Positions 1 to 63,492 of a DNA stretch of 63,492 nt are shown here, one piece after another; position 1 is the first letter of the stretch, and each line of letters opens with the position of its first letter. A program made the translations under genes and the position numbers. The DNA comes from Rhodanobacter sp. (GTDB taxonomy: Bacteria > Pseudomonadota > Gammaproteobacteria > Xanthomonadales > Rhodanobacteraceae). The notes under the pieces were generated by a model. That model had not been told where the DNA came from. It ran no database searches and saw only the letters and a program-made list of their open reading frames with translations. The stretch is from assembly GCA_004298045.1 (NCBI GenBank), contig SCRM01000004.1, positions 1-63,492 of the forward strand. The letters are read 5' to 3'.

Positions 1-3
1 AAA

Positions 4-444
4 TCAGTTCGAGTGGTCGTGGCCGATGACCGCACCGGCCATGTGCGTTTGGCGCCAAGCCTCCAGCCCGCTGCACACCACGTTCCGGTTGTGGGCGGCG
101 AGGTAGTGGTACGGCGTGCCCCGGCCGGGCCCCAGCGGTTCATCCATCCAGATGGCCGCGGTGTCGGGATCGCCCATGACCTCAAGTACCTGCCGATGCA
201 GGTCGTGATCGAAGCGGGCGAAGCGCTCGAACACCAGCCGACGTGCATGTTTCAGGTCCCGGTGGCTGTCCCGCAGCACCAGCACCATTCGGGACGGTGA
301 CCACGGCCCCTGCCGGCGCCGCTCATCGGTCTGCACCCGATCCACCCAGTGGGCGAAAGCGGTTACCGGGAAAAAGAAATCCCGTGGCGCCGCACGCGCC
401 CCTTCCTTCATGCCTTGCCATACTGCCTTCCAGATACCGCCCAT
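4..444 (-). CDS. Hypothetical protein, mobile-element associated
   Basis: Complete 146-aa ORF that I cannot assign to a named family. I chose the ATG at 444 because an AGGAGA Shine-Dalgarno lies seven bases upstream; longer starts at 504 and 510 lack one. The protein is rich in Trp, His and Arg, has no signal peptide or membrane segment, and starts with a short amphipathic stretch (GIWKAVWQGMKEG). It lies just downstream of the HD/TraI_2-type gene in the same direction, so it probably belongs to the same conjugative or integrative element. No function can be given from the sequence. Confidence 0.55.
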   Translation of the reverse strand: MGGIWKAVWQGMKEGARAAPRDFFFPVTAFAHWVDRVQTDERRRQGPWSPSRMVLVLRDSHRDLKHARRLVFERFARFDHDLHRQVLEVMGDPDTAAIWMDEPLGPGRGTPYHYLAAHNRNVVCSGLEAWRQTHMAGAVIGHDHSN

Positions 445-560
445 GGCTCGTCTCCTGCTACGTCGATGTATGTGTTCGGAAAAACCCGGTGGCCACGGGC
501 CCATGGTCACCGCCTCAAGCGCTTCGTCGTCGAACGGCCGTTCGACGGGAAGCGAATGAC

Positions 561-1424
561 TCAGCCGCGGACGGGAGAGCCCGCCAAGTTGCGCCGGGCG
601 CTGGCGTTGTCGGCGATGCTGATGACCTCGCGGATCGCCTCGCAGCGGTACGGGCCGTGCGTGTAGCGGGTGCGGCTGAGCAGCAGCGCGGTCAGCGCAT
701 CGGCCATCGCCTCGTCCCGCTGGCGCAGGGTGTCAAGCGGGCGTTGCAGCAGTTCGAGGCCGAGATAGTCGTGCCCTACCGCCAGCGCCCGCGCCGTGCA
801 ACGGCGGTCAGCGGTGTAGCTCACCGTTTTGCCGATGTCGTGCAGGAGCGCCGCGACCCGCCCGAGATCGCATTCCGCCTCGGTGAACACCGGCGCCGGC
901 ACACGCGACCTCGCCATCATGCGGTTCACCGCCTCAGCCACTTCCACACTGTGGCTCGCGAGGCCACCCCGCCACGCGTGATGCTTGCGGCCCGCGGTGC
1001 TGGTCCAGAAGTCGAAGAACACCGCCTTGAGGCCGAACACCTCGTGGACGAACGCGCGCAGCGCCTCATGCTGCACCGACGCGGCAAGCTCGTAGGTGCG
1101 CTCGACCAAACGGGCGTCACCGCCCCACGTGGAAGGCACCACCATCAAGGGCAAAACCTTGGCGTTCCAGTCGGCGCCGATCACGTACGGCAGCGAGTCG
1201 GTGGAAGCGCTCAAGGTCAGCTGGGCAATATCGACCTTGCCGGGTTTCGAGTAGAACAACGGCGAGACGTAGGAGACCGCCTGGTGCACCCCGTCGTTCG
1301 CGAACAACCGGACGAGGCGCGGGAGCTGGTCTTCCTTTGCCGGCTCCTGCTCGGTGATGGCCGCGTCGCAGTGGAAGACGCCCGAGGTGTGCTCGGGGGC
1401 GGAGACAACGTTTTCGATACTCAT
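561..1424 (-). CDS. HD-domain protein, TraI_2-like (integrative conjugative element)
   Basis: A 287-aa protein resembling the N-terminal HD domain of TraI_2-type relaxase/helicase proteins of integrative conjugative elements. The HD signature is visible: paired histidines in HHAWRGGLASHS and the LLHDIGKT motif about 60 residues later, typical of metal-dependent phosphohydrolases. It is much shorter than full TraI relaxases, so it is a stand-alone HD homologue or a trimmed copy. The ATG at 1424 is preceded by AGGAGC at four-base spacing; the upstream in-frame ATG at 1478 has no ribosome site. The neighbours are small unknown genes and, further away, an integrase, which supports a mobile-element origin. 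Confidence 0.7.
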   Translation of the reverse strand: MSIENVVSAPEHTSGVFHCDAAITEQEPAKEDQLPRLVRLFANDGVHQAVSYVSPLFYSKPGKVDIAQLTLSASTDSLPYVIGADWNAKVLPLMVVPSTWGGDARLVERTYELAASVQHEALRAFVHEVFGLKAVFFDFWTSTAGRKHHAWRGGLASHSVEVAEAVNRMMARSRVPAPVFTEAECDLGRVAALLHDIGKTVSYTADRRCTARALAVGHDYLGLELLQRPLDTLRQRDEAMADALTALLLSRTRYTHGPYRCEAIREVISIADNASARRNLAGSPVRG

Positions 1425-1484
1425 AAATCTGCTCCTATAAAACATGTTTTGATTACCCGCGTCACGCACAAACAGCATTGGCGT

Positions 1485-1709
1485 CTACATGGCACGACCT
1501 CCTTCCTTGGCTGGTGGGGAATCCAGGAACTGCCTGAGCGCCTCGCGCAGTTGCGCGGCAGTCATCCCACTCAGGTCGATGTCGGTGGCGGCCGCAGTCG
1601 CCTTGGCCGTCTTTGTGTGCCGGCTCAACAAGCCGGCAATCGCGAGCCCGTCGCGATGGCCGGTGTTCGGCGCGAAGTGCGGGGGGGTAGTGGTGTTGGA
1701 AAAGCTCAT
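1485..1709 (-). CDS. Small hypothetical protein, mobile-element associated
   Basis: A 74-aa ORF with a plausible ATG at 1709 preceded by AAGGAAA. An in-frame ATG at 1772 would add 21 residues encoded partly by the 44-bp repeat. The C-terminal half (DIDLSGMTAAQLREALRQFLDS) looks like a short helical region. I do not recognise the family. It precedes the HD-domain gene by about 60 bases on the same strand and may be co-transcribed with it. Confidence 0.45.
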   Translation of the reverse strand: MSFSNTTTPPHFAPNTGHRDGLAIAGLLSRHTKTAKATAAATDIDLSGMTAAQLREALRQFLDSPPAKEGGRAM

Positions 1710-1741
1710 GGAGGTTTCCTTCGGAATCGCCCCGTCGCCAG

Positions 1742-1785
1742 GGCTTGATTCGAGGAAAGCACAGACGTCCATTTGCGCAAGCGCC
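1742..1785 (-). repeat. 44-bp repeat, copy A, upstream of small ORF
   Basis: This 44-base segment matches 5246-5289 at 40 of 44 positions by direct comparison. Both copies have the same orientation and lie 30-33 bases upstream of a minus-strand start codon. In both copies the frame of the downstream gene reads DVCAFLE(S/A)SP without a stop. It may be a shared promoter/leader or duplicated N-terminal coding sequence. Confidence 0.75.
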
Positions 1786-2955
1786 GCCCGACAGGTGCGA
1801 CGGCTGCATCGAATGAAGCCCTTGCAGCGCGCCGCTCACGCACCTCCGTGTCCAGCGCGGACGGTGTTGAGCTCTCGCGGTTAGGCGACGATCAACGATG
1901 CGCCGGCCGTCGCCAGCCCAACGACAATCGCGCGTTCCCGAGGCATTTGCGTATCGCCAGGTATCGATCCGGGAAGCATCGCCGTGCATGGCAACACGCT
2001 CTGCGAAGAACGCTCATGGTTGCCGAGCACCTGCATGTCCATGGCGGACAAATAGGGCGTCCGCTCAGCAGGACGGCTTCGAGGCACAGCGGTTCGCGTA
2101 CAAGGCGCCCGGCAGAACGGCAGGACACAACAGTTTTTCAACCGTCAGGCCAGCCTCGTGCCCATCAACGGTGCCTTGGATTGCGGTGACGTCGCGTCCC
2201 GGATGGACGCCGTGGAGCCACCTTTCAGCGTCTCCGCTCCGGCTCGGCGATCGGCAAGCCCGTAGCACTGGTGGCGCATCAGCACGCACATGGCTTGACA
2301 AAAGTACTGGCCCCGCAGACCTTCGTGTCCCACCACGACAGAAAGGCAAAAATACGTGGCAGGACGACACACCTGCCGCCCTGGCCCCCATCACTGTGTC
2401 GCAGACGGACAGAGCGCCCTTGTCGTCACCGGCGCGCTGCAATACCACGCAGACGATCAGCTCTTCATTTCCAGCTCGGACGATAAGGCGCAACCTCGAC
2501 GCGTTGCCAACGGTGCGTGGATGGAGGCACGAAAACGACGTGTCGCTTTCGCACCGAATGCCTTAGCAGGTCAGGGGGGAGTCGAGAAGCGGATCAGCAG
2601 GCGTGGCCGCAAGGGATGGGCGTGAGCGCTGTCGACCCTGCAACGGCGAGCGTGCGCCGCGTGATCGAAAGGCCGATACGCATATATAGACACGACGGCA
2701 GTTCAGCGCGCTGTCGCTGAGGTCAACACCACGGCCGAGCACGCGCATTCAAACCAGCACCACAAGCTCGGTGGCTGCCAAGACACATCCCCTACGCCAT
2801 CGCTGCACGTGACCAATGTCCGTGCATGACCGGCATACATCACAAAAAAAAAGAACGCCCGGTTCGCGGCTAGGCGACAACCCTGATTGGGATCCACGAC
2901 CAACGCGGATCGAGCGCACGCGCCAGGTTATCGGCGTGGGTCAGATTCCGGGTGA
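1786..2955. other. Stretch with no convincing gene
   Basis: About 1.2 kb in which open frames exist on both strands but none shows family motifs, a good ribosome site or a plausible composition. The longest minus-strand frames (around 2065-2493 and 2145-2372) read as cysteine-rich, low-information sequence. I interpret it as decayed mobile-element DNA. No RNA gene or array is visible. Confidence 0.5.
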
Positions 2956-3241
2956 TCAACCCACGAACCCTGCAGATACCGATGCCACGTACTCGGCCAC
3001 GCCCTCCGCCCTGCCTTCTCCCACCAGTTCAAGCGCGGTCTTGCCGCGGAATGCGGGAATGGGCTCGCTGCGCTCGTGGCGCTTCTGGGTGCAGGCACAG
3101 GCTGTCCCGGTGTACGCCGGCATAGCGGGCAAGGTCTTGCATGGGAAGCTCCAACAACGCAGCAAGCTTGTCGGGTGAGATCGAAGCCGTACCCGGCAGA
3201 CGCAGCGATTCGACCAGCGTATCGGACGGCGAGGCGGCCAT
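2956..3241 (-). pseudogene. Broken MbcA/ParS/Xre antitoxin gene
   Basis: The frame starting at ATG 3241 encodes the N-terminal part of a MbcA/ParS/Xre-type antitoxin (LAALLELPMQDLARYAGVHR). It then runs into an unrelated tail and stops at 3029. A different frame of the same strand encodes the family's C-terminal signature (PIPAFRGKTALELVGEG, ending SAGFVG) and stops at 2956. Intact members have roughly 35 more residues between these blocks, so I infer an internal deletion that also shifted the frame near 3080-3110. No RES-domain toxin is recognisable downstream. The whole remnant could encode at most about 95 residues against the usual 120-150. Confidence 0.75.
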
Positions 3242-3679
3242 GGTGAATCCTTGTTGATGTCTACTTGCCCGATATACGCACAATCCATGAAGCAGACAAG
3301 GGCGGCCCGTCGCACAACAAACGGTGGGGCCGCCCGGCCTCGGCGCAGCACGGCGTGCGCAGCAGCAACAGGTCGGAGGACATGATCGTGGAGACCGGCC
3401 TCGCCGATGTCTGGCCAATAATCAGCACCAGCGGTCTTCACCGAAACCGGTGAGCACCCTCCGCGGGACGGACACAGGACGTCGCTCCGAAATCCACACG
3501 GTACCCTTCGATCCAAATCCGGCCGCGCAAGCAAGGTTCAACATCCAGCCGGCCGATCTTCTGGGCGAACCCCGGCAGCCTTTCCATACCAAATCCAGAT
3601 AGCGTCGTGAAATTCCAGGCTCGATTCGCGGAGCTAGCGAGCCACCATCGGAGGTTGGCGTACGACGGCCGCCTATTGG
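3242..3679. other. Stretch with no convincing gene
   Basis: About 440 bases between the antitoxin remnant and the integrase stop. One minus-strand frame (3438-3683) overlaps the integrase stop and could start at TTG, but shows no recognisable family. An attachment site might be expected downstream of the integrase, yet I see no tRNA end or matching direct repeat. Confidence 0.45.
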
Positions 3680-4987
3680 TCAAATGTGGCCAGTCGACCC
3701 GGGAGACTGCTCACGCACGCGTTGAAGGAGCAGAGTCCGCAGCTCATCTGCACCCAGCGATTCGATCTGGGATCGCGTCAACCCAACGGATGGCGCCGTT
3801 GCAGACCGGCTGCGGTCGCTCAGCAGCCCGGCGAAAGCACGCCCATCATTTCGGGTCAGGTTTGGGATAAACCGCGAGTACACCCGGAACAGCATCTCGG
3901 TCGTCGAGTGTCCGAGCGTGTGCGCAACCCACTCGGGATTCTCGCCAGCCGCCAGCATCAGGGTGGCTGCGGTATGTCGGGTCTGGTAAGGGGCGCGCAA
4001 CCGCAGGCCGAGCAGCCGCAGGAGCGGGTACCACACGCGGTTGGTGAAGTTCACGGCGTCGATCGGGTTGCCGTGGCGCGTGCTGAAGACCCACGGACAA
4101 GACTCGGTCTTCGTCGCCAGATGCGCCTGCAAGGCCGCCCGTACCTGCGGCACCATCTGGATCACCCGATGGGATCCTTCAGTCTTGAGCTCCCCATCGC
4201 CGTCGCGCGACACGCTGCGCTCCACCTTCATGAGGTTCTCAGCGAAGTCGATATCCTGCCACTGCAGGCCGTTCACCTCCCCGGTGCGAAGCCCGGTGAA
4301 AAACCGCACGATCAGGTACGCGCGGTAATCCTGGCGGACGGTGGCCACCATCAGGTCCACTTCGGCGAGGCTGAAAGGCAGGATCTCCGAGCGCTTCTGC
4401 TTCAGCGGTTTGATGCCACGCGCGGGAGACGGTACGCCTTGCCGGTCACAGGCCTCGTTGAGGATGGAGCTGAAAACGCCGATGACCTTGTTGATGCGCT
4501 TGGCGGACACCAGCGCACCTCGCCGCCCCTTGCGTCGGGCAAACTCTGCCCGGAAGCCAAGAATGTCCGCACGCCCGATATCGGGGATCGGCTTGTCACC
4601 AAACCACGGCAACAAGTGCTTGTCGAGCTCATCGCGCACTGCCGCGTGATAACGCTTGCGCCACCGGGGTTCGGACTCCTTGAACCACGTTTCGGCGAAC
4701 TCGCGGAAGGTCGGCGCCGCTGCGGCGCACGCCTTGGTTGCAGCCGCGATGGACGGCATTCCCACGACCACCAGTGGCCGAGTGGCGCGTGGGCTGTCGG
4801 GAAAGTACCGCCCGTATTCAAAAGACCCCGAACGCAAGTCGTGCTCGATCCGACGCGCCAACGCCTGCACCTGCCGACGGTTGGACGGCGTATCGGTGAG
4901 TGCGGTGTACTCACGGCATCGAGCGCCGCGATAGCCGAAGTCCAGGTAAAGGTTGCCCGTCTCCGGACGTACGCGCACCTTAACCAT
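3680..4987 (-). CDS. Tyrosine recombinase / phage-type integrase
   Basis: A 435-aa site-specific recombinase. The N-terminus (about residues 1-50, VRPETGNLYLDFGYRG) resembles the arm-binding DUF3596 domain, followed by a SAM-like core-binding domain. The catalytic domain has TGLRTGEVNGL (first Arg), YQTRHTAATLML (second Arg), LGHSTTEM and the Tyr nucleophile in RVYSRFIPN. The usual His of the HxxR box is Tyr, as in many members of this subgroup as I recall them. The ATG at 4987 lies inside the end of the excisionase gene, so the two are translationally coupled. Length and motifs look intact, so it may be active even though its neighbours are decayed. Confidence 0.93.
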   Translation of the reverse strand: MVKVRVRPETGNLYLDFGYRGARCREYTALTDTPSNRRQVQALARRIEHDLRSGSFEYGRYFPDSPRATRPLVVVGMPSIAAATKACAAAAPTFREFAETWFKESEPRWRKRYHAAVRDELDKHLLPWFGDKPIPDIGRADILGFRAEFARRKGRRGALVSAKRINKVIGVFSSILNEACDRQGVPSPARGIKPLKQKRSEILPFSLAEVDLMVATVRQDYRAYLIVRFFTGLRTGEVNGLQWQDIDFAENLMKVERSVSRDGDGELKTEGSHRVIQMVPQVRAALQAHLATKTESCPWVFSTRHGNPIDAVNFTNRVWYPLLRLLGLRLRAPYQTRHTAATLMLAAGENPEWVAHTLGHSTTEMLFRVYSRFIPNLTRNDGRAFAGLLSDRSRSATAPSVGLTRSQIESLGADELRTLLLQRVREQSPGSTGHI

Positions 4988-5216
4988 GGGCCACACCCCC
5001 GTTGGCCATCGGGACCGGCGCCAGGCAACGTCCCGAGAACTCACCCATGTCCCGTTCGATCGTCTCCCACACGTACAGCAGCTTGCGACCACCAAACGGG
5101 CGGATGTAGTGGATGCCCTCCAGCAGCACCGAATCCTTGAGCCAGGTCCGGATCGTCCGCGCGTCGTAGTGGATGCGCTCCGCCAGTTGCTCCGTGGTGA
5201 GATAAGTGGACTCCAT
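4980..5216 (-). CDS. Excisionase-like DNA-binding protein
   Basis: A 78-aa protein with a MerR/excisionase-like helix-turn-helix at the N-terminus (LTTEQLAERIHYDARTIRTW) followed by a wing rich in aromatic residues. Its position directly upstream of the integrase, overlapping by eight bases, is typical of excisionases or directionality factors. The ATG at 5216 has AAGGAG at six-base spacing; the longer open frame upstream is not needed. The 44-bp repeat copy B lies 30 bases upstream and may carry its promoter. Confidence 0.8.
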   Translation of the reverse strand: MESTYLTTEQLAERIHYDARTIRTWLKDSVLLEGIHYIRPFGGRKLLYVWETIERDMGEFSGRCLAPVPMANGGVAHG

Positions 5217-5245
5217 GTGCTTCTCCTTCAATGTCGCCCGTGGCG

Positions 5246-5289
5246 GGCTTGCTTCGAGGAAAGCACAGACGTCTATTTCGGCAAGCGCC
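5246..5289 (-). repeat. 44-bp repeat, copy B, upstream of excisionase
   Basis: Second copy of the repeat at 1742-1785, with four mismatches. It lies 30 bases before the excisionase start and its minus-strand frame continues in phase into the excisionase gene. This copy has ATA where copy A has ATG, so translation is unlikely to begin inside it. Confidence 0.75.
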
Positions 5290-5423
5290 CCTTCAACGGG
5301 CACACCGATGCGTAGACGAGACGCCCCGCAGGAACAGTATCGCGTCCTGCCGTCCGACCACGACAAACTGGTACTGAAACTCCGCACTGGAGCCCGGTGA
5401 GAATGGCGGGAAACTGTTCTCGT

Positions 5424-5443
5424 GGCTCTCTCAATCCGTGTGG
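5424..5443. repeat. Probable terminal inverted repeat of ISL3-type element
   Basis: GGCTCTCTCAATCCGTGTGG lies just past the transposase C-terminus and resembles the GGCTCT-starting ends of ISL3-family elements as I remember them. I did not find a matching opposite end, so the element is incomplete or that end has diverged. Confidence 0.4.
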
Positions 5444-5450
5444 TTGACAC

Positions 5451-6282
5451 TCACGCAGCGACCCGCTGAACCGCATGCGTCCACGAGTTCTTCGGCAGGT
5501 GCCTGAGATTGGCGCAGATGAGATAGCTGATGGCGATCAGGTGACGATCGGTGCCGTAGCCGCACACGCCTTGGCGGCTTGGATACGGCCGTTGATGTCT
5601 TCGGCGAGGCCATTGCTGAGCCCGGAACGGAAGTGTTCCGGGATGCCATCCCGGTGGTGCTTCTCGATCGTGGTTGGGAGCCGCTTGAACGGTACCAACC
5701 GGCCGCGCCACGTTGGCCAGCAGCACCACGTGGAATGGGTCGAAGCCGGCCGCCGCGTTCGGACAGTGCTCACGGGCGCCCGCCTGATAGGTCGCGCCCA
5801 GATCTAGGCTGACGTCCGTGATCGCCTCGGCGTCGCCGCCGTGCGCCACTGGGTCGCCGGCGAAGGTCGCGGACGTGGCCGCGTTGCGGCCCTGCGTGGC
5901 AAACAGCAAGCGACGGGTATCGAGGTCGCAGAACAGCGTCAGGAAGCACAGCCCCTTGCGTGCGCTGCACTAGTCCGCGCTCACGAGGCGCACGACGATG
6001 TAGCCTCCGCGGGCACGCGCCGCGTCCACCTGGAAGTCCAGCCCGCGCCAAACGTGGTCGTCGAAGACGCCCAGCATGCGCACCACCGCGCCCACCGGCA
6101 TCTGTGAGCACAACACGACGATGAAGGCCCCCATGGTTTCCGCGAACCCCGCGCCCGCTCGCGCCCACGGCACGACGACTCGCGTGGTATCCCCTCACGC
6201 CCGGCAACTAACGCGCGACACCTTGACCTTGATGATCGCCTTGTACTGAAAGAAATTCAGATGTTGCCAACGGCGCGCGACA
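5451..6282 (-). pseudogene. Degenerate ISL3-family transposase
   Basis: The pieces align in order with ISL3 transposases: RRWQHLNFFQYKA, VVVPWARAGAGF, MPVGAVVRMLGVFDDHVWRG, LCFLTLFCDLDTRRLLFATQ, FDPFHVVLLAN, HFRSGLSNGLAEDINGRIQA and YGTDRHLIAISYLICANLRH. Reading is interrupted by in-frame stops TGA at 6195-6197 and TAG at 5970-5972. Two frame changes, near 5700 and near 5570, move the frame out and back. The N-terminus is missing or unrecognisable above about 6280. The element is certainly inactive. Bases 6283-6491 beyond it show nothing assignable. Confidence 0.85.
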
Positions 6283-6491
6283 CAATCCAACCAAGCCCGA
6301 TTACATTCTGCCTTGAACTAGTTCAGCCCGGTGCAGTTCGATCAACACTGGCTGGCCCATCAGGCCAAGCAAGCCAGCTCATGGCCTCGGTTATGGGGCA
6401 CGGAACTTGAGGGCGCGGTCTGTCTCGACCTGACGATGCGCGACGGCATCAAAACCGTCGAAGTGGCCAGTACATCCCACGCGGGCGCCTT

Positions 6492-7703
6492 TCAGTGCGT
6501 AGCAGCGGGCGGCGTACCAGCAACTGGTGCACAGGTTTTCAGCTGGTGTCCGCCTGCGAGGAAAGCGAGAAAGTCATGCGCTGCCGCCGGGCTTTGCGCC
6601 AAGGCATCGCCGTGGCTGCCGCCCTGGACGTCGTGATAGAAGGCGGTGGCGTGTGCAGCGCAGATCTGCTTGTAGTACGCCTGCGTGCCGCCTGCGGCGA
6701 CGAGCTGGTCGGCGCTGCCCTGCACGAACATCACCGGCACCGTGGGCTGCAGGTGGCCGATGGCCTGGCGGTCGAGATAGGCGGTGAGCGGGGCGAGGTC
6801 GGCGCCGGGCTTGAACACCGTCGCCGGCGCCTGCTTGACCTCCGTGCGCAGCTCGGCGAGGCAGCGGCTGCCGGCGAGGTTCATCAGCGGCTGCAGGTCG
6901 GGGCTGATGAGCTGCTCCACGTCGAGTTTCGGGTCGGCGGCCTGCGCACCCTGGAGCATGATCGGAAAGAACAGCGCGACACCGACCGGCGGGTGCGGGT
7001 TGGCCTTGAGGTACTCCATGATCGCCGAGTAGCGGTAGCCGCCCGGCGCGATGGTGATGGCGCCGCGCAGCTTGTACTGCGGCAGGTCGGCCTGGCCGTG
7101 CGCGGCCACCGCGAGCGCCGCGGCACCGCCCTGGCTGTGGCCCATCACCAGCCAGTCTTTGCTGAACGCGCCGGGGCGCAGCGCGTGCAGCGCGCGCACC
7201 GCGTCGTCCACCGTGTGCAACTGGCTGGTGGCGTCCATGTACGGATGGCCGCCCGGCGTGCCCAGGCCCTGGTAGTCGGTGGCAACCACCGCGTAGCCCC
7301 GTGCCAGCCACCAGTCGAGCGCGGTTTCCATCGCGGTCTCATAGGGGTGGATCGGCCCGCCGACGTAATCGCCGGAAGGCGCGCAGGTGTCGGTCACGCC
7401 GGTGGTGCCGTGCGCCCATGCCAGCACCGGCCAGCCGCCCTTCGGTGGCGCATCCTTGGGCAGCAGCGCGTAGCCAGAAACCACGATGGGCTCGCCGTGC
7501 ACGCCGCGGCTGCGGTAGGTGATGACCTCGCGCGTTGCCGCGTGTGGCAACGTGGCGGGAACCGCGGTGGCCTGCACCCACAGCAGCGCGCCGGGCGCGG
7601 GCGCGGCGACCTCGACGGTCGCCGGTGCCGCGGCCCATGCCACCGGCACCGCGAGGGCCGCGACCAGTGCGGCCACGCCGCCCATCAGCATCGACTTGCG
7701 CAT
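6492..7703 (-). CDS. Secreted alpha/beta-hydrolase, secretory-lipase type
   Basis: A 403-aa hydrolase with a clear signal peptide (MRKSMLMGGV then a hydrophobic core, likely cleaved after AWA). The body matches the secretory lipase family: VLAWAHGTTG oxyanion region, VATDYQGLGTPGGHPY, nucleophile elbow GHSQGG with Ser about 190, PVMFVQGSADQLV around the acid, and a C-terminal GGSHGDAL histidine. It would act outside the cytoplasm on esters. Last gene of the 20.3-6.5 kb operon, so release of steroid or sterol from esters is a reasonable guess. A second copy of the family lies at 34.2 kb. The ATG at 7703 is chosen because the signal peptide starts there. Confidence 0.85.
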   Translation of the reverse strand: MRKSMLMGGVAALVAALAVPVAWAAAPATVEVAAPAPGALLWVQATAVPATLPHAATREVITYRSRGVHGEPIVVSGYALLPKDAPPKGGWPVLAWAHGTTGVTDTCAPSGDYVGGPIHPYETAMETALDWWLARGYAVVATDYQGLGTPGGHPYMDATSQLHTVDDAVRALHALRPGAFSKDWLVMGHSQGGAAALAVAAHGQADLPQYKLRGAITIAPGGYRYSAIMEYLKANPHPPVGVALFFPIMLQGAQAADPKLDVEQLISPDLQPLMNLAGSRCLAELRTEVKQAPATVFKPGADLAPLTAYLDRQAIGHLQPTVPVMFVQGSADQLVAAGGTQAYYKQICAAHATAFYHDVQGGSHGDALAQSPAAAHDFLAFLAGGHQLKTCAPVAGTPPAATH

Positions 7704-7725
7704 GTGAGGCACTCCGGTTGCGGCT

Positions 7726-9423
7726 TCAGGAGGGGAGATATTCGCGCTTGACGGCGCGCTTGAGCAGCTTGCCGCTGGGGCTGCGCGGCAGCGACCCGGC
7801 GTGGATGTAGATGTCGCGCGGCACCTTGTACGCGGCGAGCCGCGCGGCGACGTGGGCGCGCACCACATCCGCCGACAACGTGGCGCCGCTGCGCGCCACC
7901 ACGACGGCCACCACGGCTTCGCCGGTGACCTCGTCGGGCTGGGCGAACACCACCGCCTCCTGCACCTGAGGGTGCTGCAGCAGGCAGGATTCGACCTCGG
8001 CCGAAGCGATCTTTTCGCCGTTGCGGTTGATCACGTCCTTGATGCGGTCGACCACGTGCAGGAAGCCTTCGGCATCCAGGTAGCCGATGTCCCCGGTGTG
8101 CAGCCAGCCGTCGGCATCGAGCGCGGCGGCAGTGGCCACGGGGTTGTGCCAGTAGCCGTCCATCACGCACACGCCACGCAGGCACAACTCGCCGGGTTCG
8201 CCTGCCGGCAGCGGCTTGCCCCCGGCATCGATCACCTTGAGCTGCATGACCGGCGACAGGCAACCGGAGCTGTTCGGCCGGCGAAAGAACAGCGCGCCGG
8301 CCACGGCGGCACCGGCGCCGTTGGTCTCGGTCATGCCGAAGCCCACGCCGGACAGCGAATCCGGCCGGCGCACCAGCACGTCGTCCACCACGCGCTGCGG
8401 CAGGCCGGCGCCACCGAAGCCGATGCCCGCGAGCGTGGTGGTGGCCGCGTCGAAACCGGGTTCGGCCAGGAGCTGCATGACCATCGCCGGCGCACCATTG
8501 AACTGGGTGATGTGCTCGCTGCCGATCAGCTCCAGTGCGCGCGCGCTGTCCCAGCGGCGCATCAGCACCAGCCGCCGGCCGCCGCGCAACGACGCCAGCA
8601 GTTGCGCATGCAGGCCGCTGACGTGGAACAGCGGCACCGCCATCAGCGTGGTCGGCGGGTTGGCGCTCTGCATCAGCTTTTCGATCGCCTTGGGTGAAGT
8701 GAGCGCGGAGAACGTGCCGATGTATTCGATGTTGTACATCGCCTGGCACACCGCGCGCTGGCCGGACAGCACGGCTTTCGCCCGGCTGGACGCGCCGGAG
8801 GTGAAGAGGATCAGCGCCGGGTCGGCGGGCGTCAGCACCGGCGTCTGCGCAGGGGCCGTGCCGGCTGCGCACAACGCATCGAAATCGTGCGTGCCGGGCG
8901 GCACGGCACCGCCGGCGACGATGGCGGCCACGCCCAGCACCGGCAAATCCTCGCCGATGCGCGCGTGGCGCTCGGCATCGCAAAACAGCAGGCGCGGCGT
9001 GGTTTCGCGCAAGGCGGCAGCCAGTTCGTCGCGCAGGCCGAAGCTGTTGAGCGGCACCGGCACCGCGCCGGTCATGGCAGTGGCGACGAACGCCACGCCC
9101 CACTCCGGGCGGTTGCGCATGGCAATGGCGACGCGCTCGCCGGCGCGGATGCCGGCCTCGCGCTGCAGCCAGCCGGAGAGCGCATCCACCGCGGCAAAGA
9201 AACGCGTGAACGTCCAGCGCTCGCCCTCGTAGACCAGGAACTCCTTGTCGGCATGCACGCGCCCGGCGTCGAGCAGCGCGGGCAGCGTGGGGAACGCCTG
9301 CCGGTAGGCTTTCAGCGTGTGCCCGCCCTGCTCCACGTCGACCAGCTCGAACGGCGCACCGGGCGCGGTCAGTTGCGCCGTGCTGCGTGCGGCCAGCGCC
9401 ATCAATTCGGAACCCGTGGCCAT
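7726..9423 (-). CDS. AMP-forming acyl-CoA ligase with atypical ATP loop
   Basis: A 565-aa class I adenylate-forming enzyme that would activate a steroid-derived or other carboxylic acid as its CoA thioester. The acceptor motif (GFGMTETNGAG), the GWLHTGDIG hinge and the C-terminal catalytic Lys (SPSGKLLKR) are present. The phosphate-binding loop reads LFTSGASSRAKAVLSG where the family has a YTSGTTGxPKG pattern, so it lacks the usual Thr-Thr-Gly-x-Pro-Lys run. The ATG follows the upstream stop directly (TGAATG), indicating coupling with the acyl-CoA dehydrogenase pair. Activity may be altered; substrate unknown. Confidence 0.85.
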   Translation of the reverse strand: MATGSELMALAARSTAQLTAPGAPFELVDVEQGGHTLKAYRQAFPTLPALLDAGRVHADKEFLVYEGERWTFTRFFAAVDALSGWLQREAGIRAGERVAIAMRNRPEWGVAFVATAMTGAVPVPLNSFGLRDELAAALRETTPRLLFCDAERHARIGEDLPVLGVAAIVAGGAVPPGTHDFDALCAAGTAPAQTPVLTPADPALILFTSGASSRAKAVLSGQRAVCQAMYNIEYIGTFSALTSPKAIEKLMQSANPPTTLMAVPLFHVSGLHAQLLASLRGGRRLVLMRRWDSARALELIGSEHITQFNGAPAMVMQLLAEPGFDAATTTLAGIGFGGAGLPQRVVDDVLVRRPDSLSGVGFGMTETNGAGAAVAGALFFRRPNSSGCLSPVMQLKVIDAGGKPLPAGEPGELCLRGVCVMDGYWHNPVATAAALDADGWLHTGDIGYLDAEGFLHVVDRIKDVINRNGEKIASAEVESCLLQHPQVQEAVVFAQPDEVTGEAVVAVVVARSGATLSADVVRAHVAARLAAYKVPRDIYIHAGSLPRSPSGKLLKRAVKREYLPS

Positions 9424-10563
9424 TCAAAACCCCCGTAGTCGCGCATAGCGTTCCCGATGGAACGCGCCGTCGCCCAGTTGCTGGCGCAGCACGCGCGCGC
9501 GCTTGACGAACAAACCCAGATCGAACTCGTCGGTGACGCCGATGCCGCCGTGCATCTGCACCGCTTCGTTCGGCACGGTGGCGCACAGGTCGGAGGCGCG
9601 CGCCTTGGCCAGGCTCACAAGCGGGCCGATCTCGGCCGAGCCGGCGTCGATCGCCTCGAACGCGCCGCGCACCGCGCTCTCCAAAAGCTCGATCTCGACA
9701 TACAGGCGTGCGGCGCGGTGCTGCAACGCCTGGAACGAGCCGATGGGCACGTCGAATTGCACGCGCTGGCCAAGGTAGTCGATGGTGCGCGCGAACACCT
9801 CGCGCACCAGGCCCAGCGCCTCCGCGGCCAGGCAGGCGCGCGCGCGGTCGAGCACTTGGTCGAACGCCGGCCACGCCTTGCCCGCCGTGCCGAGCAGGGC
9901 ATCGGCGTCGACGTGCACCTCGTGCAGCGCGAGGTTGGCGGTGTTGCGTGCATCGACCATGCGCACGCCGGTCGCGACCACGCCCGGCCCATCCGCGGGT
10001 ACGCAGAACAGGCTGAGGCCATCCGGCTCGTCGTCGGCGCCGGCGCTGCGCGCCAGCACCAGGTATTGGTCAGCGCCCACGCCGTCGATCACGAACGTCT
10101 TTTCACCATCCAGCACCCAGCCGGCACCGGCGCGGCGCGCCTGCGTGCGCACCCGCGTCGGCGCATGCCGAGCGCCTTCCTCGAACGCCGTTGCAAAGCG
10201 CGGCTCGCCGGCGATGATCGACGGCAGCCAGCGCTGTTGTTGTTCGGCATTGCCGAGCGCCAGCACGGCGCCGCCAGCGAGCGCAACGTTGGACAGCAGC
10301 GGCAGCGCGGCCAGCGTGCGGCCGCACTCCTCGAACACCGCGGAGAGGCCTTGCCAGCCAAAATCGAGGCCACCGACGGCTTCGGGAAACACCGCCGCCG
10401 TCCAGCCCATGTCCGCGGCGTCGCGCCACAACACCGGGTCGAAACCGAGCGCATCGCCGCCATCGCGCAGCGCGCGCTGGCGCGCCACCGGCGACCGCTC
10501 GCCGAGGAAATCGTGCGCGGCTTCGCGCAACTGCACTTGCTCGTCGCTCAGCAACAGGCTCAT
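9424..10563 (-). CDS. Acyl-CoA dehydrogenase, beta-type subunit
   Basis: A 379-aa acyl-CoA dehydrogenase-fold protein starting MSLLLSDEQVQLREAAHDFL. It carries the C-terminal dehydrogenase core (RVQFDVPIGSFQALQH, MHGGIGVTDEFDLG). It lacks the SEPNAGSD flavin motif that its neighbour at 10574 has, so the two probably form an alpha2-beta2 enzyme like the FadE pairs of steroid side-chain degradation. It would introduce a double bond into a steroid acyl-CoA with FAD as cofactor. ATG at 10563; the stop abuts the CoA ligase start. Confidence 0.85.
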   Translation of the reverse strand: MSLLLSDEQVQLREAAHDFLGERSPVARQRALRDGGDALGFDPVLWRDAADMGWTAAVFPEAVGGLDFGWQGLSAVFEECGRTLAALPLLSNVALAGGAVLALGNAEQQQRWLPSIIAGEPRFATAFEEGARHAPTRVRTQARRAGAGWVLDGEKTFVIDGVGADQYLVLARSAGADDEPDGLSLFCVPADGPGVVATGVRMVDARNTANLALHEVHVDADALLGTAGKAWPAFDQVLDRARACLAAEALGLVREVFARTIDYLGQRVQFDVPIGSFQALQHRAARLYVEIELLESAVRGAFEAIDAGSAEIGPLVSLAKARASDLCATVPNEAVQMHGGIGVTDEFDLGLFVKRARVLRQQLGDGAFHRERYARLRGF

Positions 10564-10573
10564 CGCGACGACC

Positions 10574-11758
10574 TCACGTCGGCAGGCCAAGCACGCGCTT
10601 GGCGATGATGTTGAGTTGCACCTCGCTGCTGCCGCCGGCAATGGTGTAGGTCTTGGACAGCAGCCAACCGCGATCCACCTCGTGCTCGAGGCCGGTGGAT
10701 GGCGCATCCTCCCACACCAGCGCGCGCTGGCCGAGCGCGTCGGCCAGGAGTTCGTACTTGGCGACTTCCTGCTCGGTCTGCACCAGCTTCATGATCGCGG
10801 CCGGGCCTTTCACGTCATGTCTCGCCAGCGCCTGCTCGGTCACCCGGCGATGGGTGAGCGCGAACGCCTGCGCGTCCATCAGCAGTTTCGCCAGGCGTGT
10901 GCGCAGCTCCGGGGCGAGCGCATCGCCGGGGTTTTCAGCCAGCCAGGCACGCACGCTGGCGAGCGGATCGAGCGAGGGTGCGGCGCCTTCGGCAAACTTG
11001 CTCATGGCGGCGCGCTCGTGCTGCAAAAGCTCCTTGCCCAGCGTCCAGCCATCGTTGAGCGCGCCGACGAGCTGGCGGCGTGGCACCCGCACGTTGTCGA
11101 AAAACACCTCGCAGAAGCTCGACTTGCCGCTGATGAGCTCGATCGGCTTCACGGTAACGCCGGGGCTCTGCATGTCGATCAGCACGAAGCTGATGCCGGC
11201 CTGTTTTTTTGCCGCGGGGTCGGTGCGCACCAGCGCGTACATCCAGTCGGCGAAGTTGCCGTAGCTGGTCCAGATCTTGGAACCGTTGACGATGAAGTCC
11301 TCGCCGTCCGGCTCGGCGCGGGTGCGCAGGCTGGCGAGGTCGGAGCCGGCGTTCGGTTCGGAAAAACCCTGGCACCAGCGCACGCGGCCCTGTGCCATCG
11401 GCACCAGGTGTTCGAGCTTCTGCGCGTGGGTGCCGTGCTTGAGCAGCACCGGCGCCAGCATCCAGATGCCGAGGTTGTACTGCGGCTGGCGGCAATGCAG
11501 GCGGCGCATCTCCTCGTCCAGCACCTGCGCCTGGCGGCGATCCAGCCCGCCACCGCCGTATTCCCTGGGCCAACCGGGCGCGAACCAGCCGCGTTCGCGC
11601 ATGGCCTCGAACCACGCGCGCTGGTCGTCGTTCTTGAACGCAAGCTGCGAGCCGCCCCACACCATGTCGTCGGCGGTGATCGGCTCGCGCATCGCCGGCG
11701 GGCAGTTGGCGTCGAGCCAGGCGCGCGTCTGTGTGCGGAATTGGTCGAGTTCGCTCAT
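10574..11758 (-). CDS. Acyl-CoA dehydrogenase, alpha-type subunit
   Basis: A 394-aa FAD-dependent acyl-CoA dehydrogenase. Visible motifs are WPREYGGGG, CQGFSEPNAGSDLAS (flavin and substrate loop), NGSKIWTSYG, and the C-terminal TIAGGSSEVQLNIIAKRVLG. In the usual YEGTxEIQ segment the catalytic Glu position reads Ala-Gly, as in many steroid FadE subunits where the base comes from another position. It precedes the beta-type subunit by ten bases. The start overlaps the MBL-hydrolase stop (ATGA). Confidence 0.87.
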   Translation of the reverse strand: MSELDQFRTQTRAWLDANCPPAMREPITADDMVWGGSQLAFKNDDQRAWFEAMRERGWFAPGWPREYGGGGLDRRQAQVLDEEMRRLHCRQPQYNLGIWMLAPVLLKHGTHAQKLEHLVPMAQGRVRWCQGFSEPNAGSDLASLRTRAEPDGEDFIVNGSKIWTSYGNFADWMYALVRTDPAAKKQAGISFVLIDMQSPGVTVKPIELISGKSSFCEVFFDNVRVPRRQLVGALNDGWTLGKELLQHERAAMSKFAEGAAPSLDPLASVRAWLAENPGDALAPELRTRLAKLLMDAQAFALTHRRVTEQALARHDVKGPAAIMKLVQTEQEVAKYELLADALGQRALVWEDAPSTGLEHEVDRGWLLSKTYTIAGGSSEVQLNIIAKRVLGLPT

Positions 11759-12813
11759 GGCGCCTCCCCGGCGGCAGTCAAGGCAAAACGATGGATGCCG
11801 TGGGCATCCAGCGTGCGGCGCACTTCACCCGCGTCGCGCAGCCACGCCAGGTGGGCCAGCGTCTCGCCCAGCGCCAGCATGTCGTCGAACGGACCGCGAC
11901 GGCGTGGGAACAAGGTGTGCATGGCCGCCACGGCGCTGGCCTGCGGCGCGTGTTCCAGGCAGCCACGCAGCACGTCGAGCTGGTGCGCGTGGTGCTCCGC
12001 CAACTCGCGCGTGCGGACGGCCAGCCCGCGAAAAACCTCCTGATGCGACGGCAGCACCAGCGTGTCGGCCGCGAGGCGCTCCAGGCGCGTGAGCGAGGCC
12101 AGCCACAACGCCAGGGGGTTTGCTTCGGGCTCGATGTCGGACACCAGCACGTTGGAGGTGATGCGCGGCAGGAGCTGGTCGCCAGCCAGCAGCAGGTGCG
12201 CGTCGGCGTCGTACAGGCAGGCGTGTTCCGGCGAGTGGCCCTCGCCGATCACCACCTGCCAGCGGCGTTGACCGATGGCCAGCACGTCGCCGCCACGCAG
12301 GCGCCGGTAGCTGCGCGGCGCCGGCGCGGTGAACGGATCGTGGCGCACGCCGGCAAACAATGCGTCGATGCCGGCGTCATCGAGCCCGGCGTGGCGGTAG
12401 AAATTGCGCTGCGTGGACGGCAGCGGATCGGGTGCCGGCTGCGCGTAGGCGCGCATGGTGAAGTATTCGCCCAGCGTCATCGCCACCCGCACGCCGAAAT
12501 GCTCGACGAACCAGGCGGCCAGCCCGGCGTGGTCGTAATGCCAGTGCGTGCACACCAGAAGCGTGATCGGCAGGCCGCCAAGATGGGTGGCGGTGATGTG
12601 CTGCCACAGCTCGCGGCAGCGCGCGGTGTTGAGCCCGGTATCGACCACCACCCAGCCGTGCTCGCCGCGCAGCAGGTACACGTTGATGTGGTCCAGCGCC
12701 ATCGGCATCGGCATGCGCGCCCACAGCACGCCGGGCGCCACTTCCACGACCGAACCGTCGGCCGGCGGCGGCGTCAGCGGGTAACTGATGGCCGTGGGTG
12801 CGCCGTCAGCCAT
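11755..12813 (-). CDS. Metallo-beta-lactamase-fold hydrolase
   Basis: A 352-aa MBL-fold protein with the zinc motif THWHYDHAG (His90, His92, Asp94, His95), a VVVDTGLN strand, GEGHSPEHACLY carrying the next His, LLAGDQLLPRI with the bridging Asp, and LPSHQEVF near the end. Such enzymes hydrolyse thioesters or lactones. Being wedged between a CoA ligase and an acyl-CoA dehydrogenase pair, a CoA-thioesterase or lactonase role on steroid intermediates is plausible but unproven. It overlaps both neighbours by 4 and 8 bases, so it is a true operon member. I know of no equivalent in the actinobacterial igr operon. Confidence 0.85.
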   Translation of the reverse strand: MADGAPTAISYPLTPPPADGSVVEVAPGVLWARMPMPMALDHINVYLLRGEHGWVVVDTGLNTARCRELWQHITATHLGGLPITLLVCTHWHYDHAGLAAWFVEHFGVRVAMTLGEYFTMRAYAQPAPDPLPSTQRNFYRHAGLDDAGIDALFAGVRHDPFTAPAPRSYRRLRGGDVLAIGQRRWQVVIGEGHSPEHACLYDADAHLLLAGDQLLPRITSNVLVSDIEPEANPLALWLASLTRLERLAADTLVLPSHQEVFRGLAVRTRELAEHHAHQLDVLRGCLEHAPQASAVAAMHTLFPRRRGPFDDMLALGETLAHLAWLRDAGEVRRTLDAHGIHRFALTAAGEAP

Positions 12814-14632
12814 GGAGCACCCGGCCCAGCGTTTCGCTGGTCAGCGGCAGATAGGCCTGCGCGGCGTCGTCGCGCACGTAGAGCGGGTCCGCGACCTGCG
12901 CGCGGTCGTAGCCTTCGCGTTGCAAATCGACCTTGCGCAGCTTGTAGTTGCCGGTCATGTCGGCGGCCGGCGGCACCCGCACGAACAGCGGCGCGGCGTA
13001 GCGCGGCAGGCGCTCGCTGGCGAGGCGCCAGAACGCCTTCGGGTCGAATGCCCGGCCATCGTGCATCACCACTGCGGCCATGCCCGCACGCCCCTCGTGG
13101 TCGGGCACCTGCACGCCGTAGACGGTGATCGAATCCATGCCGGGAAAATCGCCAAGCTGGTCGGCCACTTCGGTGGTGGAAACGTTCTCGCTGTTCCAGC
13201 GGAAGGTATCGCCGATACGGTCGACGAACCAGCAGTAGCCATCCGCGTCACAGCGCAAAAGATCGCCGGAGGACCACCACGCATCGCCCTCGCGGAACAC
13301 GTTGCGCAGGGTCTTGCGCGCAGTGGCCTCGGGCGAGGTGTAGCCCTCGAAGCGGCCGGCGACGATGTCGGGCAGGTCCAGGATCATGCCGATCGCCTCA
13401 CCCGGCTCGTCCACGCCGGCAAGCTGCATGAAGCCGTCGACGCCGCGCGGGTGGATGCCGCGCTCCACATCGTAGCGCACCAGCCGCAGGTTGGTTTTTT
13501 CCCAGAACGGCACGCGGCCGCAACTGCCCATGCGGTTGTCGACGTTGATGACGTTGGCGTTGGCCTCGGTCGCGCCCCAGCCTTCAAAGATGTTCATCGG
13601 GCCGAAGCGGTCGACCCATTGCTCCCAGATTTCCGGCGCCAGGCCGGCGCCGACCATGGTGCGCAGGCTGTGCTCGCGGTCGTCGGCGCGCGGCGGCTCG
13701 GTGAGCAGGAACCGGCAGATCTCGCCCACGTACTGGCAGGCTGTGACGTGGTGGCGGCGCACGTCGGGCCAGAACGCGCGGCGGCTGAACTTGCGGCGCA
13801 GGAGCAGGCTCGCGCCGGCGGTGAACGCGGTGGCTGCAGCCGACAGCGAGGCCGCGCCGTGGTAGAGCGGCAGGAAGGCGTAGAAGCAATCCTGCGGCCC
13901 GATCCCGGTGGTCACCTGCATCACGTCGCCGGTGATGAGCCAGCGCGCGTGGCTGACGATGGCAGCCTTGGGCAGCCCGGTGGTGCCGGAGGTGAAGATG
14001 TACACCGCCGGGTCGCCGGCGGTGAGCCCGGCGCGCCACGCCGGCGGCGGGTCGGTGTCCGGCACCGTTGCCGCCAGCGCGCCCAGATCAAGCGCACACG
14101 ATGCACGCTGCGCCGGCGGCGCGGGGTGCTCGGCATCCGCCCACAGCCACAGCATGGCATCGGTTTCCGTTTCGGCGAACAGCGCCAGGCATTCCTCACC
14201 GACCACCGCCCGCCGCGCGCCGGTGGTCGTCAATTCATGCGCCAACGGCTTGCCGCGCACGTTGGTGTTGAGGAACACCGCGATTGCGCCGACCTTCATC
14301 AGGCCCAGCCATACCTCGAAGAAGGCCGGGCGATTCTCCAGGCACAAGGCCACCACGTCGCCACGCCGCACGCCCTGCGCATGCAGCGCGTGCGCGGCGC
14401 GATTGGCGGCGGCATTCAATTGCGCATAGGTGCAGCGCTCATCGCCGTACAGCAAGGCCGGGCGCCCGCCGTGGGCGCGTGCCCGGGCTTCGATGCACTC
14501 GGCAATGGCGTCGGTTTGCGAGGCGCGGTACCGGGCGGCCGCCACGCTGCGCAGGTCGAGTTTTGCCTGCGTCGCTTCACGCGAAACCAGCGCCGGCGTG
14601 GAAGGGTTGGGGTTGGACATGCGCTCGGCCAT
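12806..14632 (-). CDS. Long/very-long-chain (steroid) acyl-CoA synthetase, SLC27/FadD6-17-19 type
   Basis: A 608-aa AMP-forming ligase of the SLC27-like group that includes the mycobacterial steroid ligases FadD17 and FadD19. The ATP loop is intact (YIFTSGTTGLPKAAIVSH), followed by EGWGATEANANV, SSGDLLRCDADGYCWFVDRI and the group-specific DTFRWNSENVSTTEVA. Activation of a steroid side-chain acid to its CoA ester is the likely role, given ltp2, chsH1 and chsH2 upstream. The ATG at 14632 follows GAGGAC; MSNPN at 14620 is an alternative start. It sits directly behind the alpha-type acyl-CoA dehydrogenase gene. Confidence 0.88.
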   Translation of the reverse strand: MAERMSNPNPSTPALVSREATQAKLDLRSVAAARYRASQTDAIAECIEARARAHGGRPALLYGDERCTYAQLNAAANRAAHALHAQGVRRGDVVALCLENRPAFFEVWLGLMKVGAIAVFLNTNVRGKPLAHELTTTGARRAVVGEECLALFAETETDAMLWLWADAEHPAPPAQRASCALDLGALAATVPDTDPPPAWRAGLTAGDPAVYIFTSGTTGLPKAAIVSHARWLITGDVMQVTTGIGPQDCFYAFLPLYHGAASLSAAATAFTAGASLLLRRKFSRRAFWPDVRRHHVTACQYVGEICRFLLTEPPRADDREHSLRTMVGAGLAPEIWEQWVDRFGPMNIFEGWGATEANANVINVDNRMGSCGRVPFWEKTNLRLVRYDVERGIHPRGVDGFMQLAGVDEPGEAIGMILDLPDIVAGRFEGYTSPEATARKTLRNVFREGDAWWSSGDLLRCDADGYCWFVDRIGDTFRWNSENVSTTEVADQLGDFPGMDSITVYGVQVPDHEGRAGMAAVVMHDGRAFDPKAFWRLASERLPRYAAPLFVRVPPAADMTGNYKLRKVDLQREGYDRAQVADPLYVRDDAAQAYLPLTSETLGRVLHG

Positions 14633-14641
14633 GCGGCGTCC

Positions 14642-15823
14642 TCAGTGCTGCACGCGCGGCAAGCCGAGGCCGAACTGCGCGATCAGTTCGCGCTGGATCT
14701 CGTTGGCACCGCCGCCGAAGGTATTGATGGTGTTGGCGCGGATCTCGTACTCCAGCTCGCCGGCAAGCAACGCCGCGCTGGAACCGGCGCGCACCAAGGC
14801 GCTGGCGCCGACGATCTCCTGCAACTGGCGCAGGATCTCCAGTGCGCTTTCGGTGCCGTAGACCTTGGTGATCGAGGCCAGCGCCACGTCCACCTCACCG
14901 GTTTCGAGCCCGGCGGCGATGCGGAAGTTGGTGATCCGCATGGCTTCCAGCCGCCGGTAGCACTCGGCGAACGCGCGCCGCACCCACGGCGCGTCGATCG
15001 CCCGCTTGCCGTCCTCGTCCGGCGCCCTGGCCCAGGCCAGCACGCGGCTGAACGGGCCGAACACCTTGTCCGACCACGCGCCCAGCCCGAGCCGCTCGTG
15101 GTTGAGCTGCGCGGTGATGAGCTTCCAGCCGCCGTGGAGTTCGCCCACCAGCATGGCGGCCGGCACCTCGACGTTGTCGTAGTAGGTGGCCGCGGTGAGG
15201 TTGCCCACGGTTTCGATCGGCGTGCTGGAAAAGCCCCTGGCGCGGGTGTCGACGATCAGGATGGAAATGCCCTTGTGCCGCAGGCGCTCCGCGCTGGTGC
15301 GCGCGGCGAGCCAGATGTAGTCCGCGCTCTCGGCGCCGGAGGTCCACAGCTTGGAACCGTTCACCGTGAAGTGGCCGGTGGCCGGGTCGCCGCTGAATTC
15401 GGCCTGGGTCTTGAGCGTGGCGAGGTCGGAGCCGGCGCCCGGCTCGGAATAGCCGATGGCGAACACGATCTCGCCCGCGGCGATGCCGGGCAGGAATTGC
15501 GCCTTCTGCACGGCGCTGCCGTGCAGCATCAGGGCCGGGCCCACCGTGCTGATGGTGACGAACGGCAACGGCGCGCCGGCGATGGTCGCCTCCTCGAAAA
15601 AGATCAGTTGCTCGGTGGCGGCGTAGCCCTGCCCGCCGTATTCCTTCGGCCAGCCGACCGCCAGCCAGCCGTCCTGGCCCATCTGGCGCACGATGCGGCG
15701 GAAGTCGCTGCCGCCCTCGGCACCGCGCAGGCGCTGGCGCAGCTCGGGCGTCATCAGGGCGTTGAAGTAGTCGCGCAGCTTGCGGCGCAGCGCGTGCTGT
15801 TCGGGCGTGAGGTCGACGAACAT
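14642..15823 (-). CDS. Acyl-CoA dehydrogenase, alpha-type (ChsE-like)
   Basis: A 393-aa acyl-CoA dehydrogenase with VGWPKEYGGQGYAAT, IGYSEPGAGSDLATLKTQ (flavin loop with Pro-Gly instead of Pro-Asn), NGSKLWTSGAESADY and the C-terminal NTFGGGANEIQRELIAQFGLGLPR. It flanks ltp2. Its likely partner is the shorter dehydrogenase at 17416-18549, reproducing the ChsE1-ChsE2 arrangement that dehydrogenates the three-carbon side chain of 3-oxo-bisnorcholenoyl-CoA in mycobacteria. Four bases separate it from the ltp2 stop. Confidence 0.85.
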   Translation of the reverse strand: MFVDLTPEQHALRRKLRDYFNALMTPELRQRLRGAEGGSDFRRIVRQMGQDGWLAVGWPKEYGGQGYAATEQLIFFEEATIAGAPLPFVTISTVGPALMLHGSAVQKAQFLPGIAAGEIVFAIGYSEPGAGSDLATLKTQAEFSGDPATGHFTVNGSKLWTSGAESADYIWLAARTSAERLRHKGISILIVDTRARGFSSTPIETVGNLTAATYYDNVEVPAAMLVGELHGGWKLITAQLNHERLGLGAWSDKVFGPFSRVLAWARAPDEDGKRAIDAPWVRRAFAECYRRLEAMRITNFRIAAGLETGEVDVALASITKVYGTESALEILRQLQEIVGASALVRAGSSAALLAGELEYEIRANTINTFGGGANEIQRELIAQFGLGLPRVQH

Positions 15824-15827
15824 GGCC

Positions 15828-17009
15828 CTACTCCACGCCCAGGATCAGGCCGCTGGTGGGCACGCCGGTGCCGGCGGTGACCAGCACGTGTTCCACGTCC
15901 GCCACCTGGTTCACCGCGCTGCCGCGCACCTGGCGCACGCCTTCGGCGACGCCGTTCATGCCGTGGATATAGGCCTCGCCGAGCTGGCCGCCGTGCGGGT
16001 TCAGCGGCAGCTTGCCGCCGCGACGATGATGGCCGGCGCGGATGAAATCCTTCGCCTCGCCGCGCGGTACGAAACCGAACTCCTCCAGTTGCAGCAGCAC
16101 GAACGGGGTGAAGTGGTCGTAGATCACCGCGGTCTGGATGTCCGCCGGCGTGAGCCCGCTCTGTTTCCATAGCTGGTTGGCGACCAGCCCCATTTCCGGC
16201 AGGCCGGTGATGTCGTCGCGGTAGAACGAGGTCATGATCTGCTGGCCTTCGTAGATGCCCTGCGCGGCGCCCTTCACCACCACCGGCTTCTGGCGCAGGT
16301 CGCGCGCACGTTCGAGCGAGGTGACGACCATCGCCACCGCGCCATCGCTTTCCTGGCAGCAGTCGAGCAGGTGCAGCGGTTCGCAGATCCACTTGCTCTT
16401 CTGGTGGTCTTCGAGCGTGATCGGCTTCTGGTAGAAGAACGCCGCCGGATTGGTCGCGGCAAAGTCGCGCACGGCCACGGCGACGCGGCCGAAATCCTCG
16501 CTGGTGGCGCCGTAGCGGTACATGTAGCGCTGCGCGAACATCGCCACCCACGAGGCCGGCGTGTGCAGGCCCGAGGGCATGTACCAGCCGTAGTTGACGT
16601 TCTCCACCGTGGGCGTGTTCGCGAAACCATAGCTGCCGCTGCCGAAGCGGTACCAGCTGCGTTCGTTCATGGCGCGGTACACCACCACCGTCTTGGCCAC
16701 TCCGGTGGCGACCGCCATTGCGGCCTGCAGCACCGGCGCACAGGCGGCGCCGCCGCCGTGCGGGATCTGCGAGAAGAAGGTGACGTTCTGCGTGCCCAGC
16801 AAACGCGCGATCTCGTACTCGGGCACCTTGTCGATGGTGTACGAGCAGAAGCCGTCCACCTCGCCCGGTTCGATGCCGGCGTCGGCAAGCGCCGCGAGCG
16901 TCGCCTCCATCGCCAGGCGGATCTCCGTGCGGCCGGAGTTCTTGCTAAATTCGGTGGCGCCGAGGCCGGCGATCGCGACCTTGCCGGCAATGCCGCTGGT
17001 GGTGGTCAT
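15828..17009 (-). CDS. ltp2: Steroid side-chain aldolase / lipid-transfer thiolase (Ltp2-like)
   Basis: A 393-aa thiolase-superfamily protein of the SCP2/lipid-transfer type, which in steroid degraders acts as a retro-aldolase removing propionyl-CoA (Ltp2). Recognisable blocks are AIAGLGATEFSKNSGRTE, DGFCSYTIDKVPEYE, GGGAACAPVLQAAMAVATG and, near the C-terminus, NPHGGQLGEAYIHGMNGVAE. Family members need a DUF35 partner; ChsH2 in this operon supplies one. The start at 17009 overlaps the chsH1 stop (ATGA). A long same-strand extension up to 18131 belongs to another frame and is not part of the protein. Confidence 0.88.
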   Translation of the reverse strand: MTTTSGIAGKVAIAGLGATEFSKNSGRTEIRLAMEATLAALADAGIEPGEVDGFCSYTIDKVPEYEIARLLGTQNVTFFSQIPHGGGAACAPVLQAAMAVATGVAKTVVVYRAMNERSWYRFGSGSYGFANTPTVENVNYGWYMPSGLHTPASWVAMFAQRYMYRYGATSEDFGRVAVAVRDFAATNPAAFFYQKPITLEDHQKSKWICEPLHLLDCCQESDGAVAMVVTSLERARDLRQKPVVVKGAAQGIYEGQQIMTSFYRDDITGLPEMGLVANQLWKQSGLTPADIQTAVIYDHFTPFVLLQLEEFGFVPRGEAKDFIRAGHHRRGGKLPLNPHGGQLGEAYIHGMNGVAEGVRQVRGSAVNQVADVEHVLVTAGTGVPTSGLILGVE

Positions 17010-17419
17010 GGCAGTTTCACCCGCACGGTTCCGGTGACGTGCGCGCCCATCGAATTGGCGCCCCTGAGCGTGACTTCCACGCTGTGCCCGGCCTCGTTGC
17101 GGTCGGTGACCGTGCCGGTGAAGGTCAGCGTGTCGCCGGGGTAGTTGGGCGCGCCGAGCTTGATTTTCAGCGTGGCGAGCCGGCAATCCGGCCCGGCCCA
17201 GCCTTCGACGAAACGCTCCACCAGCCCGTTGGTGGTGAGGATGTTCATGAAGATATGCGGCGAGCCGAGCGCGCGCGCCGCCTCCGGATCGTGGTGGCCG
17301 GGAAAGTAGTCGCGGGTGGCGATCGCGCCGCCGGCGACCAGTGCCACGGTGATCGGGATCACGAGCTTCGGCAGCTCCTCGCCCGCCTGCACGCTGGCGA
17401 AAGTGCGGGTGCTGGTCAT
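17006..17419 (-). CDS. chsH1: MaoC-like hydratase subunit (ChsH1-like)
   Basis: A 137-aa single hot-dog-fold MaoC-type protein. It shows VALVAGGAIATRDYFPGHHD, IFMNILTTNGLVERFV and the C-terminal NSMGAHVTGTVRV. In the mycobacterial igr operon, ChsH1 pairs with the MaoC half of ChsH2 to hydrate the steroid enoyl-CoA before Ltp2 cleaves it. Here it lies between ltp2 and an acyl-CoA dehydrogenase with chsH2 one gene further upstream, overlapping both neighbours by four bases. The short length fits a subunit needing a partner. Confidence 0.85.
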   Translation of the reverse strand: MTSTRTFASVQAGEELPKLVIPITVALVAGGAIATRDYFPGHHDPEAARALGSPHIFMNILTTNGLVERFVEGWAGPDCRLATLKIKLGAPNYPGDTLTFTGTVTDRNEAGHSVEVTLRGANSMGAHVTGTVRVKLP

Positions 17420-18549
17420 GCGGCATCCTCCGGCAAATCGTATTTCCAGCCGAGCTGGTCGTGCCCAGCGAGCCAGTCGCCAAGGCGTTCGAGGTGGTGG
17501 CCGGCGCTGCCTTCGTGCACGGCCAGGGCGCGGCTCCAATACAGGAACCGATGCGCGGGATGCGACAGGTCCACGCCCACGCCGCCGTGCACGTGCTGCG
17601 CCTTGAGCCCGGCAAAATGGCCGAGATCGCAGAACTGCGCATGCACGGCCAGCGCCTGCGGCAGTGCGCCGAGCCCGGCATCGAGGCGATACACCAACTG
17701 CGCCAGCGCGCTGCGCAGCGTCTCCACGCCGATATGTGCGTCGGCCAGGCCGCCGGCCACGAGCTGGAAGCTGCCGATCGGACGGCCAAACTGCTGGCGC
17801 TCGCTGACGTGCTGCACGGTGCGCCGGAGTTGCTCGGCGCTGACGCCGAGCTGCAGCGCGGCGAGGCAGGCGATGGTTCGCGGTTCGAACCAGGCGTGGG
17901 CGGCAATGTCGAGCACCGCATCGTCGGCCAGCGGCAGCGCGTCGAACGCGAGGTCGGCCACGCCCAGATGATGCTGGTCCAGCCCCGGGGTGCGCGCGAT
18001 GCCCGGCTGTTGCAGGTCGACCAGCACCACGCGCGGGGTGCCGTCGTGCTCGGCGCCGAGCAGGGCGTAACGCGCATCGCCGCCCAGCGGCAACGCCGCC
18101 TGCCGGCCGGAGAGCTGCCATTGCCCGGCAACGCGGGCGAGATGCAGGCGCGGCCCGCGCGCGTCGGCCAGTGCGGCGAGCGTGGCCGTGCACGGCGCGC
18201 TGCCGTCCACCGCCGCCGGCAACACGCGGGCCTTGAGTTCCGGCGCGCCGAAGTGCGCCACGGCGGCGGCCGCCAGTTGGTGTTCCCACAGCGGCACCAG
18301 TGCCAGCGCGCAGCCCTGCGCCTCGAGCACGCCGATCAGGTCGGTCATGCCGAGGCCGAGCCCGCCGGCAGCCTCCGGCACCACGATGGCGTGCAGGCCG
18401 GTGTCCACGCAGGCCGGCCACAACGCCCGCTGGTAGGGTTCGCCGGAAACGTCGTGCGTGCGCAACTGGTCGTCGCCGCAATGCTCGGCGAACAGCGCGG
18501 CGGCCGCGGCGGCGAACGCCTGCTGGTCTTCGCTCAGTCGGAAATCCAT
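17416..18549 (-). CDS. Acyl-CoA dehydrogenase, beta-type (ChsE-like)
   Basis: A 377-aa acyl-CoA dehydrogenase-fold protein (MDFRLSEDQQAFAAAAAALF; RQQFGRPIGSFQLVAGGLAD; HVHGGVGVDLSHPAHRFLYW). The central flavin loop is poorly conserved, typical of the non-flavin-motif subunit in steroid alpha2-beta2 dehydrogenases. I pair it with the alpha-type gene at 14642 although ltp2 and chsH1 lie between them. It overlaps chsH1 by four bases and starts four bases after the chsH2 stop. Confidence 0.83.
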   Translation of the reverse strand: MDFRLSEDQQAFAAAAAALFAEHCGDDQLRTHDVSGEPYQRALWPACVDTGLHAIVVPEAAGGLGLGMTDLIGVLEAQGCALALVPLWEHQLAAAAVAHFGAPELKARVLPAAVDGSAPCTATLAALADARGPRLHLARVAGQWQLSGRQAALPLGGDARYALLGAEHDGTPRVVLVDLQQPGIARTPGLDQHHLGVADLAFDALPLADDAVLDIAAHAWFEPRTIACLAALQLGVSAEQLRRTVQHVSERQQFGRPIGSFQLVAGGLADAHIGVETLRSALAQLVYRLDAGLGALPQALAVHAQFCDLGHFAGLKAQHVHGGVGVDLSHPAHRFLYWSRALAVHEGSAGHHLERLGDWLAGHDQLGWKYDLPEDAA

Positions 18550-18553
18550 GGCG

Positions 18554-19516
18554 CTACCCCACCACCGGTCGGAACTGCGGCAAGGCGATGGTGTCGTTGC
18601 CGTCGGGCGCGCCCACGTCGACCTGGTTGAACTCCACCTGCACCGGCATGCCGATGTGCACGTCGGCGGGCTTGACGCCCACCAGTTGCGCGACCAGCCG
18701 CGTGCCCTCCTCCAGCTCGATCAGGCCGATCGGGTTCGGGTAATCGAATGGCGGCACTTCGGGGTAATGCATCACCACGAACGAATACACGGTGCCGCGA
18801 CCGCTGGCCTCCAACGCATCCCACTCGAAGGAGTAGCACTCGGGGCAGCACGGGCCGGGCGGGTGACGCAGCGTGCCGCACGCCTTGCAGCGCTGGATCA
18901 TCAGCTTGCCGGCATGCGCGCCGTCCCAGAAAAACCGGGTGTCGTCGCTGATGCCGGGCGCCGGGCGCTTGATCTTCGGCGGGCCGACTGGCGTTCCCAT
19001 CGCCGGCTTCGCCGCATGCGCCGGCTTGAACTTGAACACCCGGAACAGCAGGCGGCCAACCTCCTCGTCGCCGGCGGCATGCTGCGAGAAGAACGTCATG
19101 CTCAGCGTGATGAAAAAACCGGTGCCGAGCGCGGTGGATTTCTCCTCACTGATGGCGTCGAGCCGCGTCGTGTAATAGAGCTTTTCGCCGGGCGCGAGAT
19201 AACGGTCGAATTCCAGCTCGGAGTTCACCGCCACCACCGACGGATAGCCGTGCGCCTCGATCAGTTTCAGCGCTTCGTACGGGTTTTCCGTGGTAGAGCC
19301 CGGCGGGTAATGGTTGATGGTCGGGCCTTCCATGCACCACACCTGCAGCATCGCCGGCGGCACCAGCTTGCCTTCGGCATAGCGCGGGTTGTCCACGCCC
19401 ATGATCTCGGCCCATTGCCGCGCCATCGGCACGTTCACCGGATCCCAGCCGTACACGCGGCCGTAGTCCTTGCCCACCAGGGCACGGATGGCAGCCATCC
19501 ACTCGGGGTCAGTCAT
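18554..19516 (-). CDS. chsH2: MaoC hydratase fused to DUF35 zinc-ribbon/OB domain (ChsH2-like)
   Basis: A 320-aa two-domain protein. Residues about 1-170 form a MaoC-type hot-dog domain (VPPAMLQVWCMEGP, FDRYLAPGEKLYYTT). Residues about 190-320 form DUF35, with a zinc ribbon (CKACG, then CCPEC) and an OB-fold (GRGTVYSFVVMHYPEVPPF). This fusion is diagnostic of ChsH2, whose MaoC half pairs with ChsH1 and whose DUF35 half binds Ltp2. The ATG at 19516 has AGGAG at seven-base spacing. It overlaps the SDR gene by eight bases. Confidence 0.92.
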   Translation of the reverse strand: MTDPEWMAAIRALVGKDYGRVYGWDPVNVPMARQWAEIMGVDNPRYAEGKLVPPAMLQVWCMEGPTINHYPPGSTTENPYEALKLIEAHGYPSVVAVNSELEFDRYLAPGEKLYYTTRLDAISEEKSTALGTGFFITLSMTFFSQHAAGDEEVGRLLFRVFKFKPAHAAKPAMGTPVGPPKIKRPAPGISDDTRFFWDGAHAGKLMIQRCKACGTLRHPPGPCCPECYSFEWDALEASGRGTVYSFVVMHYPEVPPFDYPNPIGLIELEEGTRLVAQLVGVKPADVHIGMPVQVEFNQVDVGAPDGNDTIALPQFRPVVG

Positions 19517-20297
19517 GGTGATGCTCCTGCTCTTGCGCCGCCGCGAGAAACGCGGGGCGTTCGCCGCCGCCGTGCAGCAGCAGGTTGGTGCCGCTGATGT
19601 AGGACGCGCGCGGCGAGGCCAGGAACAGGCACGCCTGCGCAATGTCGTCGGGGTTGCCCATGCGCCCGGCCGGGATCGTGCGCCCGACCGCCGCGATGCC
19701 GGCCTCGTCGCCGTAATGCTCGTGCGCCGCTTCGGTGCGTACCAGGCCGGGGCTCACCGCCACCACGCGCACCTTGGGCGCCCATTCGATCGCCAGCGAG
19801 CCGGCCAGGCTCAGCACCGCCGCCTTGGCCGCGCCGTAGGCCGCCGTGCCGGGCGACGGGCGCAGCCCACTGATCGAACCGATCATCAGGATCACGCCGC
19901 CGTCGGCCTGTCGCTGCATCTGCGCGTTCGCCGCCTGCGCCGCATGCAGCGGCGCCAGCAGGTTCAGACGGATCACGCCCTCGTGGAAGCGCGGCGATAC
20001 CGTCGCCGCTTCCACCATCGGGCTGCCGCCGGCATTGTTCACCAGCACGTCGAGCCGGCCATGGCGGGCGACCACGCCGGCGACCAACGCCTGGATCGCC
20101 TCCACCTCGCGCACGTCGCACGCCGCGAACTCGGCGCGCTTGCCACCCGCTTCCGGCAGCTTGGCCGGCGCGTTGCGCGCACATACCACTACCGTCGCAC
20201 CGGCGGCCAGAAAGCCCTCGGCAATGCCGCGGCCGATGCCCTTGGTGCCGCCGGTAACCAGCACCACGCGCCCATCGAATTGCTCGCAGTAACCCAT
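19509..20297 (-). CDS. Short-chain dehydrogenase/reductase
   Basis: A 262-aa classical SDR: VTGGTKGIGRGIAEGF (cofactor glycine motif), LVNNAGGSPM, Ser in IGSISGLR and YGAAKAA (Tyr-x3-Lys). It is first in the igr-like operon, so oxidation of a hydroxyl on the side chain or ring system is likely. Start chosen at ATG 20297; a GTG at 20324 would add nine residues. A regulatory box lies at 20357-20376, about 60 bases upstream and shared with the divergent hydratase gene. Confidence 0.85.
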   Translation of the reverse strand: MGYCEQFDGRVVLVTGGTKGIGRGIAEGFLAAGATVVVCARNAPAKLPEAGGKRAEFAACDVREVEAIQALVAGVVARHGRLDVLVNNAGGSPMVEAATVSPRFHEGVIRLNLLAPLHAAQAANAQMQRQADGGVILMIGSISGLRPSPGTAAYGAAKAAVLSLAGSLAIEWAPKVRVVAVSPGLVRTEAAHEHYGDEAGIAAVGRTIPAGRMGNPDDIAQACLFLASPRASYISGTNLLLHGGGERPAFLAAAQEQEHHHD

Positions 20298-20356
20298 CAG
20301 TGCGCGATCCCGAAGCCCGTCCACGCGGCCAGACTAGGCAGCATCACGCCGGCGTT

Positions 20357-20376
20357 CCACGTCCAATCGGACGATG
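20357..20376. promoter_or_regulatory. Steroid-regulon box (copy b), divergent promoter region
   Basis: Minus-strand reading is CATCGTCC-GATT-GGACGTGG. The left half is perfect and the right half keeps GGACG. It lies between the start of the igr-like operon (20297, minus) and the hydratase gene (20409, plus), so it can serve both directions. Confidence 0.7.
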
Positions 20377-20408
20377 TTGCCATCCTCGCCGTTGCCGACC
20401 ATGCGCCC

Positions 20409-21227
20409 ATGCCAAAGACCCCTGCCCGCACGCGAGCGCGTGCCGCAAAAAGCCCCGACCGCGTGGTGCTGGTCGAGCGCCCAGAGGACGGCGTCGCCGT
20501 CGTGCGCCTGCACCGGCCCAAGGCCACCAACGCCCTGAACCTCGCGCTGCAATCGCAACTCGCCGCGGTGTTCGTGGAACTCGCCGCCGACGCCACGGTA
20601 CGCTGCATCGTGCTCACCGGCGGCGGGCAGGTGTTCGCCGCCGGCGGCGACATCAAGGGGCTGGAACAGGCCGGGCCGATCGAAATCATGCAGCGCCACA
20701 CCGAGCGCGTGTGGGCGCCGATCGAGCACTGCCCCAAACCGGTGATCGCCGCGGTCTGCGGCTATGCCTACGGCGGCGGCGCCGAACTGACGATGCACTG
20801 CGACATCATCATCGCCGGCGAAGGCGCGCGCTTTGCGCAGCCGGAAATCCGCATCGGCATCATGCCCGGCATCGGCGGCACCCAGCGCCTGGTGCGCGCG
20901 GTGGGCAAGTTCAACGCCATGCGCATGCTGCTCACCGGCAAGCCGGTCGACGCTGCCGAAGCGCGACTGATGGGACTGGTGAGCATGGTCGTGCCCGACG
21001 CCCAGGTACTGCCGGAGGCACTGGCCATGGCGCACGCCATCGCCGCCATGCCGCCGCTCGCCGCGGAACAGATCAAGGAGGTGGTGCTCGCCGGCATGGA
21101 CGCGTCACTCGGCACCGCGCTGGCGCTCGAACGCAAGGCCAACCAACTCCTGTTCGCCACCGCCGACCAGAAGGAAGGCATGCAGGCATTCATCGAGAAG
21201 CGCAAGCCGAAGTTTCGCGGGCGCTGA
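20409..21227 (+). CDS. Enoyl-CoA hydratase (EchA19-like)
   Basis: A 272-aa crotonase. Both catalytic glutamates of true enoyl-CoA hydratases are present: GYAYGGGAELTMHCDIIIA and FAQPEIRIGIMPGIGGTQRL. The C-terminus KEGMQAFIEKRKPKFRGR is also standard. It would hydrate a trans-2-enoyl-CoA, probably in side-chain beta-oxidation, the role EchA19 has in mycobacteria. It is a single gene divergent from the igr-like operon with its own copy of the regulatory box 32 bases upstream. A Lys/Arg/Ala-rich leader of about 15 residues precedes the conserved domain. Confidence 0.9.
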   Translation: MPKTPARTRARAAKSPDRVVLVERPEDGVAVVRLHRPKATNALNLALQSQLAAVFVELAADATVRCIVLTGGGQVFAAGGDIKGLEQAGPIEIMQRHTERVWAPIEHCPKPVIAAVCGYAYGGGAELTMHCDIIIAGEGARFAQPEIRIGIMPGIGGTQRLVRAVGKFNAMRMLLTGKPVDAAEARLMGLVSMVVPDAQVLPEALAMAHAIAAMPPLAAEQIKEVVLAGMDASLGTALALERKANQLLFATADQKEGMQAFIEKRKPKFRGR

Positions 21228-21253
21228 GAGCGAGCCGCCAGATCCGTGTTGGT

Positions 21254-21272
21254 TCCCGGGCCCGCCCCGGGA
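21254..21272 (+). terminator. Hairpin after the enoyl-CoA hydratase gene
   Basis: A 7-bp perfect stem (TCCCGGG ... CCCGGGA) with a 5-base loop lies 27 bases after the hydratase stop. There is no clear T-run, so termination is inferred from position. Confidence 0.4.
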
Positions 21273-21381
21273 TCGGCACCCTCTCATTGTCCCCCGATTG
21301 CAGGCGCGTACCGACCTGAGCCGGCCCCATCGCCCGATGCATCGCAAGGTCGGCGTCCACGCCGCCATATCCGTTCAATTG

Positions 21382-21401
21382 ACTAGTCCCGTCGGACGAT
21401 G
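21382..21401. promoter_or_regulatory. Steroid-regulon box (copy a) upstream of TonB receptor 1
   Basis: Minus-strand reading is CATCGTCC-GACG-GGACTAGT. It lies 108 bases before the receptor start, almost the same distance as the box before receptor 3. Confidence 0.75.
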
Positions 21402-21509
21402 CGGACAACCACCCCTTCCGGGCCACCATGCATCCGTAAAACCGCAATCCGCGCCGCTTCATGCAAGCGCAGCGGCATCTCAAGTGTCTTCGGATGGGGA
21501 GTTCTCGAA

Positions 21510-23771
21510 ATGAAGCGTCGTGCGCTTTCGTGGCAGATCGGCATGTTGCTCGCTGCCACCTCCGGAATCATGGTCACCGCACCACCCAGCCGTGCGCAGG
21601 ACGCGTCGGACGCCCAGAATCCGCAGGATGCCCCGACCACGCAGCCCCCCGCCAACAAATCCAAGGCGAAGACGCTGAAGGCGATGGTGGTAACGGCGGA
21701 ACGCCGCGAACAAAACATCCAGGCGGTACCGCTGACGGTTTCCGCGATGGACCAGGTCGAGTTGAACCGGCGCGGCATCACCAGCGTCGCCGACCTGAAC
21801 GCTATCGCTCCCGGCCTGGTGGTGATCCCCGAGACCGGTGGCTACACCACCGGAGCACAGTTTTCACTGCGCGGACAATTCGTCGGCAACCCGGCGATGT
21901 ATTGGGACTCCACCACCGGTGTGTACGTCAACGGCGTGTACTTCGGCAAAAGCAAGGTGGATGTATTCAGCCTGCCCGACCTCGAACGCATCGAGGTGCT
22001 GAATGGCCCACAGGGCACGCTGTACGGACGCAACACGATTGGCGGCGCGGTCAATATCGTCACCCAGAAGCCAAGCGGCGTGTTCACTGGTACGGCACAG
22101 GCCGGCATCGGTCGCTACGGCGAGCACACCGAAATGCTGCGCATGGACCTGCCCGCCCTGGGAAAGCTCAAGGTATCGGTAGGTGGCCGCGCCAAGAACC
22201 AGGATGGCTGGGTGAAGACCACGTCAGGCAGCTCGGCAGGCAGCTTGGGCAAGATCGACACCCGCGACGCGTATGCCGATTTCCTGCTGGACGCCACCGA
22301 CAATCTTTCGATTGAATACCGCTACGACTTCTCGAATGCACACAATACCCCGGCATTCGGGCAGACCGTGCATTCCGACATCCTGAAGGTGTTCCATATC
22401 CCCGGCATCATCGTGAATCAGGATCGCCAGACGCACGCCAGCATCGACGCTCCGGTCTACGAAAACCTGCGCACGGACGCCAACGCGCTGCATGTGGACT
22501 GGAAGCTCGGCGTCGGCACGATCAAGTACATCGGTGCGCACAGCGAAACGCATTACAACAACGGCTTGGAGCTCGACGGATCACCCATCAATTTTGCGCA
22601 AAGCCAGGAAACCAACCGCTACCGCGAAACCTCGCACGAACTGCAATACGTGGGCAGCGTGGGCAACTGGAACTGGGTGACCGGCCTTTATTACTTCGAG
22701 GACAAAGGTTTCAACGCCGACCCGCAGGAGTACTTCTTCGGCGCAGCAGTATTCGACCCCAATCTCTATTGGTACGGCAGCCGCTCGCGTGCAGCGTACG
22801 GCCAGGTCGAGTACAAGCTGAACGACCAGTGGACGATCACTGCCGGCCTGCGCCGCACTCTGGACCAGAAGAACGTGTCGCGGTTCATGCAGGCCGGCGG
22901 CTACACGCTGGTGCCGCGTGGCACCGAAGCCTCCGCCGGTTGGGGTTCGACGACGCCGATGCTGAACATCTCGTACCAGATGGATCCGAACCATCTGCTG
23001 TACGCACGCTATGCCGAGGGCTTCCTGAGCGGCGGCTTCAACGCCGAGGCGCAGACCGCGAGCCAGGTCACCAGCCCGTACAAGCCTGAAAAGGCGAAGA
23101 CCCTCGAATTCGGCAGCAAGAACACCTTGCTTGGTGGTGCGATGCGCCTCAATGCCGACGTTTTCTACAATCGAACGACGAACCTGCAGCAGATCGTGTT
23201 CACCGCCCAGGGCGCCGCCGCCTCGAACGTGTTGAACGTGGGTCGTTCGCACACCTACGGTTTCGAAGGGCAGTTGCAATGGCGCGCAACGAATGACTTC
23301 GACATGGGCCTGAACTACAGCTACATGAAGGGCAAGTTCGACAAGTACATGCAGCTCGGCAAGAACATCGCCAACAACCAGTCGTACGCGATGCTGCCAC
23401 GGCACATCCTCAGCCTGACTGCCCACGATGTCCTGCTGCGCACGTCGAACGGCACGCTGGGGGCGTCGTTGGATTACCGCTTCACCAGCGGCTACTACCG
23501 CTATACGTACCAGAAGGTCGTGGTCAACCCAGCGCAGGCCGTTGCCGGCAATACGCGGATCAAGGCGGAGGGCATCCTCAACGGCCGCATTGCCTTTTCC
23601 GACATGCAGTGGGGAAAAGTCAGCGGCGAAGTGGCGCTGTGGGTGAACAACATCACCAACAAGTCGCATATCGACAACTACATCGACTTTGGTCCCGGGT
23701 TCGGCAACCTGCGTTTGGCGTACTACAACATGCCACGCACCTACGGCGTGACCGTACGCGTCGACTGGTGA
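21510..23771 (+). CDS. TonB-dependent outer-membrane receptor 1
   Basis: A 753-aa TonB-dependent receptor: signal peptide (MKRRALSWQIGMLLAATSG, cleavage near SRA), a low-complexity linker, the plug domain beginning MVVTAERREQNIQAVPLTV, and the signature DLERIEVLNGPQGTLYGRNT. A 22-strand barrel follows, ending in aromatic Trp (YGVTVRVDW). It would import a large hydrophobic substrate, presumably a steroid, across the outer membrane. ATG at 21510 with GGGGAG eight bases upstream. It is less similar to receptors 2 and 3 than those are to each other. Confidence 0.93.
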   Translation: MKRRALSWQIGMLLAATSGIMVTAPPSRAQDASDAQNPQDAPTTQPPANKSKAKTLKAMVVTAERREQNIQAVPLTVSAMDQVELNRRGITSVADLNAIAPGLVVIPETGGYTTGAQFSLRGQFVGNPAMYWDSTTGVYVNGVYFGKSKVDVFSLPDLERIEVLNGPQGTLYGRNTIGGAVNIVTQKPSGVFTGTAQAGIGRYGEHTEMLRMDLPALGKLKVSVGGRAKNQDGWVKTTSGSSAGSLGKIDTRDAYADFLLDATDNLSIEYRYDFSNAHNTPAFGQTVHSDILKVFHIPGIIVNQDRQTHASIDAPVYENLRTDANALHVDWKLGVGTIKYIGAHSETHYNNGLELDGSPINFAQSQETNRYRETSHELQYVGSVGNWNWVTGLYYFEDKGFNADPQEYFFGAAVFDPNLYWYGSRSRAAYGQVEYKLNDQWTITAGLRRTLDQKNVSRFMQAGGYTLVPRGTEASAGWGSTTPMLNISYQMDPNHLLYARYAEGFLSGGFNAEAQTASQVTSPYKPEKAKTLEFGSKNTLLGGAMRLNADVFYNRTTNLQQIVFTAQGAAASNVLNVGRSHTYGFEGQLQWRATNDFDMGLNYSYMKGKFDKYMQLGKNIANNQSYAMLPRHILSLTAHDVLLRTSNGTLGASLDYRFTSGYYRYTYQKVVVNPAQAVAGNTRIKAEGILNGRIAFSDMQWGKVSGEVALWVNNITNKSHIDNYIDFGPGFGNLRLAYYNMPRTYGVTVRVDW

Positions 23772-24005
23772 CCGTTTCGCTTCGCGGGTCGCATGGACAC
23801 AGGCGGCAGCCACATGTTGCCGCCTTTCGCCCGCCGAAAAGACGGCAATTGGCGTGCGCCGCGGCAGGTGGCTGACTGCTCGCGGCTGATCTGTGCGAAT
23901 CATCCGGGCAACTGCTTGCCGGAAATACGTTGCCTGGTGGTGTGCAGGCACCCGGGTTACCCGTTTCCGTTGTTCGGGCGCCCGCAGGCCCGGCGGTCGA
24001 GACGA

Positions 24006-24021
24006 GGCGGTTTGAACCGCC
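24006..24021. terminator. Hairpin between convergent genes
   Basis: Perfect 7-bp inverted repeat GGCGGTT/AACCGCC with a 2-base centre. Flanking GACG and CCGTC could extend the stem. It sits between two convergent genes. Confidence 0.4.
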
Positions 24022-24028
24022 GCCCCGT

Positions 24029-24058
24029 CCAGCCTCGGTCAGTCCAGCCTCGGTCAGT
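24029..24058. repeat. Two tandem copies of a 15-bp unit
   Basis: CCAGCCTCGGTCAGT occurs twice without a gap (24029-24043 and 24044-24058). Probably a simple slippage duplication in non-coding DNA. Confidence 0.8.
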
Positions 24059-24123
24059 CGCGCCTTACCGCTACCGTCTGGATGCCGACGTCGAGATGGC
24101 AGTGGTGGCTGCCAGCCTCGGGT

Positions 24124-24900
24124 TCAGAACGAGGTCGGGCGACTCACCGCATCGATGCCGCCATCGACCACGAGCTGGGCGCCGTGGACGTAGCTGGCGG
24201 CCGTGCTCAGCAGGAATCCGACGGCCGCCGCGATTTCCTCCGGCGCCGCGCGGCGACCGATCGGCGGGATGAAATCGCGGATCGCCTGCCCGTAGCGCGG
24301 GTCGTTCAATCCGGCTTCGAGCAGCGGTGTCTGAGTCGCGCCCGGAGCCACCGTGTTGAGTCGCACCCCGGCGGCACCCCACGCCTTGGCGCGTTCGCGC
24401 ACCGCCACCGTCAGCGCGTTCTTGGAGCCGGCATAGGCAAGGTTGCCGCGCATGTCGCCGGCGCCTTCGAGCACCGCCGCCACGCGCGCGTCGTCGCCGG
24501 CCGCCAGCGCTTCGCCGATCGGGTTTTTCTCCCAGGGAAGCTGCGTCGACGCCACCGAGGAAACCACCACTGCGGCCGGGTGCTCGCCCCGGCGGAGCGC
24601 CGGCAACAGTCCGTCCAGCAGATCGATGACGCCGTGATAGTTGACCTGCGCAATGGTCGTCGCCGGCTCGAACGTGGTTCCCAGGCCGGCGCACAGCGCC
24701 ACCGCGTCGAGTCTGCCGCCGCACCGATCCAGCACGGCGGCCAGCGCCGCGCGGCGGCCCTCGGCCGTGGCGAGGTTGCCGATGACTTCGGCGTCGTGCA
24801 GGTCGACGCCGATCACGCCATGGCCCGCTGCTTCAAGCTGGCGGCGCACCGCGGCGCCGATGCCGGATGCCGAACCCGTGACAACGCTGGTGAGGCTCAT
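24124..24900 (-). CDS. hsdA: 3-alpha-hydroxysteroid dehydrogenase/carbonyl reductase
   Basis: A 258-aa SDR closely resembling the Comamonas testosteroni 3-alpha-HSD/carbonyl reductase. Shared features as I remember that sequence: glycine motif VTGSASGIGAAV, LCAGLG, SSVAS (Ser114), NLAYAGSKNALTVAVRERA (Tyr156, Lys160), GVRLNTVAPGATQTPLL and the C-terminal HGAQLVVDGGIDAV. It interconverts 3-alpha-hydroxy- and 3-oxosteroids with NAD, the usual entry step for bile acids and androsterone. It lies 12 bases behind the SnoaL-fold gene, divergent from the OYE-type reductase. Confidence 0.93.
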   Translation of the reverse strand: MSLTSVVTGSASGIGAAVRRQLEAAGHGVIGVDLHDAEVIGNLATAEGRRAALAAVLDRCGGRLDAVALCAGLGTTFEPATTIAQVNYHGVIDLLDGLLPALRRGEHPAAVVVSSVASTQLPWEKNPIGEALAAGDDARVAAVLEGAGDMRGNLAYAGSKNALTVAVRERAKAWGAAGVRLNTVAPGATQTPLLEAGLNDPRYGQAIRDFIPPIGRRAAPEEIAAAVGFLLSTAASYVHGAQLVVDGGIDAVSRPTSF

Positions 24901-24912
24901 GCTGTTCTCCGG

Positions 24913-25368
24913 TCAGGTGGCGAGCGCCGCCAACGCGGCCGCTTGCATGTGTGCGTGGGTGTCGCCGGCAAGATCGAGGAGGTATTGGCGCGACGCAAAT
25001 CGCCACGCTCCATCCTCCCGCACGAAGCCGTCCTCGTAGCGGCCGCAGACCACCGGCTGCAACGCGAAACCGTCCACCGCCTGGAACACGGTGTAGCGGG
25101 AACGCGCCGTCGCCCTGCCCGCGGTTTCGTCCACCTCGATGAGCGGGTTGCTGATGACGTGCTGCGTGCGCGGCGTGCCATCCGGATGGATCACGATGAG
25201 TCGCTGCCACAACGCAAGCAGCGCATTGGCATCGAGCGGTTCAGCACGCCCCTGCAACAGGATCGACGCATGGCGGAACAGTGCCGCAGCTTCGGCAAGG
25301 CGCCCCGCGTCGATGTGTTCGGCGTAGCGGTACAGGAGATTCGCGATCTGGACGGCGCTGTCGCTCAA
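24913..25368 (-). CDS. SnoaL/NTF2-fold protein
   Basis: A 151-aa protein of the SnoaL-like NTF2 fold (IANLLYRYAEHIDAGRLAEAA; SRYTVFQAVDGFALQPVVCG; WRFASRQYLLDLAGD). Such proteins include isomerases, dehydratases and hydroxylase accessories, and often appear in steroid loci. It precedes hsdA in one transcript and its promoter region carries the regulon box at 25425. The specific reaction is unknown; it differs from the true ketosteroid isomerase at 50930. Confidence 0.8.
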   Translation of the reverse strand: MSDSAVQIANLLYRYAEHIDAGRLAEAAALFRHASILLQGRAEPLDANALLALWQRLIVIHPDGTPRTQHVISNPLIEVDETAGRATARSRYTVFQAVDGFALQPVVCGRYEDGFVREDGAWRFASRQYLLDLAGDTHAHMQAAALAALAT

Positions 25369-25424
25369 GATTCTGGCCAGGCACGGGCGATACCCGGCAT
25401 CATGCTGCGGCCAGCCGGACGTCG

Positions 25425-25444
25425 CCGCGTCCGAACGGACGATG
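25425..25444. promoter_or_regulatory. Steroid-regulon box (copy i), divergent promoter region
   Basis: Minus-strand reading is CATCGTCC-GTTC-GGACGCGG. Placed nearly centrally between the SnoaL/hsdA unit (56 bases away) and the OYE-type reductase (54 bases away), so it can control both. Confidence 0.75.
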
Positions 25445-25498
25445 CCGCGTCAACCGCGTGCCACACAATGGCATCTTCAGCCGTCATCGGACTTTGTC

Positions 25499-27622
25499 AT
25501 GGCCAATCCCTATACGGCGCTGCTCGCGCCCGGTCGCATCGGCAAGCTGGAGCTACGCAACCGCATCGTGATGGCACCGATGGGGTCGAGTTTCGGCGGT
25601 CACGACGGCAAGGTCACGGAACGCCTGCTGGCGTACTACGAAGCGCGCGCCAAGGGTGGTGCCGGGCTGCTCACCACCGGCGTCTGCGCGATCGCGTTCC
25701 CGGCCGGCACCTCGGAGCCGCACCAGCTCGGCATCTCCGGCGACGAGTTCATCCCCGGCCTCGCGCAACTGGTGGAGCGTGCGCACCGGCACGGCGCCAA
25801 GATGGCGATCCAGCTCGTGCACCACGGCAAGGTCGCGGCGCGCGACATCGCCGAAGGCCGCGAGCTGTGGGTACCGTCGGTGCCGCCGCCGGGCAAGGCC
25901 GGCTTCGTCGCCACCCTGTCGCACGAGGAGATGGCAACCTTCGTCAGCAACCTCGGCAGCACGCCGCCGCGCTACCGCGTGATGGACGCCGCCGACATCG
26001 CGCAGATGACGGCATGGTTCGTTGCCGCGGCAGCGCGCGCCAAGCGTGCCGGTTTCGACGGCATCGAGCTGCACGCCGCGCACAACTACATTTTTGCGGG
26101 CTTTCTGTCGCCGCATTACAACCAGCGCACCGATGCGTGGGGCGGCCCGCTCGAAAACCGCGCGCGGCTGCTGCTGGACACGATCCGGGCGGTAAAGGCC
26201 GAGGTCGGAGCCGATTTTCCGGTCTGGCTGCGGCTCGACGGCCGCGAGCTGCACACCGAGCACGGCATCACGCTGGAGGATGCCGTGGCCACGGCCAGGC
26301 TGGCCGAACAGGCCGGCGTCGACGCGGTACACGTCTCCGCCTACGCCAGCATCGACACCGGCGGCGAGTTCAGCGACGCCCCGCTGCCGCAGCAGCCCGG
26401 CGCGTACATCCCGTTCGCGGCGGCGGTGCGCAAGGCGATCAGCGTGCCGGTGATCGTCGCCGGTCGGGTCGAACCGGAGGCCGGTGCGCAGGGAATTGCC
26501 GCGGGGGATTTCGACTTTGTCGCGATGGCCCGCAAGCTGCTGGCCGATCCCGAGCTGCCGAACAAGCTCGCCGCGGGTCGCCCGCAGGACGTGCGACCCT
26601 GCGTGTACTGCTACGTCTGCGTCAGCCAGATCTTCCTCAACAAGTCGGTGAAATGCGCCGTCAACGCGCTCACCGGCCACGAACACGACACCCGGATCGA
26701 ACCGGCGGCCACGCCGCGTCGCATCCTGGTGATCGGCGGTGGCCCGGCCGGCATGGAGGCCGCACGTGTCGCTGCCGAACGCGGCCACCGGGTCACCCTG
26801 GTGGAACGCAGCAACCGCCTCGGCGGCACGCTGTTTTTCGCCGGCCTGGCTTACCCGGAGAACGGCCGCCTGCTCGATTACCTCGTGGCGCAGATGCAGC
26901 ACCCCAACATCGAGGTGAAGCTCGACACCACCGCCACGCGCGAATGGGTCACGGCGTTGGCCCCCGACCGCATCATCGTCGCCACCGGTGCCCGCCGCGC
27001 GGCGCCGGCCATCCCCGGCGCCGACCAGCGCCACGTATGGAGCGGCGACGAACTGCGCCGGCTCCTGACTGGCGACCGCGCCGGCGAGATCGCGCATGCC
27101 AAGCTCTCGCTCGCCGAGCGCGCGCTGTTCAAGGCCGGCGGCATGCTGGGCGTGGTCGACAGCCGTCAGGCGCTGCAGCGCATGTCGAAGTTGTGGATGC
27201 CGCTGGGCAAGCGTGTCGTCATCATCGGCGGCGGCCTGGTGGGGCTGGAGCTGGCCGAGTTCCTGCTTGCCCGCGAGCGCGAAGTCACCGTGCTCGAGGC
27301 CAGCGACCGCGCCGGCCGCGAGCTGTCGGTGGTGCGCCGCTGGCGCGTGCTCGACGGCGTGCGCGAACACGGCAAGCTCGAGCTACAGGCCACGGTGGAC
27401 GCGATCGGCAAGCAGGCCGTGGACTGGCACGATGCCAAGGGCGTGGCGCACGCAACGCCGGCCGACTCTGTCGTGCTCGCGGTCGGCGCCGAACCCGACA
27501 ACCGCCTCGCCCAAAGCCTCGCCGATCTCGGTATTCCGCTCGACGAAATCGGCGACGGCGCGAGCCTCGGCTACATCGAAGGCGCGATGCATCGCGGCAA
27601 CCGCGCGGGGCGGATGGCGTGA
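25499..27622 (+). CDS. Old Yellow Enzyme-type NADH:flavin oxidoreductase with Fe-S and FAD domains
   Basis: A 707-aa enzyme of the 2,4-dienoyl-CoA reductase/BaiCD-BaiH type. Residues about 1-350 form an FMN-binding TIM barrel (NRIVMAPMGSSF, ELHAAHNYIFAGFLSPHYNQ). A 4Fe-4S cysteine cluster follows (CVYCYVC, then KCAVN). The C-terminal half holds FAD/NAD domains (ILVIGGGPAGMEAARVAAERG and VVIIGGGLVGLELAEFLL). In bile-acid metabolism such proteins reduce or oxidise Delta-4/Delta-6 double bonds of 3-oxosteroids. Being divergent from hsdA under the shared box suggests action on the A/B rings. ATG at 25499; full length for the family. Confidence 0.88.
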   Translation: MANPYTALLAPGRIGKLELRNRIVMAPMGSSFGGHDGKVTERLLAYYEARAKGGAGLLTTGVCAIAFPAGTSEPHQLGISGDEFIPGLAQLVERAHRHGAKMAIQLVHHGKVAARDIAEGRELWVPSVPPPGKAGFVATLSHEEMATFVSNLGSTPPRYRVMDAADIAQMTAWFVAAAARAKRAGFDGIELHAAHNYIFAGFLSPHYNQRTDAWGGPLENRARLLLDTIRAVKAEVGADFPVWLRLDGRELHTEHGITLEDAVATARLAEQAGVDAVHVSAYASIDTGGEFSDAPLPQQPGAYIPFAAAVRKAISVPVIVAGRVEPEAGAQGIAAGDFDFVAMARKLLADPELPNKLAAGRPQDVRPCVYCYVCVSQIFLNKSVKCAVNALTGHEHDTRIEPAATPRRILVIGGGPAGMEAARVAAERGHRVTLVERSNRLGGTLFFAGLAYPENGRLLDYLVAQMQHPNIEVKLDTTATREWVTALAPDRIIVATGARRAAPAIPGADQRHVWSGDELRRLLTGDRAGEIAHAKLSLAERALFKAGGMLGVVDSRQALQRMSKLWMPLGKRVVIIGGGLVGLELAEFLLAREREVTVLEASDRAGRELSVVRRWRVLDGVREHGKLELQATVDAIGKQAVDWHDAKGVAHATPADSVVLAVGAEPDNRLAQSLADLGIPLDEIGDGASLGYIEGAMHRGNRAGRMA

Positions 27623-27712
27623 CGCGCGTCGGGTGATGCCGCATCGCGCAGATCGCCTGGCAACCCGCCTCACCCGGAGCACGTGGCCCTCGCGTTCGCC
27701 CGGGCCGCGGCC

Positions 27713-28489
27713 TCAGCTGAAATTCGGCGCCTCGACGCCGCCATCGACGCCGAGCACCTTGCCGGTGATCCAGCTTGCTGCCGGTGAACACAGGAACAGC
27801 ACCGCGGCGGCGATATCGTCGGTTTGCCCGAGCCGGGCGAGCGGCGTGGAGGCGAGCATGCGTTCGCGACGCTCGGGGGTGAGATAGGGCGCCAGCGCTT
27901 CGGTTTCGATGGTGCCGGGCTCGACCGCATTAATCCGCACTTCCGGGCCGAAATCCTGGGCGAGGTTGCGCGTCATCTGGTTGAGCGCGGCCTTGGCGGC
28001 GCCATAGGCGCTGAAGTGTTTCTGCGCATAGCGTGCGGCCACCGAGGAAATGTTGACCACGGCACCGCCGCCCGCTGCCCGCATGTGCGGCACGACCTTC
28101 CGGATCAGCGCATACGCCGGCACCACGTTCCATGCCAGCGCGTGCGCAAACGCGTCGGCATCCATCTTGAGCGGGTCGTTCGGGCCGGAGCCGCCGGCGT
28201 TGTTGACCAGCAATGTCGGCGCGCCGAGCCCGGTCGCCGTGCGCGCCACGAGGGAATCGAGCGCGGCGTCGTCGTTGACGTCCGTCCCGACGGCGAGGGC
28301 GCGCCGCCCCAGTGCACGGATCTCCGCGGCCGCCGCATCGAGGTCCGTTTGCGTGCGCGCGGCCAGCGCCACGTCGGCACCGGCACGCGCCAGCATCAGC
28401 GCGCAGGCATGACCAATGCCGCGCCCGGCACCGGTGACGATGGCAACGCGGCCGGCCAGCGAAAACAGCGGTTCGATACCGGCACTCAA
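27713..28489 (-). CDS. Short-chain dehydrogenase/reductase
   Basis: A 258-aa SDR: VTGAGRGIGHACALML, LVNNAGGSGPN, ISSVAARYAQ, YGAAKAALNQ (Tyr-x3-Lys) and a C-terminus GVDGGVEAPNFS. Probably a hydroxysteroid dehydrogenase, but position and stereochemistry cannot be read from sequence. No ATG is well placed. A TTG at 28489 overlaps the aldehyde dehydrogenase stop (TTGA) and gives a normal SDR length; a GTG at 28552 is the alternative. It is the second gene of a two-gene unit. Confidence 0.8.
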   Translation of the reverse strand: MSAGIEPLFSLAGRVAIVTGAGRGIGHACALMLARAGADVALAARTQTDLDAAAAEIRALGRRALAVGTDVNDDAALDSLVARTATGLGAPTLLVNNAGGSGPNDPLKMDADAFAHALAWNVVPAYALIRKVVPHMRAAGGGAVVNISSVAARYAQKHFSAYGAAKAALNQMTRNLAQDFGPEVRINAVEPGTIETEALAPYLTPERRERMLASTPLARLGQTDDIAAAVLFLCSPAASWITGKVLGVDGGVEAPNFS

Positions 28490-29922
28490 GGCGTCACCCC
28501 CTGATGCAGCATGGTCTTGAAGGCGTCGGTATAGGGCGGCAGCATGCCCCACTCGCGGCGCGGGTCGTGACTGCCGGCCCGGTAGACCGAGCGCGCGTGG
28601 CTGAACTCCACGAAGCCTTCGCGGCCGTGGTAGTGGCCCATGCCGGAGGCGCCGACGCCGCCGAACGGCGCGTCCTCCAGCGCCGCGTGCATCAGCACGT
28701 CGTTGATGGCGACACCGCCGGAAAGGGTCTGGTCCAGCACCTTTGCCTGCTCCGCCGCATCGTTGCCGAAGTAGTACAGCGCCAGCGGGCGTTCGCCTGC
28801 ATTGATCGCGGCGATGGCCTCGTCGATGGCGTGATAGCTGCGCAGCACCAGCGCGCTGCCGAAGATTTCGTGCTGCGCGATGGCGCTGTCGGCCGGTGGC
28901 TCGATCACGATGCGCAGCGGCATGCGGCGCTCATCCGCGGCGCCGCTGCCGCCGGCGGATTCCACCCGGGCGCCGTGCGCCGCCGCGTCGGCCACGTAAC
29001 TTTCCACTCGCTCGTAATGCCGCTGGTTGACTGCGGGGGTGACATCCGCGTTGCCGGCAATCGTCGGATACAGCCGCGCGTACTCGGTCTTGAGCGCGGC
29101 GACGAACGCGTCGCGCTGCGCCGCCGGTACCCACACCGTATCCGGCGCCACGCACAGTTGACCGCTGTTTTGCGCCTTGCCGACAGCAATGCGCTCCGCA
29201 GCATTGGCGATGTCGGCGCCTGCGCCGATCAGCACCGGCGACTTGCCGCCGAGTTCAAGCGTGACCGGCACCAGGTTGGCGGCGGCGGCCTGCATCACCT
29301 TGCGGCCGACGATAGTGGAACCGGTGAACACGAGGTGGTCCCACGGTTGCGCGGCGAAATCCGCCGCCACCTCGGGGCCGCCGGTGACCACCGCCAACTC
29401 CTCCGGGGCAAAGTGCTGCGTAACGAGGTGGGCAACGAGGTCGGCGGTACGCGGATCGACTTCCGACGGCTTCAGCACCGCACGGTTGCCGGCGGCGAAC
29501 ACGCTCGCCAGCGGCGCAAACAGCGTGTAGACCGGCGCGTTCCAGGTGCCGATGATGCCGACCACGCCCTTGGGCTGATACCGCACCCAGGCCGTGGCGC
29601 CGAACTGGTCGAACGGCGCGACGCTGGCGCGCGGCTCGTCGGCCATCCAGGTGTCCAGCCGGTCGCGCGCCACCTTGAGCGTGGCGAGCGCGCCAAGCAC
29701 GTCGTTCATCAGCGAAAAGACTTCCGGGCGCCCGCCGAAATCCTCGCGCATGGCGGCGCACAGCTCCTCGGCGTGCGCGACCAGCAGGTCGATCGCGCGC
29801 TGCAACCGTTCGCGCCGGGTGGCCGCAGCCACCGGCAACGCCGCGCGGAACGCCTCGCGCTGGCTTGCAAGCAGCTCGCGCGCCGTGGGCGCAGCGGAAG
29901 CAACCGGCGCAGGTGTTGGCAT
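28486..29922 (-). CDS. Aldehyde dehydrogenase (coniferyl-aldehyde type)
   Basis: A 478-aa NAD(P)-dependent aldehyde dehydrogenase of the short, class 3/coniferyl-type group. The general base is in TLELGGKSP (Glu223), the nucleophile in NSGQLCVAPD (Cys257), and PFGGVGASGMG near the C-terminus is typical. In bile-acid degraders an aldehyde dehydrogenase (Sal) oxidises the C20 or C22 aldehyde left after side-chain aldol cleavage, and this enzyme could do that. A regulon box lies 54 bases upstream, shared with the divergent MFS gene. Confidence 0.88.
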   Translation of the reverse strand: MPTPAPVASAAPTARELLASQREAFRAALPVAAATRRERLQRAIDLLVAHAEELCAAMREDFGGRPEVFSLMNDVLGALATLKVARDRLDTWMADEPRASVAPFDQFGATAWVRYQPKGVVGIIGTWNAPVYTLFAPLASVFAAGNRAVLKPSEVDPRTADLVAHLVTQHFAPEELAVVTGGPEVAADFAAQPWDHLVFTGSTIVGRKVMQAAAANLVPVTLELGGKSPVLIGAGADIANAAERIAVGKAQNSGQLCVAPDTVWVPAAQRDAFVAALKTEYARLYPTIAGNADVTPAVNQRHYERVESYVADAAAHGARVESAGGSGAADERRMPLRIVIEPPADSAIAQHEIFGSALVLRSYHAIDEAIAAINAGERPLALYYFGNDAAEQAKVLDQTLSGGVAINDVLMHAALEDAPFGGVGASGMGHYHGREGFVEFSHARSVYRAGSHDPRREWGMLPPYTDAFKTMLHQGVTP

Positions 29923-29975
29923 GGCAAGGACCTCCCGAAGTGTGATTCGACGCTAACCGTCGCACGCCGGCGACT

Positions 29976-29995
29976 CGTCGTCCAAAAGGACGATG
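29976..29995. promoter_or_regulatory. Steroid-regulon box (copy c), divergent promoter region
   Basis: CGTCGTCC-AAAA-GGACGATG, an almost perfect 8-4-8 palindrome. It lies between the aldehyde dehydrogenase (minus) and the MFS transporter (plus, 32 bases downstream). Confidence 0.8.
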
Positions 29996-30027
29996 TTGCG
30001 CCCCACCCCGACGGCAAGGATGCAGGC

Positions 30028-31353
30028 ATGACCACCGACACGCTCCGCCTCCCCGCCGCCGTGAACTGGCGCACGCACGTTTCGCTCGTGCTGCTGTCGC
30101 TGGTCTACATTTTTTCCTACATTGACCGCCAGGTGATTGCCGTGGTGATCGAGCCGATCGAGCGCGAGTTCGGGCTGGACGACGCCGCCATGGGCGTGCT
30201 CAGCGGGCTCGCGTTCGGCGTGATGTACGCCGGGCTCGGCATCCCGGTGGGCCGCTATGCCGACCACCACCCGCGCAGCAAGGTGGTGGCGGTCTGCGGC
30301 GCGCTGTGGAGCTTTGCCACCATGGCCTGCGGGCTGGCCACCCAGTTCTGGCAACTGCTGGTGGCGCGCATGTCGGTGGCGATCGGCGAAGCAGGCGGCA
30401 TGGCGCCGTCGATCTCGCTGATCTCGGACCTGTACCCCAAGAAGAACCGGGCGCTGGCGATCAGCGTGTTCATGATGGGGCCGCAGCTCGGGCTCCTGAT
30501 CGGCCTCGCGTTCGGCGCGTGGATCGCGCAGACCTATGGCTGGCGGCACGCCTTCATCTGGTTCGGCGCGCCCGGCATCGTGCTCGGGCTCCTGGTGTGG
30601 CTGGTAGTGCGCGAGCCGCAGCGCGGGCGCTTCGACGCCGAAGCGGTGAGCGAGATCAAGGAGCCGCTGTTCGTGCAACTCGTGCGCCTGCTGCGGGTGA
30701 AGGCACTGCGCCGGGTGTCGATCGCGTGCAGCCTCGCCGGCGTGGCCGGCTATGCATATGGCGTGTGGACGCCGACCTTCCTGATCCGCACTCACGGCAT
30801 GAGCCTGGCGCAGGCCGGTTTGTGGTTTGGCCTGGCCAGCGGCATCGGCGCCACCGTCGGCTCGGTGGTGGGCGGCGGCATCTGCGACCGCCTGGTGCGC
30901 CGCGACGTGCGCTGGCAGGTGGGCATGCCAACGCTCGGCATGGCGCTGTCGATCCCCGCGGCGGTAGCGTTTTTCCTGTGGCCGGCAGGCGGCCACCTCG
31001 TCATTGGCGGCATGCAGGTGCCGGTGGTGATCCTGTTTGCGGCGGTGTTCGGGTTCTTTGCGAGCTGGTGGCCATCGCTCTCGTTCGCGGCCATCAGCAA
31101 CATGGTGCACGCCTCCGAGCGTGCGGTGGCCGCGGCGCTGCTCAATTTCTTCCTGACCCTGTTCGGCGTCGGGCTCGGTCCGCTGGTGACCGGCATCGTC
31201 AGCGACGCGCTGACGCCGGTGTTCGGCGAGCAGGCCCTGCGCTGGTCGCTGCTGTCGATGATGGCGTTGTTCGTGGTGAGCGTGCTGTATCTCACCGCGG
31301 CGATCGCCCCCTACCGCACGCGGCTCGGCGCCCTGCACGAGGCCACGGCATGA
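30028..31353 (+). CDS. MFS transporter, Spinster-like
   Basis: A 441-aa inner-membrane permease with about 12 hydrophobic segments. The N-terminus is SLVLLSLVYIFSYIDRQVIA, with the family loop GRYADHHPRSKVV and SISLISDLYPKKNRALAISV. This MFS group is commonly found beside degradation genes for steroids and other hydrophobic acids, so uptake of steroid across the inner membrane is likely. The stop overlaps the next SDR start (ATGA). A regulon box lies 32 bases upstream. Confidence 0.9.
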   Translation: MTTDTLRLPAAVNWRTHVSLVLLSLVYIFSYIDRQVIAVVIEPIEREFGLDDAAMGVLSGLAFGVMYAGLGIPVGRYADHHPRSKVVAVCGALWSFATMACGLATQFWQLLVARMSVAIGEAGGMAPSISLISDLYPKKNRALAISVFMMGPQLGLLIGLAFGAWIAQTYGWRHAFIWFGAPGIVLGLLVWLVVREPQRGRFDAEAVSEIKEPLFVQLVRLLRVKALRRVSIACSLAGVAGYAYGVWTPTFLIRTHGMSLAQAGLWFGLASGIGATVGSVVGGGICDRLVRRDVRWQVGMPTLGMALSIPAAVAFFLWPAGGHLVIGGMQVPVVILFAAVFGFFASWWPSLSFAAISNMVHASERAVAAALLNFFLTLFGVGLGPLVTGIVSDALTPVFGEQALRWSLLSMMALFVVSVLYLTAAIAPYRTRLGALHEATA

Positions 31354-32180
31354 ACGCGCCGGTGGTGCTGGTGACCGGTGCCAGCCGCGGCATCGGCGCC
31401 GCCACGGCGCTGGCATTCGGCCGCAAGGGCTGGCGCGTGGCGATTGCCGCGCGCACGCTGGCGGAAGGCCAGACGCTCAACCATCAATTGCGTTACCGCG
31501 ACGGCCAGCACCTTGCCGGCAGCCTCGCCACCACCGCCGCAGCGTTGCGCGCGATTGGCGCCGAGGTGTTTGCGCAGGCGATGGACCTGACCGATCCCGC
31601 CTCGCTCGATGCCGGGCTGGATGCCGTGCTCGCGCACTACGGCCGCATCGATCTCCTGGTGAACAACGCGGTCTACCAGGATGCCGAAACCAACGCGCTG
31701 ATCGCCGATCTGGACGAAGCCGCGCTCGCGCGCACGCTGCAAGGCAACGTGGTGGCGCCCTACCGGCTGGCGCGCCGGCTGTTGCCCACGCTGGTGGCGC
31801 AGGGCGGCGGAAAGATCATCAACGTGTGTTCCGGCGCCGGCAAGCACGACCCGCCGGTGGCTGCCGACCACGGCGGCTGGGGCTATGCCTACGGCGCCTC
31901 CAAGGCCGCGCTGGCACGGCTGGCGGGCATCATTAACCGCGAATACGGCGAACGCGGCGTGCGCGCATACAGCGTCAACCCCGGCGTGGTCGCCACCGAA
32001 GCGCTGCGCGCCACCATCGGCACCGGCGGCAACATCGCCAAGCGCTACGGCGCGGCCGCGCCGGAGACGGTTGCCGCCGCGCTGTACTGGGTCGCCACCG
32101 ACCCGCGCGCGCCCGCGCTGGCGGCCGATCCGCAAATGATCGACCTGCAGCCGCTGGCGGCCGAGTTCCACCTGATTTGA
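31350..32180 (+). CDS. Short-chain dehydrogenase/reductase
   Basis: A 276-aa SDR with VTGASRGIGAATALAF, LLVNNAVYQD (NNA with Val in place of Gly), CSGAGKHDPP carrying the Ser, and YGASKAALARL (Tyr-x3-Lys). A roughly 20-residue insertion follows the second strand (LNHQLRYRDGQHLAGSL). Translationally coupled to the MFS gene. A hydroxysteroid or hydroxyacyl-CoA dehydrogenase role is assumed from context only. Confidence 0.83.
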   Translation: MNAPVVLVTGASRGIGAATALAFGRKGWRVAIAARTLAEGQTLNHQLRYRDGQHLAGSLATTAAALRAIGAEVFAQAMDLTDPASLDAGLDAVLAHYGRIDLLVNNAVYQDAETNALIADLDEAALARTLQGNVVAPYRLARRLLPTLVAQGGGKIINVCSGAGKHDPPVAADHGGWGYAYGASKAALARLAGIINREYGERGVRAYSVNPGVVATEALRATIGTGGNIAKRYGAAAPETVAAALYWVATDPRAPALAADPQMIDLQPLAAEFHLI

Positions 32181-32192
32181 CCCGCGTCAGGG

Positions 32193-32209
32193 CGCTGCGC
32201 CGCGCAGCG
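32193..32209 (+). terminator. Hairpin after MFS-SDR unit
   Basis: Perfect 7-bp stem CGCTGCG/CGCAGCG with a 3-base loop, 12 bases after the SDR stop. No T-run follows. It separates the MFS-SDR unit from the Rieske oxygenase promoter. Confidence 0.45.
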
Positions 32210-32220
32210 GCTAACGCGCC

Positions 32221-32240
32221 CATCGTCCGAACAGGGTAAG
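32221..32240. promoter_or_regulatory. Steroid-regulon box (copy d) upstream of Rieske oxygenase
   Basis: CATCGTCC-GAAC-AGGGTAAG. The left half is perfect; the right half matches the TAAG variant only partly. It is 70 bases before the oxygenase start and is oriented opposite to the other copies relative to its gene, so it is the weakest member. Confidence 0.6.
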
Positions 32241-32310
32241 CGGCGCACGCGCGGCGCTGCCACGATCCTCCTGCCCATCAGGCATCAGCGCGACGCAGAC
32301 GGAGAGCACA

Positions 32311-33414
32311 ATGGCGACGACGAAAGAGTATCGGCTGGGTGAATTCACCTTCCCCCGCGGCTGGTTCATGATTGCCACGGCCGACGACATCAACAGCTAC
32401 AAGCCGCGGCAAATCCGCTTTTTCGCCCATGACTTCGTGCTCTACCGCGGGCGCGAAAGCGGCAAGCCGGTGCTGCTCGACGCCTACTGCTGCCACATGG
32501 GCAACCCGCTCGGCGCGAAAAACACCACCAGCTACGTGGTGCGCGACAACGGCGGCACCAACATCGAAGGCGACTGCATCCGCTGCCCCTACCACGCGTG
32601 GCGGTTCGGCCCGGACGGCAAGTGCAACCAGATCCCCTACAGCAAGGATCCGATTCCCGAGAGCGCGCGCATCAAGGCGTGGCGCGTGGTGGAGTCGATG
32701 GGCGCGATCTGGATCTGGTACGACCCCGAGGGCGGCGCGCCGGAGTGGGACGCGCCGGCGCTCGCGGAGTGGGATGACCCGGCATGGGTCACGCCGAAGT
32801 GGGACAACGTCGGCATGCTCGCCCAGCACCCGCAGGAAGTGGTGGACAACATCTCCGACTACGCCCACCTGGGGCCGATCCACGGCTCCACGGTCGACCG
32901 CTACGAGAACGAGTTCCGCGGTCATCTGGCCATCCAGCGCCAGTGTGGCGGCCATCGCACCCTGGTGGCCGCGGACGGCACGCGTTCGATCCTGCACACC
33001 ATCACCACCTACCATGGCCCCGGCGTGCTGATCTCCGACCTCACCGGCCTGTACGACGCCAAGCTGCTCATCATGCACACGCCGGTGGAAGACGGCAGCA
33101 TCCAGATCTGGCACTCGCTGGTGGTGAAGTCGCCAAGCGGCGCCGCCAAGGCCGGCATCACCGACGCCGTGACCGCCGCGCAATTCCAGGAAACGTCGCT
33201 GCTGTCGTTTGCGCAGGATTTCGAGGCGTGGACAGTCAAGGCGCCCTGCATCAACGGCATGTTCGTGCCCTCGGACGGCCCGTTCATGAAGCAGCGCACC
33301 TGGTACAAGCAGTTCTACAACCCGCGTGCGAAAGAGCGCGATTACCTCGACCGCTGCGAGGGCGTGTACGTGCCCAAGGGCGTGGTGCCCTACAGCGAGG
33401 CGACGGTCGCGTAG
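32311..33414 (+). CDS. kshA: Rieske non-heme iron oxygenase, KshA-like 3-ketosteroid 9-alpha-hydroxylase
   Basis: A 367-aa oxygenase subunit. The Rieske cluster ligands are Cys60 and His62 (YCCHMG) and Cys92 and His95 (CPYHAW). About 13 more residues lie between the two pairs than I expect for classical KshA. The mononuclear iron site is in EVVDNISDYAHLGPIHG (Asn180, Asp183, His186, His191). KshA hydroxylates C9 of 3-ketosteroids and so triggers B-ring opening, which fits the cluster. Because of the insertion, another steroid-directed Rieske enzyme is possible. No reductase (KshB) is in the window. Confidence 0.75.
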   Translation: MATTKEYRLGEFTFPRGWFMIATADDINSYKPRQIRFFAHDFVLYRGRESGKPVLLDAYCCHMGNPLGAKNTTSYVVRDNGGTNIEGDCIRCPYHAWRFGPDGKCNQIPYSKDPIPESARIKAWRVVESMGAIWIWYDPEGGAPEWDAPALAEWDDPAWVTPKWDNVGMLAQHPQEVVDNISDYAHLGPIHGSTVDRYENEFRGHLAIQRQCGGHRTLVAADGTRSILHTITTYHGPGVLISDLTGLYDAKLLIMHTPVEDGSIQIWHSLVVKSPSGAAKAGITDAVTAAQFQETSLLSFAQDFEAWTVKAPCINGMFVPSDGPFMKQRTWYKQFYNPRAKERDYLDRCEGVYVPKGVVPYSEATVA

Positions 33415-33474
33415 GTCATGCCGAACCATGCGTGGATCGCGCCGGTCCGCCGCGGGGCGGGTCGGCGCGGTGTT

Positions 33475-34167
33475 TCAAGCGCCACGCCGCAAACTGACAC
33501 CGGCGGCGATGAACACCGAACGCGCCGGGTCGATCAAGGCGCGCCAGACCAGCGGAAGATGCTGCGTGACCGCACCGCCGGCGAACGCGGCGCACAAGTG
33601 GCTCGCCGAATCGAACCACCACTCCGCGACACCGTCGTAGGCATATCCCGGCGGTGCCGCATCGACGCGGTTGCGCACGACGCGTCGCGCGCTGGCGTCG
33701 ATGCCACCCACGGCGTTGCCGGGCGGCGCGGCAAACCAGGCAGCCTCGAAATGCTCCCGCAGCAGACCCGGCGCCCGCACGAGGAAACCGTAGAGCACGC
33801 AACCGGTTTCGGTGCCAGCACGCAGCACCCGCTCGCAGGCCACCAGCGCAAAGTTGCGCACGTAGCCGGCGAACACGCGCGGCTCGTCGGGACGCATGAT
33901 CGCGAGCGTCTCGGGGTCGTCCCAGATGTCGTCGGCCACAGCGCGGTCGCGCAGACGCAGCAGGCCGACGCCGTCGTAGTCGCGGGCCAGGCCGGGGATC
34001 TCCACATCGAGCAGGCGCGGGCATTGAGCCACCGCGGTCACCTTGTCCTGCACGTTGCGGCATTGCCGGCCGCGTGCCGAATGCTCCTGCCACGCCGCGG
34101 GAAACGCCTCCGGCGCGAGCGAAGGATTGCGCCGCGCGAGGTAGATGATTTTCCAGTTTCCGGCCAC
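33475..34167 (-). CDS. EthD-domain protein
   Basis: A 230-aa protein resembling tandem EthD/ferredoxin-like dimeric alpha-beta barrel proteins (NWKIIYLARRNPSLAPEAFP; AWQEHSARGRQ). EthD proteins often accompany oxygenases, with unclear biochemical roles. I prefer a GTG start at 34167, which has a strong GAGAGGAGG ribosome site at six-base spacing; the TTG at 34173 would be too close to it. It is convergent with the oxygenase and divergent from the second lipase, with no regulon box in front. Confidence 0.7.
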   Translation of the reverse strand: MAGNWKIIYLARRNPSLAPEAFPAAWQEHSARGRQCRNVQDKVTAVAQCPRLLDVEIPGLARDYDGVGLLRLRDRAVADDIWDDPETLAIMRPDEPRVFAGYVRNFALVACERVLRAGTETGCVLYGFLVRAPGLLREHFEAAWFAAPPGNAVGGIDASARRVVRNRVDAAPPGYAYDGVAEWWFDSASHLCAAFAGGAVTQHLPLVWRALIDPARSVFIAAGVSLRRGA

Positions 34168-34232
34168 GTCCAACCTCCTCTCCGACCGGTGCCCGACGTG
34201 CCCACCTGTTCGTCACCCACCGGAGCCTTGCC

Positions 34233-35489
34233 GTGCACCTGATCCACCGTAGCGCATCCGCATTTTTCCGTCATGGCCGCGCGCTGCGCACCGCAACCTT
34301 TGCCTGCGTGATGGCACTGCTGACCATCGGCACCGCCATTGCCGCAGCGCCGGCCAACGACACCGATGGGCGCGTCTCCGCGTTCTACACTTGGACCGGG
34401 GCGCTCACGACGCCCGGCCGCATGCTGCGCGAAGAGCCACTCGAAGCACCACTCGGCCTGGCCGCCGCCGGCCGGCAGTACCGCATCCTGTACAGCGCAA
34501 CCGACGGCCTGCGCGGGCACGGGCTGGTGGCCGTTTCCGGCGCGCTGTTCGTCCCGCCGGGTACGCCACCCAAAGGCGGCTGGCCGCTGCTGGCCTGGGC
34601 GCACGGCACGGTCGGCATCGCCGACGTCTGCGCGCCGTCGTGGACCGTGCGCTCCTATCGCGACGCCAGCTACCTCGACGCCTGGCTCAGGCAGGGCTTC
34701 GCAATCATCGCCACCGACTACCAGGGCCTCGGCACCCCGGGCACGCATCCGTACATGGATGCGCGCGTCGAAGCCTACAGCGTGCTGGACAGCATCCGCG
34801 CCGCACAACGCGCACACCCCGAGCTGGCGCGGCAGGCCATCCTGATCGGCCAATCGCAAGGCGCCGCGGCAGCGTTCGCATCGGCCGCCTATGCGCCCGA
34901 ATACGTGCCGCACCTGACCATCCTCGGCACCATCGCCACCGGCACGCCCTACCTTGCCCCCAATGCCATGGCCGCCGCGTCGAAGCACGATCCGGACGAA
35001 GTGCGCCCGCAATTTGCCTACACCGCGTTTCTCGTGCTTGCCGCCAATGCGCAGTCGGCCACGCCGATCGATCTGGCCAGCTTGTTCAACCCGAAAGCGC
35101 GCGCCATCGTGGAGGAAGCCCGCGGCGCCTGCATCGCGCAGATGGAAGCCGACGCGGTGAACGCGGGCATCACTGACCGAAGCGCCTACCGCGGCAGCCT
35201 GATGCAGGCCATCGGGCCGTATGCCAAGGGTTTCCTGTACCCCACGCTGAAGCTCGCGCAACCGCTGTTCATGGGCATCGGCGCGAAAGATGTCGACGCC
35301 ACCACCGCCAGCCAGTTGATGCTTGCCCACGACGCCTGCGCTGCCGGCAGCACCGTCCAGGCCCACCTCTACGCCGGCCTCGACCACAACGCCACCGTCA
35401 ATGGCTCGCTCAAAGATTCGGTTCCGTTCGCACGGCGGTTACTGGCTGGGGAGAAGACTGCGCCCGTGTGCACCCCGACCACAAACTAG
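34233..35489 (+). CDS. Secreted alpha/beta-hydrolase, secretory-lipase type (second copy)
   Basis: A 418-aa homologue of the lipase at 6.5 kb. A basic leader of about 20 residues and the hydrophobic stretch TFACVMALLTIGTAIAAAPA form a signal peptide. The hydrolase blocks AWAHGTVGIADVCAPS, IIATDYQGLGTPGTHPY, GQSQGAAAAF (nucleophile Ser about 208) and AGLDHNATVNG (His) are present. The start is GTG at 34233 with GGAG upstream. An extracellular or periplasmic esterase on steroid esters is a contextual guess. Its last 80 bases overlap the end of the convergent GMC gene. Confidence 0.83.
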   Translation: MHLIHRSASAFFRHGRALRTATFACVMALLTIGTAIAAAPANDTDGRVSAFYTWTGALTTPGRMLREEPLEAPLGLAAAGRQYRILYSATDGLRGHGLVAVSGALFVPPGTPPKGGWPLLAWAHGTVGIADVCAPSWTVRSYRDASYLDAWLRQGFAIIATDYQGLGTPGTHPYMDARVEAYSVLDSIRAAQRAHPELARQAILIGQSQGAAAAFASAAYAPEYVPHLTILGTIATGTPYLAPNAMAAASKHDPDEVRPQFAYTAFLVLAANAQSATPIDLASLFNPKARAIVEEARGACIAQMEADAVNAGITDRSAYRGSLMQAIGPYAKGFLYPTLKLAQPLFMGIGAKDVDATTASQLMLAHDACAAGSTVQAHLYAGLDHNATVNGSLKDSVPFARRLLAGEKTAPVCTPTTN

Positions 35490-37167
35490 GGTCGACAGCC
35501 GACGGCAAGGCACCGGTTCCAGCGTCAATCGGCATTGGCGCCGGCCGCCCAAGTACCAGGTCGGCGCCCTTGTCACCGATCACCACGGAGATGGCATTGG
35601 TGTTGCCCGAGATGAGGTGCGGCATCACCGAGGCATCGATCACGCGCAGGCCATCCACGCCGCGCAGCTTGAGATCCGGCGTCACCACGGCGAGCGGGTC
35701 GTCAGCCGCACCCATGCGGCAAGTGCAGGAGGCGTGGTGGCCGGAGCCCAGGTAACCACCGAGCCAATCGAGCCACTCGGCGTCGCTTTCGACTCTCGGC
35801 CCCGGTCGGGTCTCCGCGTCGATCAGTGCGGCCAGTGCCGGCTGCGCAGCGATGCGGCGCATGCTGCGCAGACCGTGCAACAACGCGCGGCGGTCGCGCT
35901 CGTCGTCGAGATAATTCATGCGAATGACGGCAAGGTCGCCCGCATCCGCACTGCGCAGGCGCACCGAGCCGCGCGAGTACGGCCGCACCTGGTATGGCGC
36001 CAACGTCATGCCGGGGTACGCCTCCGCGCGATACGCCTTGCCGCCCGCCATGAACGCCTCGATGTCGCCGGACGCCGGCAAGCCGTGCACCTCGATGTCG
36101 TTGTACGGCAGCGAAGGATCACTGCTGAGCCAGGCACCGAACTCGGCACCGGGCACCGTCATCGGCCCGCGGTGGCAGAACGCGTAGCGCAGCAGCGAGC
36201 CGATCAATCCCCGGCCGCGATAGTGCTCATTGAGGCTGGGCACGCCGCTGTGCAGGCGCCACGACATCGGCACGATCGCGTGATCCTGCAGGTTGGCGCC
36301 CACCCCGGGAAGGTCGCGCCGCACGGGGATGCCAAGCTCCCGCAGGTGCCCGGCCGGGCCGATGCCGGAAAGCATCAATACCTGCGGCGACTGCAACGCG
36401 CCCGCACACAGCAGCACTTCGGCACGCGCACTGGCGTGCCCCGGCGTGCCGTCGGCATTGCGCCACTGCACGCCGACCGCACGCCCGTCCGCCAGTTCGA
36501 TGCGCGTCACCAGCGCCCACGGGCGCAGGGAGACATTCGGCCTCGCCAGTGCCGGTTCGATCGCATTGACGGCAATTGATGAGCGACGGCCCCTGCGCAG
36601 GTTCGCTTGGAACAGGCCGGCACCGTCTGGATGGCCGTCGTTGAAATCCGCGCAGCGGCGCAAGCCTCCCTGCACCGCGGCGTCGACCATGGCCCGCGAT
36701 ACCGCCTGCGGTTCGCGCAGGTCACTTGCCGGCAGCGGACCGCCGCGGCCATGCCATGTGCCGGCGTCGGGTCGCTCCTGATCCTCTGTGTGTCGGAAAT
36801 ACGGCAGCAGCTCCGGCCAGCTCCAGCCGCGCGCCCCGTGCGCCACCCAGCTCGCGTAATCGGCACGGTCGCCGCGCACGTACAGCATGCCGTTGATCGA
36901 CGACGAGCCACCCAGCACCTTGCCGCGCGGCAGGGCAATCCGCCGCCCCGCCGCCCAGCGTTCCGGCTCCGTCGCGTGGCCCCACGAAAACTGCGGGTTG
37001 TACAACGCCTGCCCCCAGCCAACCGGTATGCTCACCAACGGATGCCGGTGGCTGCCGCCACCCTCCAACAGCAGCACTCTGTTGCGGCGATCCGCGCTCA
37101 ATCGCGACGCAAGCATGCCGCCGGCGGAGCCGGCACCGATGACGATGTAGTCGAAACTGGCCGCCAT
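35410..37167 (-). CDS. GMC-family FAD oxidoreductase
   Basis: A 585-aa glucose-methanol-choline oxidoreductase: N-terminal FAD motif VIGAGSAGGMLASRLSAD, RGKVLGGSSSINGMLYVRGD, signature GALQSPQVLMLSGIGP, catalytic His region GHHASCTCRMG and SGNTNAISVVIG. It would oxidise an alcohol group; cholesterol oxidase belongs to the same superfamily, so a steroid hydroxyl is possible. A tail of about 40 residues follows the normal family end and is encoded over the convergent lipase. It follows TonB receptor 2 by 25 bases and is probably co-transcribed. Confidence 0.88.
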   Translation of the reverse strand: MAASFDYIVIGAGSAGGMLASRLSADRRNRVLLLEGGGSHRHPLVSIPVGWGQALYNPQFSWGHATEPERWAAGRRIALPRGKVLGGSSSINGMLYVRGDRADYASWVAHGARGWSWPELLPYFRHTEDQERPDAGTWHGRGGPLPASDLREPQAVSRAMVDAAVQGGLRRCADFNDGHPDGAGLFQANLRRGRRSSIAVNAIEPALARPNVSLRPWALVTRIELADGRAVGVQWRNADGTPGHASARAEVLLCAGALQSPQVLMLSGIGPAGHLRELGIPVRRDLPGVGANLQDHAIVPMSWRLHSGVPSLNEHYRGRGLIGSLLRYAFCHRGPMTVPGAEFGAWLSSDPSLPYNDIEVHGLPASGDIEAFMAGGKAYRAEAYPGMTLAPYQVRPYSRGSVRLRSADAGDLAVIRMNYLDDERDRRALLHGLRSMRRIAAQPALAALIDAETRPGPRVESDAEWLDWLGGYLGSGHHASCTCRMGAADDPLAVVTPDLKLRGVDGLRVIDASVMPHLISGNTNAISVVIGDKGADLVLGRPAPMPIDAGTGALPSAVDPSLWSGCTRAQSSPQPVTAVRTEPNL

Positions 37168-37192
37168 TGCCTCCGCTCCTGCCCGCCGTGGG

Positions 37193-39469
37193 CTACCAGC
37201 GCGCTGTCACGTCAATCCCGAACGTGCGTGGCTGGTCGAAATTGGCAACCCGCAGGTTGGCAAAGCCGGGGCCGAAGTCGATCACGTTGCTGACGTGCGC
37301 GACGTTGGTGAGGTTTTTCACCCACAGCGCGACTTCGCCATCCAGCCCATGGCCCCAGTTCATGCCGGAAAACGCCAACCGGCCGTTGACCATCGCTTGG
37401 CTGCCGATATGGCTGTTGGCCGCCACTTGCTGCGTGGGGTCGGCCAAGCGCAATTGGTACGGGTAGGCGTAAAAGCCGCTGGTGAAGCGGTATTCCAGTG
37501 TGCCGGTCAGGCTGCCGTTACCGGTCCGAAGGAAGGTGTCGGTGGCAACCAGGCTGGCGGTGTGGCGTGGCGCGTGCACCACTGCGCGGTTGTCCGCCAC
37601 GTTGACGCCCAGCTCCATGAATCGGTCGTACTTGGTGTGCAGGTAACCGTAGTTGGCGTGCAGGGTGAAATCCGGTGTGGGGTGCCACTGCGCTTCCAGC
37701 TCCACGCCCTCGGCGTGCGCCTTGCCCACGTTGAGCACCGCCGAGCCAGCAGAACCCTGGGCGGTGAAAACGGGCTCCTGCAGCTCGTCGATGCGGTTGT
37801 AGAAAAGCGCAGCGTTCAGGCTGGCCTGGCCACCGAAGAACGTGCTCTTGCTGCCCACCTCGAAGGTTTTCTGCTTCTCCGGCAGGTACGGCGTCACGGC
37901 CGAGACGGGGTCCTGTGCCTCACCGTTGAAGCCGCCGCTCATGTAGCCCTCGGCGTAGCGCGCGTAGAGCATGTGGTTGTCGCCAAGCTTGTACGCCGCG
38001 TTGAGCGTGACGGTGGTGTCGCCAAATGCCTTGCTGGCATGCGTGCCGAACGGGATGACCACCGCGCCGTTGGCGACCAGAAAGCGCGAAATATCCTTGG
38101 TTTCGTCGGTACGGCGAAGACCGGCGGTGAAAGTCCAGCGCTCCCCCAGCCGGTAGTCGACCTGACCGTAGGCCGCGTGGGCACGCGTGTCGAAACCGTA
38201 GTTGGACGTATAGATGGCCGAGCCGAAAAAGAAACTCTGCGGGTTTTCGGTGTAGCCCTTGTCGCCGAAGTAGTACAGGCCGGCCACCCAGTTCCACGGG
38301 CCGGCGCTGCCGAGATACTGCAGCTCGTGCGAGTTCTGGCGGTAACGCGAGAGGCGTTGGGTCTGCGCCAGCGCGATCGGCGAGCCGTCGAGGTCGAGCG
38401 CGTCGTCCCAGTGCATTTCGCGGTGCGCGCCGATGTACTTGAGCGTCCCGGCGCCGCCCAGTTTCCAGTTCACCGTGAGCGCGTTGCCGTCGATGCGCAC
38501 GCGTTCGAACTCGGGCGCATTGACCGACGCCGTGGTCTGTCGGTCCGGATTGACGATGATGCCGGGGATGCCGAACAGCTCGCCCACCTGCGAGTACACC
38601 GCCTGGTTGAACAACGGGTACTGGCTGGTCTTGCTGTGGTCGTAGCGGTAGTCGATCGTGAGGTTGTCGGTGGCGTCGTAGCGCAGCGCGGCGAAGGCCT
38701 CCTCGTTGTGGCGGTTGCCCAGCTCGGGCGTCGAGCTGCCGGGCGTGGTCCTGACCCAGCCATCGCGCCGCTCGATGCGCGCACCCAGCGTGGCCTTGAG
38801 CTTGCCGATGGCCGGCAGATCCACCAGCGCCTTGCCAACCTTGCTGCCGTAGTTGCCGAACCCAACCTGCGCCATGGCGCTGAAATCCCCGCTGGGGGGC
38901 CGCGTGACGAGGTTGATCGCACCGGCCATGGTGTTGCGCCCGAACAGCGTGCCCTGCGGGCCGCGCAATACCTCGATGCGCTCCAGGTCGAGCAGGTCGA
39001 ACACCGAGCCCTGGGTCTTGCCGATGTAGACGCCATCCACGTACAACCCCACCGGCGTGTCCCAGGTGAGCGCCGGGTTGTAGCCGGCCATGCCGCGAAT
39101 GGAAATCTGCGCCGCGGTGGAATCGCCCGGCGTGGTGCTGACCTGCAGGTTCGGCACCGCGGAGCTCAAATCCGCCACGTTCGCCATGCCGCGCGCCTGC
39201 AGCGCGGCCTCTCCAATCGCGCTGACGGAGATCGGCACGTCCTTCAGCTTCTGCGTGCGGCGCTGCGCGGTCACCACCACTTCCTTGAGCTTCACGGGCG
39301 TCTTTTCGCCGTCGGCACGGCTGCTCTGGGCACCATCCGCCGCCAACGCGCCGGCGTCGACGGCGGGATCAGTGCCGGCGCCAGCCCACGATGGCAGCGC
39401 CACCAGCACTTGGGCGCTTGCGACGGCCAGCAGGCCACGACGGATTTGCGCAATGCGGATACTCGTCAC
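37193..39469 (-). CDS. TonB-dependent outer-membrane receptor 2
   Basis: A 758-aa receptor with a signal peptide (to about PSWAGA), a TonB box/plug (LKEVVVTAQRRTQKLKDVPI), the signature DLERIEVLRGPQGTLFGRNT, and a barrel ending FGIDVTARW. Its plug is very similar to that of receptor 3 and less so to receptor 1, implying local duplication. It heads the receptor-GMC unit, so its ligand may be what the GMC enzyme oxidises. A regulon box lies 217 bases upstream. Confidence 0.93.
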   Translation of the reverse strand: MTSIRIAQIRRGLLAVASAQVLVALPSWAGAGTDPAVDAGALAADGAQSSRADGEKTPVKLKEVVVTAQRRTQKLKDVPISVSAIGEAALQARGMANVADLSSAVPNLQVSTTPGDSTAAQISIRGMAGYNPALTWDTPVGLYVDGVYIGKTQGSVFDLLDLERIEVLRGPQGTLFGRNTMAGAINLVTRPPSGDFSAMAQVGFGNYGSKVGKALVDLPAIGKLKATLGARIERRDGWVRTTPGSSTPELGNRHNEEAFAALRYDATDNLTIDYRYDHSKTSQYPLFNQAVYSQVGELFGIPGIIVNPDRQTTASVNAPEFERVRIDGNALTVNWKLGGAGTLKYIGAHREMHWDDALDLDGSPIALAQTQRLSRYRQNSHELQYLGSAGPWNWVAGLYYFGDKGYTENPQSFFFGSAIYTSNYGFDTRAHAAYGQVDYRLGERWTFTAGLRRTDETKDISRFLVANGAVVIPFGTHASKAFGDTTVTLNAAYKLGDNHMLYARYAEGYMSGGFNGEAQDPVSAVTPYLPEKQKTFEVGSKSTFFGGQASLNAALFYNRIDELQEPVFTAQGSAGSAVLNVGKAHAEGVELEAQWHPTPDFTLHANYGYLHTKYDRFMELGVNVADNRAVVHAPRHTASLVATDTFLRTGNGSLTGTLEYRFTSGFYAYPYQLRLADPTQQVAANSHIGSQAMVNGRLAFSGMNWGHGLDGEVALWVKNLTNVAHVSNVIDFGPGFANLRVANFDQPRTFGIDVTARW

Positions 39470-39685
39470 GCTCAGTCCTCATCCAGGCCCCATGTCCACG
39501 CTGCGGCACCGCAACTGGACAAGGGAAAACATCGAACGTCGACGCCCGCTGGTCGTCGCGATCCCCATCGCCGCGGGCATCGAGCACGGGGCTCGAACGG
39601 TTGCGACGTCATGCGCATTCAGCCAGTCGCATGCGTTTCCCGCCTGCGGGCCCGACAGAGGGTGCGACCACCTGACCGCCGATGA

Positions 39686-39705
39686 AATCGTCCAAAGAGA
39701 CTAAG
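39686..39705. promoter_or_regulatory. Steroid-regulon box (copy e) upstream of TonB receptor 2
   Basis: AATCGTCC-AAAG-AGACTAAG. This TAAG form of the right half is shared with copies g and h. Orientation relative to the receptor gene is the same as for the other two receptors. Confidence 0.75.
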
Positions 39706-39909
39706 AACTTCGGCAGTCACGGCCGCGATCCCACTGAAGCGGTTTCGCCGACCTCCGCCGCTCGCTCGTGGGCGGCCACTTCCTGGCATCCACACAGGAA
39801 GCAGGAAACGCCAACCGGCCTTTCCGCAAGGACACACCGGCGCGCCCGGCCCGCGGCTGCCATCGATGGAGCTCGTGACAGGAACACCCACACGCCACGC
39901 GCCCGGCCC

Positions 39910-39929
39910 CATCGTCCGCGCGGACGATG
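39910..39929. promoter_or_regulatory. Steroid-regulon box (copy f), perfect palindrome
   Basis: CATCGTCC-GCGC-GGACGATG, a perfect 8-4-8 inverted repeat; with the self-complementary centre all 20 bases are palindromic. It lies 68 bases before the preferred MFS start. Confidence 0.85.
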
Positions 39930-39997
39930 TCATCGCCGACGTTCGACCTAGAGTCTGCACTGAAGTCCTCCGCCGCCAACAGAGCCGAACCAAGCCG

Positions 39998-41269
39998 GTG
40001 ACCGACGAGAAGCCAGACTCCACGCAGCCGCAAGCGGGCGCGGCTGCCGCAGGAATGAACCGCCAGCCGTGGTATTGGCTGGCCGTGGTGTCGGCCATCG
40101 GCTTCCTGCTGGTGGGTGCCATGCTGACCTCGCTCACGGTCTACACCACGACCATGCAGGCCGAATTTCATTGGGACGAAACCCGGATGGGTCTGGGGCC
40201 GGTGGCGCTGCTGTTGGGCATGAGCCTGGGCAACCTGCTGACCGGAAGGGCGACGAGCATTCTGGGTATCCGCGGCACCTTCCTCGCTGGCACGATGCTG
40301 GCGGCCATGGCGTGGTTTGGCGCCGGATTCGTGCAAGCGCTGGGGCAACTGCTGGTGGCCGCGTTTGCGTGCGGGGTCGGCATCGGGCTGGGCAGCATCG
40401 TTCCCAGCCTTACCCTGATCGCCGGCGTGTTCGATGCAAAAAAGGGGCTGGCGATGGGCATCTTCATCGGCGCCACTGCGCTGGCCAGCTCGGTGATGCC
40501 GTACGCCACCGGCGTGCTGACCCGCGCGACCAGTTGGCGCTGGGCGTTCTGGGTGGTCGGCGTGGCCACTTTCGTCATCGGTCTGGCGCTGCTGCGCACG
40601 CTACCGGCCCGCATTGCCGCAGGGCCCGGGCATGCGGCGCAGGCCGCCTCCGGAGCGCCGCGGCGCACCGCCAAGTGGGCCTATGCCGCGTTGCTGCTGG
40701 CAATCACCGCCAGCCAGGTTTCGCTGAACGGGGTGCTGTTCAACGTGGTGGCATATCTCGACAAGAGTGGCCTCGGCCTGCCGGCGGCAATCCGCATCTA
40801 CAGCATCGCCAATTTCGTGAGCCTGCCAGGGCTGCTTATCGGCGGTTACGTGTCTGATCGCGTCCGACCATACGTGTTGCTGCCGGTAATCCTTCTGCTG
40901 GAGGCCATCGGCACGGCCGCGCTGCTTGGCGTGACTTCGCCGTCGGCGGCATGGGCATGCCTGGCCTTGTTCATCCTGGTCTGGGGCGGCGTGTCCGGCT
41001 TGCCGGCACAGGCCGGCTCGATGCATCTGGCCGAGGTTGCCGCGCCTTCCAGCTACGCGCTGCTGCTGGGTACGCTGTTCACCGTCAGCGGCATCGTGGG
41101 CGCGGCGGCGCCGGCAGCGGTGGGCTGGTTGTACGACACCACGCACGATTATTTCTGGCCGATGACGCTGTTGGCAGCGTTGTCGGTGCTGGCGGCGGTC
41201 GCCGCACTGTTCAGCCGCCCGCACACGGGCGAAAGCCATCGCGTTGTGAACGACGGGGTTTCTGCATGA
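39998..41269 (+). CDS. MFS permease
   Basis: A membrane permease of about 423 aa with around 12 hydrophobic segments (WLAVVSAIGFLLVGAMLTSL, RGTFLAGTMLAAMAWFGAGF). It resembles oxalate/formate-antiporter and monocarboxylate-type MFS proteins. The long open frame begins at 39866, but that would place the palindromic box inside the gene. I prefer the GTG at 39998; ATG 40055 is also possible. It heads the MFS/FAD oxidase/RidA/GMC unit and its stop overlaps the next start (ATGA). Confidence 0.82.
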   Translation: MTDEKPDSTQPQAGAAAAGMNRQPWYWLAVVSAIGFLLVGAMLTSLTVYTTTMQAEFHWDETRMGLGPVALLLGMSLGNLLTGRATSILGIRGTFLAGTMLAAMAWFGAGFVQALGQLLVAAFACGVGIGLGSIVPSLTLIAGVFDAKKGLAMGIFIGATALASSVMPYATGVLTRATSWRWAFWVVGVATFVIGLALLRTLPARIAAGPGHAAQAASGAPRRTAKWAYAALLLAITASQVSLNGVLFNVVAYLDKSGLGLPAAIRIYSIANFVSLPGLLIGGYVSDRVRPYVLLPVILLLEAIGTAALLGVTSPSAAWACLALFILVWGGVSGLPAQAGSMHLAEVAAPSSYALLLGTLFTVSGIVGAAAPAAVGWLYDTTHDYFWPMTLLAALSVLAAVAALFSRPHTGESHRVVNDGVSA

Positions 41270-42582
41270 CCCGCCGCGACGCGTATGACACCGGCATGGT
41301 GGACGTGGCCGCCAGCGGTTGGACCGCGCCACAAGGGCTCGCGCCCTCGTGGCCGCAACTCGCCAACGACGTACAGGCCGACGTGGCCGTGGTCGGCGCC
41401 GGACTGGCCGGCGCTTCCCTCGGTCTGCACCTGGCCGAAGCCGGTGTACGCACGTGCCTGCTCGAAGCACGACAGCCCGGCTGGGGCGCCTCCGGGCGCA
41501 ACGCCGGCCACGTGTTGCCGATCCTGCGCAGCGTGAAGCCACTGGCAGCGTTTCCCGGCGGCGGCGCCTCGTTCCTGGAGGTTTTCCGGGAGCACCACAC
41601 CCTGCCCTACGACTTGGCGCGCCAGTACGCCATTGACTGCGATGCAGTGCGGTCGGGCTACATCAACGGCATGCGCACGGCACGCGCACGCGACGCCTTC
41701 GTGCGCACCAGCCAGTATCTGGAAGATCTGCGTTTGCAGCACCTGGTACCGTTGTCGGCGGCGGAAATGCAGGGCCTCACTGGCTCGAACGATTACCCAT
41801 TCGGCGTCCTGTTTCCCGATGGCGGGCGCATCAACCCATACCTGTTCACCAACGGCATGGTGGCCGCCGCGGCCCGGTTGGGCACACGCGTGCACGGGGA
41901 CAGCGAGGTGTTGACGATCCAGCCCGAAGGCAGGCGCTGGAGGGTGCGCACGGCCGGCGGCAGCGTGGTCGCCGATCGCGTGGTGTTTTGTACCAACGCC
42001 TACCCGACCGCGGTGGAGCCGGCGTTCCAGCGGGGCTTCCATCCGCTGACCGCCTACGGCATCGCCACCAAGCCGCTGCCGGAGGCGGCACGAAAGCAGA
42101 TCTTGCCGGGCGGCGGCACGTTCTCGCAGGCGCCGCTGGACATCAATCCGCTGGTGCACGACCGGCACGGGCGCCTGATCCTTTCCTCCATCCCGCGCGT
42201 CGGCCACGCGATGGACATGGCCTGGCATTTCGCCTCGCAACTGCGCTGGATTCACCGAACCTGGCCGGAAACGCGTGGCATGCGTATCGAACCCGATCGC
42301 TACTGGACCGGTCGCGTGGCGCTGACGGCCTCCCAGTTCCCCGGCTTCTACGAGCTGCAGAAAGGCGTCTACGGGCTGATGTACTTCAACGCCTGGGGCA
42401 ACGTGATGGCACCGTTGATGGGCAAGATCGTGGCCGCCGCGCTCGCCCGCGACGACCTCGCCGCGCTGCCAATTCCGGTGAGTCGGCCCGAACCCGTATC
42501 CCACCAAGGCAAATACCAGTGGATCATCGGCCGCCTGCTGTTGCCGGCGGCAAGAACCGCGCAGCGGCTCGGCTTCATTTGA
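41266..42582 (+). CDS. FAD-dependent amine/amino-acid oxidoreductase (DAO family)
   Basis: A 438-aa flavoprotein of the D-amino-acid-oxidase fold, most like gamma-glutamylputrescine oxidase-type enzymes. The N-terminal dinucleotide motif is VAVVGAGLAGASLGLHLAEA, followed by GWGASGRNAGHVLP. The C-terminal YFNAWGNVMAPLMGKIVAA closes the FAD site. Family members oxidise C-N bonds, giving imines. It is translationally coupled to the MFS permease and followed by a RidA-like gene, a pairing expected for imine or enamine chemistry. The substrate is not evident; an amine-bearing steroid or conjugate is possible. Confidence 0.85.
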   Translation: MTRRDAYDTGMVDVAASGWTAPQGLAPSWPQLANDVQADVAVVGAGLAGASLGLHLAEAGVRTCLLEARQPGWGASGRNAGHVLPILRSVKPLAAFPGGGASFLEVFREHHTLPYDLARQYAIDCDAVRSGYINGMRTARARDAFVRTSQYLEDLRLQHLVPLSAAEMQGLTGSNDYPFGVLFPDGGRINPYLFTNGMVAAAARLGTRVHGDSEVLTIQPEGRRWRVRTAGGSVVADRVVFCTNAYPTAVEPAFQRGFHPLTAYGIATKPLPEAARKQILPGGGTFSQAPLDINPLVHDRHGRLILSSIPRVGHAMDMAWHFASQLRWIHRTWPETRGMRIEPDRYWTGRVALTASQFPGFYELQKGVYGLMYFNAWGNVMAPLMGKIVAAALARDDLAALPIPVSRPEPVSHQGKYQWIIGRLLLPAARTAQRLGFI

Positions 42583-42627
42583 CCGGCGCCACGCGCCGCG
42601 GTCTTCAACCTTCATCGAGGCCATGCA

Positions 42628-43002
42628 GTGGACGAGGAATTGGCGCAGCAATACGGTTATCGTGATTCCTATGCCGCCGGCGGGCTTCTGTTCTGCTCCG
42701 GACAACTCGGCGTGGACACTGACGGCCACGTGCCGAAGGATCCGGCAAGGCAATTCGAGCTGGCATTTGCGGCACTGGAAACGCTGCTGGCGCGCCACGG
42801 CCTCGGCCCGGCCGACATCGTCGATCTCACCAGTTTCCACGTCCATTACCCGCTGCACATGGAGGCATTCATGCGCAGCAAGGCTGCCTTCATGGGCGGC
42901 GCCACCTGCTGCTGGACAGCAGTGGGTGTGACAGCGCTGGGTTATCCCGATGCGCTGGCGGAAATCAAGACGATTGCGCGCCTTGGAAACAACGCAGGCT
43001 GA
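42628..43002 (+). CDS. RidA/YjgF-family protein lacking the catalytic Arg
   Basis: A 124-aa protein of the RidA/YER057c/UK114 family (LLFCSGQLGVDTDGHVP; DIVDLTSFHVHY; DALAEIKTIARL). In true RidA enamine/imine deaminases an Arg sits in the segment before the conserved VEVA strand. Here the segment reads CCWTAVGV, with Trp in that position, so classical deaminase activity is doubtful, as in other RidA subfamilies. The start is GTG at 42628 with GAGG eight bases upstream. It lies between the FAD oxidase and the GMC gene in one transcript. Confidence 0.83.
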   Translation: MDEELAQQYGYRDSYAAGGLLFCSGQLGVDTDGHVPKDPARQFELAFAALETLLARHGLGPADIVDLTSFHVHYPLHMEAFMRSKAAFMGGATCCWTAVGVTALGYPDALAEIKTIARLGNNAG

Positions 43003-43007
43003 AAGCC

Positions 43008-44636
43008 ATGCCATTATGCGAGGACACCTACGATTACATCGTGATCGGCGCCGGCTCTGCCGGTTGCGTGCTGGCCAATCGGCTTTCAGCAGATCCCGAC
43101 ATCGGGGTACTGTTGCTGGAAGCCGGTGGCGCGGATCACAACCCGCTCATCCACCTGCCGGCGGGTTTCCTGCCGATGCTTGAACACGGCATGGCCAGCT
43201 GGCATTACCGCACCGAGCCGCAAAAGCATCTGGATGGCCGTACGCTGTTCGACGTGCGCGGCAAAGTGCTTGGCGGCAGCAGCTCGATCAACGGCATGTG
43301 CTACAGCCGCGGCGCACCGGAAATCTTCGACCTGTGGTCCGCGCAGGGCAACCGCGGCTGGTCGTATGCCGAGGTATTGCCATACTTCAAGCGGGCCGAG
43401 CATCGGGAACTTGGTGCGAGTACCTACCATGGCGGCGCCGGACCGCTATACGTGAGCCAGTCGCGCATCGACAACCCGGGCCTCGCAGCGTGGATAGCCG
43501 CCGCGCAGCAGGCTGGCCACCCATACAACAGCGACCAGAACGGCGCCACGCCGGAGGGCTTCGGGCCTGCGGAACACACGATCCAACGCGGGCGCCGGAT
43601 CAGCACGGCGGTGGCCTACCTGCACCCGGTGCGCCGACGCCACAACCTCCACATGCGCACACGCGCCCACGCCACGCGCATCGTATTCGAGGGCACACGC
43701 GCAGTGGCGGTGGAATACCGCCACGCCGGTCGCATGCGGCGAGTCCGCGCCACGCGCGAGATAGTGAGCTGCGCCGGCACGTTCCAGTCGGCGCAGTTGC
43801 TCTTGCTCTCCGGCATCGGCGAGGCCGACCAGCTGCACTCGCTGGGCATCAAGCCCATCGCCAACCTCCCCGGCGTGGGCCGCAACCTGCACGATCACGT
43901 CGGCACCATGGTGCAAACGGTGAGCCCCGCGCCGGTGTCGGATTACCGCAACTTCACCAGCCCGTGGCGCCTCGCTGCCTCCGGCCTGCGTTACCTGCTT
44001 GCCCGCAGCGGTCCGCTTGCGGGCTCCGGCACCGATGCAGTGGCCTACCTTCGCAGTGGTGCGGCCGGCAGCCGTGAGCTTGACCTCAAGTTCTATTTCA
44101 TGCCGCTAATGTTCGACCCCACCGGTGGCATCGCGAACGAGCACGGCTACACCAACCTGGTCATCCTGACCCGTCCGGAAAGCCGCGGCGAACTGCGCCT
44201 GCGCGCGGCGGACCCGGCTCAACCGCCGCTGATCGACGCCAACTACCTCGCGGAGCCCCGCGACCGTGAGGCACTACGGCGTGGCGTGCGCCTGGTACGC
44301 GAGATCCTCGCCCAGCCCGCCTACGCACCCTACCGCGGCGCCGAACGCCTGCCCGGCGTCGGCTGCGCCAGCGACGCGGAACTCGACGCCTTCTTCCGCC
44401 GCACCTGCAACGTCAACTATGAGGCAGTGGGAACCTGCCGCATGGGTCACGACGAACTGGCCGTGGTGGACGACGCACTGCGCGTTCGCGGCGTGGCCGG
44501 CCTGCGCGTGGCTGATGGCTCGGTGATGCCGCGCATCACCACCGGCGACCCGAACGCCACGATCGTGATGATCGCGGAAAAGGCTGCTGACTTGCTGCTG
44601 GGTCGCTCGGCACCGGCCCCGGCGACCTTGCCGTAA
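43008..44636 (+). CDS. GMC-family FAD oxidoreductase with altered catalytic motif
   Basis: A 542-aa GMC oxidoreductase (VIGAGSAGCVLANRLSAD; RGKVLGGSSSINGMCYSRGA; GTFQSAQLLLLSGIGE; C-terminal TGDPNATIVMIAEKAADLLLG). The family's catalytic His, normally in a YHPVGTCRMG-like motif, is Glu here (NYEAVGTCRMG), while the second active-site residue (Asn in DPNA) is kept. FAD binding looks intact. It is last in the MFS/oxidase/RidA unit, five bases after the RidA-like stop. Alcohol oxidation may be slow or replaced by other chemistry. Confidence 0.87.
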   Translation: MPLCEDTYDYIVIGAGSAGCVLANRLSADPDIGVLLLEAGGADHNPLIHLPAGFLPMLEHGMASWHYRTEPQKHLDGRTLFDVRGKVLGGSSSINGMCYSRGAPEIFDLWSAQGNRGWSYAEVLPYFKRAEHRELGASTYHGGAGPLYVSQSRIDNPGLAAWIAAAQQAGHPYNSDQNGATPEGFGPAEHTIQRGRRISTAVAYLHPVRRRHNLHMRTRAHATRIVFEGTRAVAVEYRHAGRMRRVRATREIVSCAGTFQSAQLLLLSGIGEADQLHSLGIKPIANLPGVGRNLHDHVGTMVQTVSPAPVSDYRNFTSPWRLAASGLRYLLARSGPLAGSGTDAVAYLRSGAAGSRELDLKFYFMPLMFDPTGGIANEHGYTNLVILTRPESRGELRLRAADPAQPPLIDANYLAEPRDREALRRGVRLVREILAQPAYAPYRGAERLPGVGCASDAELDAFFRRTCNVNYEAVGTCRMGHDELAVVDDALRVRGVAGLRVADGSVMPRITTGDPNATIVMIAEKAADLLLGRSAPAPATLP

Positions 44637-44693
44637 TACCGGGCTCATTGCGTCCTTTCCCCGACGTAATCGGGCACAGCCTCATCCACCCAC

Positions 44694-44723
44694 GCGACGC
44701 GCGCCGCCATCGGCGCGCGTCGC
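44694..44723. terminator. Strong bidirectional hairpin between convergent genes
   Basis: A perfect 13-bp stem (GCGACGCGCGCCG / CGGCGCGCGTCGC) with a 4-base CCAT loop. It lies between the convergent GMC and TonB receptor 3 genes, 8 bases below the receptor stop. No T-run follows, but the stem is long and almost pure GC. Confidence 0.75.
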
Positions 44724-44730
44724 CAGCCCA

Positions 44731-47010
<2,280 letters not shown>

Positions 47011-47119
47011 GGCATTCTCTCCCCGTAGGTGGACACGCAAGTGCCGACGCGTCAGCAGGCATCTCCGGCCGGCCTGATCGCGGGCATGCAACGAGCCTGC
47101 GGCAATCGGCCACGGGGGG

Positions 47120-47139
47120 AATCGTCCGAGGGGACTAAG
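47120..47139. promoter_or_regulatory. Steroid-regulon box (copy g) upstream of TonB receptor 3
   Basis: AATCGTCC-GAGG-GGACTAAG. The flanking AAG towards the regulator is also seen at copy e. Located 110 bases before the receptor start, matching the spacing of copy a to receptor 1. Confidence 0.8.
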
Positions 47140-47172
47140 AAACTTTCCGATCCCGACCGCGCTGCGGTCGGA

Positions 47173-48366
47173 TCACTCCGGCGTCGAGCCGAGCCAGGCG
47201 ACGCTGTTCAGGAACAGCCGCACGAGCTCGGTCTGCCGGCGCACGCCGGTCTTGGAAAAGATCGAGCGCAAATGCGCGCGTGCGGTGTTGCGCCGGATGT
47301 TGAGCGCCTCGGCGGCCTCTTCCAGCGAGAGGCCGTTGGCCAATTGGATGGCCAATGCCGTTTCTGCCGGGGTCAACTGGAACAGTTGCTGGGTGAGCCG
47401 GATCGGCGGGTGCGCCTTGCCTTCGGTGTCGCGCACGAACACGGCCACACTCGGCCGATGCTTGCCTTCGGTCCACTCGTCCGGCGATACGGCCTGCACC
47501 ACCAGCCCCCAGCTCTGCTGGCCGGACGGCCGACTCACCGACATCGCCTCGGTGAGTTCCGCCTGTGCCGAATTGGAGCGCGCCAGGGCGTTGCGGATGA
47601 GCTGCTGCAGCTTGCGGTTGTCGTTGGCGTAGGTGGCTTCGAGCTGCTCGCCGGCCAGCCGCAGGCCGTCATGCAGGCCAAGGATGCCGCTGGCCGCGGC
47701 ATTGCACTCCACCACCTTGCCGCGCTCGTCGAGCACCACCGCACCGACCATGAGCTGCGCCATGGCGCGGCCGTATAGAAGGCTGAGCTTGCGGTCGCGG
47801 TTGACCGACAGGTACGCGTCCAGCGCTTGGCGCAGGTGCGGCAGCAGGCGCCGCGCCGTCTCGATGCGCAGCGGCGAGAACGGTCGCCAGGATTCCGGCC
47901 GGGTCACGCGGAAGCCGTACACGCTGCCGGCGCGGGTACCGAGGTTGGCCGCCATCACGTGGCACACGTCGTGCGGCGCGCACCACTCGCGATAGTAGGC
48001 GCTGGCCTTCCACTCCGCGGGCGACATCAAATCGCTTTCGGTCACCAACTGGCCGATCGGCACGTCGGTGAACGGACTGGCGGCGATGCCCACGGTGCTG
48101 GGGTCGATCGGGCCGTGGTCGCTGGCCACCGACACGATGAGGCCGGGATCGTCTTCGGTCACGTGACGCACGATCAGCGACACATAATTGCCGCCGAGCT
48201 CCTCACGAATTTCGTCGAGGCACGCCGACCACAACGCAGGGTCGAGCGCGGCATCGTAGATGCGCTCGACGAGATGGCTGAACCGCTCAACCGTCAATAC
48301 GGTTGGTGCAGCCGGCGACGTCGCCGCGTCAGGCGGCAGACTGGACGGGGCATCCGGAGTGCTCAT
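47173..48366 (-). CDS. LuxR-family transcriptional regulator, candidate steroid regulator
   Basis: A protein of about 397 aa. The C-terminal 70 residues are a LuxR/GerE helix-turn-helix (LTPAETALAIQLANGLSLEE, then EALNIRRNTARAHLRSIFSK). The preceding 300 residues look like a PAS/GAF-type sensory region (VGAVVLDERGKVVECNAAAS). No receiver domain is seen. Comamonas TeiR, a steroid-responsive activator, also carries a LuxR-type HTH, so this is a good candidate for the regulator binding the 20-bp boxes. It lies directly behind the fadA5-like gene and may share that transcript. Start uncertain (48366 or 48372). Confidence 0.85.
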   Translation of the reverse strand: MSTPDAPSSLPPDAATSPAAPTVLTVERFSHLVERIYDAALDPALWSACLDEIREELGGNYVSLIVRHVTEDDPGLIVSVASDHGPIDPSTVGIAASPFTDVPIGQLVTESDLMSPAEWKASAYYREWCAPHDVCHVMAANLGTRAGSVYGFRVTRPESWRPFSPLRIETARRLLPHLRQALDAYLSVNRDRKLSLLYGRAMAQLMVGAVVLDERGKVVECNAAASGILGLHDGLRLAGEQLEATYANDNRKLQQLIRNALARSNSAQAELTEAMSVSRPSGQQSWGLVVQAVSPDEWTEGKHRPSVAVFVRDTEGKAHPPIRLTQQLFQLTPAETALAIQLANGLSLEEAAEALNIRRNTARAHLRSIFSKTGVRRQTELVRLFLNSVAWLGSTPE

Positions 48367-48435
48367 GCCCATCGAGTCTAGCGGCACGCACTGGCAATGG
48401 GACATGCCGAAAGGGCCGGGCGATTCATCACCGTT

Positions 48436-49650
48436 TCAGCCCAGCTCGAACAAGGCCGCGGCGCCCATGCCGCCGCCAATGCACATGCTCACCACGGCGT
48501 AGCGCACGCCGCGTCGACGCCCCTCGATCAGCGCATGCCCGGTGAGCCGCGAGCCGGTCATGCCGAACGGGTGACCGATGGCGACGGCGCCACCATCGAC
48601 GTTGAGCAGGTCGTTCGGGATGCCGAGCTGGTCGCGGCAGTACACCACCTGGCAGGCAAACGCTTCGTTGATCTCCCACAGGCCGATGTCGGCCACGCCA
48701 ATCCCGCGCTGCTTGAGCAGCTTGGGGATTGCTACCAGCGGGCCGATGCCCATTTCGTCGGCGCGGCACCCCGCCACCGCCAGGCCGCGGTAGGCGCCCA
48801 GCGGTTGCAGTCCGCGGCGTTCGGCCTCCGCGCGGCTCATCAGCACGCAGGCCGAGGCGCCATCGGAAAGCTGCGAGGCGTTGCCGGCGGTGATGAACTC
48901 GCCCTGCTGCACCCACTGCCCGCCCTTCCACACCGGCTTGAGCGCCGCGAGGCTTTTCAGCGTGGTGCCCGGGCGATTGCCCTCGTCGCGCGCAAGCGTC
49001 ACGGCCTCGCTGCCGGTGACGTTGCCTTCCTTGTCGAATAACTGTTTCACCGTGGGCAGCGGCACGATTTCCGCATCGAACCGCCCGGCCTGCTGCGCCA
49101 CCGCCGTGCGCTGCTGGCTTTGCAGCGCGTACTCGTCCTGCGCCGCACGGCTGATGTGGTAGCGCCGGCTGACGATCTCGGCGGTTTCGATCATCGGGAT
49201 GTAGGCCGTGGGTTCGGCCGCCAGCACCGCCTTGGACTGCGCGCGGTAGCTGTTCTTGTGCTTGTTCTGCACCAGCGAGATCGACTCCAGCCCGCCGGCC
49301 ACGGCGATGGTGTATTCGCCATACATGATCGCCTTGGCCGCGGTGGCGATGCTGACCAGGCCGGAGGCGCACATGCGGTCGATGGTCATGCCACCCACCG
49401 TCTCGGGCAGGCCGGCGGTGTAGGTGCACAGCCGACCGAGGTTGTAGCCCTGGGTGCCCTGCTGCGCGGCGATGCCGAGCACCACGTCGTCCACGTCCTT
49501 GCCGTCCACGCCGGCGCGCTCCAGCGCGGCGCGGATCACGTGGCCGCCAAGCACCGGCGCCTCGGTGTCGTTGAACGCGCCGCGATACGCCTTGCCGATC
49601 GGCGTGCGCGCGGTGGAGACGATGACGGCGTCGTTGGCTTGCTGATTCAT
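48436..49650 (-). CDS. fadA5: Acetyl-CoA acetyltransferase, FadA5-like steroid thiolase
   Basis: A 404-aa thiolase with the nucleophilic Cys94 in DRMCASGL, GHPFGMTGSRL (His) and MCIGGGMGAA (second Cys). FadA5 cleaves the side chain of steroid 3-oxoacyl-CoAs by thiolysis. The overall sequence (TPIGKAYRGAFNDTEAPVLG) fits that subgroup better than FadA6, which is present separately. It is the last enzyme gene of the 63-48 kb operon, followed by the regulator. Assignment to FadA5 rather than another thiolase is moderately sure. Confidence 0.83.
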   Translation of the reverse strand: MNQQANDAVIVSTARTPIGKAYRGAFNDTEAPVLGGHVIRAALERAGVDGKDVDDVVLGIAAQQGTQGYNLGRLCTYTAGLPETVGGMTIDRMCASGLVSIATAAKAIMYGEYTIAVAGGLESISLVQNKHKNSYRAQSKAVLAAEPTAYIPMIETAEIVSRRYHISRAAQDEYALQSQQRTAVAQQAGRFDAEIVPLPTVKQLFDKEGNVTGSEAVTLARDEGNRPGTTLKSLAALKPVWKGGQWVQQGEFITAGNASQLSDGASACVLMSRAEAERRGLQPLGAYRGLAVAGCRADEMGIGPLVAIPKLLKQRGIGVADIGLWEINEAFACQVVYCRDQLGIPNDLLNVDGGAVAIGHPFGMTGSRLTGHALIEGRRRGVRYAVVSMCIGGGMGAAALFELG

Positions 49651-49660
49651 GGCATGACCT

Positions 49661-50125
49661 TCACTGCTCGAAATACAGACGGCTGATGGTGTCCACCACG
49701 CAGCCGGGTTTGGCGCCGTCTTCGATCTCCACGGTCACGCGGATCGTGGCTTGCACGCCGCCGTCCTTGAGCGCCTCGGCCGCCAGCACCTGGCCGTGGC
49801 CGCGGATGCGCGCACCCACCTTGACCGGCGCCGGAAAACGCACCTTGTCGCAACCGTAGTTGACGCCCATCGCCAGGCGCTCGTAATGCACGATCTGCGG
49901 CAGGAAATAACTCGCCAGCGATTGCGTCAGATAACCGTGCGCAATGCAGGCGCCGAACGGGCCGGTCGCCGCGCGCACCGGGTCGACGTGGATCCATTGG
50001 TGGTCGCCAGTGGCCTCGGCAAACTGGTCGATGCGCGGCTGGGTCATCGTCAGCCAGTCGCTGGCGCCGAGATCCCGGCCCACGGCGGCGAGCACGCTGG
50101 CGGCAGAGTCGAAAACCGTGGCCAT
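49661..50125 (-). CDS. MaoC-family (R)-enoyl-CoA hydratase
   Basis: A 154-aa MaoC hydratase with the catalytic Asp/His segment GDHQWIHVDPVRAATGPFG and IAHGYLTQSL. Single-domain proteins of this length resemble R-specific enoyl-CoA hydratases and can form active dimers. It lies two bases behind the IpdF-like SDR and before the thiolase, a hydratase-to-thiolase order suited to beta-oxidation. The ATG at 50125 gives the standard start MATVFDSAASVL. Confidence 0.87.
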   Translation of the reverse strand: MATVFDSAASVLAAVGRDLGASDWLTMTQPRIDQFAEATGDHQWIHVDPVRAATGPFGACIAHGYLTQSLASYFLPQIVHYERLAMGVNYGCDKVRFPAPVKVGARIRGHGQVLAAEALKDGGVQATIRVTVEIEDGAKPGCVVDTISRLYFEQ

Positions 50126-50127
50126 GC

Positions 50128-50919
50128 TCAGGCCTGCTGCGAGCTGACCGACACCACTTCGCCGGTCATGTAGCTGGAATAGTCGCTGGCGAGGAACACC
50201 ATCACGTTGGCCACCTCCCACGGTTCGGCACCGCGGTGGAACGCCTCCCGCGCGGCGAGCTGATGCAGCAGTTCCTCGCTGGCGGATTTCTTCAGGAACG
50301 CATGGATGGCGAGCGACGGCGCCACCGCGTTCACGCGCACGCCGAACTCGGCGGCTTCCATCGCCGCGCAGCGGGTGAGCGCCATCACGCCGGCCTTCGC
50401 CGCCGCGTAGTGCGCCTGCTCCACCTGCGCGCGCCAGCCGAGCACGGACGCGTTGTTGACGATCACCCCGCCGCCCTGCGCCTGCATCGCCCTGAGCGCC
50501 GCGCGCGTCATGCGGAAGGTGCCGGTGAGGGTGATGTCGATTACCTTGTGCCAGTCCTCGTCGCTCATTTCCACGATGCGCTTGCTGGTGCCCAGACCGG
50601 CGTTGTTGATCAACACATCGACGCTGCCGAGCTTGTCCGCTGCGGCGGCAAACAGCGCATCCACATCGGCCTGCCGGCTCACGTCGCACAGTTGCCCGTG
50701 CACCTGGCTCAGCCCGGTGTCACGCCGGATGGCCTCCACCGCCTCGTGCAGGCGCCGCTCGTGCACGTCGCTGATGAGCAACGCGCGGGCGCCCTCCTCC
50801 GCGGCGCGCTTGGCGGCGGCAAAGCCGATGCCGGCACCGGCGGCCGCGGTGACCAGCACCGACTTGCCCTTGAGCAGGCCATGCGCGGGGACGTAAGCGG
50901 GAGTGTCGTGCAGGTTCAT
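50128..50919 (-). CDS. ipdF: SDR, IpdF-like 5-hydroxy C/D-ring CoA-ester dehydrogenase
   Basis: A 263-aa SDR strongly resembling mycobacterial IpdF (Rv3559c) as I remember it: GHGLLKGKSVLVTAAAGAGI, INNAGLGTSKRIVEM, VIVNNASVLGWRAQ, HYAAAKAGVMALTRC (Tyr-x3-Lys) and AEPWEVAN followed by SDYSSYMTGE. IpdF oxidises the 5-hydroxyl of the HIP-derived CoA ester during C/D-ring degradation; the Comamonas counterpart is ScdG. ATG at 50919, ten bases after the ketosteroid isomerase stop. Confidence 0.9.
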   Translation of the reverse strand: MNLHDTPAYVPAHGLLKGKSVLVTAAAGAGIGFAAAKRAAEEGARALLISDVHERRLHEAVEAIRRDTGLSQVHGQLCDVSRQADVDALFAAAADKLGSVDVLINNAGLGTSKRIVEMSDEDWHKVIDITLTGTFRMTRAALRAMQAQGGGVIVNNASVLGWRAQVEQAHYAAAKAGVMALTRCAAMEAAEFGVRVNAVAPSLAIHAFLKKSASEELLHQLAAREAFHRGAEPWEVANVMVFLASDYSSYMTGEVVSVSSQQA

Positions 50920-50929
50920 GGCGGGGCCT

Positions 50930-51307
50930 TCAAGCGTGCTGGATGTTGGTGGGGCCGAAGTACGCGCGCATGTGCGCAATGCGCCCTTCGCCATCGAAAT
51001 CGAAAACGTCGATCGGGTGGATGGTGAGCGGCTGGCCGCCATCCACCAGGCGCACGCGGAAGGCAAACGCGACGGAACGCGCCGCGGCACGCACGTCACT
51101 TTCCAACGCGACGTCGAGTCGCATGGCGCAACTGGCGCGATAGAACTCGCGAATTGCCACGCGCCCGCGCCGCGGCAGGGTACCGACGGGGTCTTCGACC
51201 ACGGCATCCTCGGCGTACAGCGCGACGACCGCATCGGCATTGCCGGCGTTCAGCGCACGCACGTAGGCATGCACCGTATCGATCATCGCCTGCGTCGTTG
51301 CGGTCAT
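50930..51307 (-). CDS. ksi: Steroid Delta-5-isomerase (ketosteroid isomerase)
   Basis: A 125-aa NTF2-fold protein matching Comamonas and Pseudomonas ketosteroid isomerases in length and motifs: VHAYVRALNAGN (Tyr15), VVEDPVGTLPRRG (Asp39), IREFY, and HPIDVFDFDGEG (Asp100), with C-terminal MRAYFGPTNI. The three catalytic residues align with Tyr14, Asp38 and Asp99 of the C. testosteroni enzyme. It shifts the double bond of 5-ene-3-oxosteroids to the conjugated 4-ene form. The start overlaps the upstream dehydrogenase stop (ATGA). Confidence 0.93.
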   Translation of the reverse strand: MTATTQAMIDTVHAYVRALNAGNADAVVALYAEDAVVEDPVGTLPRRGRVAIREFYRASCAMRLDVALESDVRAAARSVAFAFRVRLVDGGQPLTIHPIDVFDFDGEGRIAHMRAYFGPTNIQHA

Positions 51308-52488
51308 GGCCCCTTGCGCTCCTCGCGCGGCATGCCGAGCGCGCGCTCGGCAATCAAGTTCAACTGGATCTCGTTGGTGCCGGCGTAGATCGTGTCCGCC
51401 CGGCTGGAGAGCCAAACCTGCTGCAGGCGCGTGCGCGCCGCATCGTCCGCTCGGACCACGTCGCCGGCGCGGCCCAGCACGTCGGCGGCAAGCTGGCCAA
51501 GATCGCGGCGCCAGTTGGACCAGGCGTACTTGGCGGTGTACGCGGCATGCGAGGCGCCACCGGCACCCAGCACGCGCAGCGCGTGGAAGCGCAGCGTGGC
51601 GAGCCTGAGCGCCGCGTCGGCAATGCGCTGGCGCAGCACCGGGTCCTGCGCGGCGCCGTTGGCCCTGGCCGCGGCGATCACCAGATCCAGCTCGTGCCGA
51701 AACTGCGCCTGCTGGCCGAGGGTGGAAACCCCGCGCTCGTAGCCGAGCAGCGCCATCGCCACCTTCCAGCCCTCGCCCACCGGGCCCAGGTGCAGGCTGC
51801 CCTCGGTGCGCGCGCCGTCGAAAAACACCTCGTTGAACTCGGCGCCGCCGGTCATCTGCCGGATCGGCCGCACCGTCACCCCCGGCTGGTGCAGCGGCAC
51901 CAGCAGGAGACTCAGGCCGTGGTGGCGCTGCGAGCCTTCCTCGGTGCGTGCCAGCACAAAGATCCAGTCGGCCTCCTGCGCCCAACTGGTCCATACCTTC
52001 TGCCCGTCGATCACCCACTCGCCGCGTTCCACGTCGAGCCGCGCGCGGGTGCGCACGTTGGCCAGGTCGGAGCCGGCATTGGGCTCGGAATACCCCTGCG
52101 CCCAGTACTCGCGGCCGGCACGGATGCCGGGCAGGAAACGCGCCTGCTGCGCGGGCGTGCCGAAGTCGATCAGCGTGGGCGCGAACAATTGCTCGCCGAT
52201 GTGGCCGAGCCGGCCAGGGCCGCCTGCGCGGACGTATTCCTCGTGAAAAATGATCTGCTTGCCCAGCGGCAAGCCGGCACCGCCGGCGGCCTGCGGCCAG
52301 CCGATGCCGACCCAGCCGGCAGTGGCCAGCTCCTGCTCCCAACGTTTGGCCAGCGCGGCGTCGAAGCGTTCCTCGCCGGGACCGTGGCAGCCGCGCAGTG
52401 CGGCGAACTCGCCCGTGAGGTGCGCCGCCATCCACGCCTGCACTTCGGCGCGGAACGTGCGTTCTTCAGGAGTCTCGGTGAGGTTCAT
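51304..52488 (-). CDS. Acyl-CoA dehydrogenase, alpha-type
   Basis: A 394-aa acyl-CoA dehydrogenase (GIGWPQAAGGAGLPLGK; AQGYSEPNAGSDLANVRTRA; GQKVWTSWAQEADWIF; IYAGTNEIQLNLIAERALG). The Glu of the usual YEGTxEIQ is Ala. It pairs with the shorter gene at 52485, overlapping by four bases. The pair probably acts in side-chain or C/D-ring beta-oxidation; I cannot decide which FadE pair it equals. Confidence 0.87.
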   Translation of the reverse strand: MNLTETPEERTFRAEVQAWMAAHLTGEFAALRGCHGPGEERFDAALAKRWEQELATAGWVGIGWPQAAGGAGLPLGKQIIFHEEYVRAGGPGRLGHIGEQLFAPTLIDFGTPAQQARFLPGIRAGREYWAQGYSEPNAGSDLANVRTRARLDVERGEWVIDGQKVWTSWAQEADWIFVLARTEEGSQRHHGLSLLLVPLHQPGVTVRPIRQMTGGAEFNEVFFDGARTEGSLHLGPVGEGWKVAMALLGYERGVSTLGQQAQFRHELDLVIAAARANGAAQDPVLRQRIADAALRLATLRFHALRVLGAGGASHAAYTAKYAWSNWRRDLGQLAADVLGRAGDVVRADDAARTRLQQVWLSSRADTIYAGTNEIQLNLIAERALGMPREERKGP

Positions 52489-53579
52489 GGCGCGGCATCC
52501 AGCAGTTGCGCCGCGACCCGCTCGCGCCATGTGGAAGGATCGCCGCCGCGCACGCGATTGGCCTGCGCTCGCTTGAAATAACGCTGCACGTCCACCTCCC
52601 ACGTGTAGCCGACGCCGCCGTGCAACTGGATGGCTTCCTGCGCGGCGTAGCGCACCGCGTCGCACGCCGCGCACCATGCTTCCGCAGCGTGGAACGACAG
52701 CGTCGTCGCCTCCGGCGCGGCATCGGCCACCGCGGCCGCGCCGTACACCGCCGAGCGCGCGGATTCGATCGCCACCAGCATCTGCGCGCAGCGATGCTTC
52801 ACCGCCTGGAAACTCGCGATCGGCCGCCCAAATTGCATGCGCTGCGCGGCGTAGGCCAGCGTGAGATCCAGGCATTGCTGGGCAACGCCAACTTGCTCGG
52901 CCGCCAGCGCGATGGCGGCAAGACCGCGCGCATGCACCAGCGCCGTGCGCAGCGCGGCACCTTCAGCCAGCAGGGCCGTGGCCGGCACATGCACGGCGTG
53001 CGCGTGCACGCTGGCGCTGCGCCGCGTGGTGTCGATCATGGCAAGGGGTTCGACGGCAAGCTCCGGCGCCGGCACCCAGAAGAGGCGCGGCGACTCGCCC
53101 TCGATCAGCAACAGGAAGTTGTCCGCCCACGCGGCGCCGGGCACCTGCGGCCACGTGCCGTCGAGGCGCCAGTCGCCCGCAGGCGTGGTGCTGGCGTCGG
53201 CATGGGTCGCGTGTGCTGCCAGCACCAGCACGGCGCCGGAGGCCACGCCGGCCAACAACGCCGGCTCCGGGTTGCCGCATGCGCGCAGCAGCGCGGCGGC
53301 TTCGATCGCGCTCTCGAAAAACGGCACGCCGGCCAGATGCCGGCCAAGCTGCTCGGCCAGCAGCGCCAGCCCGACCTCGCCCAAGCCCAGCCCGCCCTCG
53401 GCTTCGGGCGCGGCCACCGCACACCAGCCCTGTTCGACGATGCCCTGCCACAGCGCGCGATCCATGCCGTCGGCGCTGTCCGCGGCAGCGCGCATGGCTG
53501 GCGCGGCGCACGCCTCGGCGAGGAAATCCGCGGCGGCTTGCGCAATCGCCTGCTGGTCGTCGTCCAGCGCGAGATCCAT
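52485..53579 (-). CDS. Acyl-CoA dehydrogenase, beta-type
   Basis: A 364-aa acyl-CoA dehydrogenase-fold subunit (MDLALDDDQQAIAQAAADFL; RMQFGRPIASFQAVKHRCAQ; HGGVGYTWEVDVQRYFKRAQ). It lacks the SEPNAGSD loop of its neighbour and probably forms a heteromer with it. It follows the SDR at 53581 by one base, and its own stop overlaps the alpha-type start. Confidence 0.86.
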   Translation of the reverse strand: MDLALDDDQQAIAQAAADFLAEACAAPAMRAAADSADGMDRALWQGIVEQGWCAVAAPEAEGGLGLGEVGLALLAEQLGRHLAGVPFFESAIEAAALLRACGNPEPALLAGVASGAVLVLAAHATHADASTTPAGDWRLDGTWPQVPGAAWADNFLLLIEGESPRLFWVPAPELAVEPLAMIDTTRRSASVHAHAVHVPATALLAEGAALRTALVHARGLAAIALAAEQVGVAQQCLDLTLAYAAQRMQFGRPIASFQAVKHRCAQMLVAIESARSAVYGAAAVADAAPEATTLSFHAAEAWCAACDAVRYAAQEAIQLHGGVGYTWEVDVQRYFKRAQANRVRGGDPSTWRERVAAQLLDAAP

Positions 53580-53580
53580 G

Positions 53581-54456
53581 TCAGGTGCCCCACACCTTTT
53601 GCGCGGGCACTGCTTCGGCCAGCAACTTCTCGACTATCGGGCCCAGCTCGGCCGGCACCCAGCGCATGCCCTTGTCATTGATCTTGCCGGTGCGCCAGCC
53701 GTCGGCCACCGACAGCTCGCCGCCCTTGGCCTCGAAGCAGCGCCCCGTGACGTGCGCGGACTGCACGCTACCCAGCCACACCACGATGCTGGCGACGTTG
53801 CGCGGGTCCCAGACGTCGAAACCGTGCGCGGGCTTTTTCACCAGCTCCGGCATCGCGCCTTCGGTCATGGATGTGCGCGCGGCGGGCGCGAGGCAATTGG
53901 CGGTGATGCCGTAGCGTGCCAGCTCGGCGGCCTGCACCAGGGTGAGCGCGGCAATGCCGCCCTTGGCGGCGGAATAATTGCTCTGCCCGACCGAACCCTG
54001 CAGGCCGGCGCCGGAGGTGGTGTTGATGATGCGCGCATCCACCACCGCACCGGCCTTCTTCTGTGCGCGCCAGTGGTTACCGAGCACGTTGGCAAGGCAG
54101 AAATGCCCGCGCAGGTGCACGCGCATCACGGTGTCCCAATCCTCCTCGGTGAGCGACAGGAACATGTGGTCGCGCAGCACACCGGCGTTGTTCACCAGCA
54201 CCTGCACGTCGCCGAACGCGGCAATGGCCGCCGCCACGATAGCGTGCGCACCGGCGAGGCTGGTGATGTCGCCATCGTTCGCCAGCGCCTTGCCGCCGGC
54301 GGCGACGATTTCGGCCACCACGGCCTCCGCGGCCTGGCGACGGATGTCGTTGACGACCACGTTCGCGCCCTCGGCAGCGAAGGTCTGCGCATAGGCGCGG
54401 CCCAAGCCGCCGCCAGCGCCGGTGATGATGACGGTGCGTCCGTCGCAAATGCCCAT
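53581..54456 (-). CDS. SDR, Rv3548c/Hsd4-type (3-hydroxyacyl-CoA or 17-beta-hydroxysteroid dehydrogenase)
   Basis: A 291-aa SDR of the 17-beta-HSD type 4-like group: VIITGAGGGLGRAYAQTFAA, VLVNNAGVLRDHMFLSLTEE, INTTSGAGLQGSVGQSNYSA (Ser and Tyr with AAKGG) and a long C-terminal extension (HVTGRCFEAKGGELSVADGW). It resembles Rv3548c of the mycobacterial KstR2 regulon. A role as 3-hydroxyacyl-CoA dehydrogenase next to FadA6 is most likely; a 17-beta-hydroxysteroid dehydrogenase is the alternative. Confidence 0.85.
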   Translation of the reverse strand: MGICDGRTVIITGAGGGLGRAYAQTFAAEGANVVVNDIRRQAAEAVVAEIVAAGGKALANDGDITSLAGAHAIVAAAIAAFGDVQVLVNNAGVLRDHMFLSLTEEDWDTVMRVHLRGHFCLANVLGNHWRAQKKAGAVVDARIINTTSGAGLQGSVGQSNYSAAKGGIAALTLVQAAELARYGITANCLAPAARTSMTEGAMPELVKKPAHGFDVWDPRNVASIVVWLGSVQSAHVTGRCFEAKGGELSVADGWRTGKINDKGMRWVPAELGPIVEKLLAEAVPAQKVWGT

Positions 54457-54466
54457 GGGCCTCTCC

Positions 54467-55618
<1,152 letters not shown>

Positions 55619-55680
55619 GGTGATTGCTCGGGATTCGGGATACAGGTTGGAAATACCGGGGGCGGTTCTTTCGCGCGGGC

Positions 55681-56754
55681 CTATGCGAACGTCGTGCCGG
55701 GGCCGATCGACGGCAAGGTTTCGGCGTCCAGCAAGGCGGCACCGAGGCGGGCGCGGTGGAACGCGCGGTCACCCCACGCGGCATCGAGCACCCACGCCCG
55801 TTTCATGAACATCTGCAGGTCCACCTCCCACGTGTAGCCCATCGCACCGTGCACCTGGATCGCCTTGCGCGCGGCCGTCCACGCGGCGGCGGCGCAGGCG
55901 AGCTTGGCGTGCGAGGCGCGCACGCTGGCATCGGGCTCGCCGGCGGCAAGTGCGGCGGCGGCGCGGTAGAGCACCGGGCGTGCAAATTCAATCTCGGTCA
56001 CCACGTCGGCCAGGTGGTGCTTGATCGCCTGGAAGCTGCCGATCGGTTTGCCGAACTGCTTGCGCTGCGCGGCGTAATCGGTGGCCAGATCGAGCATGCG
56101 CTGCGCGAGACCGATCGCCTGGCCGCCGACGTTGAGTGCGGCGCGGTCGAGCGTGGCGGCCCACTGCGGCGCTCCGGCAACGCCATCGAGCACGCGGGTT
56201 TCCGTGTCCGGATGCCAGCGCACCTCGAACAGGCGCCGCGAGGCATCGATGCTGGGCAGCACGGTCAGCTCCACCTTGGCGCGCGGCACCGCGTGCAGCT
56301 CGCAGCCGTCGGCCACCGGGTGCGCCATCAGCAGCAGATCGGCGAGGTGCGCGTCGGCCACCCACGGATTCACCGGGTGGCCGATGGCGATGCGGCAACT
56401 GCCGTCGACCACGCGCGGCAGCCATTGCGCGCGCAGCGCGTGGCCCGCAGGCAAGCCCGCCAGCAGGCCGGGTGCAAGGTAGGCGGTATCGGCCAGCGAA
56501 TCGGGGATGGCGTAATAACCCAACTCCTGCGTCATCAACGCCCAGTCGATGTCGCCCATGCCCAGCCCGCCTTCGGCCTCGGGCACGGAGAGCGCGGTGA
56601 GCCCCTGCTCGGCGATCTTCTTGCGCAATGCCGCTGAGCGCCCGGCGCCGGTTTCCCACACTTCGCGCAACTGCTCGGGCGCCGCCTCGGTCATGAAGAA
56701 GCGGCTGACGGCGTCGCGGAACGCGATCTGGTCTTCGGTGAAGGTGAAGTCCAT
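55681..56754 (-). CDS. Acyl-CoA dehydrogenase, beta-type (ScdC-like)
   Basis: A 357-aa acyl-CoA dehydrogenase-fold subunit (MDFTFTEDQIAFRDAVSRFF; RKQFGKPIGSFQAIKHHLAD; VHGAMGYTWEVDLQMFMKRA). Ten bases behind the alpha-type gene. With that partner it probably equals Comamonas ScdC1-ScdC2 or the FadE30 step that dehydrogenates the HIP-CoA-derived intermediate. ATG at 56754; the frame extends upstream to 56853 without a good ribosome site. Confidence 0.86.
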   Translation of the reverse strand: MDFTFTEDQIAFRDAVSRFFMTEAAPEQLREVWETGAGRSAALRKKIAEQGLTALSVPEAEGGLGMGDIDWALMTQELGYYAIPDSLADTAYLAPGLLAGLPAGHALRAQWLPRVVDGSCRIAIGHPVNPWVADAHLADLLLMAHPVADGCELHAVPRAKVELTVLPSIDASRRLFEVRWHPDTETRVLDGVAGAPQWAATLDRAALNVGGQAIGLAQRMLDLATDYAAQRKQFGKPIGSFQAIKHHLADVVTEIEFARPVLYRAAAALAAGEPDASVRASHAKLACAAAAWTAARKAIQVHGAMGYTWEVDLQMFMKRAWVLDAAWGDRAFHRARLGAALLDAETLPSIGPGTTFA

Positions 56755-56764
56755 GGCCGCTCCC

Positions 56765-57919
56765 TCAGTTCTTCGGCAAGCCGAGCATGCGTTCGGCAAT
56801 GATGTTGCGCTGGATCTCGTTGCTGCCCGCGTAGATCGGGCCGGCCTGCGCAAACAGGAAACCTTCCAGCCACTCGTGCACTTCGGGGTCGTCGATCAGC
56901 TCGGCGCGCGCGCCGAGCAGGTGCATCGCGGTCTCGTGCATGTCCAGGTCCAGCTCGGACCAGAAAATCTTGTTGGTGCTGGATTCCGCACCGATCTTTG
57001 CGCCGTGCTGCAGCCGCGCGACGGTGTGGTAGGAAGAAAGTGTGTACGCCTCGGCGCCCATCCACGCGCGCAGCACGGCGTCGCGCAGCGTGCCGTCGTG
57101 CGCGGCCTCGCCGCGGTGGCGGCGATACAGCTCCACCAGCCGCTTTGCGGTGCGCTGGTAGCGCGCCGGCGAGCGCAGCAACAGGCCGCGCTCGAAACCC
57201 GCGGTGGCCATCGCCACGTGCCAGCCCTGGCCTTCCTCGCCGACGCGGTTCTCCACCGACACGTGCACGTCCTTGAAGAACACTTCGGCAAAGGCGAACT
57301 TGCCGTTCAGCGCCTTGATCGGGCGCACGGTGATGCCTTCGGCGTCCAGCGGCACCAGCAGGTACGACAGGCCATGGTGGCGGCTGGATTCCGGGTCCGA
57401 ACGGAACAGCCCGAACATCCAGTTGGCGAACAGCGCGCGGGTGGACCAGGTCTTCTGGCCGTTCAGCACGTAATGGTCGCCGTCGCGGATCGCGCGCGAG
57501 GTGATCGAAGCCATGTCCGAACCCGCGTTGGGCTCGCTCCAGCCCTGCGCCCACATGTCGTCGCAGCGCGCGGTACGTGGCAGGAAACGCGCTTTCTGTT
57601 CCGCAGTGCCGAACTCCATCAGCGTGGGCGCAAGCAGCAGGAGGCCATTCTGGTTGACGCGCAGCGGCGCATCGGCGGCCCAGTACTCCTCCTCGAACAC
57701 CAGCCAGTCGATCAGGCCGGCGCCGCGGCCGCCGAGCTCCTTCGGCCAGGTGATGGCGCTGTAGCCGTGTTCGGCCAGCTCGGCCTCCCACGCGCGGTGC
57801 TGCTCGAAACCTTCGCGGGTGTCGTAGCTTTGCAGCGGCGTGCGCGGTGCGTGTGCGGCAAGCCACGCGCGCACCTCGGCGCGGAACGCCTGCTGCTCGG
57901 GGGTGTAGGTGAGATCCAT
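56765..57919 (-). CDS. Acyl-CoA dehydrogenase, alpha-type (FadE30/ScdC-like)
   Basis: A 384-aa FAD acyl-CoA dehydrogenase: ITWPKELGGRGAGLIDW, AQGWSEPNAGSDMASITSRA, NGQKTWSTRALFANWMFGLF and IYAGSNEIQRNIIAERMLGL. Length and motifs match FadE30. Position between EchA20 and FadA6, with its partner immediately downstream, fits dehydrogenation in C/D-ring degradation. ATG at 57919, nine bases after the echA20 stop. Confidence 0.88.
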   Translation of the reverse strand: MDLTYTPEQQAFRAEVRAWLAAHAPRTPLQSYDTREGFEQHRAWEAELAEHGYSAITWPKELGGRGAGLIDWLVFEEEYWAADAPLRVNQNGLLLLAPTLMEFGTAEQKARFLPRTARCDDMWAQGWSEPNAGSDMASITSRAIRDGDHYVLNGQKTWSTRALFANWMFGLFRSDPESSRHHGLSYLLVPLDAEGITVRPIKALNGKFAFAEVFFKDVHVSVENRVGEEGQGWHVAMATAGFERGLLLRSPARYQRTAKRLVELYRRHRGEAAHDGTLRDAVLRAWMGAEAYTLSSYHTVARLQHGAKIGAESSTNKIFWSELDLDMHETAMHLLGARAELIDDPEVHEWLEGFLFAQAGPIYAGSNEIQRNIIAERMLGLPKN

Positions 57920-57928
57920 GGATGATCC

Positions 57929-58684
57929 TCAGAATTTCGCGTCGCGCTTGGCGACGAACGCGCTGCGGCTTTCGGCCGAATCCGGGCTCATGTACGCCTG
58001 CAGCGTGAAGCCCTGCTCCCAACGGTATTTGGCTTCCAGGTCGCCGTCCTCGACGCCGGTCAAGGCTTCCTTCGCAATGCGGATCATCGCCGGGCTCTTG
58101 GCCGCGATCTTGCGCGCGATGCCCAGCGCGGTTTCGCGCAGGTCGGCGCGCGGCACCACGCGCTCGATCGCGCCCAGGCGCAGCGCCTCGGCGGCGCCGA
58201 TCATTTCGCCGGTGAAGAACAGGTAGCGCGTCTTCTGCACGCCGAACATGCGTTGCAGGTGCGCCGCGCCGCCCATTGCGCCGCGGTCCACCTCGGGCAG
58301 GCCGAAGCGCGCATCCTCGGCGGCGACCACGATGTCGGCCGCGCCGCAGATGCCGATGCCGCCACCGAGCACGAAGCCGTGCACTGCCGCGATCACCGGT
58401 ACCGGGTTCAGATGCACCGCCTTGAACGTGGCGTAATTGCCGGCGTTGACGCTGACGATCAGGCCCTGGTCGGCGGCCAGCTCCTTGATGTCCACGCCCG
58501 CGCAAAAACCCTTGCCCTCCGCGCGGATCACGATCACGCGCACCTCGGGTTGTTCGCCAAGCGCGGCGATGGTCGTTGCCAGTGCATGCCAGCCGGCATT
58601 GTTCAAGGCATTCACCGGCGGGCAGTCGAGCACCAGCTCGGCGACGCCGTCAGGATGAATCTCGGTGGTGAACGGCTCAGCCAT
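57929..58684 (-). CDS. echA20: Crotonase-family ring-cleavage hydrolase EchA20
   Basis: A 251-aa crotonase closely matching EchA20/ScdN as I remember it: VIVIRAEGKGFCAGVDIKEL, HGFVLGGGIGICGAADIVVA, ARFGLPEVDRGAMGGAAHLQ and the C-terminal YRWEQGFTLQAYM. EchA20 hydrolytically opens ring D of the bicyclic HIEC-CoA intermediate, after which IpdAB opens ring C. It overlaps ipdC by eight bases. The N-terminal ELVLDCPPVNALNNAGWHAL is also characteristic of this subgroup. Confidence 0.92.
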   Translation of the reverse strand: MAEPFTTEIHPDGVAELVLDCPPVNALNNAGWHALATTIAALGEQPEVRVIVIRAEGKGFCAGVDIKELAADQGLIVSVNAGNYATFKAVHLNPVPVIAAVHGFVLGGGIGICGAADIVVAAEDARFGLPEVDRGAMGGAAHLQRMFGVQKTRYLFFTGEMIGAAEALRLGAIERVVPRADLRETALGIARKIAAKSPAMIRIAKEALTGVEDGDLEAKYRWEQGFTLQAYMSPDSAESRSAFVAKRDAKF

Positions 58685-59762
58685 GGCTCTCTCCTCGCGC
58701 AAGTTCGCCCAGCACCTGCAGCCGCTCGGTTGCCACGCGGACGATGCCGGCAATCACTTCCTCGCAGGAATCCAGACGCCCGATCAACGCGGCGACCTGG
58801 CCGGAGGCCATCACGCCCTCGTCCGGGTGGCCGGCCAGCATCGAGCGCTGCAGGAGCATCGGTGCATTGGCCGCCATCACCGTCTGCGCCAGGCCCCCCG
58901 CGTCGTCGCCGCGCATGCCCTGCCAGAGTATCTTCAGCGCGTGGCCGCTGGTCATGCCGGTCTGCGCCTTCCAACCCAGCGCGAGTTTCAGCGCGATGCG
59001 CAGGCGCTTGAATGGCGAGGCCTTCTGCAGCATCGCCAGGTATTCGTTGGGGATCATCCGCTGCGGCATGCCGTCGACCACGCGCGAGATGGCGATCTTT
59101 GCCGCATCGTTGGTGGCGACATAGCGCGCCAGGGTGGCCTCGGGCACGCCGGAATCGCTGGTCATCAGGAACCGCGTGCCCATCGCGATGCCCTGCGCGC
59201 CGTAGGCCAGCGCCGCAACCAGGCCGCGCCCGTCGTAGAAACCGCCGGCCGCGACCACCGGCACCTCCACCGCGTCCACCACCTGCGGCAGCAGCACCGT
59301 GGTCGGCACGCTGCCGGTGTGGCCGCCGCCCTCGCCACCCTGCACGGTGACCACGTTGGCGCCCAGCTCGATGGCCTTTTGCGCATGCTTGAGCGCGCCG
59401 ACCGTGGGCATGCACACGATGCCGGCGTCGCGCAGGCGGCGAATGGTCTTCGCATCCGGCCCGCGCCCGTAGCTCACCGCGCGGATGCCGTGCTTTACCG
59501 CGAGGTCGAGCAGCTGCTGCGCGTTGGGCTGGAACATGTGGAAATTGAGCCCGAACGGCTTGTCGCTGGTGAGCTCCTTCACCTTGAGGATTTCCGCCTC
59601 GACGCGCTCGGCGGGGATCGTCACTCCGGCAAGAAAACCGAAGCCGCCAGCGTTGCAGGTGGCGGCCACCAGTGAGGCGCCGGCGACGTAGCCCATCGCG
59701 GTCTGCACCACCGGGTAGCGGCAGCCGAGCAGATCGCACAGTGGCGTGTGCAGCGCGCTCAC
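58677..59762 (-). CDS. ipdC: IpdC, flavin-dependent C/D-ring CoA-ester reductase (nitronate-monooxygenase family)
   Basis: A 361-aa FMN TIM-barrel protein of the nitronate monooxygenase/2NPD family: PVVQTAMGYVAGASLVAATC, VVTVQGGEGGGHTGSVPTTV, VVAAGGFYDGRGLVAALAYG and AMGTRFLMTSDSGVP. Adjacent to ipdA, ipdB and echA20, it is IpdC/ScdK, which acts on the 5-oxo HIC-CoA intermediate to generate the double bond. The start is GTG at 59762, overlapping the upstream crotonase stop (GTGA). Confidence 0.92.
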   Translation of the reverse strand: MSALHTPLCDLLGCRYPVVQTAMGYVAGASLVAATCNAGGFGFLAGVTIPAERVEAEILKVKELTSDKPFGLNFHMFQPNAQQLLDLAVKHGIRAVSYGRGPDAKTIRRLRDAGIVCMPTVGALKHAQKAIELGANVVTVQGGEGGGHTGSVPTTVLLPQVVDAVEVPVVAAGGFYDGRGLVAALAYGAQGIAMGTRFLMTSDSGVPEATLARYVATNDAAKIAISRVVDGMPQRMIPNEYLAMLQKASPFKRLRIALKLALGWKAQTGMTSGHALKILWQGMRGDDAGGLAQTVMAANAPMLLQRSMLAGHPDEGVMASGQVAALIGRLDSCEEVIAGIVRVATERLQVLGELARGESHG

Positions 59763-60667
59763 GGGGCGTCCTTCTTGTTGGCGCGGATCATCGACGCGGC
59801 ATCTTGTCCGCCCAGCTCGCCGGCGCCCAGCACCTGGCTGTGCGCGTGCGCGAAGTGGTGGTAGCCAAACGCCAGATCCATCGCGCTGCGCAGGCCCTGC
59901 ATCTCCTCGATGCGGTTGACGACGGTCTTGGCGAGCGATAGCCCCATGCGCGGCTGGCTGGCGATCTTCGCCGCGATGGCGTGCACCGTGGATTCCAGCG
60001 CGGCGCGCGGCACCACGCGGTTGACCATGCCGATCTCGTGCGCGCGCTGCGCGCTCATGCGCTCGCCGAGGAACAGGAACTCCTTCGCCAGGCGCGGGTT
60101 CATCTCGTGCACATGGGCGAAATACTCCACGCCGGGGATGCCCATGCGCAGCACCGGGTCCTGAAAAAACGCGTCGTCGCTGGCCACGATCAAATCGCAC
60201 ACCCAGGCCAGCATCAGCCCGCCGGCGATACAGGCGCCGTGCACCATCGCGATGGTCGGCTTGGGCAGGTCGTGCCAGCGCCGGCACATGCCCAGGTACA
60301 CCTCCTGCTCGCGCACGTAGAGGCGCTCGGCGCCGGGCTTGTTGACGTGGTCCCACCAGAGCGAGGCGCGCGGATAGGAGTGGTCCAGGTCGCGCCCCGG
60401 CGTGCCGATGTCGTGGCCGGCGGAAAAATGCTTGCCCCCGCCGCGCAGCACGATCACCTTCACCGCGTCGTCGTCCACCGCGCGGCGCAGCGCGGCGTCG
60501 AGCGCATACGTCATCTGCGAATTCTGCGCGTTGTGGTACTTGGGGCGGTTGAGCGTGACGGTGGCGACGCGGTCGGCCACCGCGTACAGCACCGGCTCGT
60601 CCGTCTCGTAGACGGAATGGTCGGGGCGTCCGACGAAGGCGTCGCCGGGATCGGTCGTATCGGCCAT
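59759..60667 (-). CDS. Crotonase-family protein lacking hydratase glutamates
   Basis: A 302-aa crotonase (VATVTLNRPKYHNAQNSQMT; HFSAGHDIG; ACIAGGLMLAWVCDLIVASD; FFQDPVLRMGIPGVEYFAHV). At the two positions where true enoyl-CoA hydratases carry Glu it has non-acidic residues (GGLML and DPVLR), so simple hydration is unlikely. Conserved placement between ipdB and ipdC ties it to C/D-ring breakdown. It could be an isomerase or hydrolase, or handle a side product. ATG at 60667 overlaps neither neighbour; one base separates it from the ipdB stop. Confidence 0.85.
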   Translation of the reverse strand: MADTTDPGDAFVGRPDHSVYETDEPVLYAVADRVATVTLNRPKYHNAQNSQMTYALDAALRRAVDDDAVKVIVLRGGGKHFSAGHDIGTPGRDLDHSYPRASLWWDHVNKPGAERLYVREQEVYLGMCRRWHDLPKPTIAMVHGACIAGGLMLAWVCDLIVASDDAFFQDPVLRMGIPGVEYFAHVHEMNPRLAKEFLFLGERMSAQRAHEIGMVNRVVPRAALESTVHAIAAKIASQPRMGLSLAKTVVNRIEEMQGLRSAMDLAFGYHHFAHAHSQVLGAGELGGQDAASMIRANKKDAP

Positions 60668-60668
60668 C

Positions 60669-61439
60669 TCAGGCCCCCAGCGCGTGCGCACGCAGGTTGT
60701 GCGGGTCGAAGCGCGCAATCAGCGCAAGCTGCGCGGCAGTCGGCTGCGGCGTGGTCGGCACCGCATCCGGAATCTGCAGCGGGAAGCCGGTGGCTTCCTG
60801 TACCGCCTGCGGCGTCACGCCGGGGTGCACCGCCACCAGTCGCACCTGATGCCCAGGCCCGCTGAAATCCAGCACCGCGAGGTTGGTGTAGACGCGGCGG
60901 ATGTCGACCACGTCCTCGTAGTTCCAGCCGCGCGGGAAGCGATCCGGCTTGTAGCCCACCGAGGCCACCATGTCGACCTCGCCGGCCACGAACACGCGCG
61001 GGTTGTGGTGCGGCACGAAGAACGAATTGGCGTGGCTGATGGAGTTGCCGGGAAATCCGCGCACGCCGAGCATCATCACCTTCGGCCGGGCGTAGTCGGC
61101 ACCGATCATCGAGATGTTGGCCTGGCCCCAGCGATCGACCTGGGTGGGGCCAACCATCGCGTGGCGCTTGCCGCTCCACACGTTGTCGAAGATGCGCGCA
61201 AAACCCATCGCGCTCTCGCGCTTCACGCGGTAGTCGCCGCGCGGGCCGATGGGTACCGGCTCGCGCACGATGAAGGCCTCGGAGTCGGTCATCATCAGGT
61301 CGGGGTTGAGCGTGGCCATGCACAGCGAGGCCGCTAGGCGCGGCACCACGCCGATGCCGGTGGCCAGCACTTCGCCGTCGTCCTTCCAGGCTTCGGCGGC
61401 GGCGCAGATGATGCGGTCGATAAGGGTTGCATCCGTCAT
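60669..61439 (-). CDS. ipdB: IpdB, beta subunit of steroid C-ring-opening CoA-ester hydrolase
   Basis: A 256-aa protein of the CoA-transferase beta-subunit family: TGIGVVPRLAASLCMATLNP, AMGFARIFDNVWSGKRHAMV, GPTQVDRWGQANISMIG and RGFPGNSISHANSFFVPHHN. IpdAB uses a CoA-transferase fold to hydrolyse the carbon-carbon bond of COCHEA-CoA and open ring C; the Comamonas counterpart is ScdL2. It follows ipdA by ten bases. Confidence 0.92.
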   Translation of the reverse strand: MTDATLIDRIICAAAEAWKDDGEVLATGIGVVPRLAASLCMATLNPDLMMTDSEAFIVREPVPIGPRGDYRVKRESAMGFARIFDNVWSGKRHAMVGPTQVDRWGQANISMIGADYARPKVMMLGVRGFPGNSISHANSFFVPHHNPRVFVAGEVDMVASVGYKPDRFPRGWNYEDVVDIRRVYTNLAVLDFSGPGHQVRLVAVHPGVTPQAVQEATGFPLQIPDAVPTTPQPTAAQLALIARFDPHNLRAHALGA

Positions 61440-61449
61440 CGCGATCTCC

Positions 61450-62328
61450 TCAAAACACCGGCGGAGCAAGCTGGCGGATCGCCGCCTCGCCGCCGACGCG
61501 CGCGAGGTATTCCGCCTCGCCGCAGGCCACGTAGCGCTCGACATAGCGCTGCCAGCCGTCGGCATCCTTCGCGCTGGCCGCGTACTCCTTGAAGTGCGCC
61601 ACGTCGAAGCCGTACAGCGGCGCGCACGAGCTGGGGTGCGCGCCGCACGGCAAGTGCACCACGCCGGTGGTTTCGCTGCGCTCCCAGGGCACGTAACGCG
61701 CCTCGTCCCCGGCCTCGAACACGCTGCCGTCCACCAGCTCGTCGCAGCTTGCATACGTGGCCTTCGCCGCGCGCACGAAGAGGTCGTCCATGTACAGGTC
61801 CGGCCCCTTCACCTGGCACACGCCGCGCGCGTCGGCGCGGTCCACGTGCACCAGCGCCACGTCGAGCGGCAATGCCGGCATCGCCAGCCACTGCTTGTCG
61901 TCGTAGGGCGAATCCACCAGCTTGAGCGACGGGTTGACCTTGGGCACGTCGGTGCCCAGGCCCACCCGCGTCGGGATGAACGGCAGGCCCCATCCGGCAG
62001 CCTTGAGGCCGAGCAGGAACAGGCCCTCGTCCACTTCCATCGTCTCCACTGCGCCGTGCTGGCGCGCGAGGCGGAAGTACGGTTCGAGCGGGATGAAATC
62101 CAGCGAGACGAAGGCAAACACTACCTTGCGCACCTTGCCGGCCGCGCACAGCATGCCCACGTCCGCGCCGCCGTAGGCGACGATGGTGAGGTCCTTCAGC
62201 GGGCTGCGCAGGATCTCGCGCACCAGCGCCATCGGCTTGCGCCGCGGGCCCCAGCCGCCGATGCCGATGGTCATGCCGTCGTGCAGTTGCGCCACGACGT
62301 CGGCCGCGCCCATGCGTTTGTCGGCCAT
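61450..62328 (-). CDS. ipdA: IpdA, alpha subunit of steroid C-ring-opening CoA-ester hydrolase
   Basis: A 292-aa CoA-transferase alpha-subunit homologue: MTIGIGGWGPRRKPMALVRE, TIVAYGGADVGMLCAAGKVR, YFRLARQHGAVETMEVDEGL and PTRVGLGTDVPKVNP. The combination with an adjacent beta subunit, ipdC and echA20 is diagnostic of IpdA/ScdL1. The ATG at 62328 is one base from the dioxygenase stop; a longer frame to 62352 exists but overlaps that gene. Confidence 0.92.
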   Translation of the reverse strand: MADKRMGAADVVAQLHDGMTIGIGGWGPRRKPMALVREILRSPLKDLTIVAYGGADVGMLCAAGKVRKVVFAFVSLDFIPLEPYFRLARQHGAVETMEVDEGLFLLGLKAAGWGLPFIPTRVGLGTDVPKVNPSLKLVDSPYDDKQWLAMPALPLDVALVHVDRADARGVCQVKGPDLYMDDLFVRAAKATYASCDELVDGSVFEAGDEARYVPWERSETTGVVHLPCGAHPSSCAPLYGFDVAHFKEYAASAKDADGWQRYVERYVACGEAEYLARVGGEAAIRQLAPPVF

Positions 62329-62329
62329 C

Positions 62330-63232
62330 TCAACCCGCCTTTTTGTGCGCAATGGTGAAATCGTGGCCCCACAGGCTCACGCGGGTGAACTCGTGCACCA
62401 CGTGGCGCTTCCAATCCACCACCGCGCCGCCGTAGCCGTACTCGATGTCGAAGCCGGACGGGCAGCGCATGTAGAACGAGGTCATGCGGTCGTTGGTGTG
62501 CTGGCCAAGCGTGGCGCTGAGCGTCACCTCGTGCGCCAGCATGCGATCCATTGCGCGGCCGACCTCGGCCATGTCGCGCACCTCGACCATCGCGTGCACG
62601 CAACCCGACGGCACCGGGAACGCCGCCAGCGCCAGGCTGTGATGGCGCGCGTTGCCGCAGTGGAAAAAGTGGATCGGCAGCACCACGCCCTCGGTGCCCG
62701 GCGGCTGGAAATTGAAGATGTCGGAAAGCCCGAAGCCCATCACCTCGCGCGCAAACGCGGCGGTTTCGGCAAAGTTCGGCGCCGGCAGTACCACGTGCCC
62801 CATGCCGATCTCGCCGGTGACAAACCCCGGCACGCCCACCGGCGACACGAAGCGGGTGAAATCCGACTGGAACCCCCACACCACCTCGTGCCGGTTGCCG
62901 GAGGGATCGGTGAAACTCGCTACCTGCTGCACCCGACGCTGCGCACAGAACGCGGCGTCCTCCAGCTTGAAGGCCACCTTCGCCGCGCGCAGCGTTTCCA
63001 GCGCCTGCTCGAACGTCGGCTGGTTGATCACCTCCCAGCCCGACGCCGCGTAGCGGTCAGCCTCGCCCGGCTCGATCAGGAAGCGGAACTGGCGCTCGTC
63101 CATCCGCACGTACAGGCCGCCGCCCGGCGCCGGGGCGGTCTGCATGCCCAGCACCTGTTCGGCGTAGGTTTTCCAGCGCGCGACGTCGGTCGTCTGCGCC
63201 ACCACATAGGCGAGCCCGCTGAGCTTCATCAT
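62330..63232 (-). CDS. tesB: Extradiol ring-cleavage dioxygenase, TesB/HsaC type
   Basis: A 300-aa two-domain VOC (BphC-type) dioxygenase. The second domain holds the iron ligands: His in IGMGHVVLP (about 146), His in NARHHSLAL (about 198) and Glu in GFDIEYGYGG (about 264). TesB/HsaC performs meta-cleavage of the catecholic A ring of 3,4-DHSA. It is the first gene of the operon, with a regulon box 68 bases upstream. Of the clustered ATGs I prefer 63232, which has GGGAG nine bases upstream; the one at 63241 would be too close to it. Confidence 0.9.
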   Translation of the reverse strand: MMKLSGLAYVVAQTTDVARWKTYAEQVLGMQTAPAPGGGLYVRMDERQFRFLIEPGEADRYAASGWEVINQPTFEQALETLRAAKVAFKLEDAAFCAQRRVQQVASFTDPSGNRHEVVWGFQSDFTRFVSPVGVPGFVTGEIGMGHVVLPAPNFAETAAFAREVMGFGLSDIFNFQPPGTEGVVLPIHFFHCGNARHHSLALAAFPVPSGCVHAMVEVRDMAEVGRAMDRMLAHEVTLSATLGQHTNDRMTSFYMRCPSGFDIEYGYGGAVVDWKRHVVHEFTRVSLWGHDFTIAHKKAG

Positions 63233-63300
63233 GGCCTGCATCTCCCGGGCAAACCGCCCTTTCGCGATGGCCTGATTCTGCGGATGCTGCCGTGCACCAG

Positions 63301-63320
63301 CATCGTCCGATGAGACTAAC
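63301..63320. promoter_or_regulatory. Steroid-regulon box (copy h) upstream of tesB operon
   Basis: CATCGTCC-GATG-AGACTAAC. Same orientation towards its gene as at the TonB receptors. It is the only candidate promoter element before the 16-gene tesB-fadA5 operon. Confidence 0.8.
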
Positions 63321-63492
63321 GGGCTGGGGAACCCAGCCCTCTGGTGGTGTGGGGTTCGACCTGATCCTGAAACTCATCGGGCGCTTCCCGATCATCGTCT
63401 ACATCGGCGCGGGGGCGATCGCGATCACCGCCGGCCGCATGTTCGCCCACGATCACCTGCTGGCCGGCGTGTTCACTGGCCGCGAAGCGCTG
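63310..63492 (+). pseudogene. 5'-truncated TerC-family membrane protein fragment (runs off window)
   Basis: The plus-strand frame from 63310 to the window end is open. From about 63352 it encodes a piece that looks like the later part of a TerC-family protein (GFDLILKLIGRFPIIVYIGA, then AITAGRMFAHDHL). TerC proteins have several membrane helices before this point, and none is encoded upstream; instead the homology abuts the tesB promoter and regulon box. I infer that the gene lost its 5' end when the steroid locus joined this site. The rest lies beyond the window, so decay further on cannot be judged. Confidence 0.65.

What the first reader, a model, noticed from the sequence alone, without database searches (positions are those of the whole stretch)
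20357..63320. Nine copies of a 20-bp palindromic box define a steroid regulon
The pattern CATCGTCC-N4-GGACGATG (variant right half GGACTAAG/AGACTAA) occurs at 20357, 21382, 25425, 29976, 32221, 39686, 39910, 47120 and 63301. All nine copies are intergenic, and together they lie in front of nearly every transcription unit of the steroid locus and all three TonB receptors. The left half is almost invariant. Copies before receptors 1 and 3 lie at nearly equal distances (108-110 bases) from the start codons. The 8-4-8 layout matches the length of LuxR-family operators, and a LuxR-type gene lies at 47173-48366. The binding protein is an inference.
Basis: partly seen in the sequence, partly recalled or inferred. 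Interest (0 to 1): 0.9.

Follow-up and report, generated by a model that had tools for sequence, protein, structure and literature searches.

The report
Operator of the TesR steroid regulon
A repeated 20-letter DNA palindrome in front of steroid-eating genes is very probably the binding site of TesR, the known master switch of bacterial steroid breakdown, and its fixed distance from the start of each gene indicates how the switch works.

Summary
The nine boxes exist and are intergenic; a tenth (51441) lies inside a gene, and four more head steroid operons on another contig of the same genome. [quoted passage not shown] Without the window, a dyad count in 33 other TesR loci returns the same palindrome as top hit (TCGTC-N6-GACGA: 33 intergenic, 7 coding). 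A matrix from the nine window sites finds 72 intergenic and 6 coding sites in those loci, a C. testosteroni cluster and the second contig; shuffled matrices average 0.17 and 1.55. In the window 12 of 13 gene-facing directions have it within 1 bp, against 0 of 7 opposite directions. This puts the box near -42.5, the lux-box position. TesR most likely binds as a dimer and activates RNA polymerase there, sometimes both ways from one box, and feeds its own operon. Binding is inferred. I found no published TesR operator in the open library searched.

The parts
20357..20376 (.). TesR box 1, divergent: ECH (+, start about 20409) and SDR 19509-20324 (-), which is followed by the side-chain genes
   Evidence: A-N3-T at offset 21 in both directions; the same divergent gene pair carries a box in C. 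testosteroni, L164 and Vibrio pVa1
20397..20402 (+). -10-like GACCAT of box 1, + direction
20331..20336 (-). -10-like TAGTCT of box 1, - direction
21382..21401 (+). TesR box 2, before TonB receptor 1 (ATG 21510)
   Evidence: no A-N3-T at offsets 20-22
25425..25444 (.). TesR box 3, divergent: OYE-like flavoenzyme (+, 25499) and SnoaL-SDR (-)
   Evidence: CACAAT (offset 20, +) and CATGAT (offset 21, -)
29976..29995 (.). TesR box 4, divergent: MFS-SDR (+, 30028) and ALDH-SDR (-)
   Evidence: box in front of 7 of 8 ALDH and 7 of 8 MFS unit heads in other TesR loci
32221..32240 (+). TesR box 5, before kshA (32311), inverted orientation with degenerate right half
   Evidence: 7 of 8 kshA unit heads in other TesR loci have a box; inverted in 6 of the 7 listed from other loci; -10 CACGAT
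39686..39705 (-). TesR box 6, before TonB receptor 2
   Evidence: CACCCT at offset 22; more than 200 bp from the gene
39910..39929 (+). TesR box 7 (perfect palindrome), before MFS 40055-DAO-GMC
   Evidence: TAGAGT at offset 20
47120..47139 (-). TesR box 8, before TonB receptor 3 (44731 to about 47009)
   Evidence: CAGGCT at offset 21
63301..63320 (-). TesR box 9, before the tesB/hsaC-like to tesR operon (63241 down to 47173)
   Evidence: CAGAAT at offset 21; the C. testosteroni ortholog of the first gene has a box
51441..51460 (-). Tenth TesR box, inside the 3' part of acyl-CoA dehydrogenase 51304-52488; inferred internal promoter of SnoaL-SDR-MaoC-thiolase-tesR
   Evidence: box plus -10 with 1 mismatch; CAGGTT at offset 21; box before 17 of 19 SDR50128 unit heads in other TesR loci
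47173..48405 (-). tesR/teiR ortholog, 410 aa, PAS plus GerE HTH, GAF-like N-terminal half (weak); proposed binder
47173..63241 (-). tesB-like to tesR operon, regulator last
   Evidence: compare the tesB-to-tesR cluster named in PMC13101464 (passages)
32311..33414 (+). kshA, 3-ketosteroid 9alpha-hydroxylase oxygenase
   Evidence: KshA_C E=4e-56

Best explanation
The box is the operator of TesR/TeiR. A TesR dimer binds the 20-bp palindrome CATCGTCC-N4-GGACGATG through its C-terminal LuxR/GerE helix-turn-helix. A weak -10 hexamer (consensus about cACaAT) begins 21 bases past the box, so the box centre is near -42.5 and it covers the -35 region. Bound TesR therefore activates RNA polymerase as a class II (lux-box-like) activator when steroid or a steroid metabolite is sensed, probably by the GAF/PAS-like N-terminal half. 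Because the box is symmetric, one copy between divergent genes drives both. TesR also activates its own operon, from 63301 and from the internal box 51441, which gives positive feedback. Shown by sequence: the box, its conservation, its targets, the fixed -10, and the TesR linkage. Inferred: binding, activation, ligand, feedback.
For: (a) Regulator identity: 51-68% identity in 36 of 37 loci (the 37th is a 153-residue match at 76%), mostly Comamonadaceae, including C. testosteroni ATCC 11996 and NFYY023; in 34 of these loci plus the window, mean column conservation is 0.95 over residues 361-400 of the HTH. (b) De novo: among 5442 five-base dyads seen in 33 TesR loci without the window genome, the best is TCGTC-N6-GACGA, 33 intergenic and 7 coding, p=6e-20; next ATCGT-N8-ACGAT, 26 and 4. 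(c) Matrix from the nine window sites on 32 loci, 160 kb of C. testosteroni and C2: score>=16 gives 72 intergenic (3 on C2) and 6 coding; 40 column-shuffled matrices mean 0.17 (max 1) intergenic and 1.55 (max 15) coding. (d) Fixed -10, not used in choosing sites: A-N3-T at offset 21 in 83% of 76 promoter directions outside the window genome, other offsets mean 3.8%, maximum 9.2%; window 12 of 13 gene-facing versus 0 of 7 opposite directions within 1 bp. (e) Box plus -10, up to 1 mismatch: 8 hits in the 3.26-Mb genome, all on the two steroid contigs. (f) Conserved targets: SDR50128 17/19, kshA 7/8, ALDH 7/8, MFS 7/8, thiolase18214 5/6 unit heads. (g) Operons reported to need TesR (tesB-tesR, tesA1-tesG, tesA2-ORF18; PMC6895838 passage) match boxed promoters in C. 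testosteroni NFYY023: the tesB ortholog and the divergent HsaB-like/HsaA-like pair (equating that pair with tesA1/tesA2 is my inference). (h) In NFYY023 composite hits precede 5 of 6 DUF1329 genes, four outside the cluster. (i) TesR-negative control: no site >=13 in 55 kb around three KshA genes of G056.
Against: No binding, footprint or transcript data here. Loci in (b), (c) and (f) were chosen because they encode TesR, so linkage to TesR rests on (i), relatives without the regulator and HTH conservation. Control (i) is small: of three TesR-negative genomes with a KshA match I examined two, and the other, G282 (84% complete), has one site in 14 kb, 13.3 by the window matrix and 17.1 by the 85-site matrix. 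At score>=10 coding hits (61) are at the shuffled level (64). TonB1 lacks the -10 at the expected offset; 39686 is more than 200 bp from its gene; kshA is inverted with a weak half. Many heads of tesB-tesR operon genes have no box (thiolase48436 0/10, ACAD52485 0/10, SDR53581 1/12, tesR 3/23), expected if internal but not proven; GMC35410 has 1/7; 22 of 170 heads without a window ortholog also score >=13. Reviews describe TeiR as a pole-localised kinase (PMC6678751, PMC8399759 passages), a different model. Several loci are related strains, so counts are not independent.
Confidence: 0.87

Rival explanations
1. Another regulator that travels with steroid clusters (CRP/FNR, TetR or other dimer) binds the box, and TesR acts upstream of it as a signalling protein or kinase.
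For: Reviews report TeiR as a membrane-associated, pole-localised steroid-sensing kinase (PMC6678751 and PMC8399759 passages). A centre near -42 would also suit a CRP-type activator (recalled). G282, with no TesR match, has one site near kshA.
Against: The box tracks TesR: present in TesR loci, with box-like sites also in three plasmid loci carrying 39-41% identical TesR, absent in 55 kb around KshA of TesR-negative G056. TesR's most conserved part is its HTH. Pfam gives PAS, GerE and HTH_30 and no kinase domain; the model's best folds are GAF/PAS photosensor cores (weak). No second regulator turned up among the window ORFs scanned with Pfam (not every ORF was scanned).
Confidence: 0.09
2. The box is a repressor operator, with induction by release.
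For: Palindromic operators of steroid repressors exist, e.g. the EdcR palindrome (PMC8700777 passages).
Against: The box lies wholly upstream of the -10 at a constant spacing; the EdcR palindrome overlaps the -10. TesR is reported as a positive regulator.
Confidence: 0.03
3. The palindrome acts as RNA, an attenuator or terminator hairpin.
For: An 8-4-8 palindrome can form a hairpin.
Against: With the -10 lying beyond the box, the box is upstream of the predicted start and not transcribed; it serves both directions at 20357, 25425 and 29976.
Confidence: 0.01

Closest known systems
TesR/TeiR of Comamonas testosteroni (LuxR-type activator of steroid degradation)
   Same: 58-61% identity of the main copy of four C. 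testosteroni strains to the window protein, same HTH, regulator last in a tesB-to-tesR operon, boxes before operons reported to need TesR
   Different: I found no operator in the passages read; the window genome adds TonB receptors and lies in another order of the class. In C. testosteroni NFYY023 five of six DUF1329 genes carry the box
lux box / LuxR class II activation
   Same: 20-bp dyad centred at -42.5 (PMC3376562 and PMC7585371 passages)
   Different: Other sequence; TesR shows no autoinducer-binding domain in Pfam; no synthase was sought
EdcR operator of Caenibius tardaugens
   Same: Palindrome shared by steroid-degradation promoters
   Different: TetR-type repressor, sequence TnnCnnTACnAnTnGTAnnGnnA, overlapping the -10
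KstR/KstR2 regulons of actinobacteria
   Same: Steroid catabolism regulons
   Different: Repressors released by CoA thioesters (passages; TetR family recalled); not compared by sequence here

Membership tests
TesR/TeiR regulators | Homology to C. testosteroni TesR over sensor and HTH | tested here: met
TesR/TeiR regulators | Last gene of a tesB-to-tesR type operon | tested here: met
   operon named in PMC13101464
TesR/TeiR regulators | Required for induction of steroid genes | not testable with these tools
   needs a knockout
TesR/TeiR regulators | Reported kinase activity, polar membrane location | tested here: inconclusive
   No kinase domain by Pfam; AlphaFold mean pLDDT 68; fold hits are GAF/PAS cores at TM about 0.3
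lux-box type class II operator | About 20-bp dyad | tested here: met
lux-box type class II operator | Centre near -42.5 | tested here: met
   inferred from the -10 offset; transcript starts not mapped
lux-box type class II operator | Bound by the cognate GerE-HTH protein | not testable with these tools
   needs gel shift or footprint
Quorum-sensing LuxR proteins | N-terminal autoinducer-binding domain | tested here: not met
   Pfam at E<=0.001 gives GerE, HTH_30 and PAS only
EdcR-type steroid operator | TnnCnnTACnAnTnGTAnnGnnA overlapping the -10 | tested here: not met
   sequence and position differ

The most novel reading that the evidence does not exclude
TesR and its operator form a portable regulon. 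The regulator, with an almost frozen HTH, and the box plus -10 module have spread together between orders and onto plasmids (Comamonadaceae, Sphaerotilaceae, the window's lineage, a Vibrio plasmid), and in each lineage the module has captured different outer-membrane uptake genes: TonB receptors here, dispersed DUF1329 genes in Comamonas. TesR would then be a direct steroid-responsive DNA-binding activator rather than a kinase.
Probability: 0.55. Interest if true: 0.72.

Novelty: new member of a known kind. Interest (0 to 1): 0.63.

Why it matters
[quoted passage not shown] A defined operator with a fixed promoter geometry makes the system testable with one gel shift, predicts the regulon in TesR genomes, including dispersed uptake genes, offers steroid-responsive promoters for biosensors, and tests the kinase model against direct activation.

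Tried and rejected
Loose palindrome counts per genome show no excess over relatives, so the case rests on position, the longer motif and the -10. C3:230362 (box upstream of another TonB receptor) is rejected as a TesR promoter: no -10 on either side. C5:2367 (between PrpD and TerC) is rejected as a poor box: towards PrpD it has a -10-like TAAAAT, towards TerC none. A codon-trained gene caller picked antisense frames in the GC-rich window and was replaced there by one trained on the first gene set; its calls for C. testosteroni were kept. Distant TesR-like proteins, many only partial HTH matches: no box plus -10 at up to 2 mismatches in 56 small loci, so the operator may not extend to them. Plasmid relatives at 39-41% (Vibrio alfacsensis, Burkholderia arboris, Cupriavidus necator) have box-like sites, several with A-N3-T at offset 21; the last two records carry no gene annotation, so the position of their sites relative to genes was not checked. 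Horizontal acquisition was only partly tested: no ortholog in 14 same-genus genomes and grouping with Sphaerotilaceae at 84/81 support on a long branch. AlphaFold gave a moderate model and no clear sensor assignment. One search printed its results and then failed while saving a file; one search repeated the scan.
Full report
What is there. The nine 20-mers are present as stated, and the pattern is well above chance in the window (7 matches at up to 3 mismatches against 0.53 expected; GTCC-N4-GGACGAT 8 against 0.03). One half, GGACGATG/T, is nearly invariant and usually faces the gene; the other half often reads like CTTAGTC, and at kshA the box is inverted. A tenth copy at 51441 lies in the 3' part of an acyl-CoA dehydrogenase gene. 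Family scans confirm a steroid locus: KshA, OYE-like flavoenzyme, ChsH2-like, HsaC-like, acyl-CoA dehydrogenases, three TonB receptors.

Other contig. Contig C2 of the same genome carries four more boxes in its first 20 kb, all intergenic and in front of operons with KstD-like, HsaA/HsaB-like, KshB-like, HsaD/E/F/G-like and FadD-like genes, named from domains and order; the next 10 kb has none. Window matrix scores on C2 are 27.1, 25.4, 22.7 and 13.8. The strict pattern has 11 exact hits in the genome, all on these two contigs, and 0-3 in each of 30 relatives; it was written after seeing part of C2. The loose pattern shows no genome-wide excess.

The regulator. The LuxR-type ORF 47173-48405 has PAS and GerE domains. 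It has no ortholog in 14 same-genus genomes (best E-value there at 26% identity), but two close relatives (59% and 52%) in one genome of another family, which is C. testosteroni NFYY023. A scan of 84,980 species gave 37 loci, mostly Comamonadaceae, including C. testosteroni ATCC 11996; the scan finds only relatives holding certain short peptides. The window operon runs from an HsaC/TesB-like gene to thiolase and then the regulator, like the tesB-to-tesR cluster. The HTH is nearly invariant in 35 sequences (34 of 37 loci plus the window). I take it to be TesR/TeiR.

Independent rediscovery. From 37 loci I dropped 4 as redundant. Counting five-base inverted dyads with gaps 0-14 in the 33 kept, the most intergenic-biased is TCGTC-N6-GACGA (33 intergenic, 7 coding, 26 loci, p=6e-20 among 5442 seen); ATCGT-N8-ACGAT follows (26 and 4). 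This is the window's box, found without the window. The reverse test, a matrix from the nine window sites alone applied to 32 loci, 160 kb of C. testosteroni and C2, gives 72 intergenic and 6 coding sites at score>=16; 40 shuffled matrices give means of 0.17 and 1.55 (maxima 1 and 15). At score>=10 coding hits (61) are at the shuffled level (64). Gene calls are from my own simple caller, so coding labels near starts are approximate, and some loci are related strains.

Targets. Boxes recur before the same genes: SDR50128 17 of 19 heads, kshA 7 of 8, ALDH 7 of 8, MFS 7 of 8, thiolase18214 5 of 6, SDR27713 3 of 4, and the divergent HsaA-like/HsaB-like and ECH/SDR19509 pairs. Heads that look internal to the tesB-tesR operon rarely have one (thiolase48436 0 of 10, ACAD52485 0 of 10, SDR53581 1 of 12, tesR 3 of 23), GMC35410 has 1 of 7, and 22 of 170 heads without a window ortholog score >=13. 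Three operons reported to need TesR in TA441 (PMC6895838 passage) match boxed promoters, if the HsaB-like/HsaA-like pair is tesA1/tesA2, which I infer. The transcriptome passage of PMC10637631 lists the LuxR gene, thiolase, dehydratase and fabG with a value in one column only, while the next gene, an acyl-CoA dehydrogenase, has values in all four, consistent with a separate promoter where one search finds a box; I did not see the column headings. In the window the corresponding site is 51441.

The hidden -10. Aligning promoters on the box (sites chosen by box score, directions by a neighbouring gene with a window or C2 ortholog within 15-240 bp) reveals one fixed element: A-N3-T in the hexamer at offset 21 after the box in 83% of 76 directions outside the window genome (other offsets mean 3.8%, maximum 9.2%); AnnAT in 67% against 0.8%. 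In the window genome 59% of 17 directions are exact and 82% within 1 bp (one of the 17 faces an unverified ORF at the contig end). In the window, 12 of 13 gene-facing directions have it within 1 bp and 0 of 7 opposite directions; of those seven, two point at a gene that has a nearer box and one at the unverified ORF. Boxes 20357, 25425 and 29976 have it on both sides. The spacing places the box centre near -42.5, the position given for the lux box (PMC3376562, PMC7585371 passages). The box with the -10 at up to 1 mismatch has 8 hits in the window genome, all on the two steroid contigs, 51441 among them.

C. testosteroni as a check. The composite search of the NFYY023 chromosome gives 6 exact hits, all at 2.756-2.861 Mb around tesR, and 13 with one mismatch: 5 more in the cluster, 4 before DUF1329 genes elsewhere, 1 before the second TesR-like gene, 1 near an alkyl-sulfatase-like gene with no clear target, and 2 presumed chance, of which I examined one. 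Of 6 DUF1329 genes in that genome, 5 have a box; the sixth has none nearby and the window genome's single copy has none. A DUF1329 protein, AmeB, is needed for growth on monoterpenes (PMC6394551 passage); the link to steroid uptake is inferred.

Controls. In 369 genomes of the class, KshA at E<=1e-40 occurs in 5: the window genome, NFYY023 and three without TesR at 1e-10. G056 (KshA 60% identical) has no site >=13 in 55 kb around its three copies. G282 (46%, 84% complete) has one site in 14 kb, 13.3 by the window matrix and 17.1 by the 85-site matrix. G200 (34%) was not examined. TesR relatives 39-41% identical on plasmids of Vibrio alfacsensis, Burkholderia arboris and Cupriavidus necator have box-like sites, several with the -10.

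Mechanism and doubt. I conclude that TesR binds the box and activates from -42.5 with positive feedback. Reviews call TeiR a polar membrane kinase; its domains and fold hits show sensor and HTH parts and no kinase domain, but the model is moderate. Nothing here measures binding or transcription.

Print status. Searches of the open PMC library and passages, not whole texts, of PMC6895838, PMC8700777, PMC12239570, PMC6678751, PMC8399759, PMC3591248, PMC13101464 and PMC12502768 showed no TesR/TeiR operator. Of the original TeiR papers one was tried and is not held, so an earlier report cannot be excluded.

Noticed in passing
window 3680-4759 (-): Phage-type integrase gene near the left end; no tRNA found in the window. 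Possible mobile element beside the steroid cluster.
   Followed up: partly
window 20409, 20324 and 30028: Start codons (ATG, GTG, ATG) lie exactly at the predicted +1, 33 bases past the box, and 7 of 94 promoter directions have called starts at that spacing: possibly leaderless messages of the ECH, SDR and MFS genes.
   Followed up: partly
L172 (Vibrio alfacsensis plasmid pVa1): A plasmid-borne cluster of acyl-CoA dehydrogenases, an OB-fold (ChsH2-like) protein and a 41% TesR relative with boxes: apparent steroid catabolism on a Vibrio plasmid.
   Followed up: partly
L156, L158, L159, L160, L162: Comamonas genomes carry a second TesR-like gene with a box upstream.
   Followed up: partly
L175-L178, L181, L183-L187: Five of six DUF1329 genes in C. 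testosteroni NFYY023 carry a TesR box, four of them outside the steroid cluster.
   Followed up: yes
L179:2356-2375 and 2546-2565: Two palindromic boxes in the gap before an alkyl-sulfatase-like gene in C. testosteroni; the -10 is unclear.
   Followed up: no
L151: A MAG titled Singulisphaera (Planctomycetota) holds a TesR nearly identical to a Comamonadaceae one (L163): probably a contaminating contig.
   Followed up: no
window 33475-34173 (-) and 34311-35489 (+): EthD-domain and secretory-lipase-like genes inside the cluster without a box of their own.
   Followed up: no
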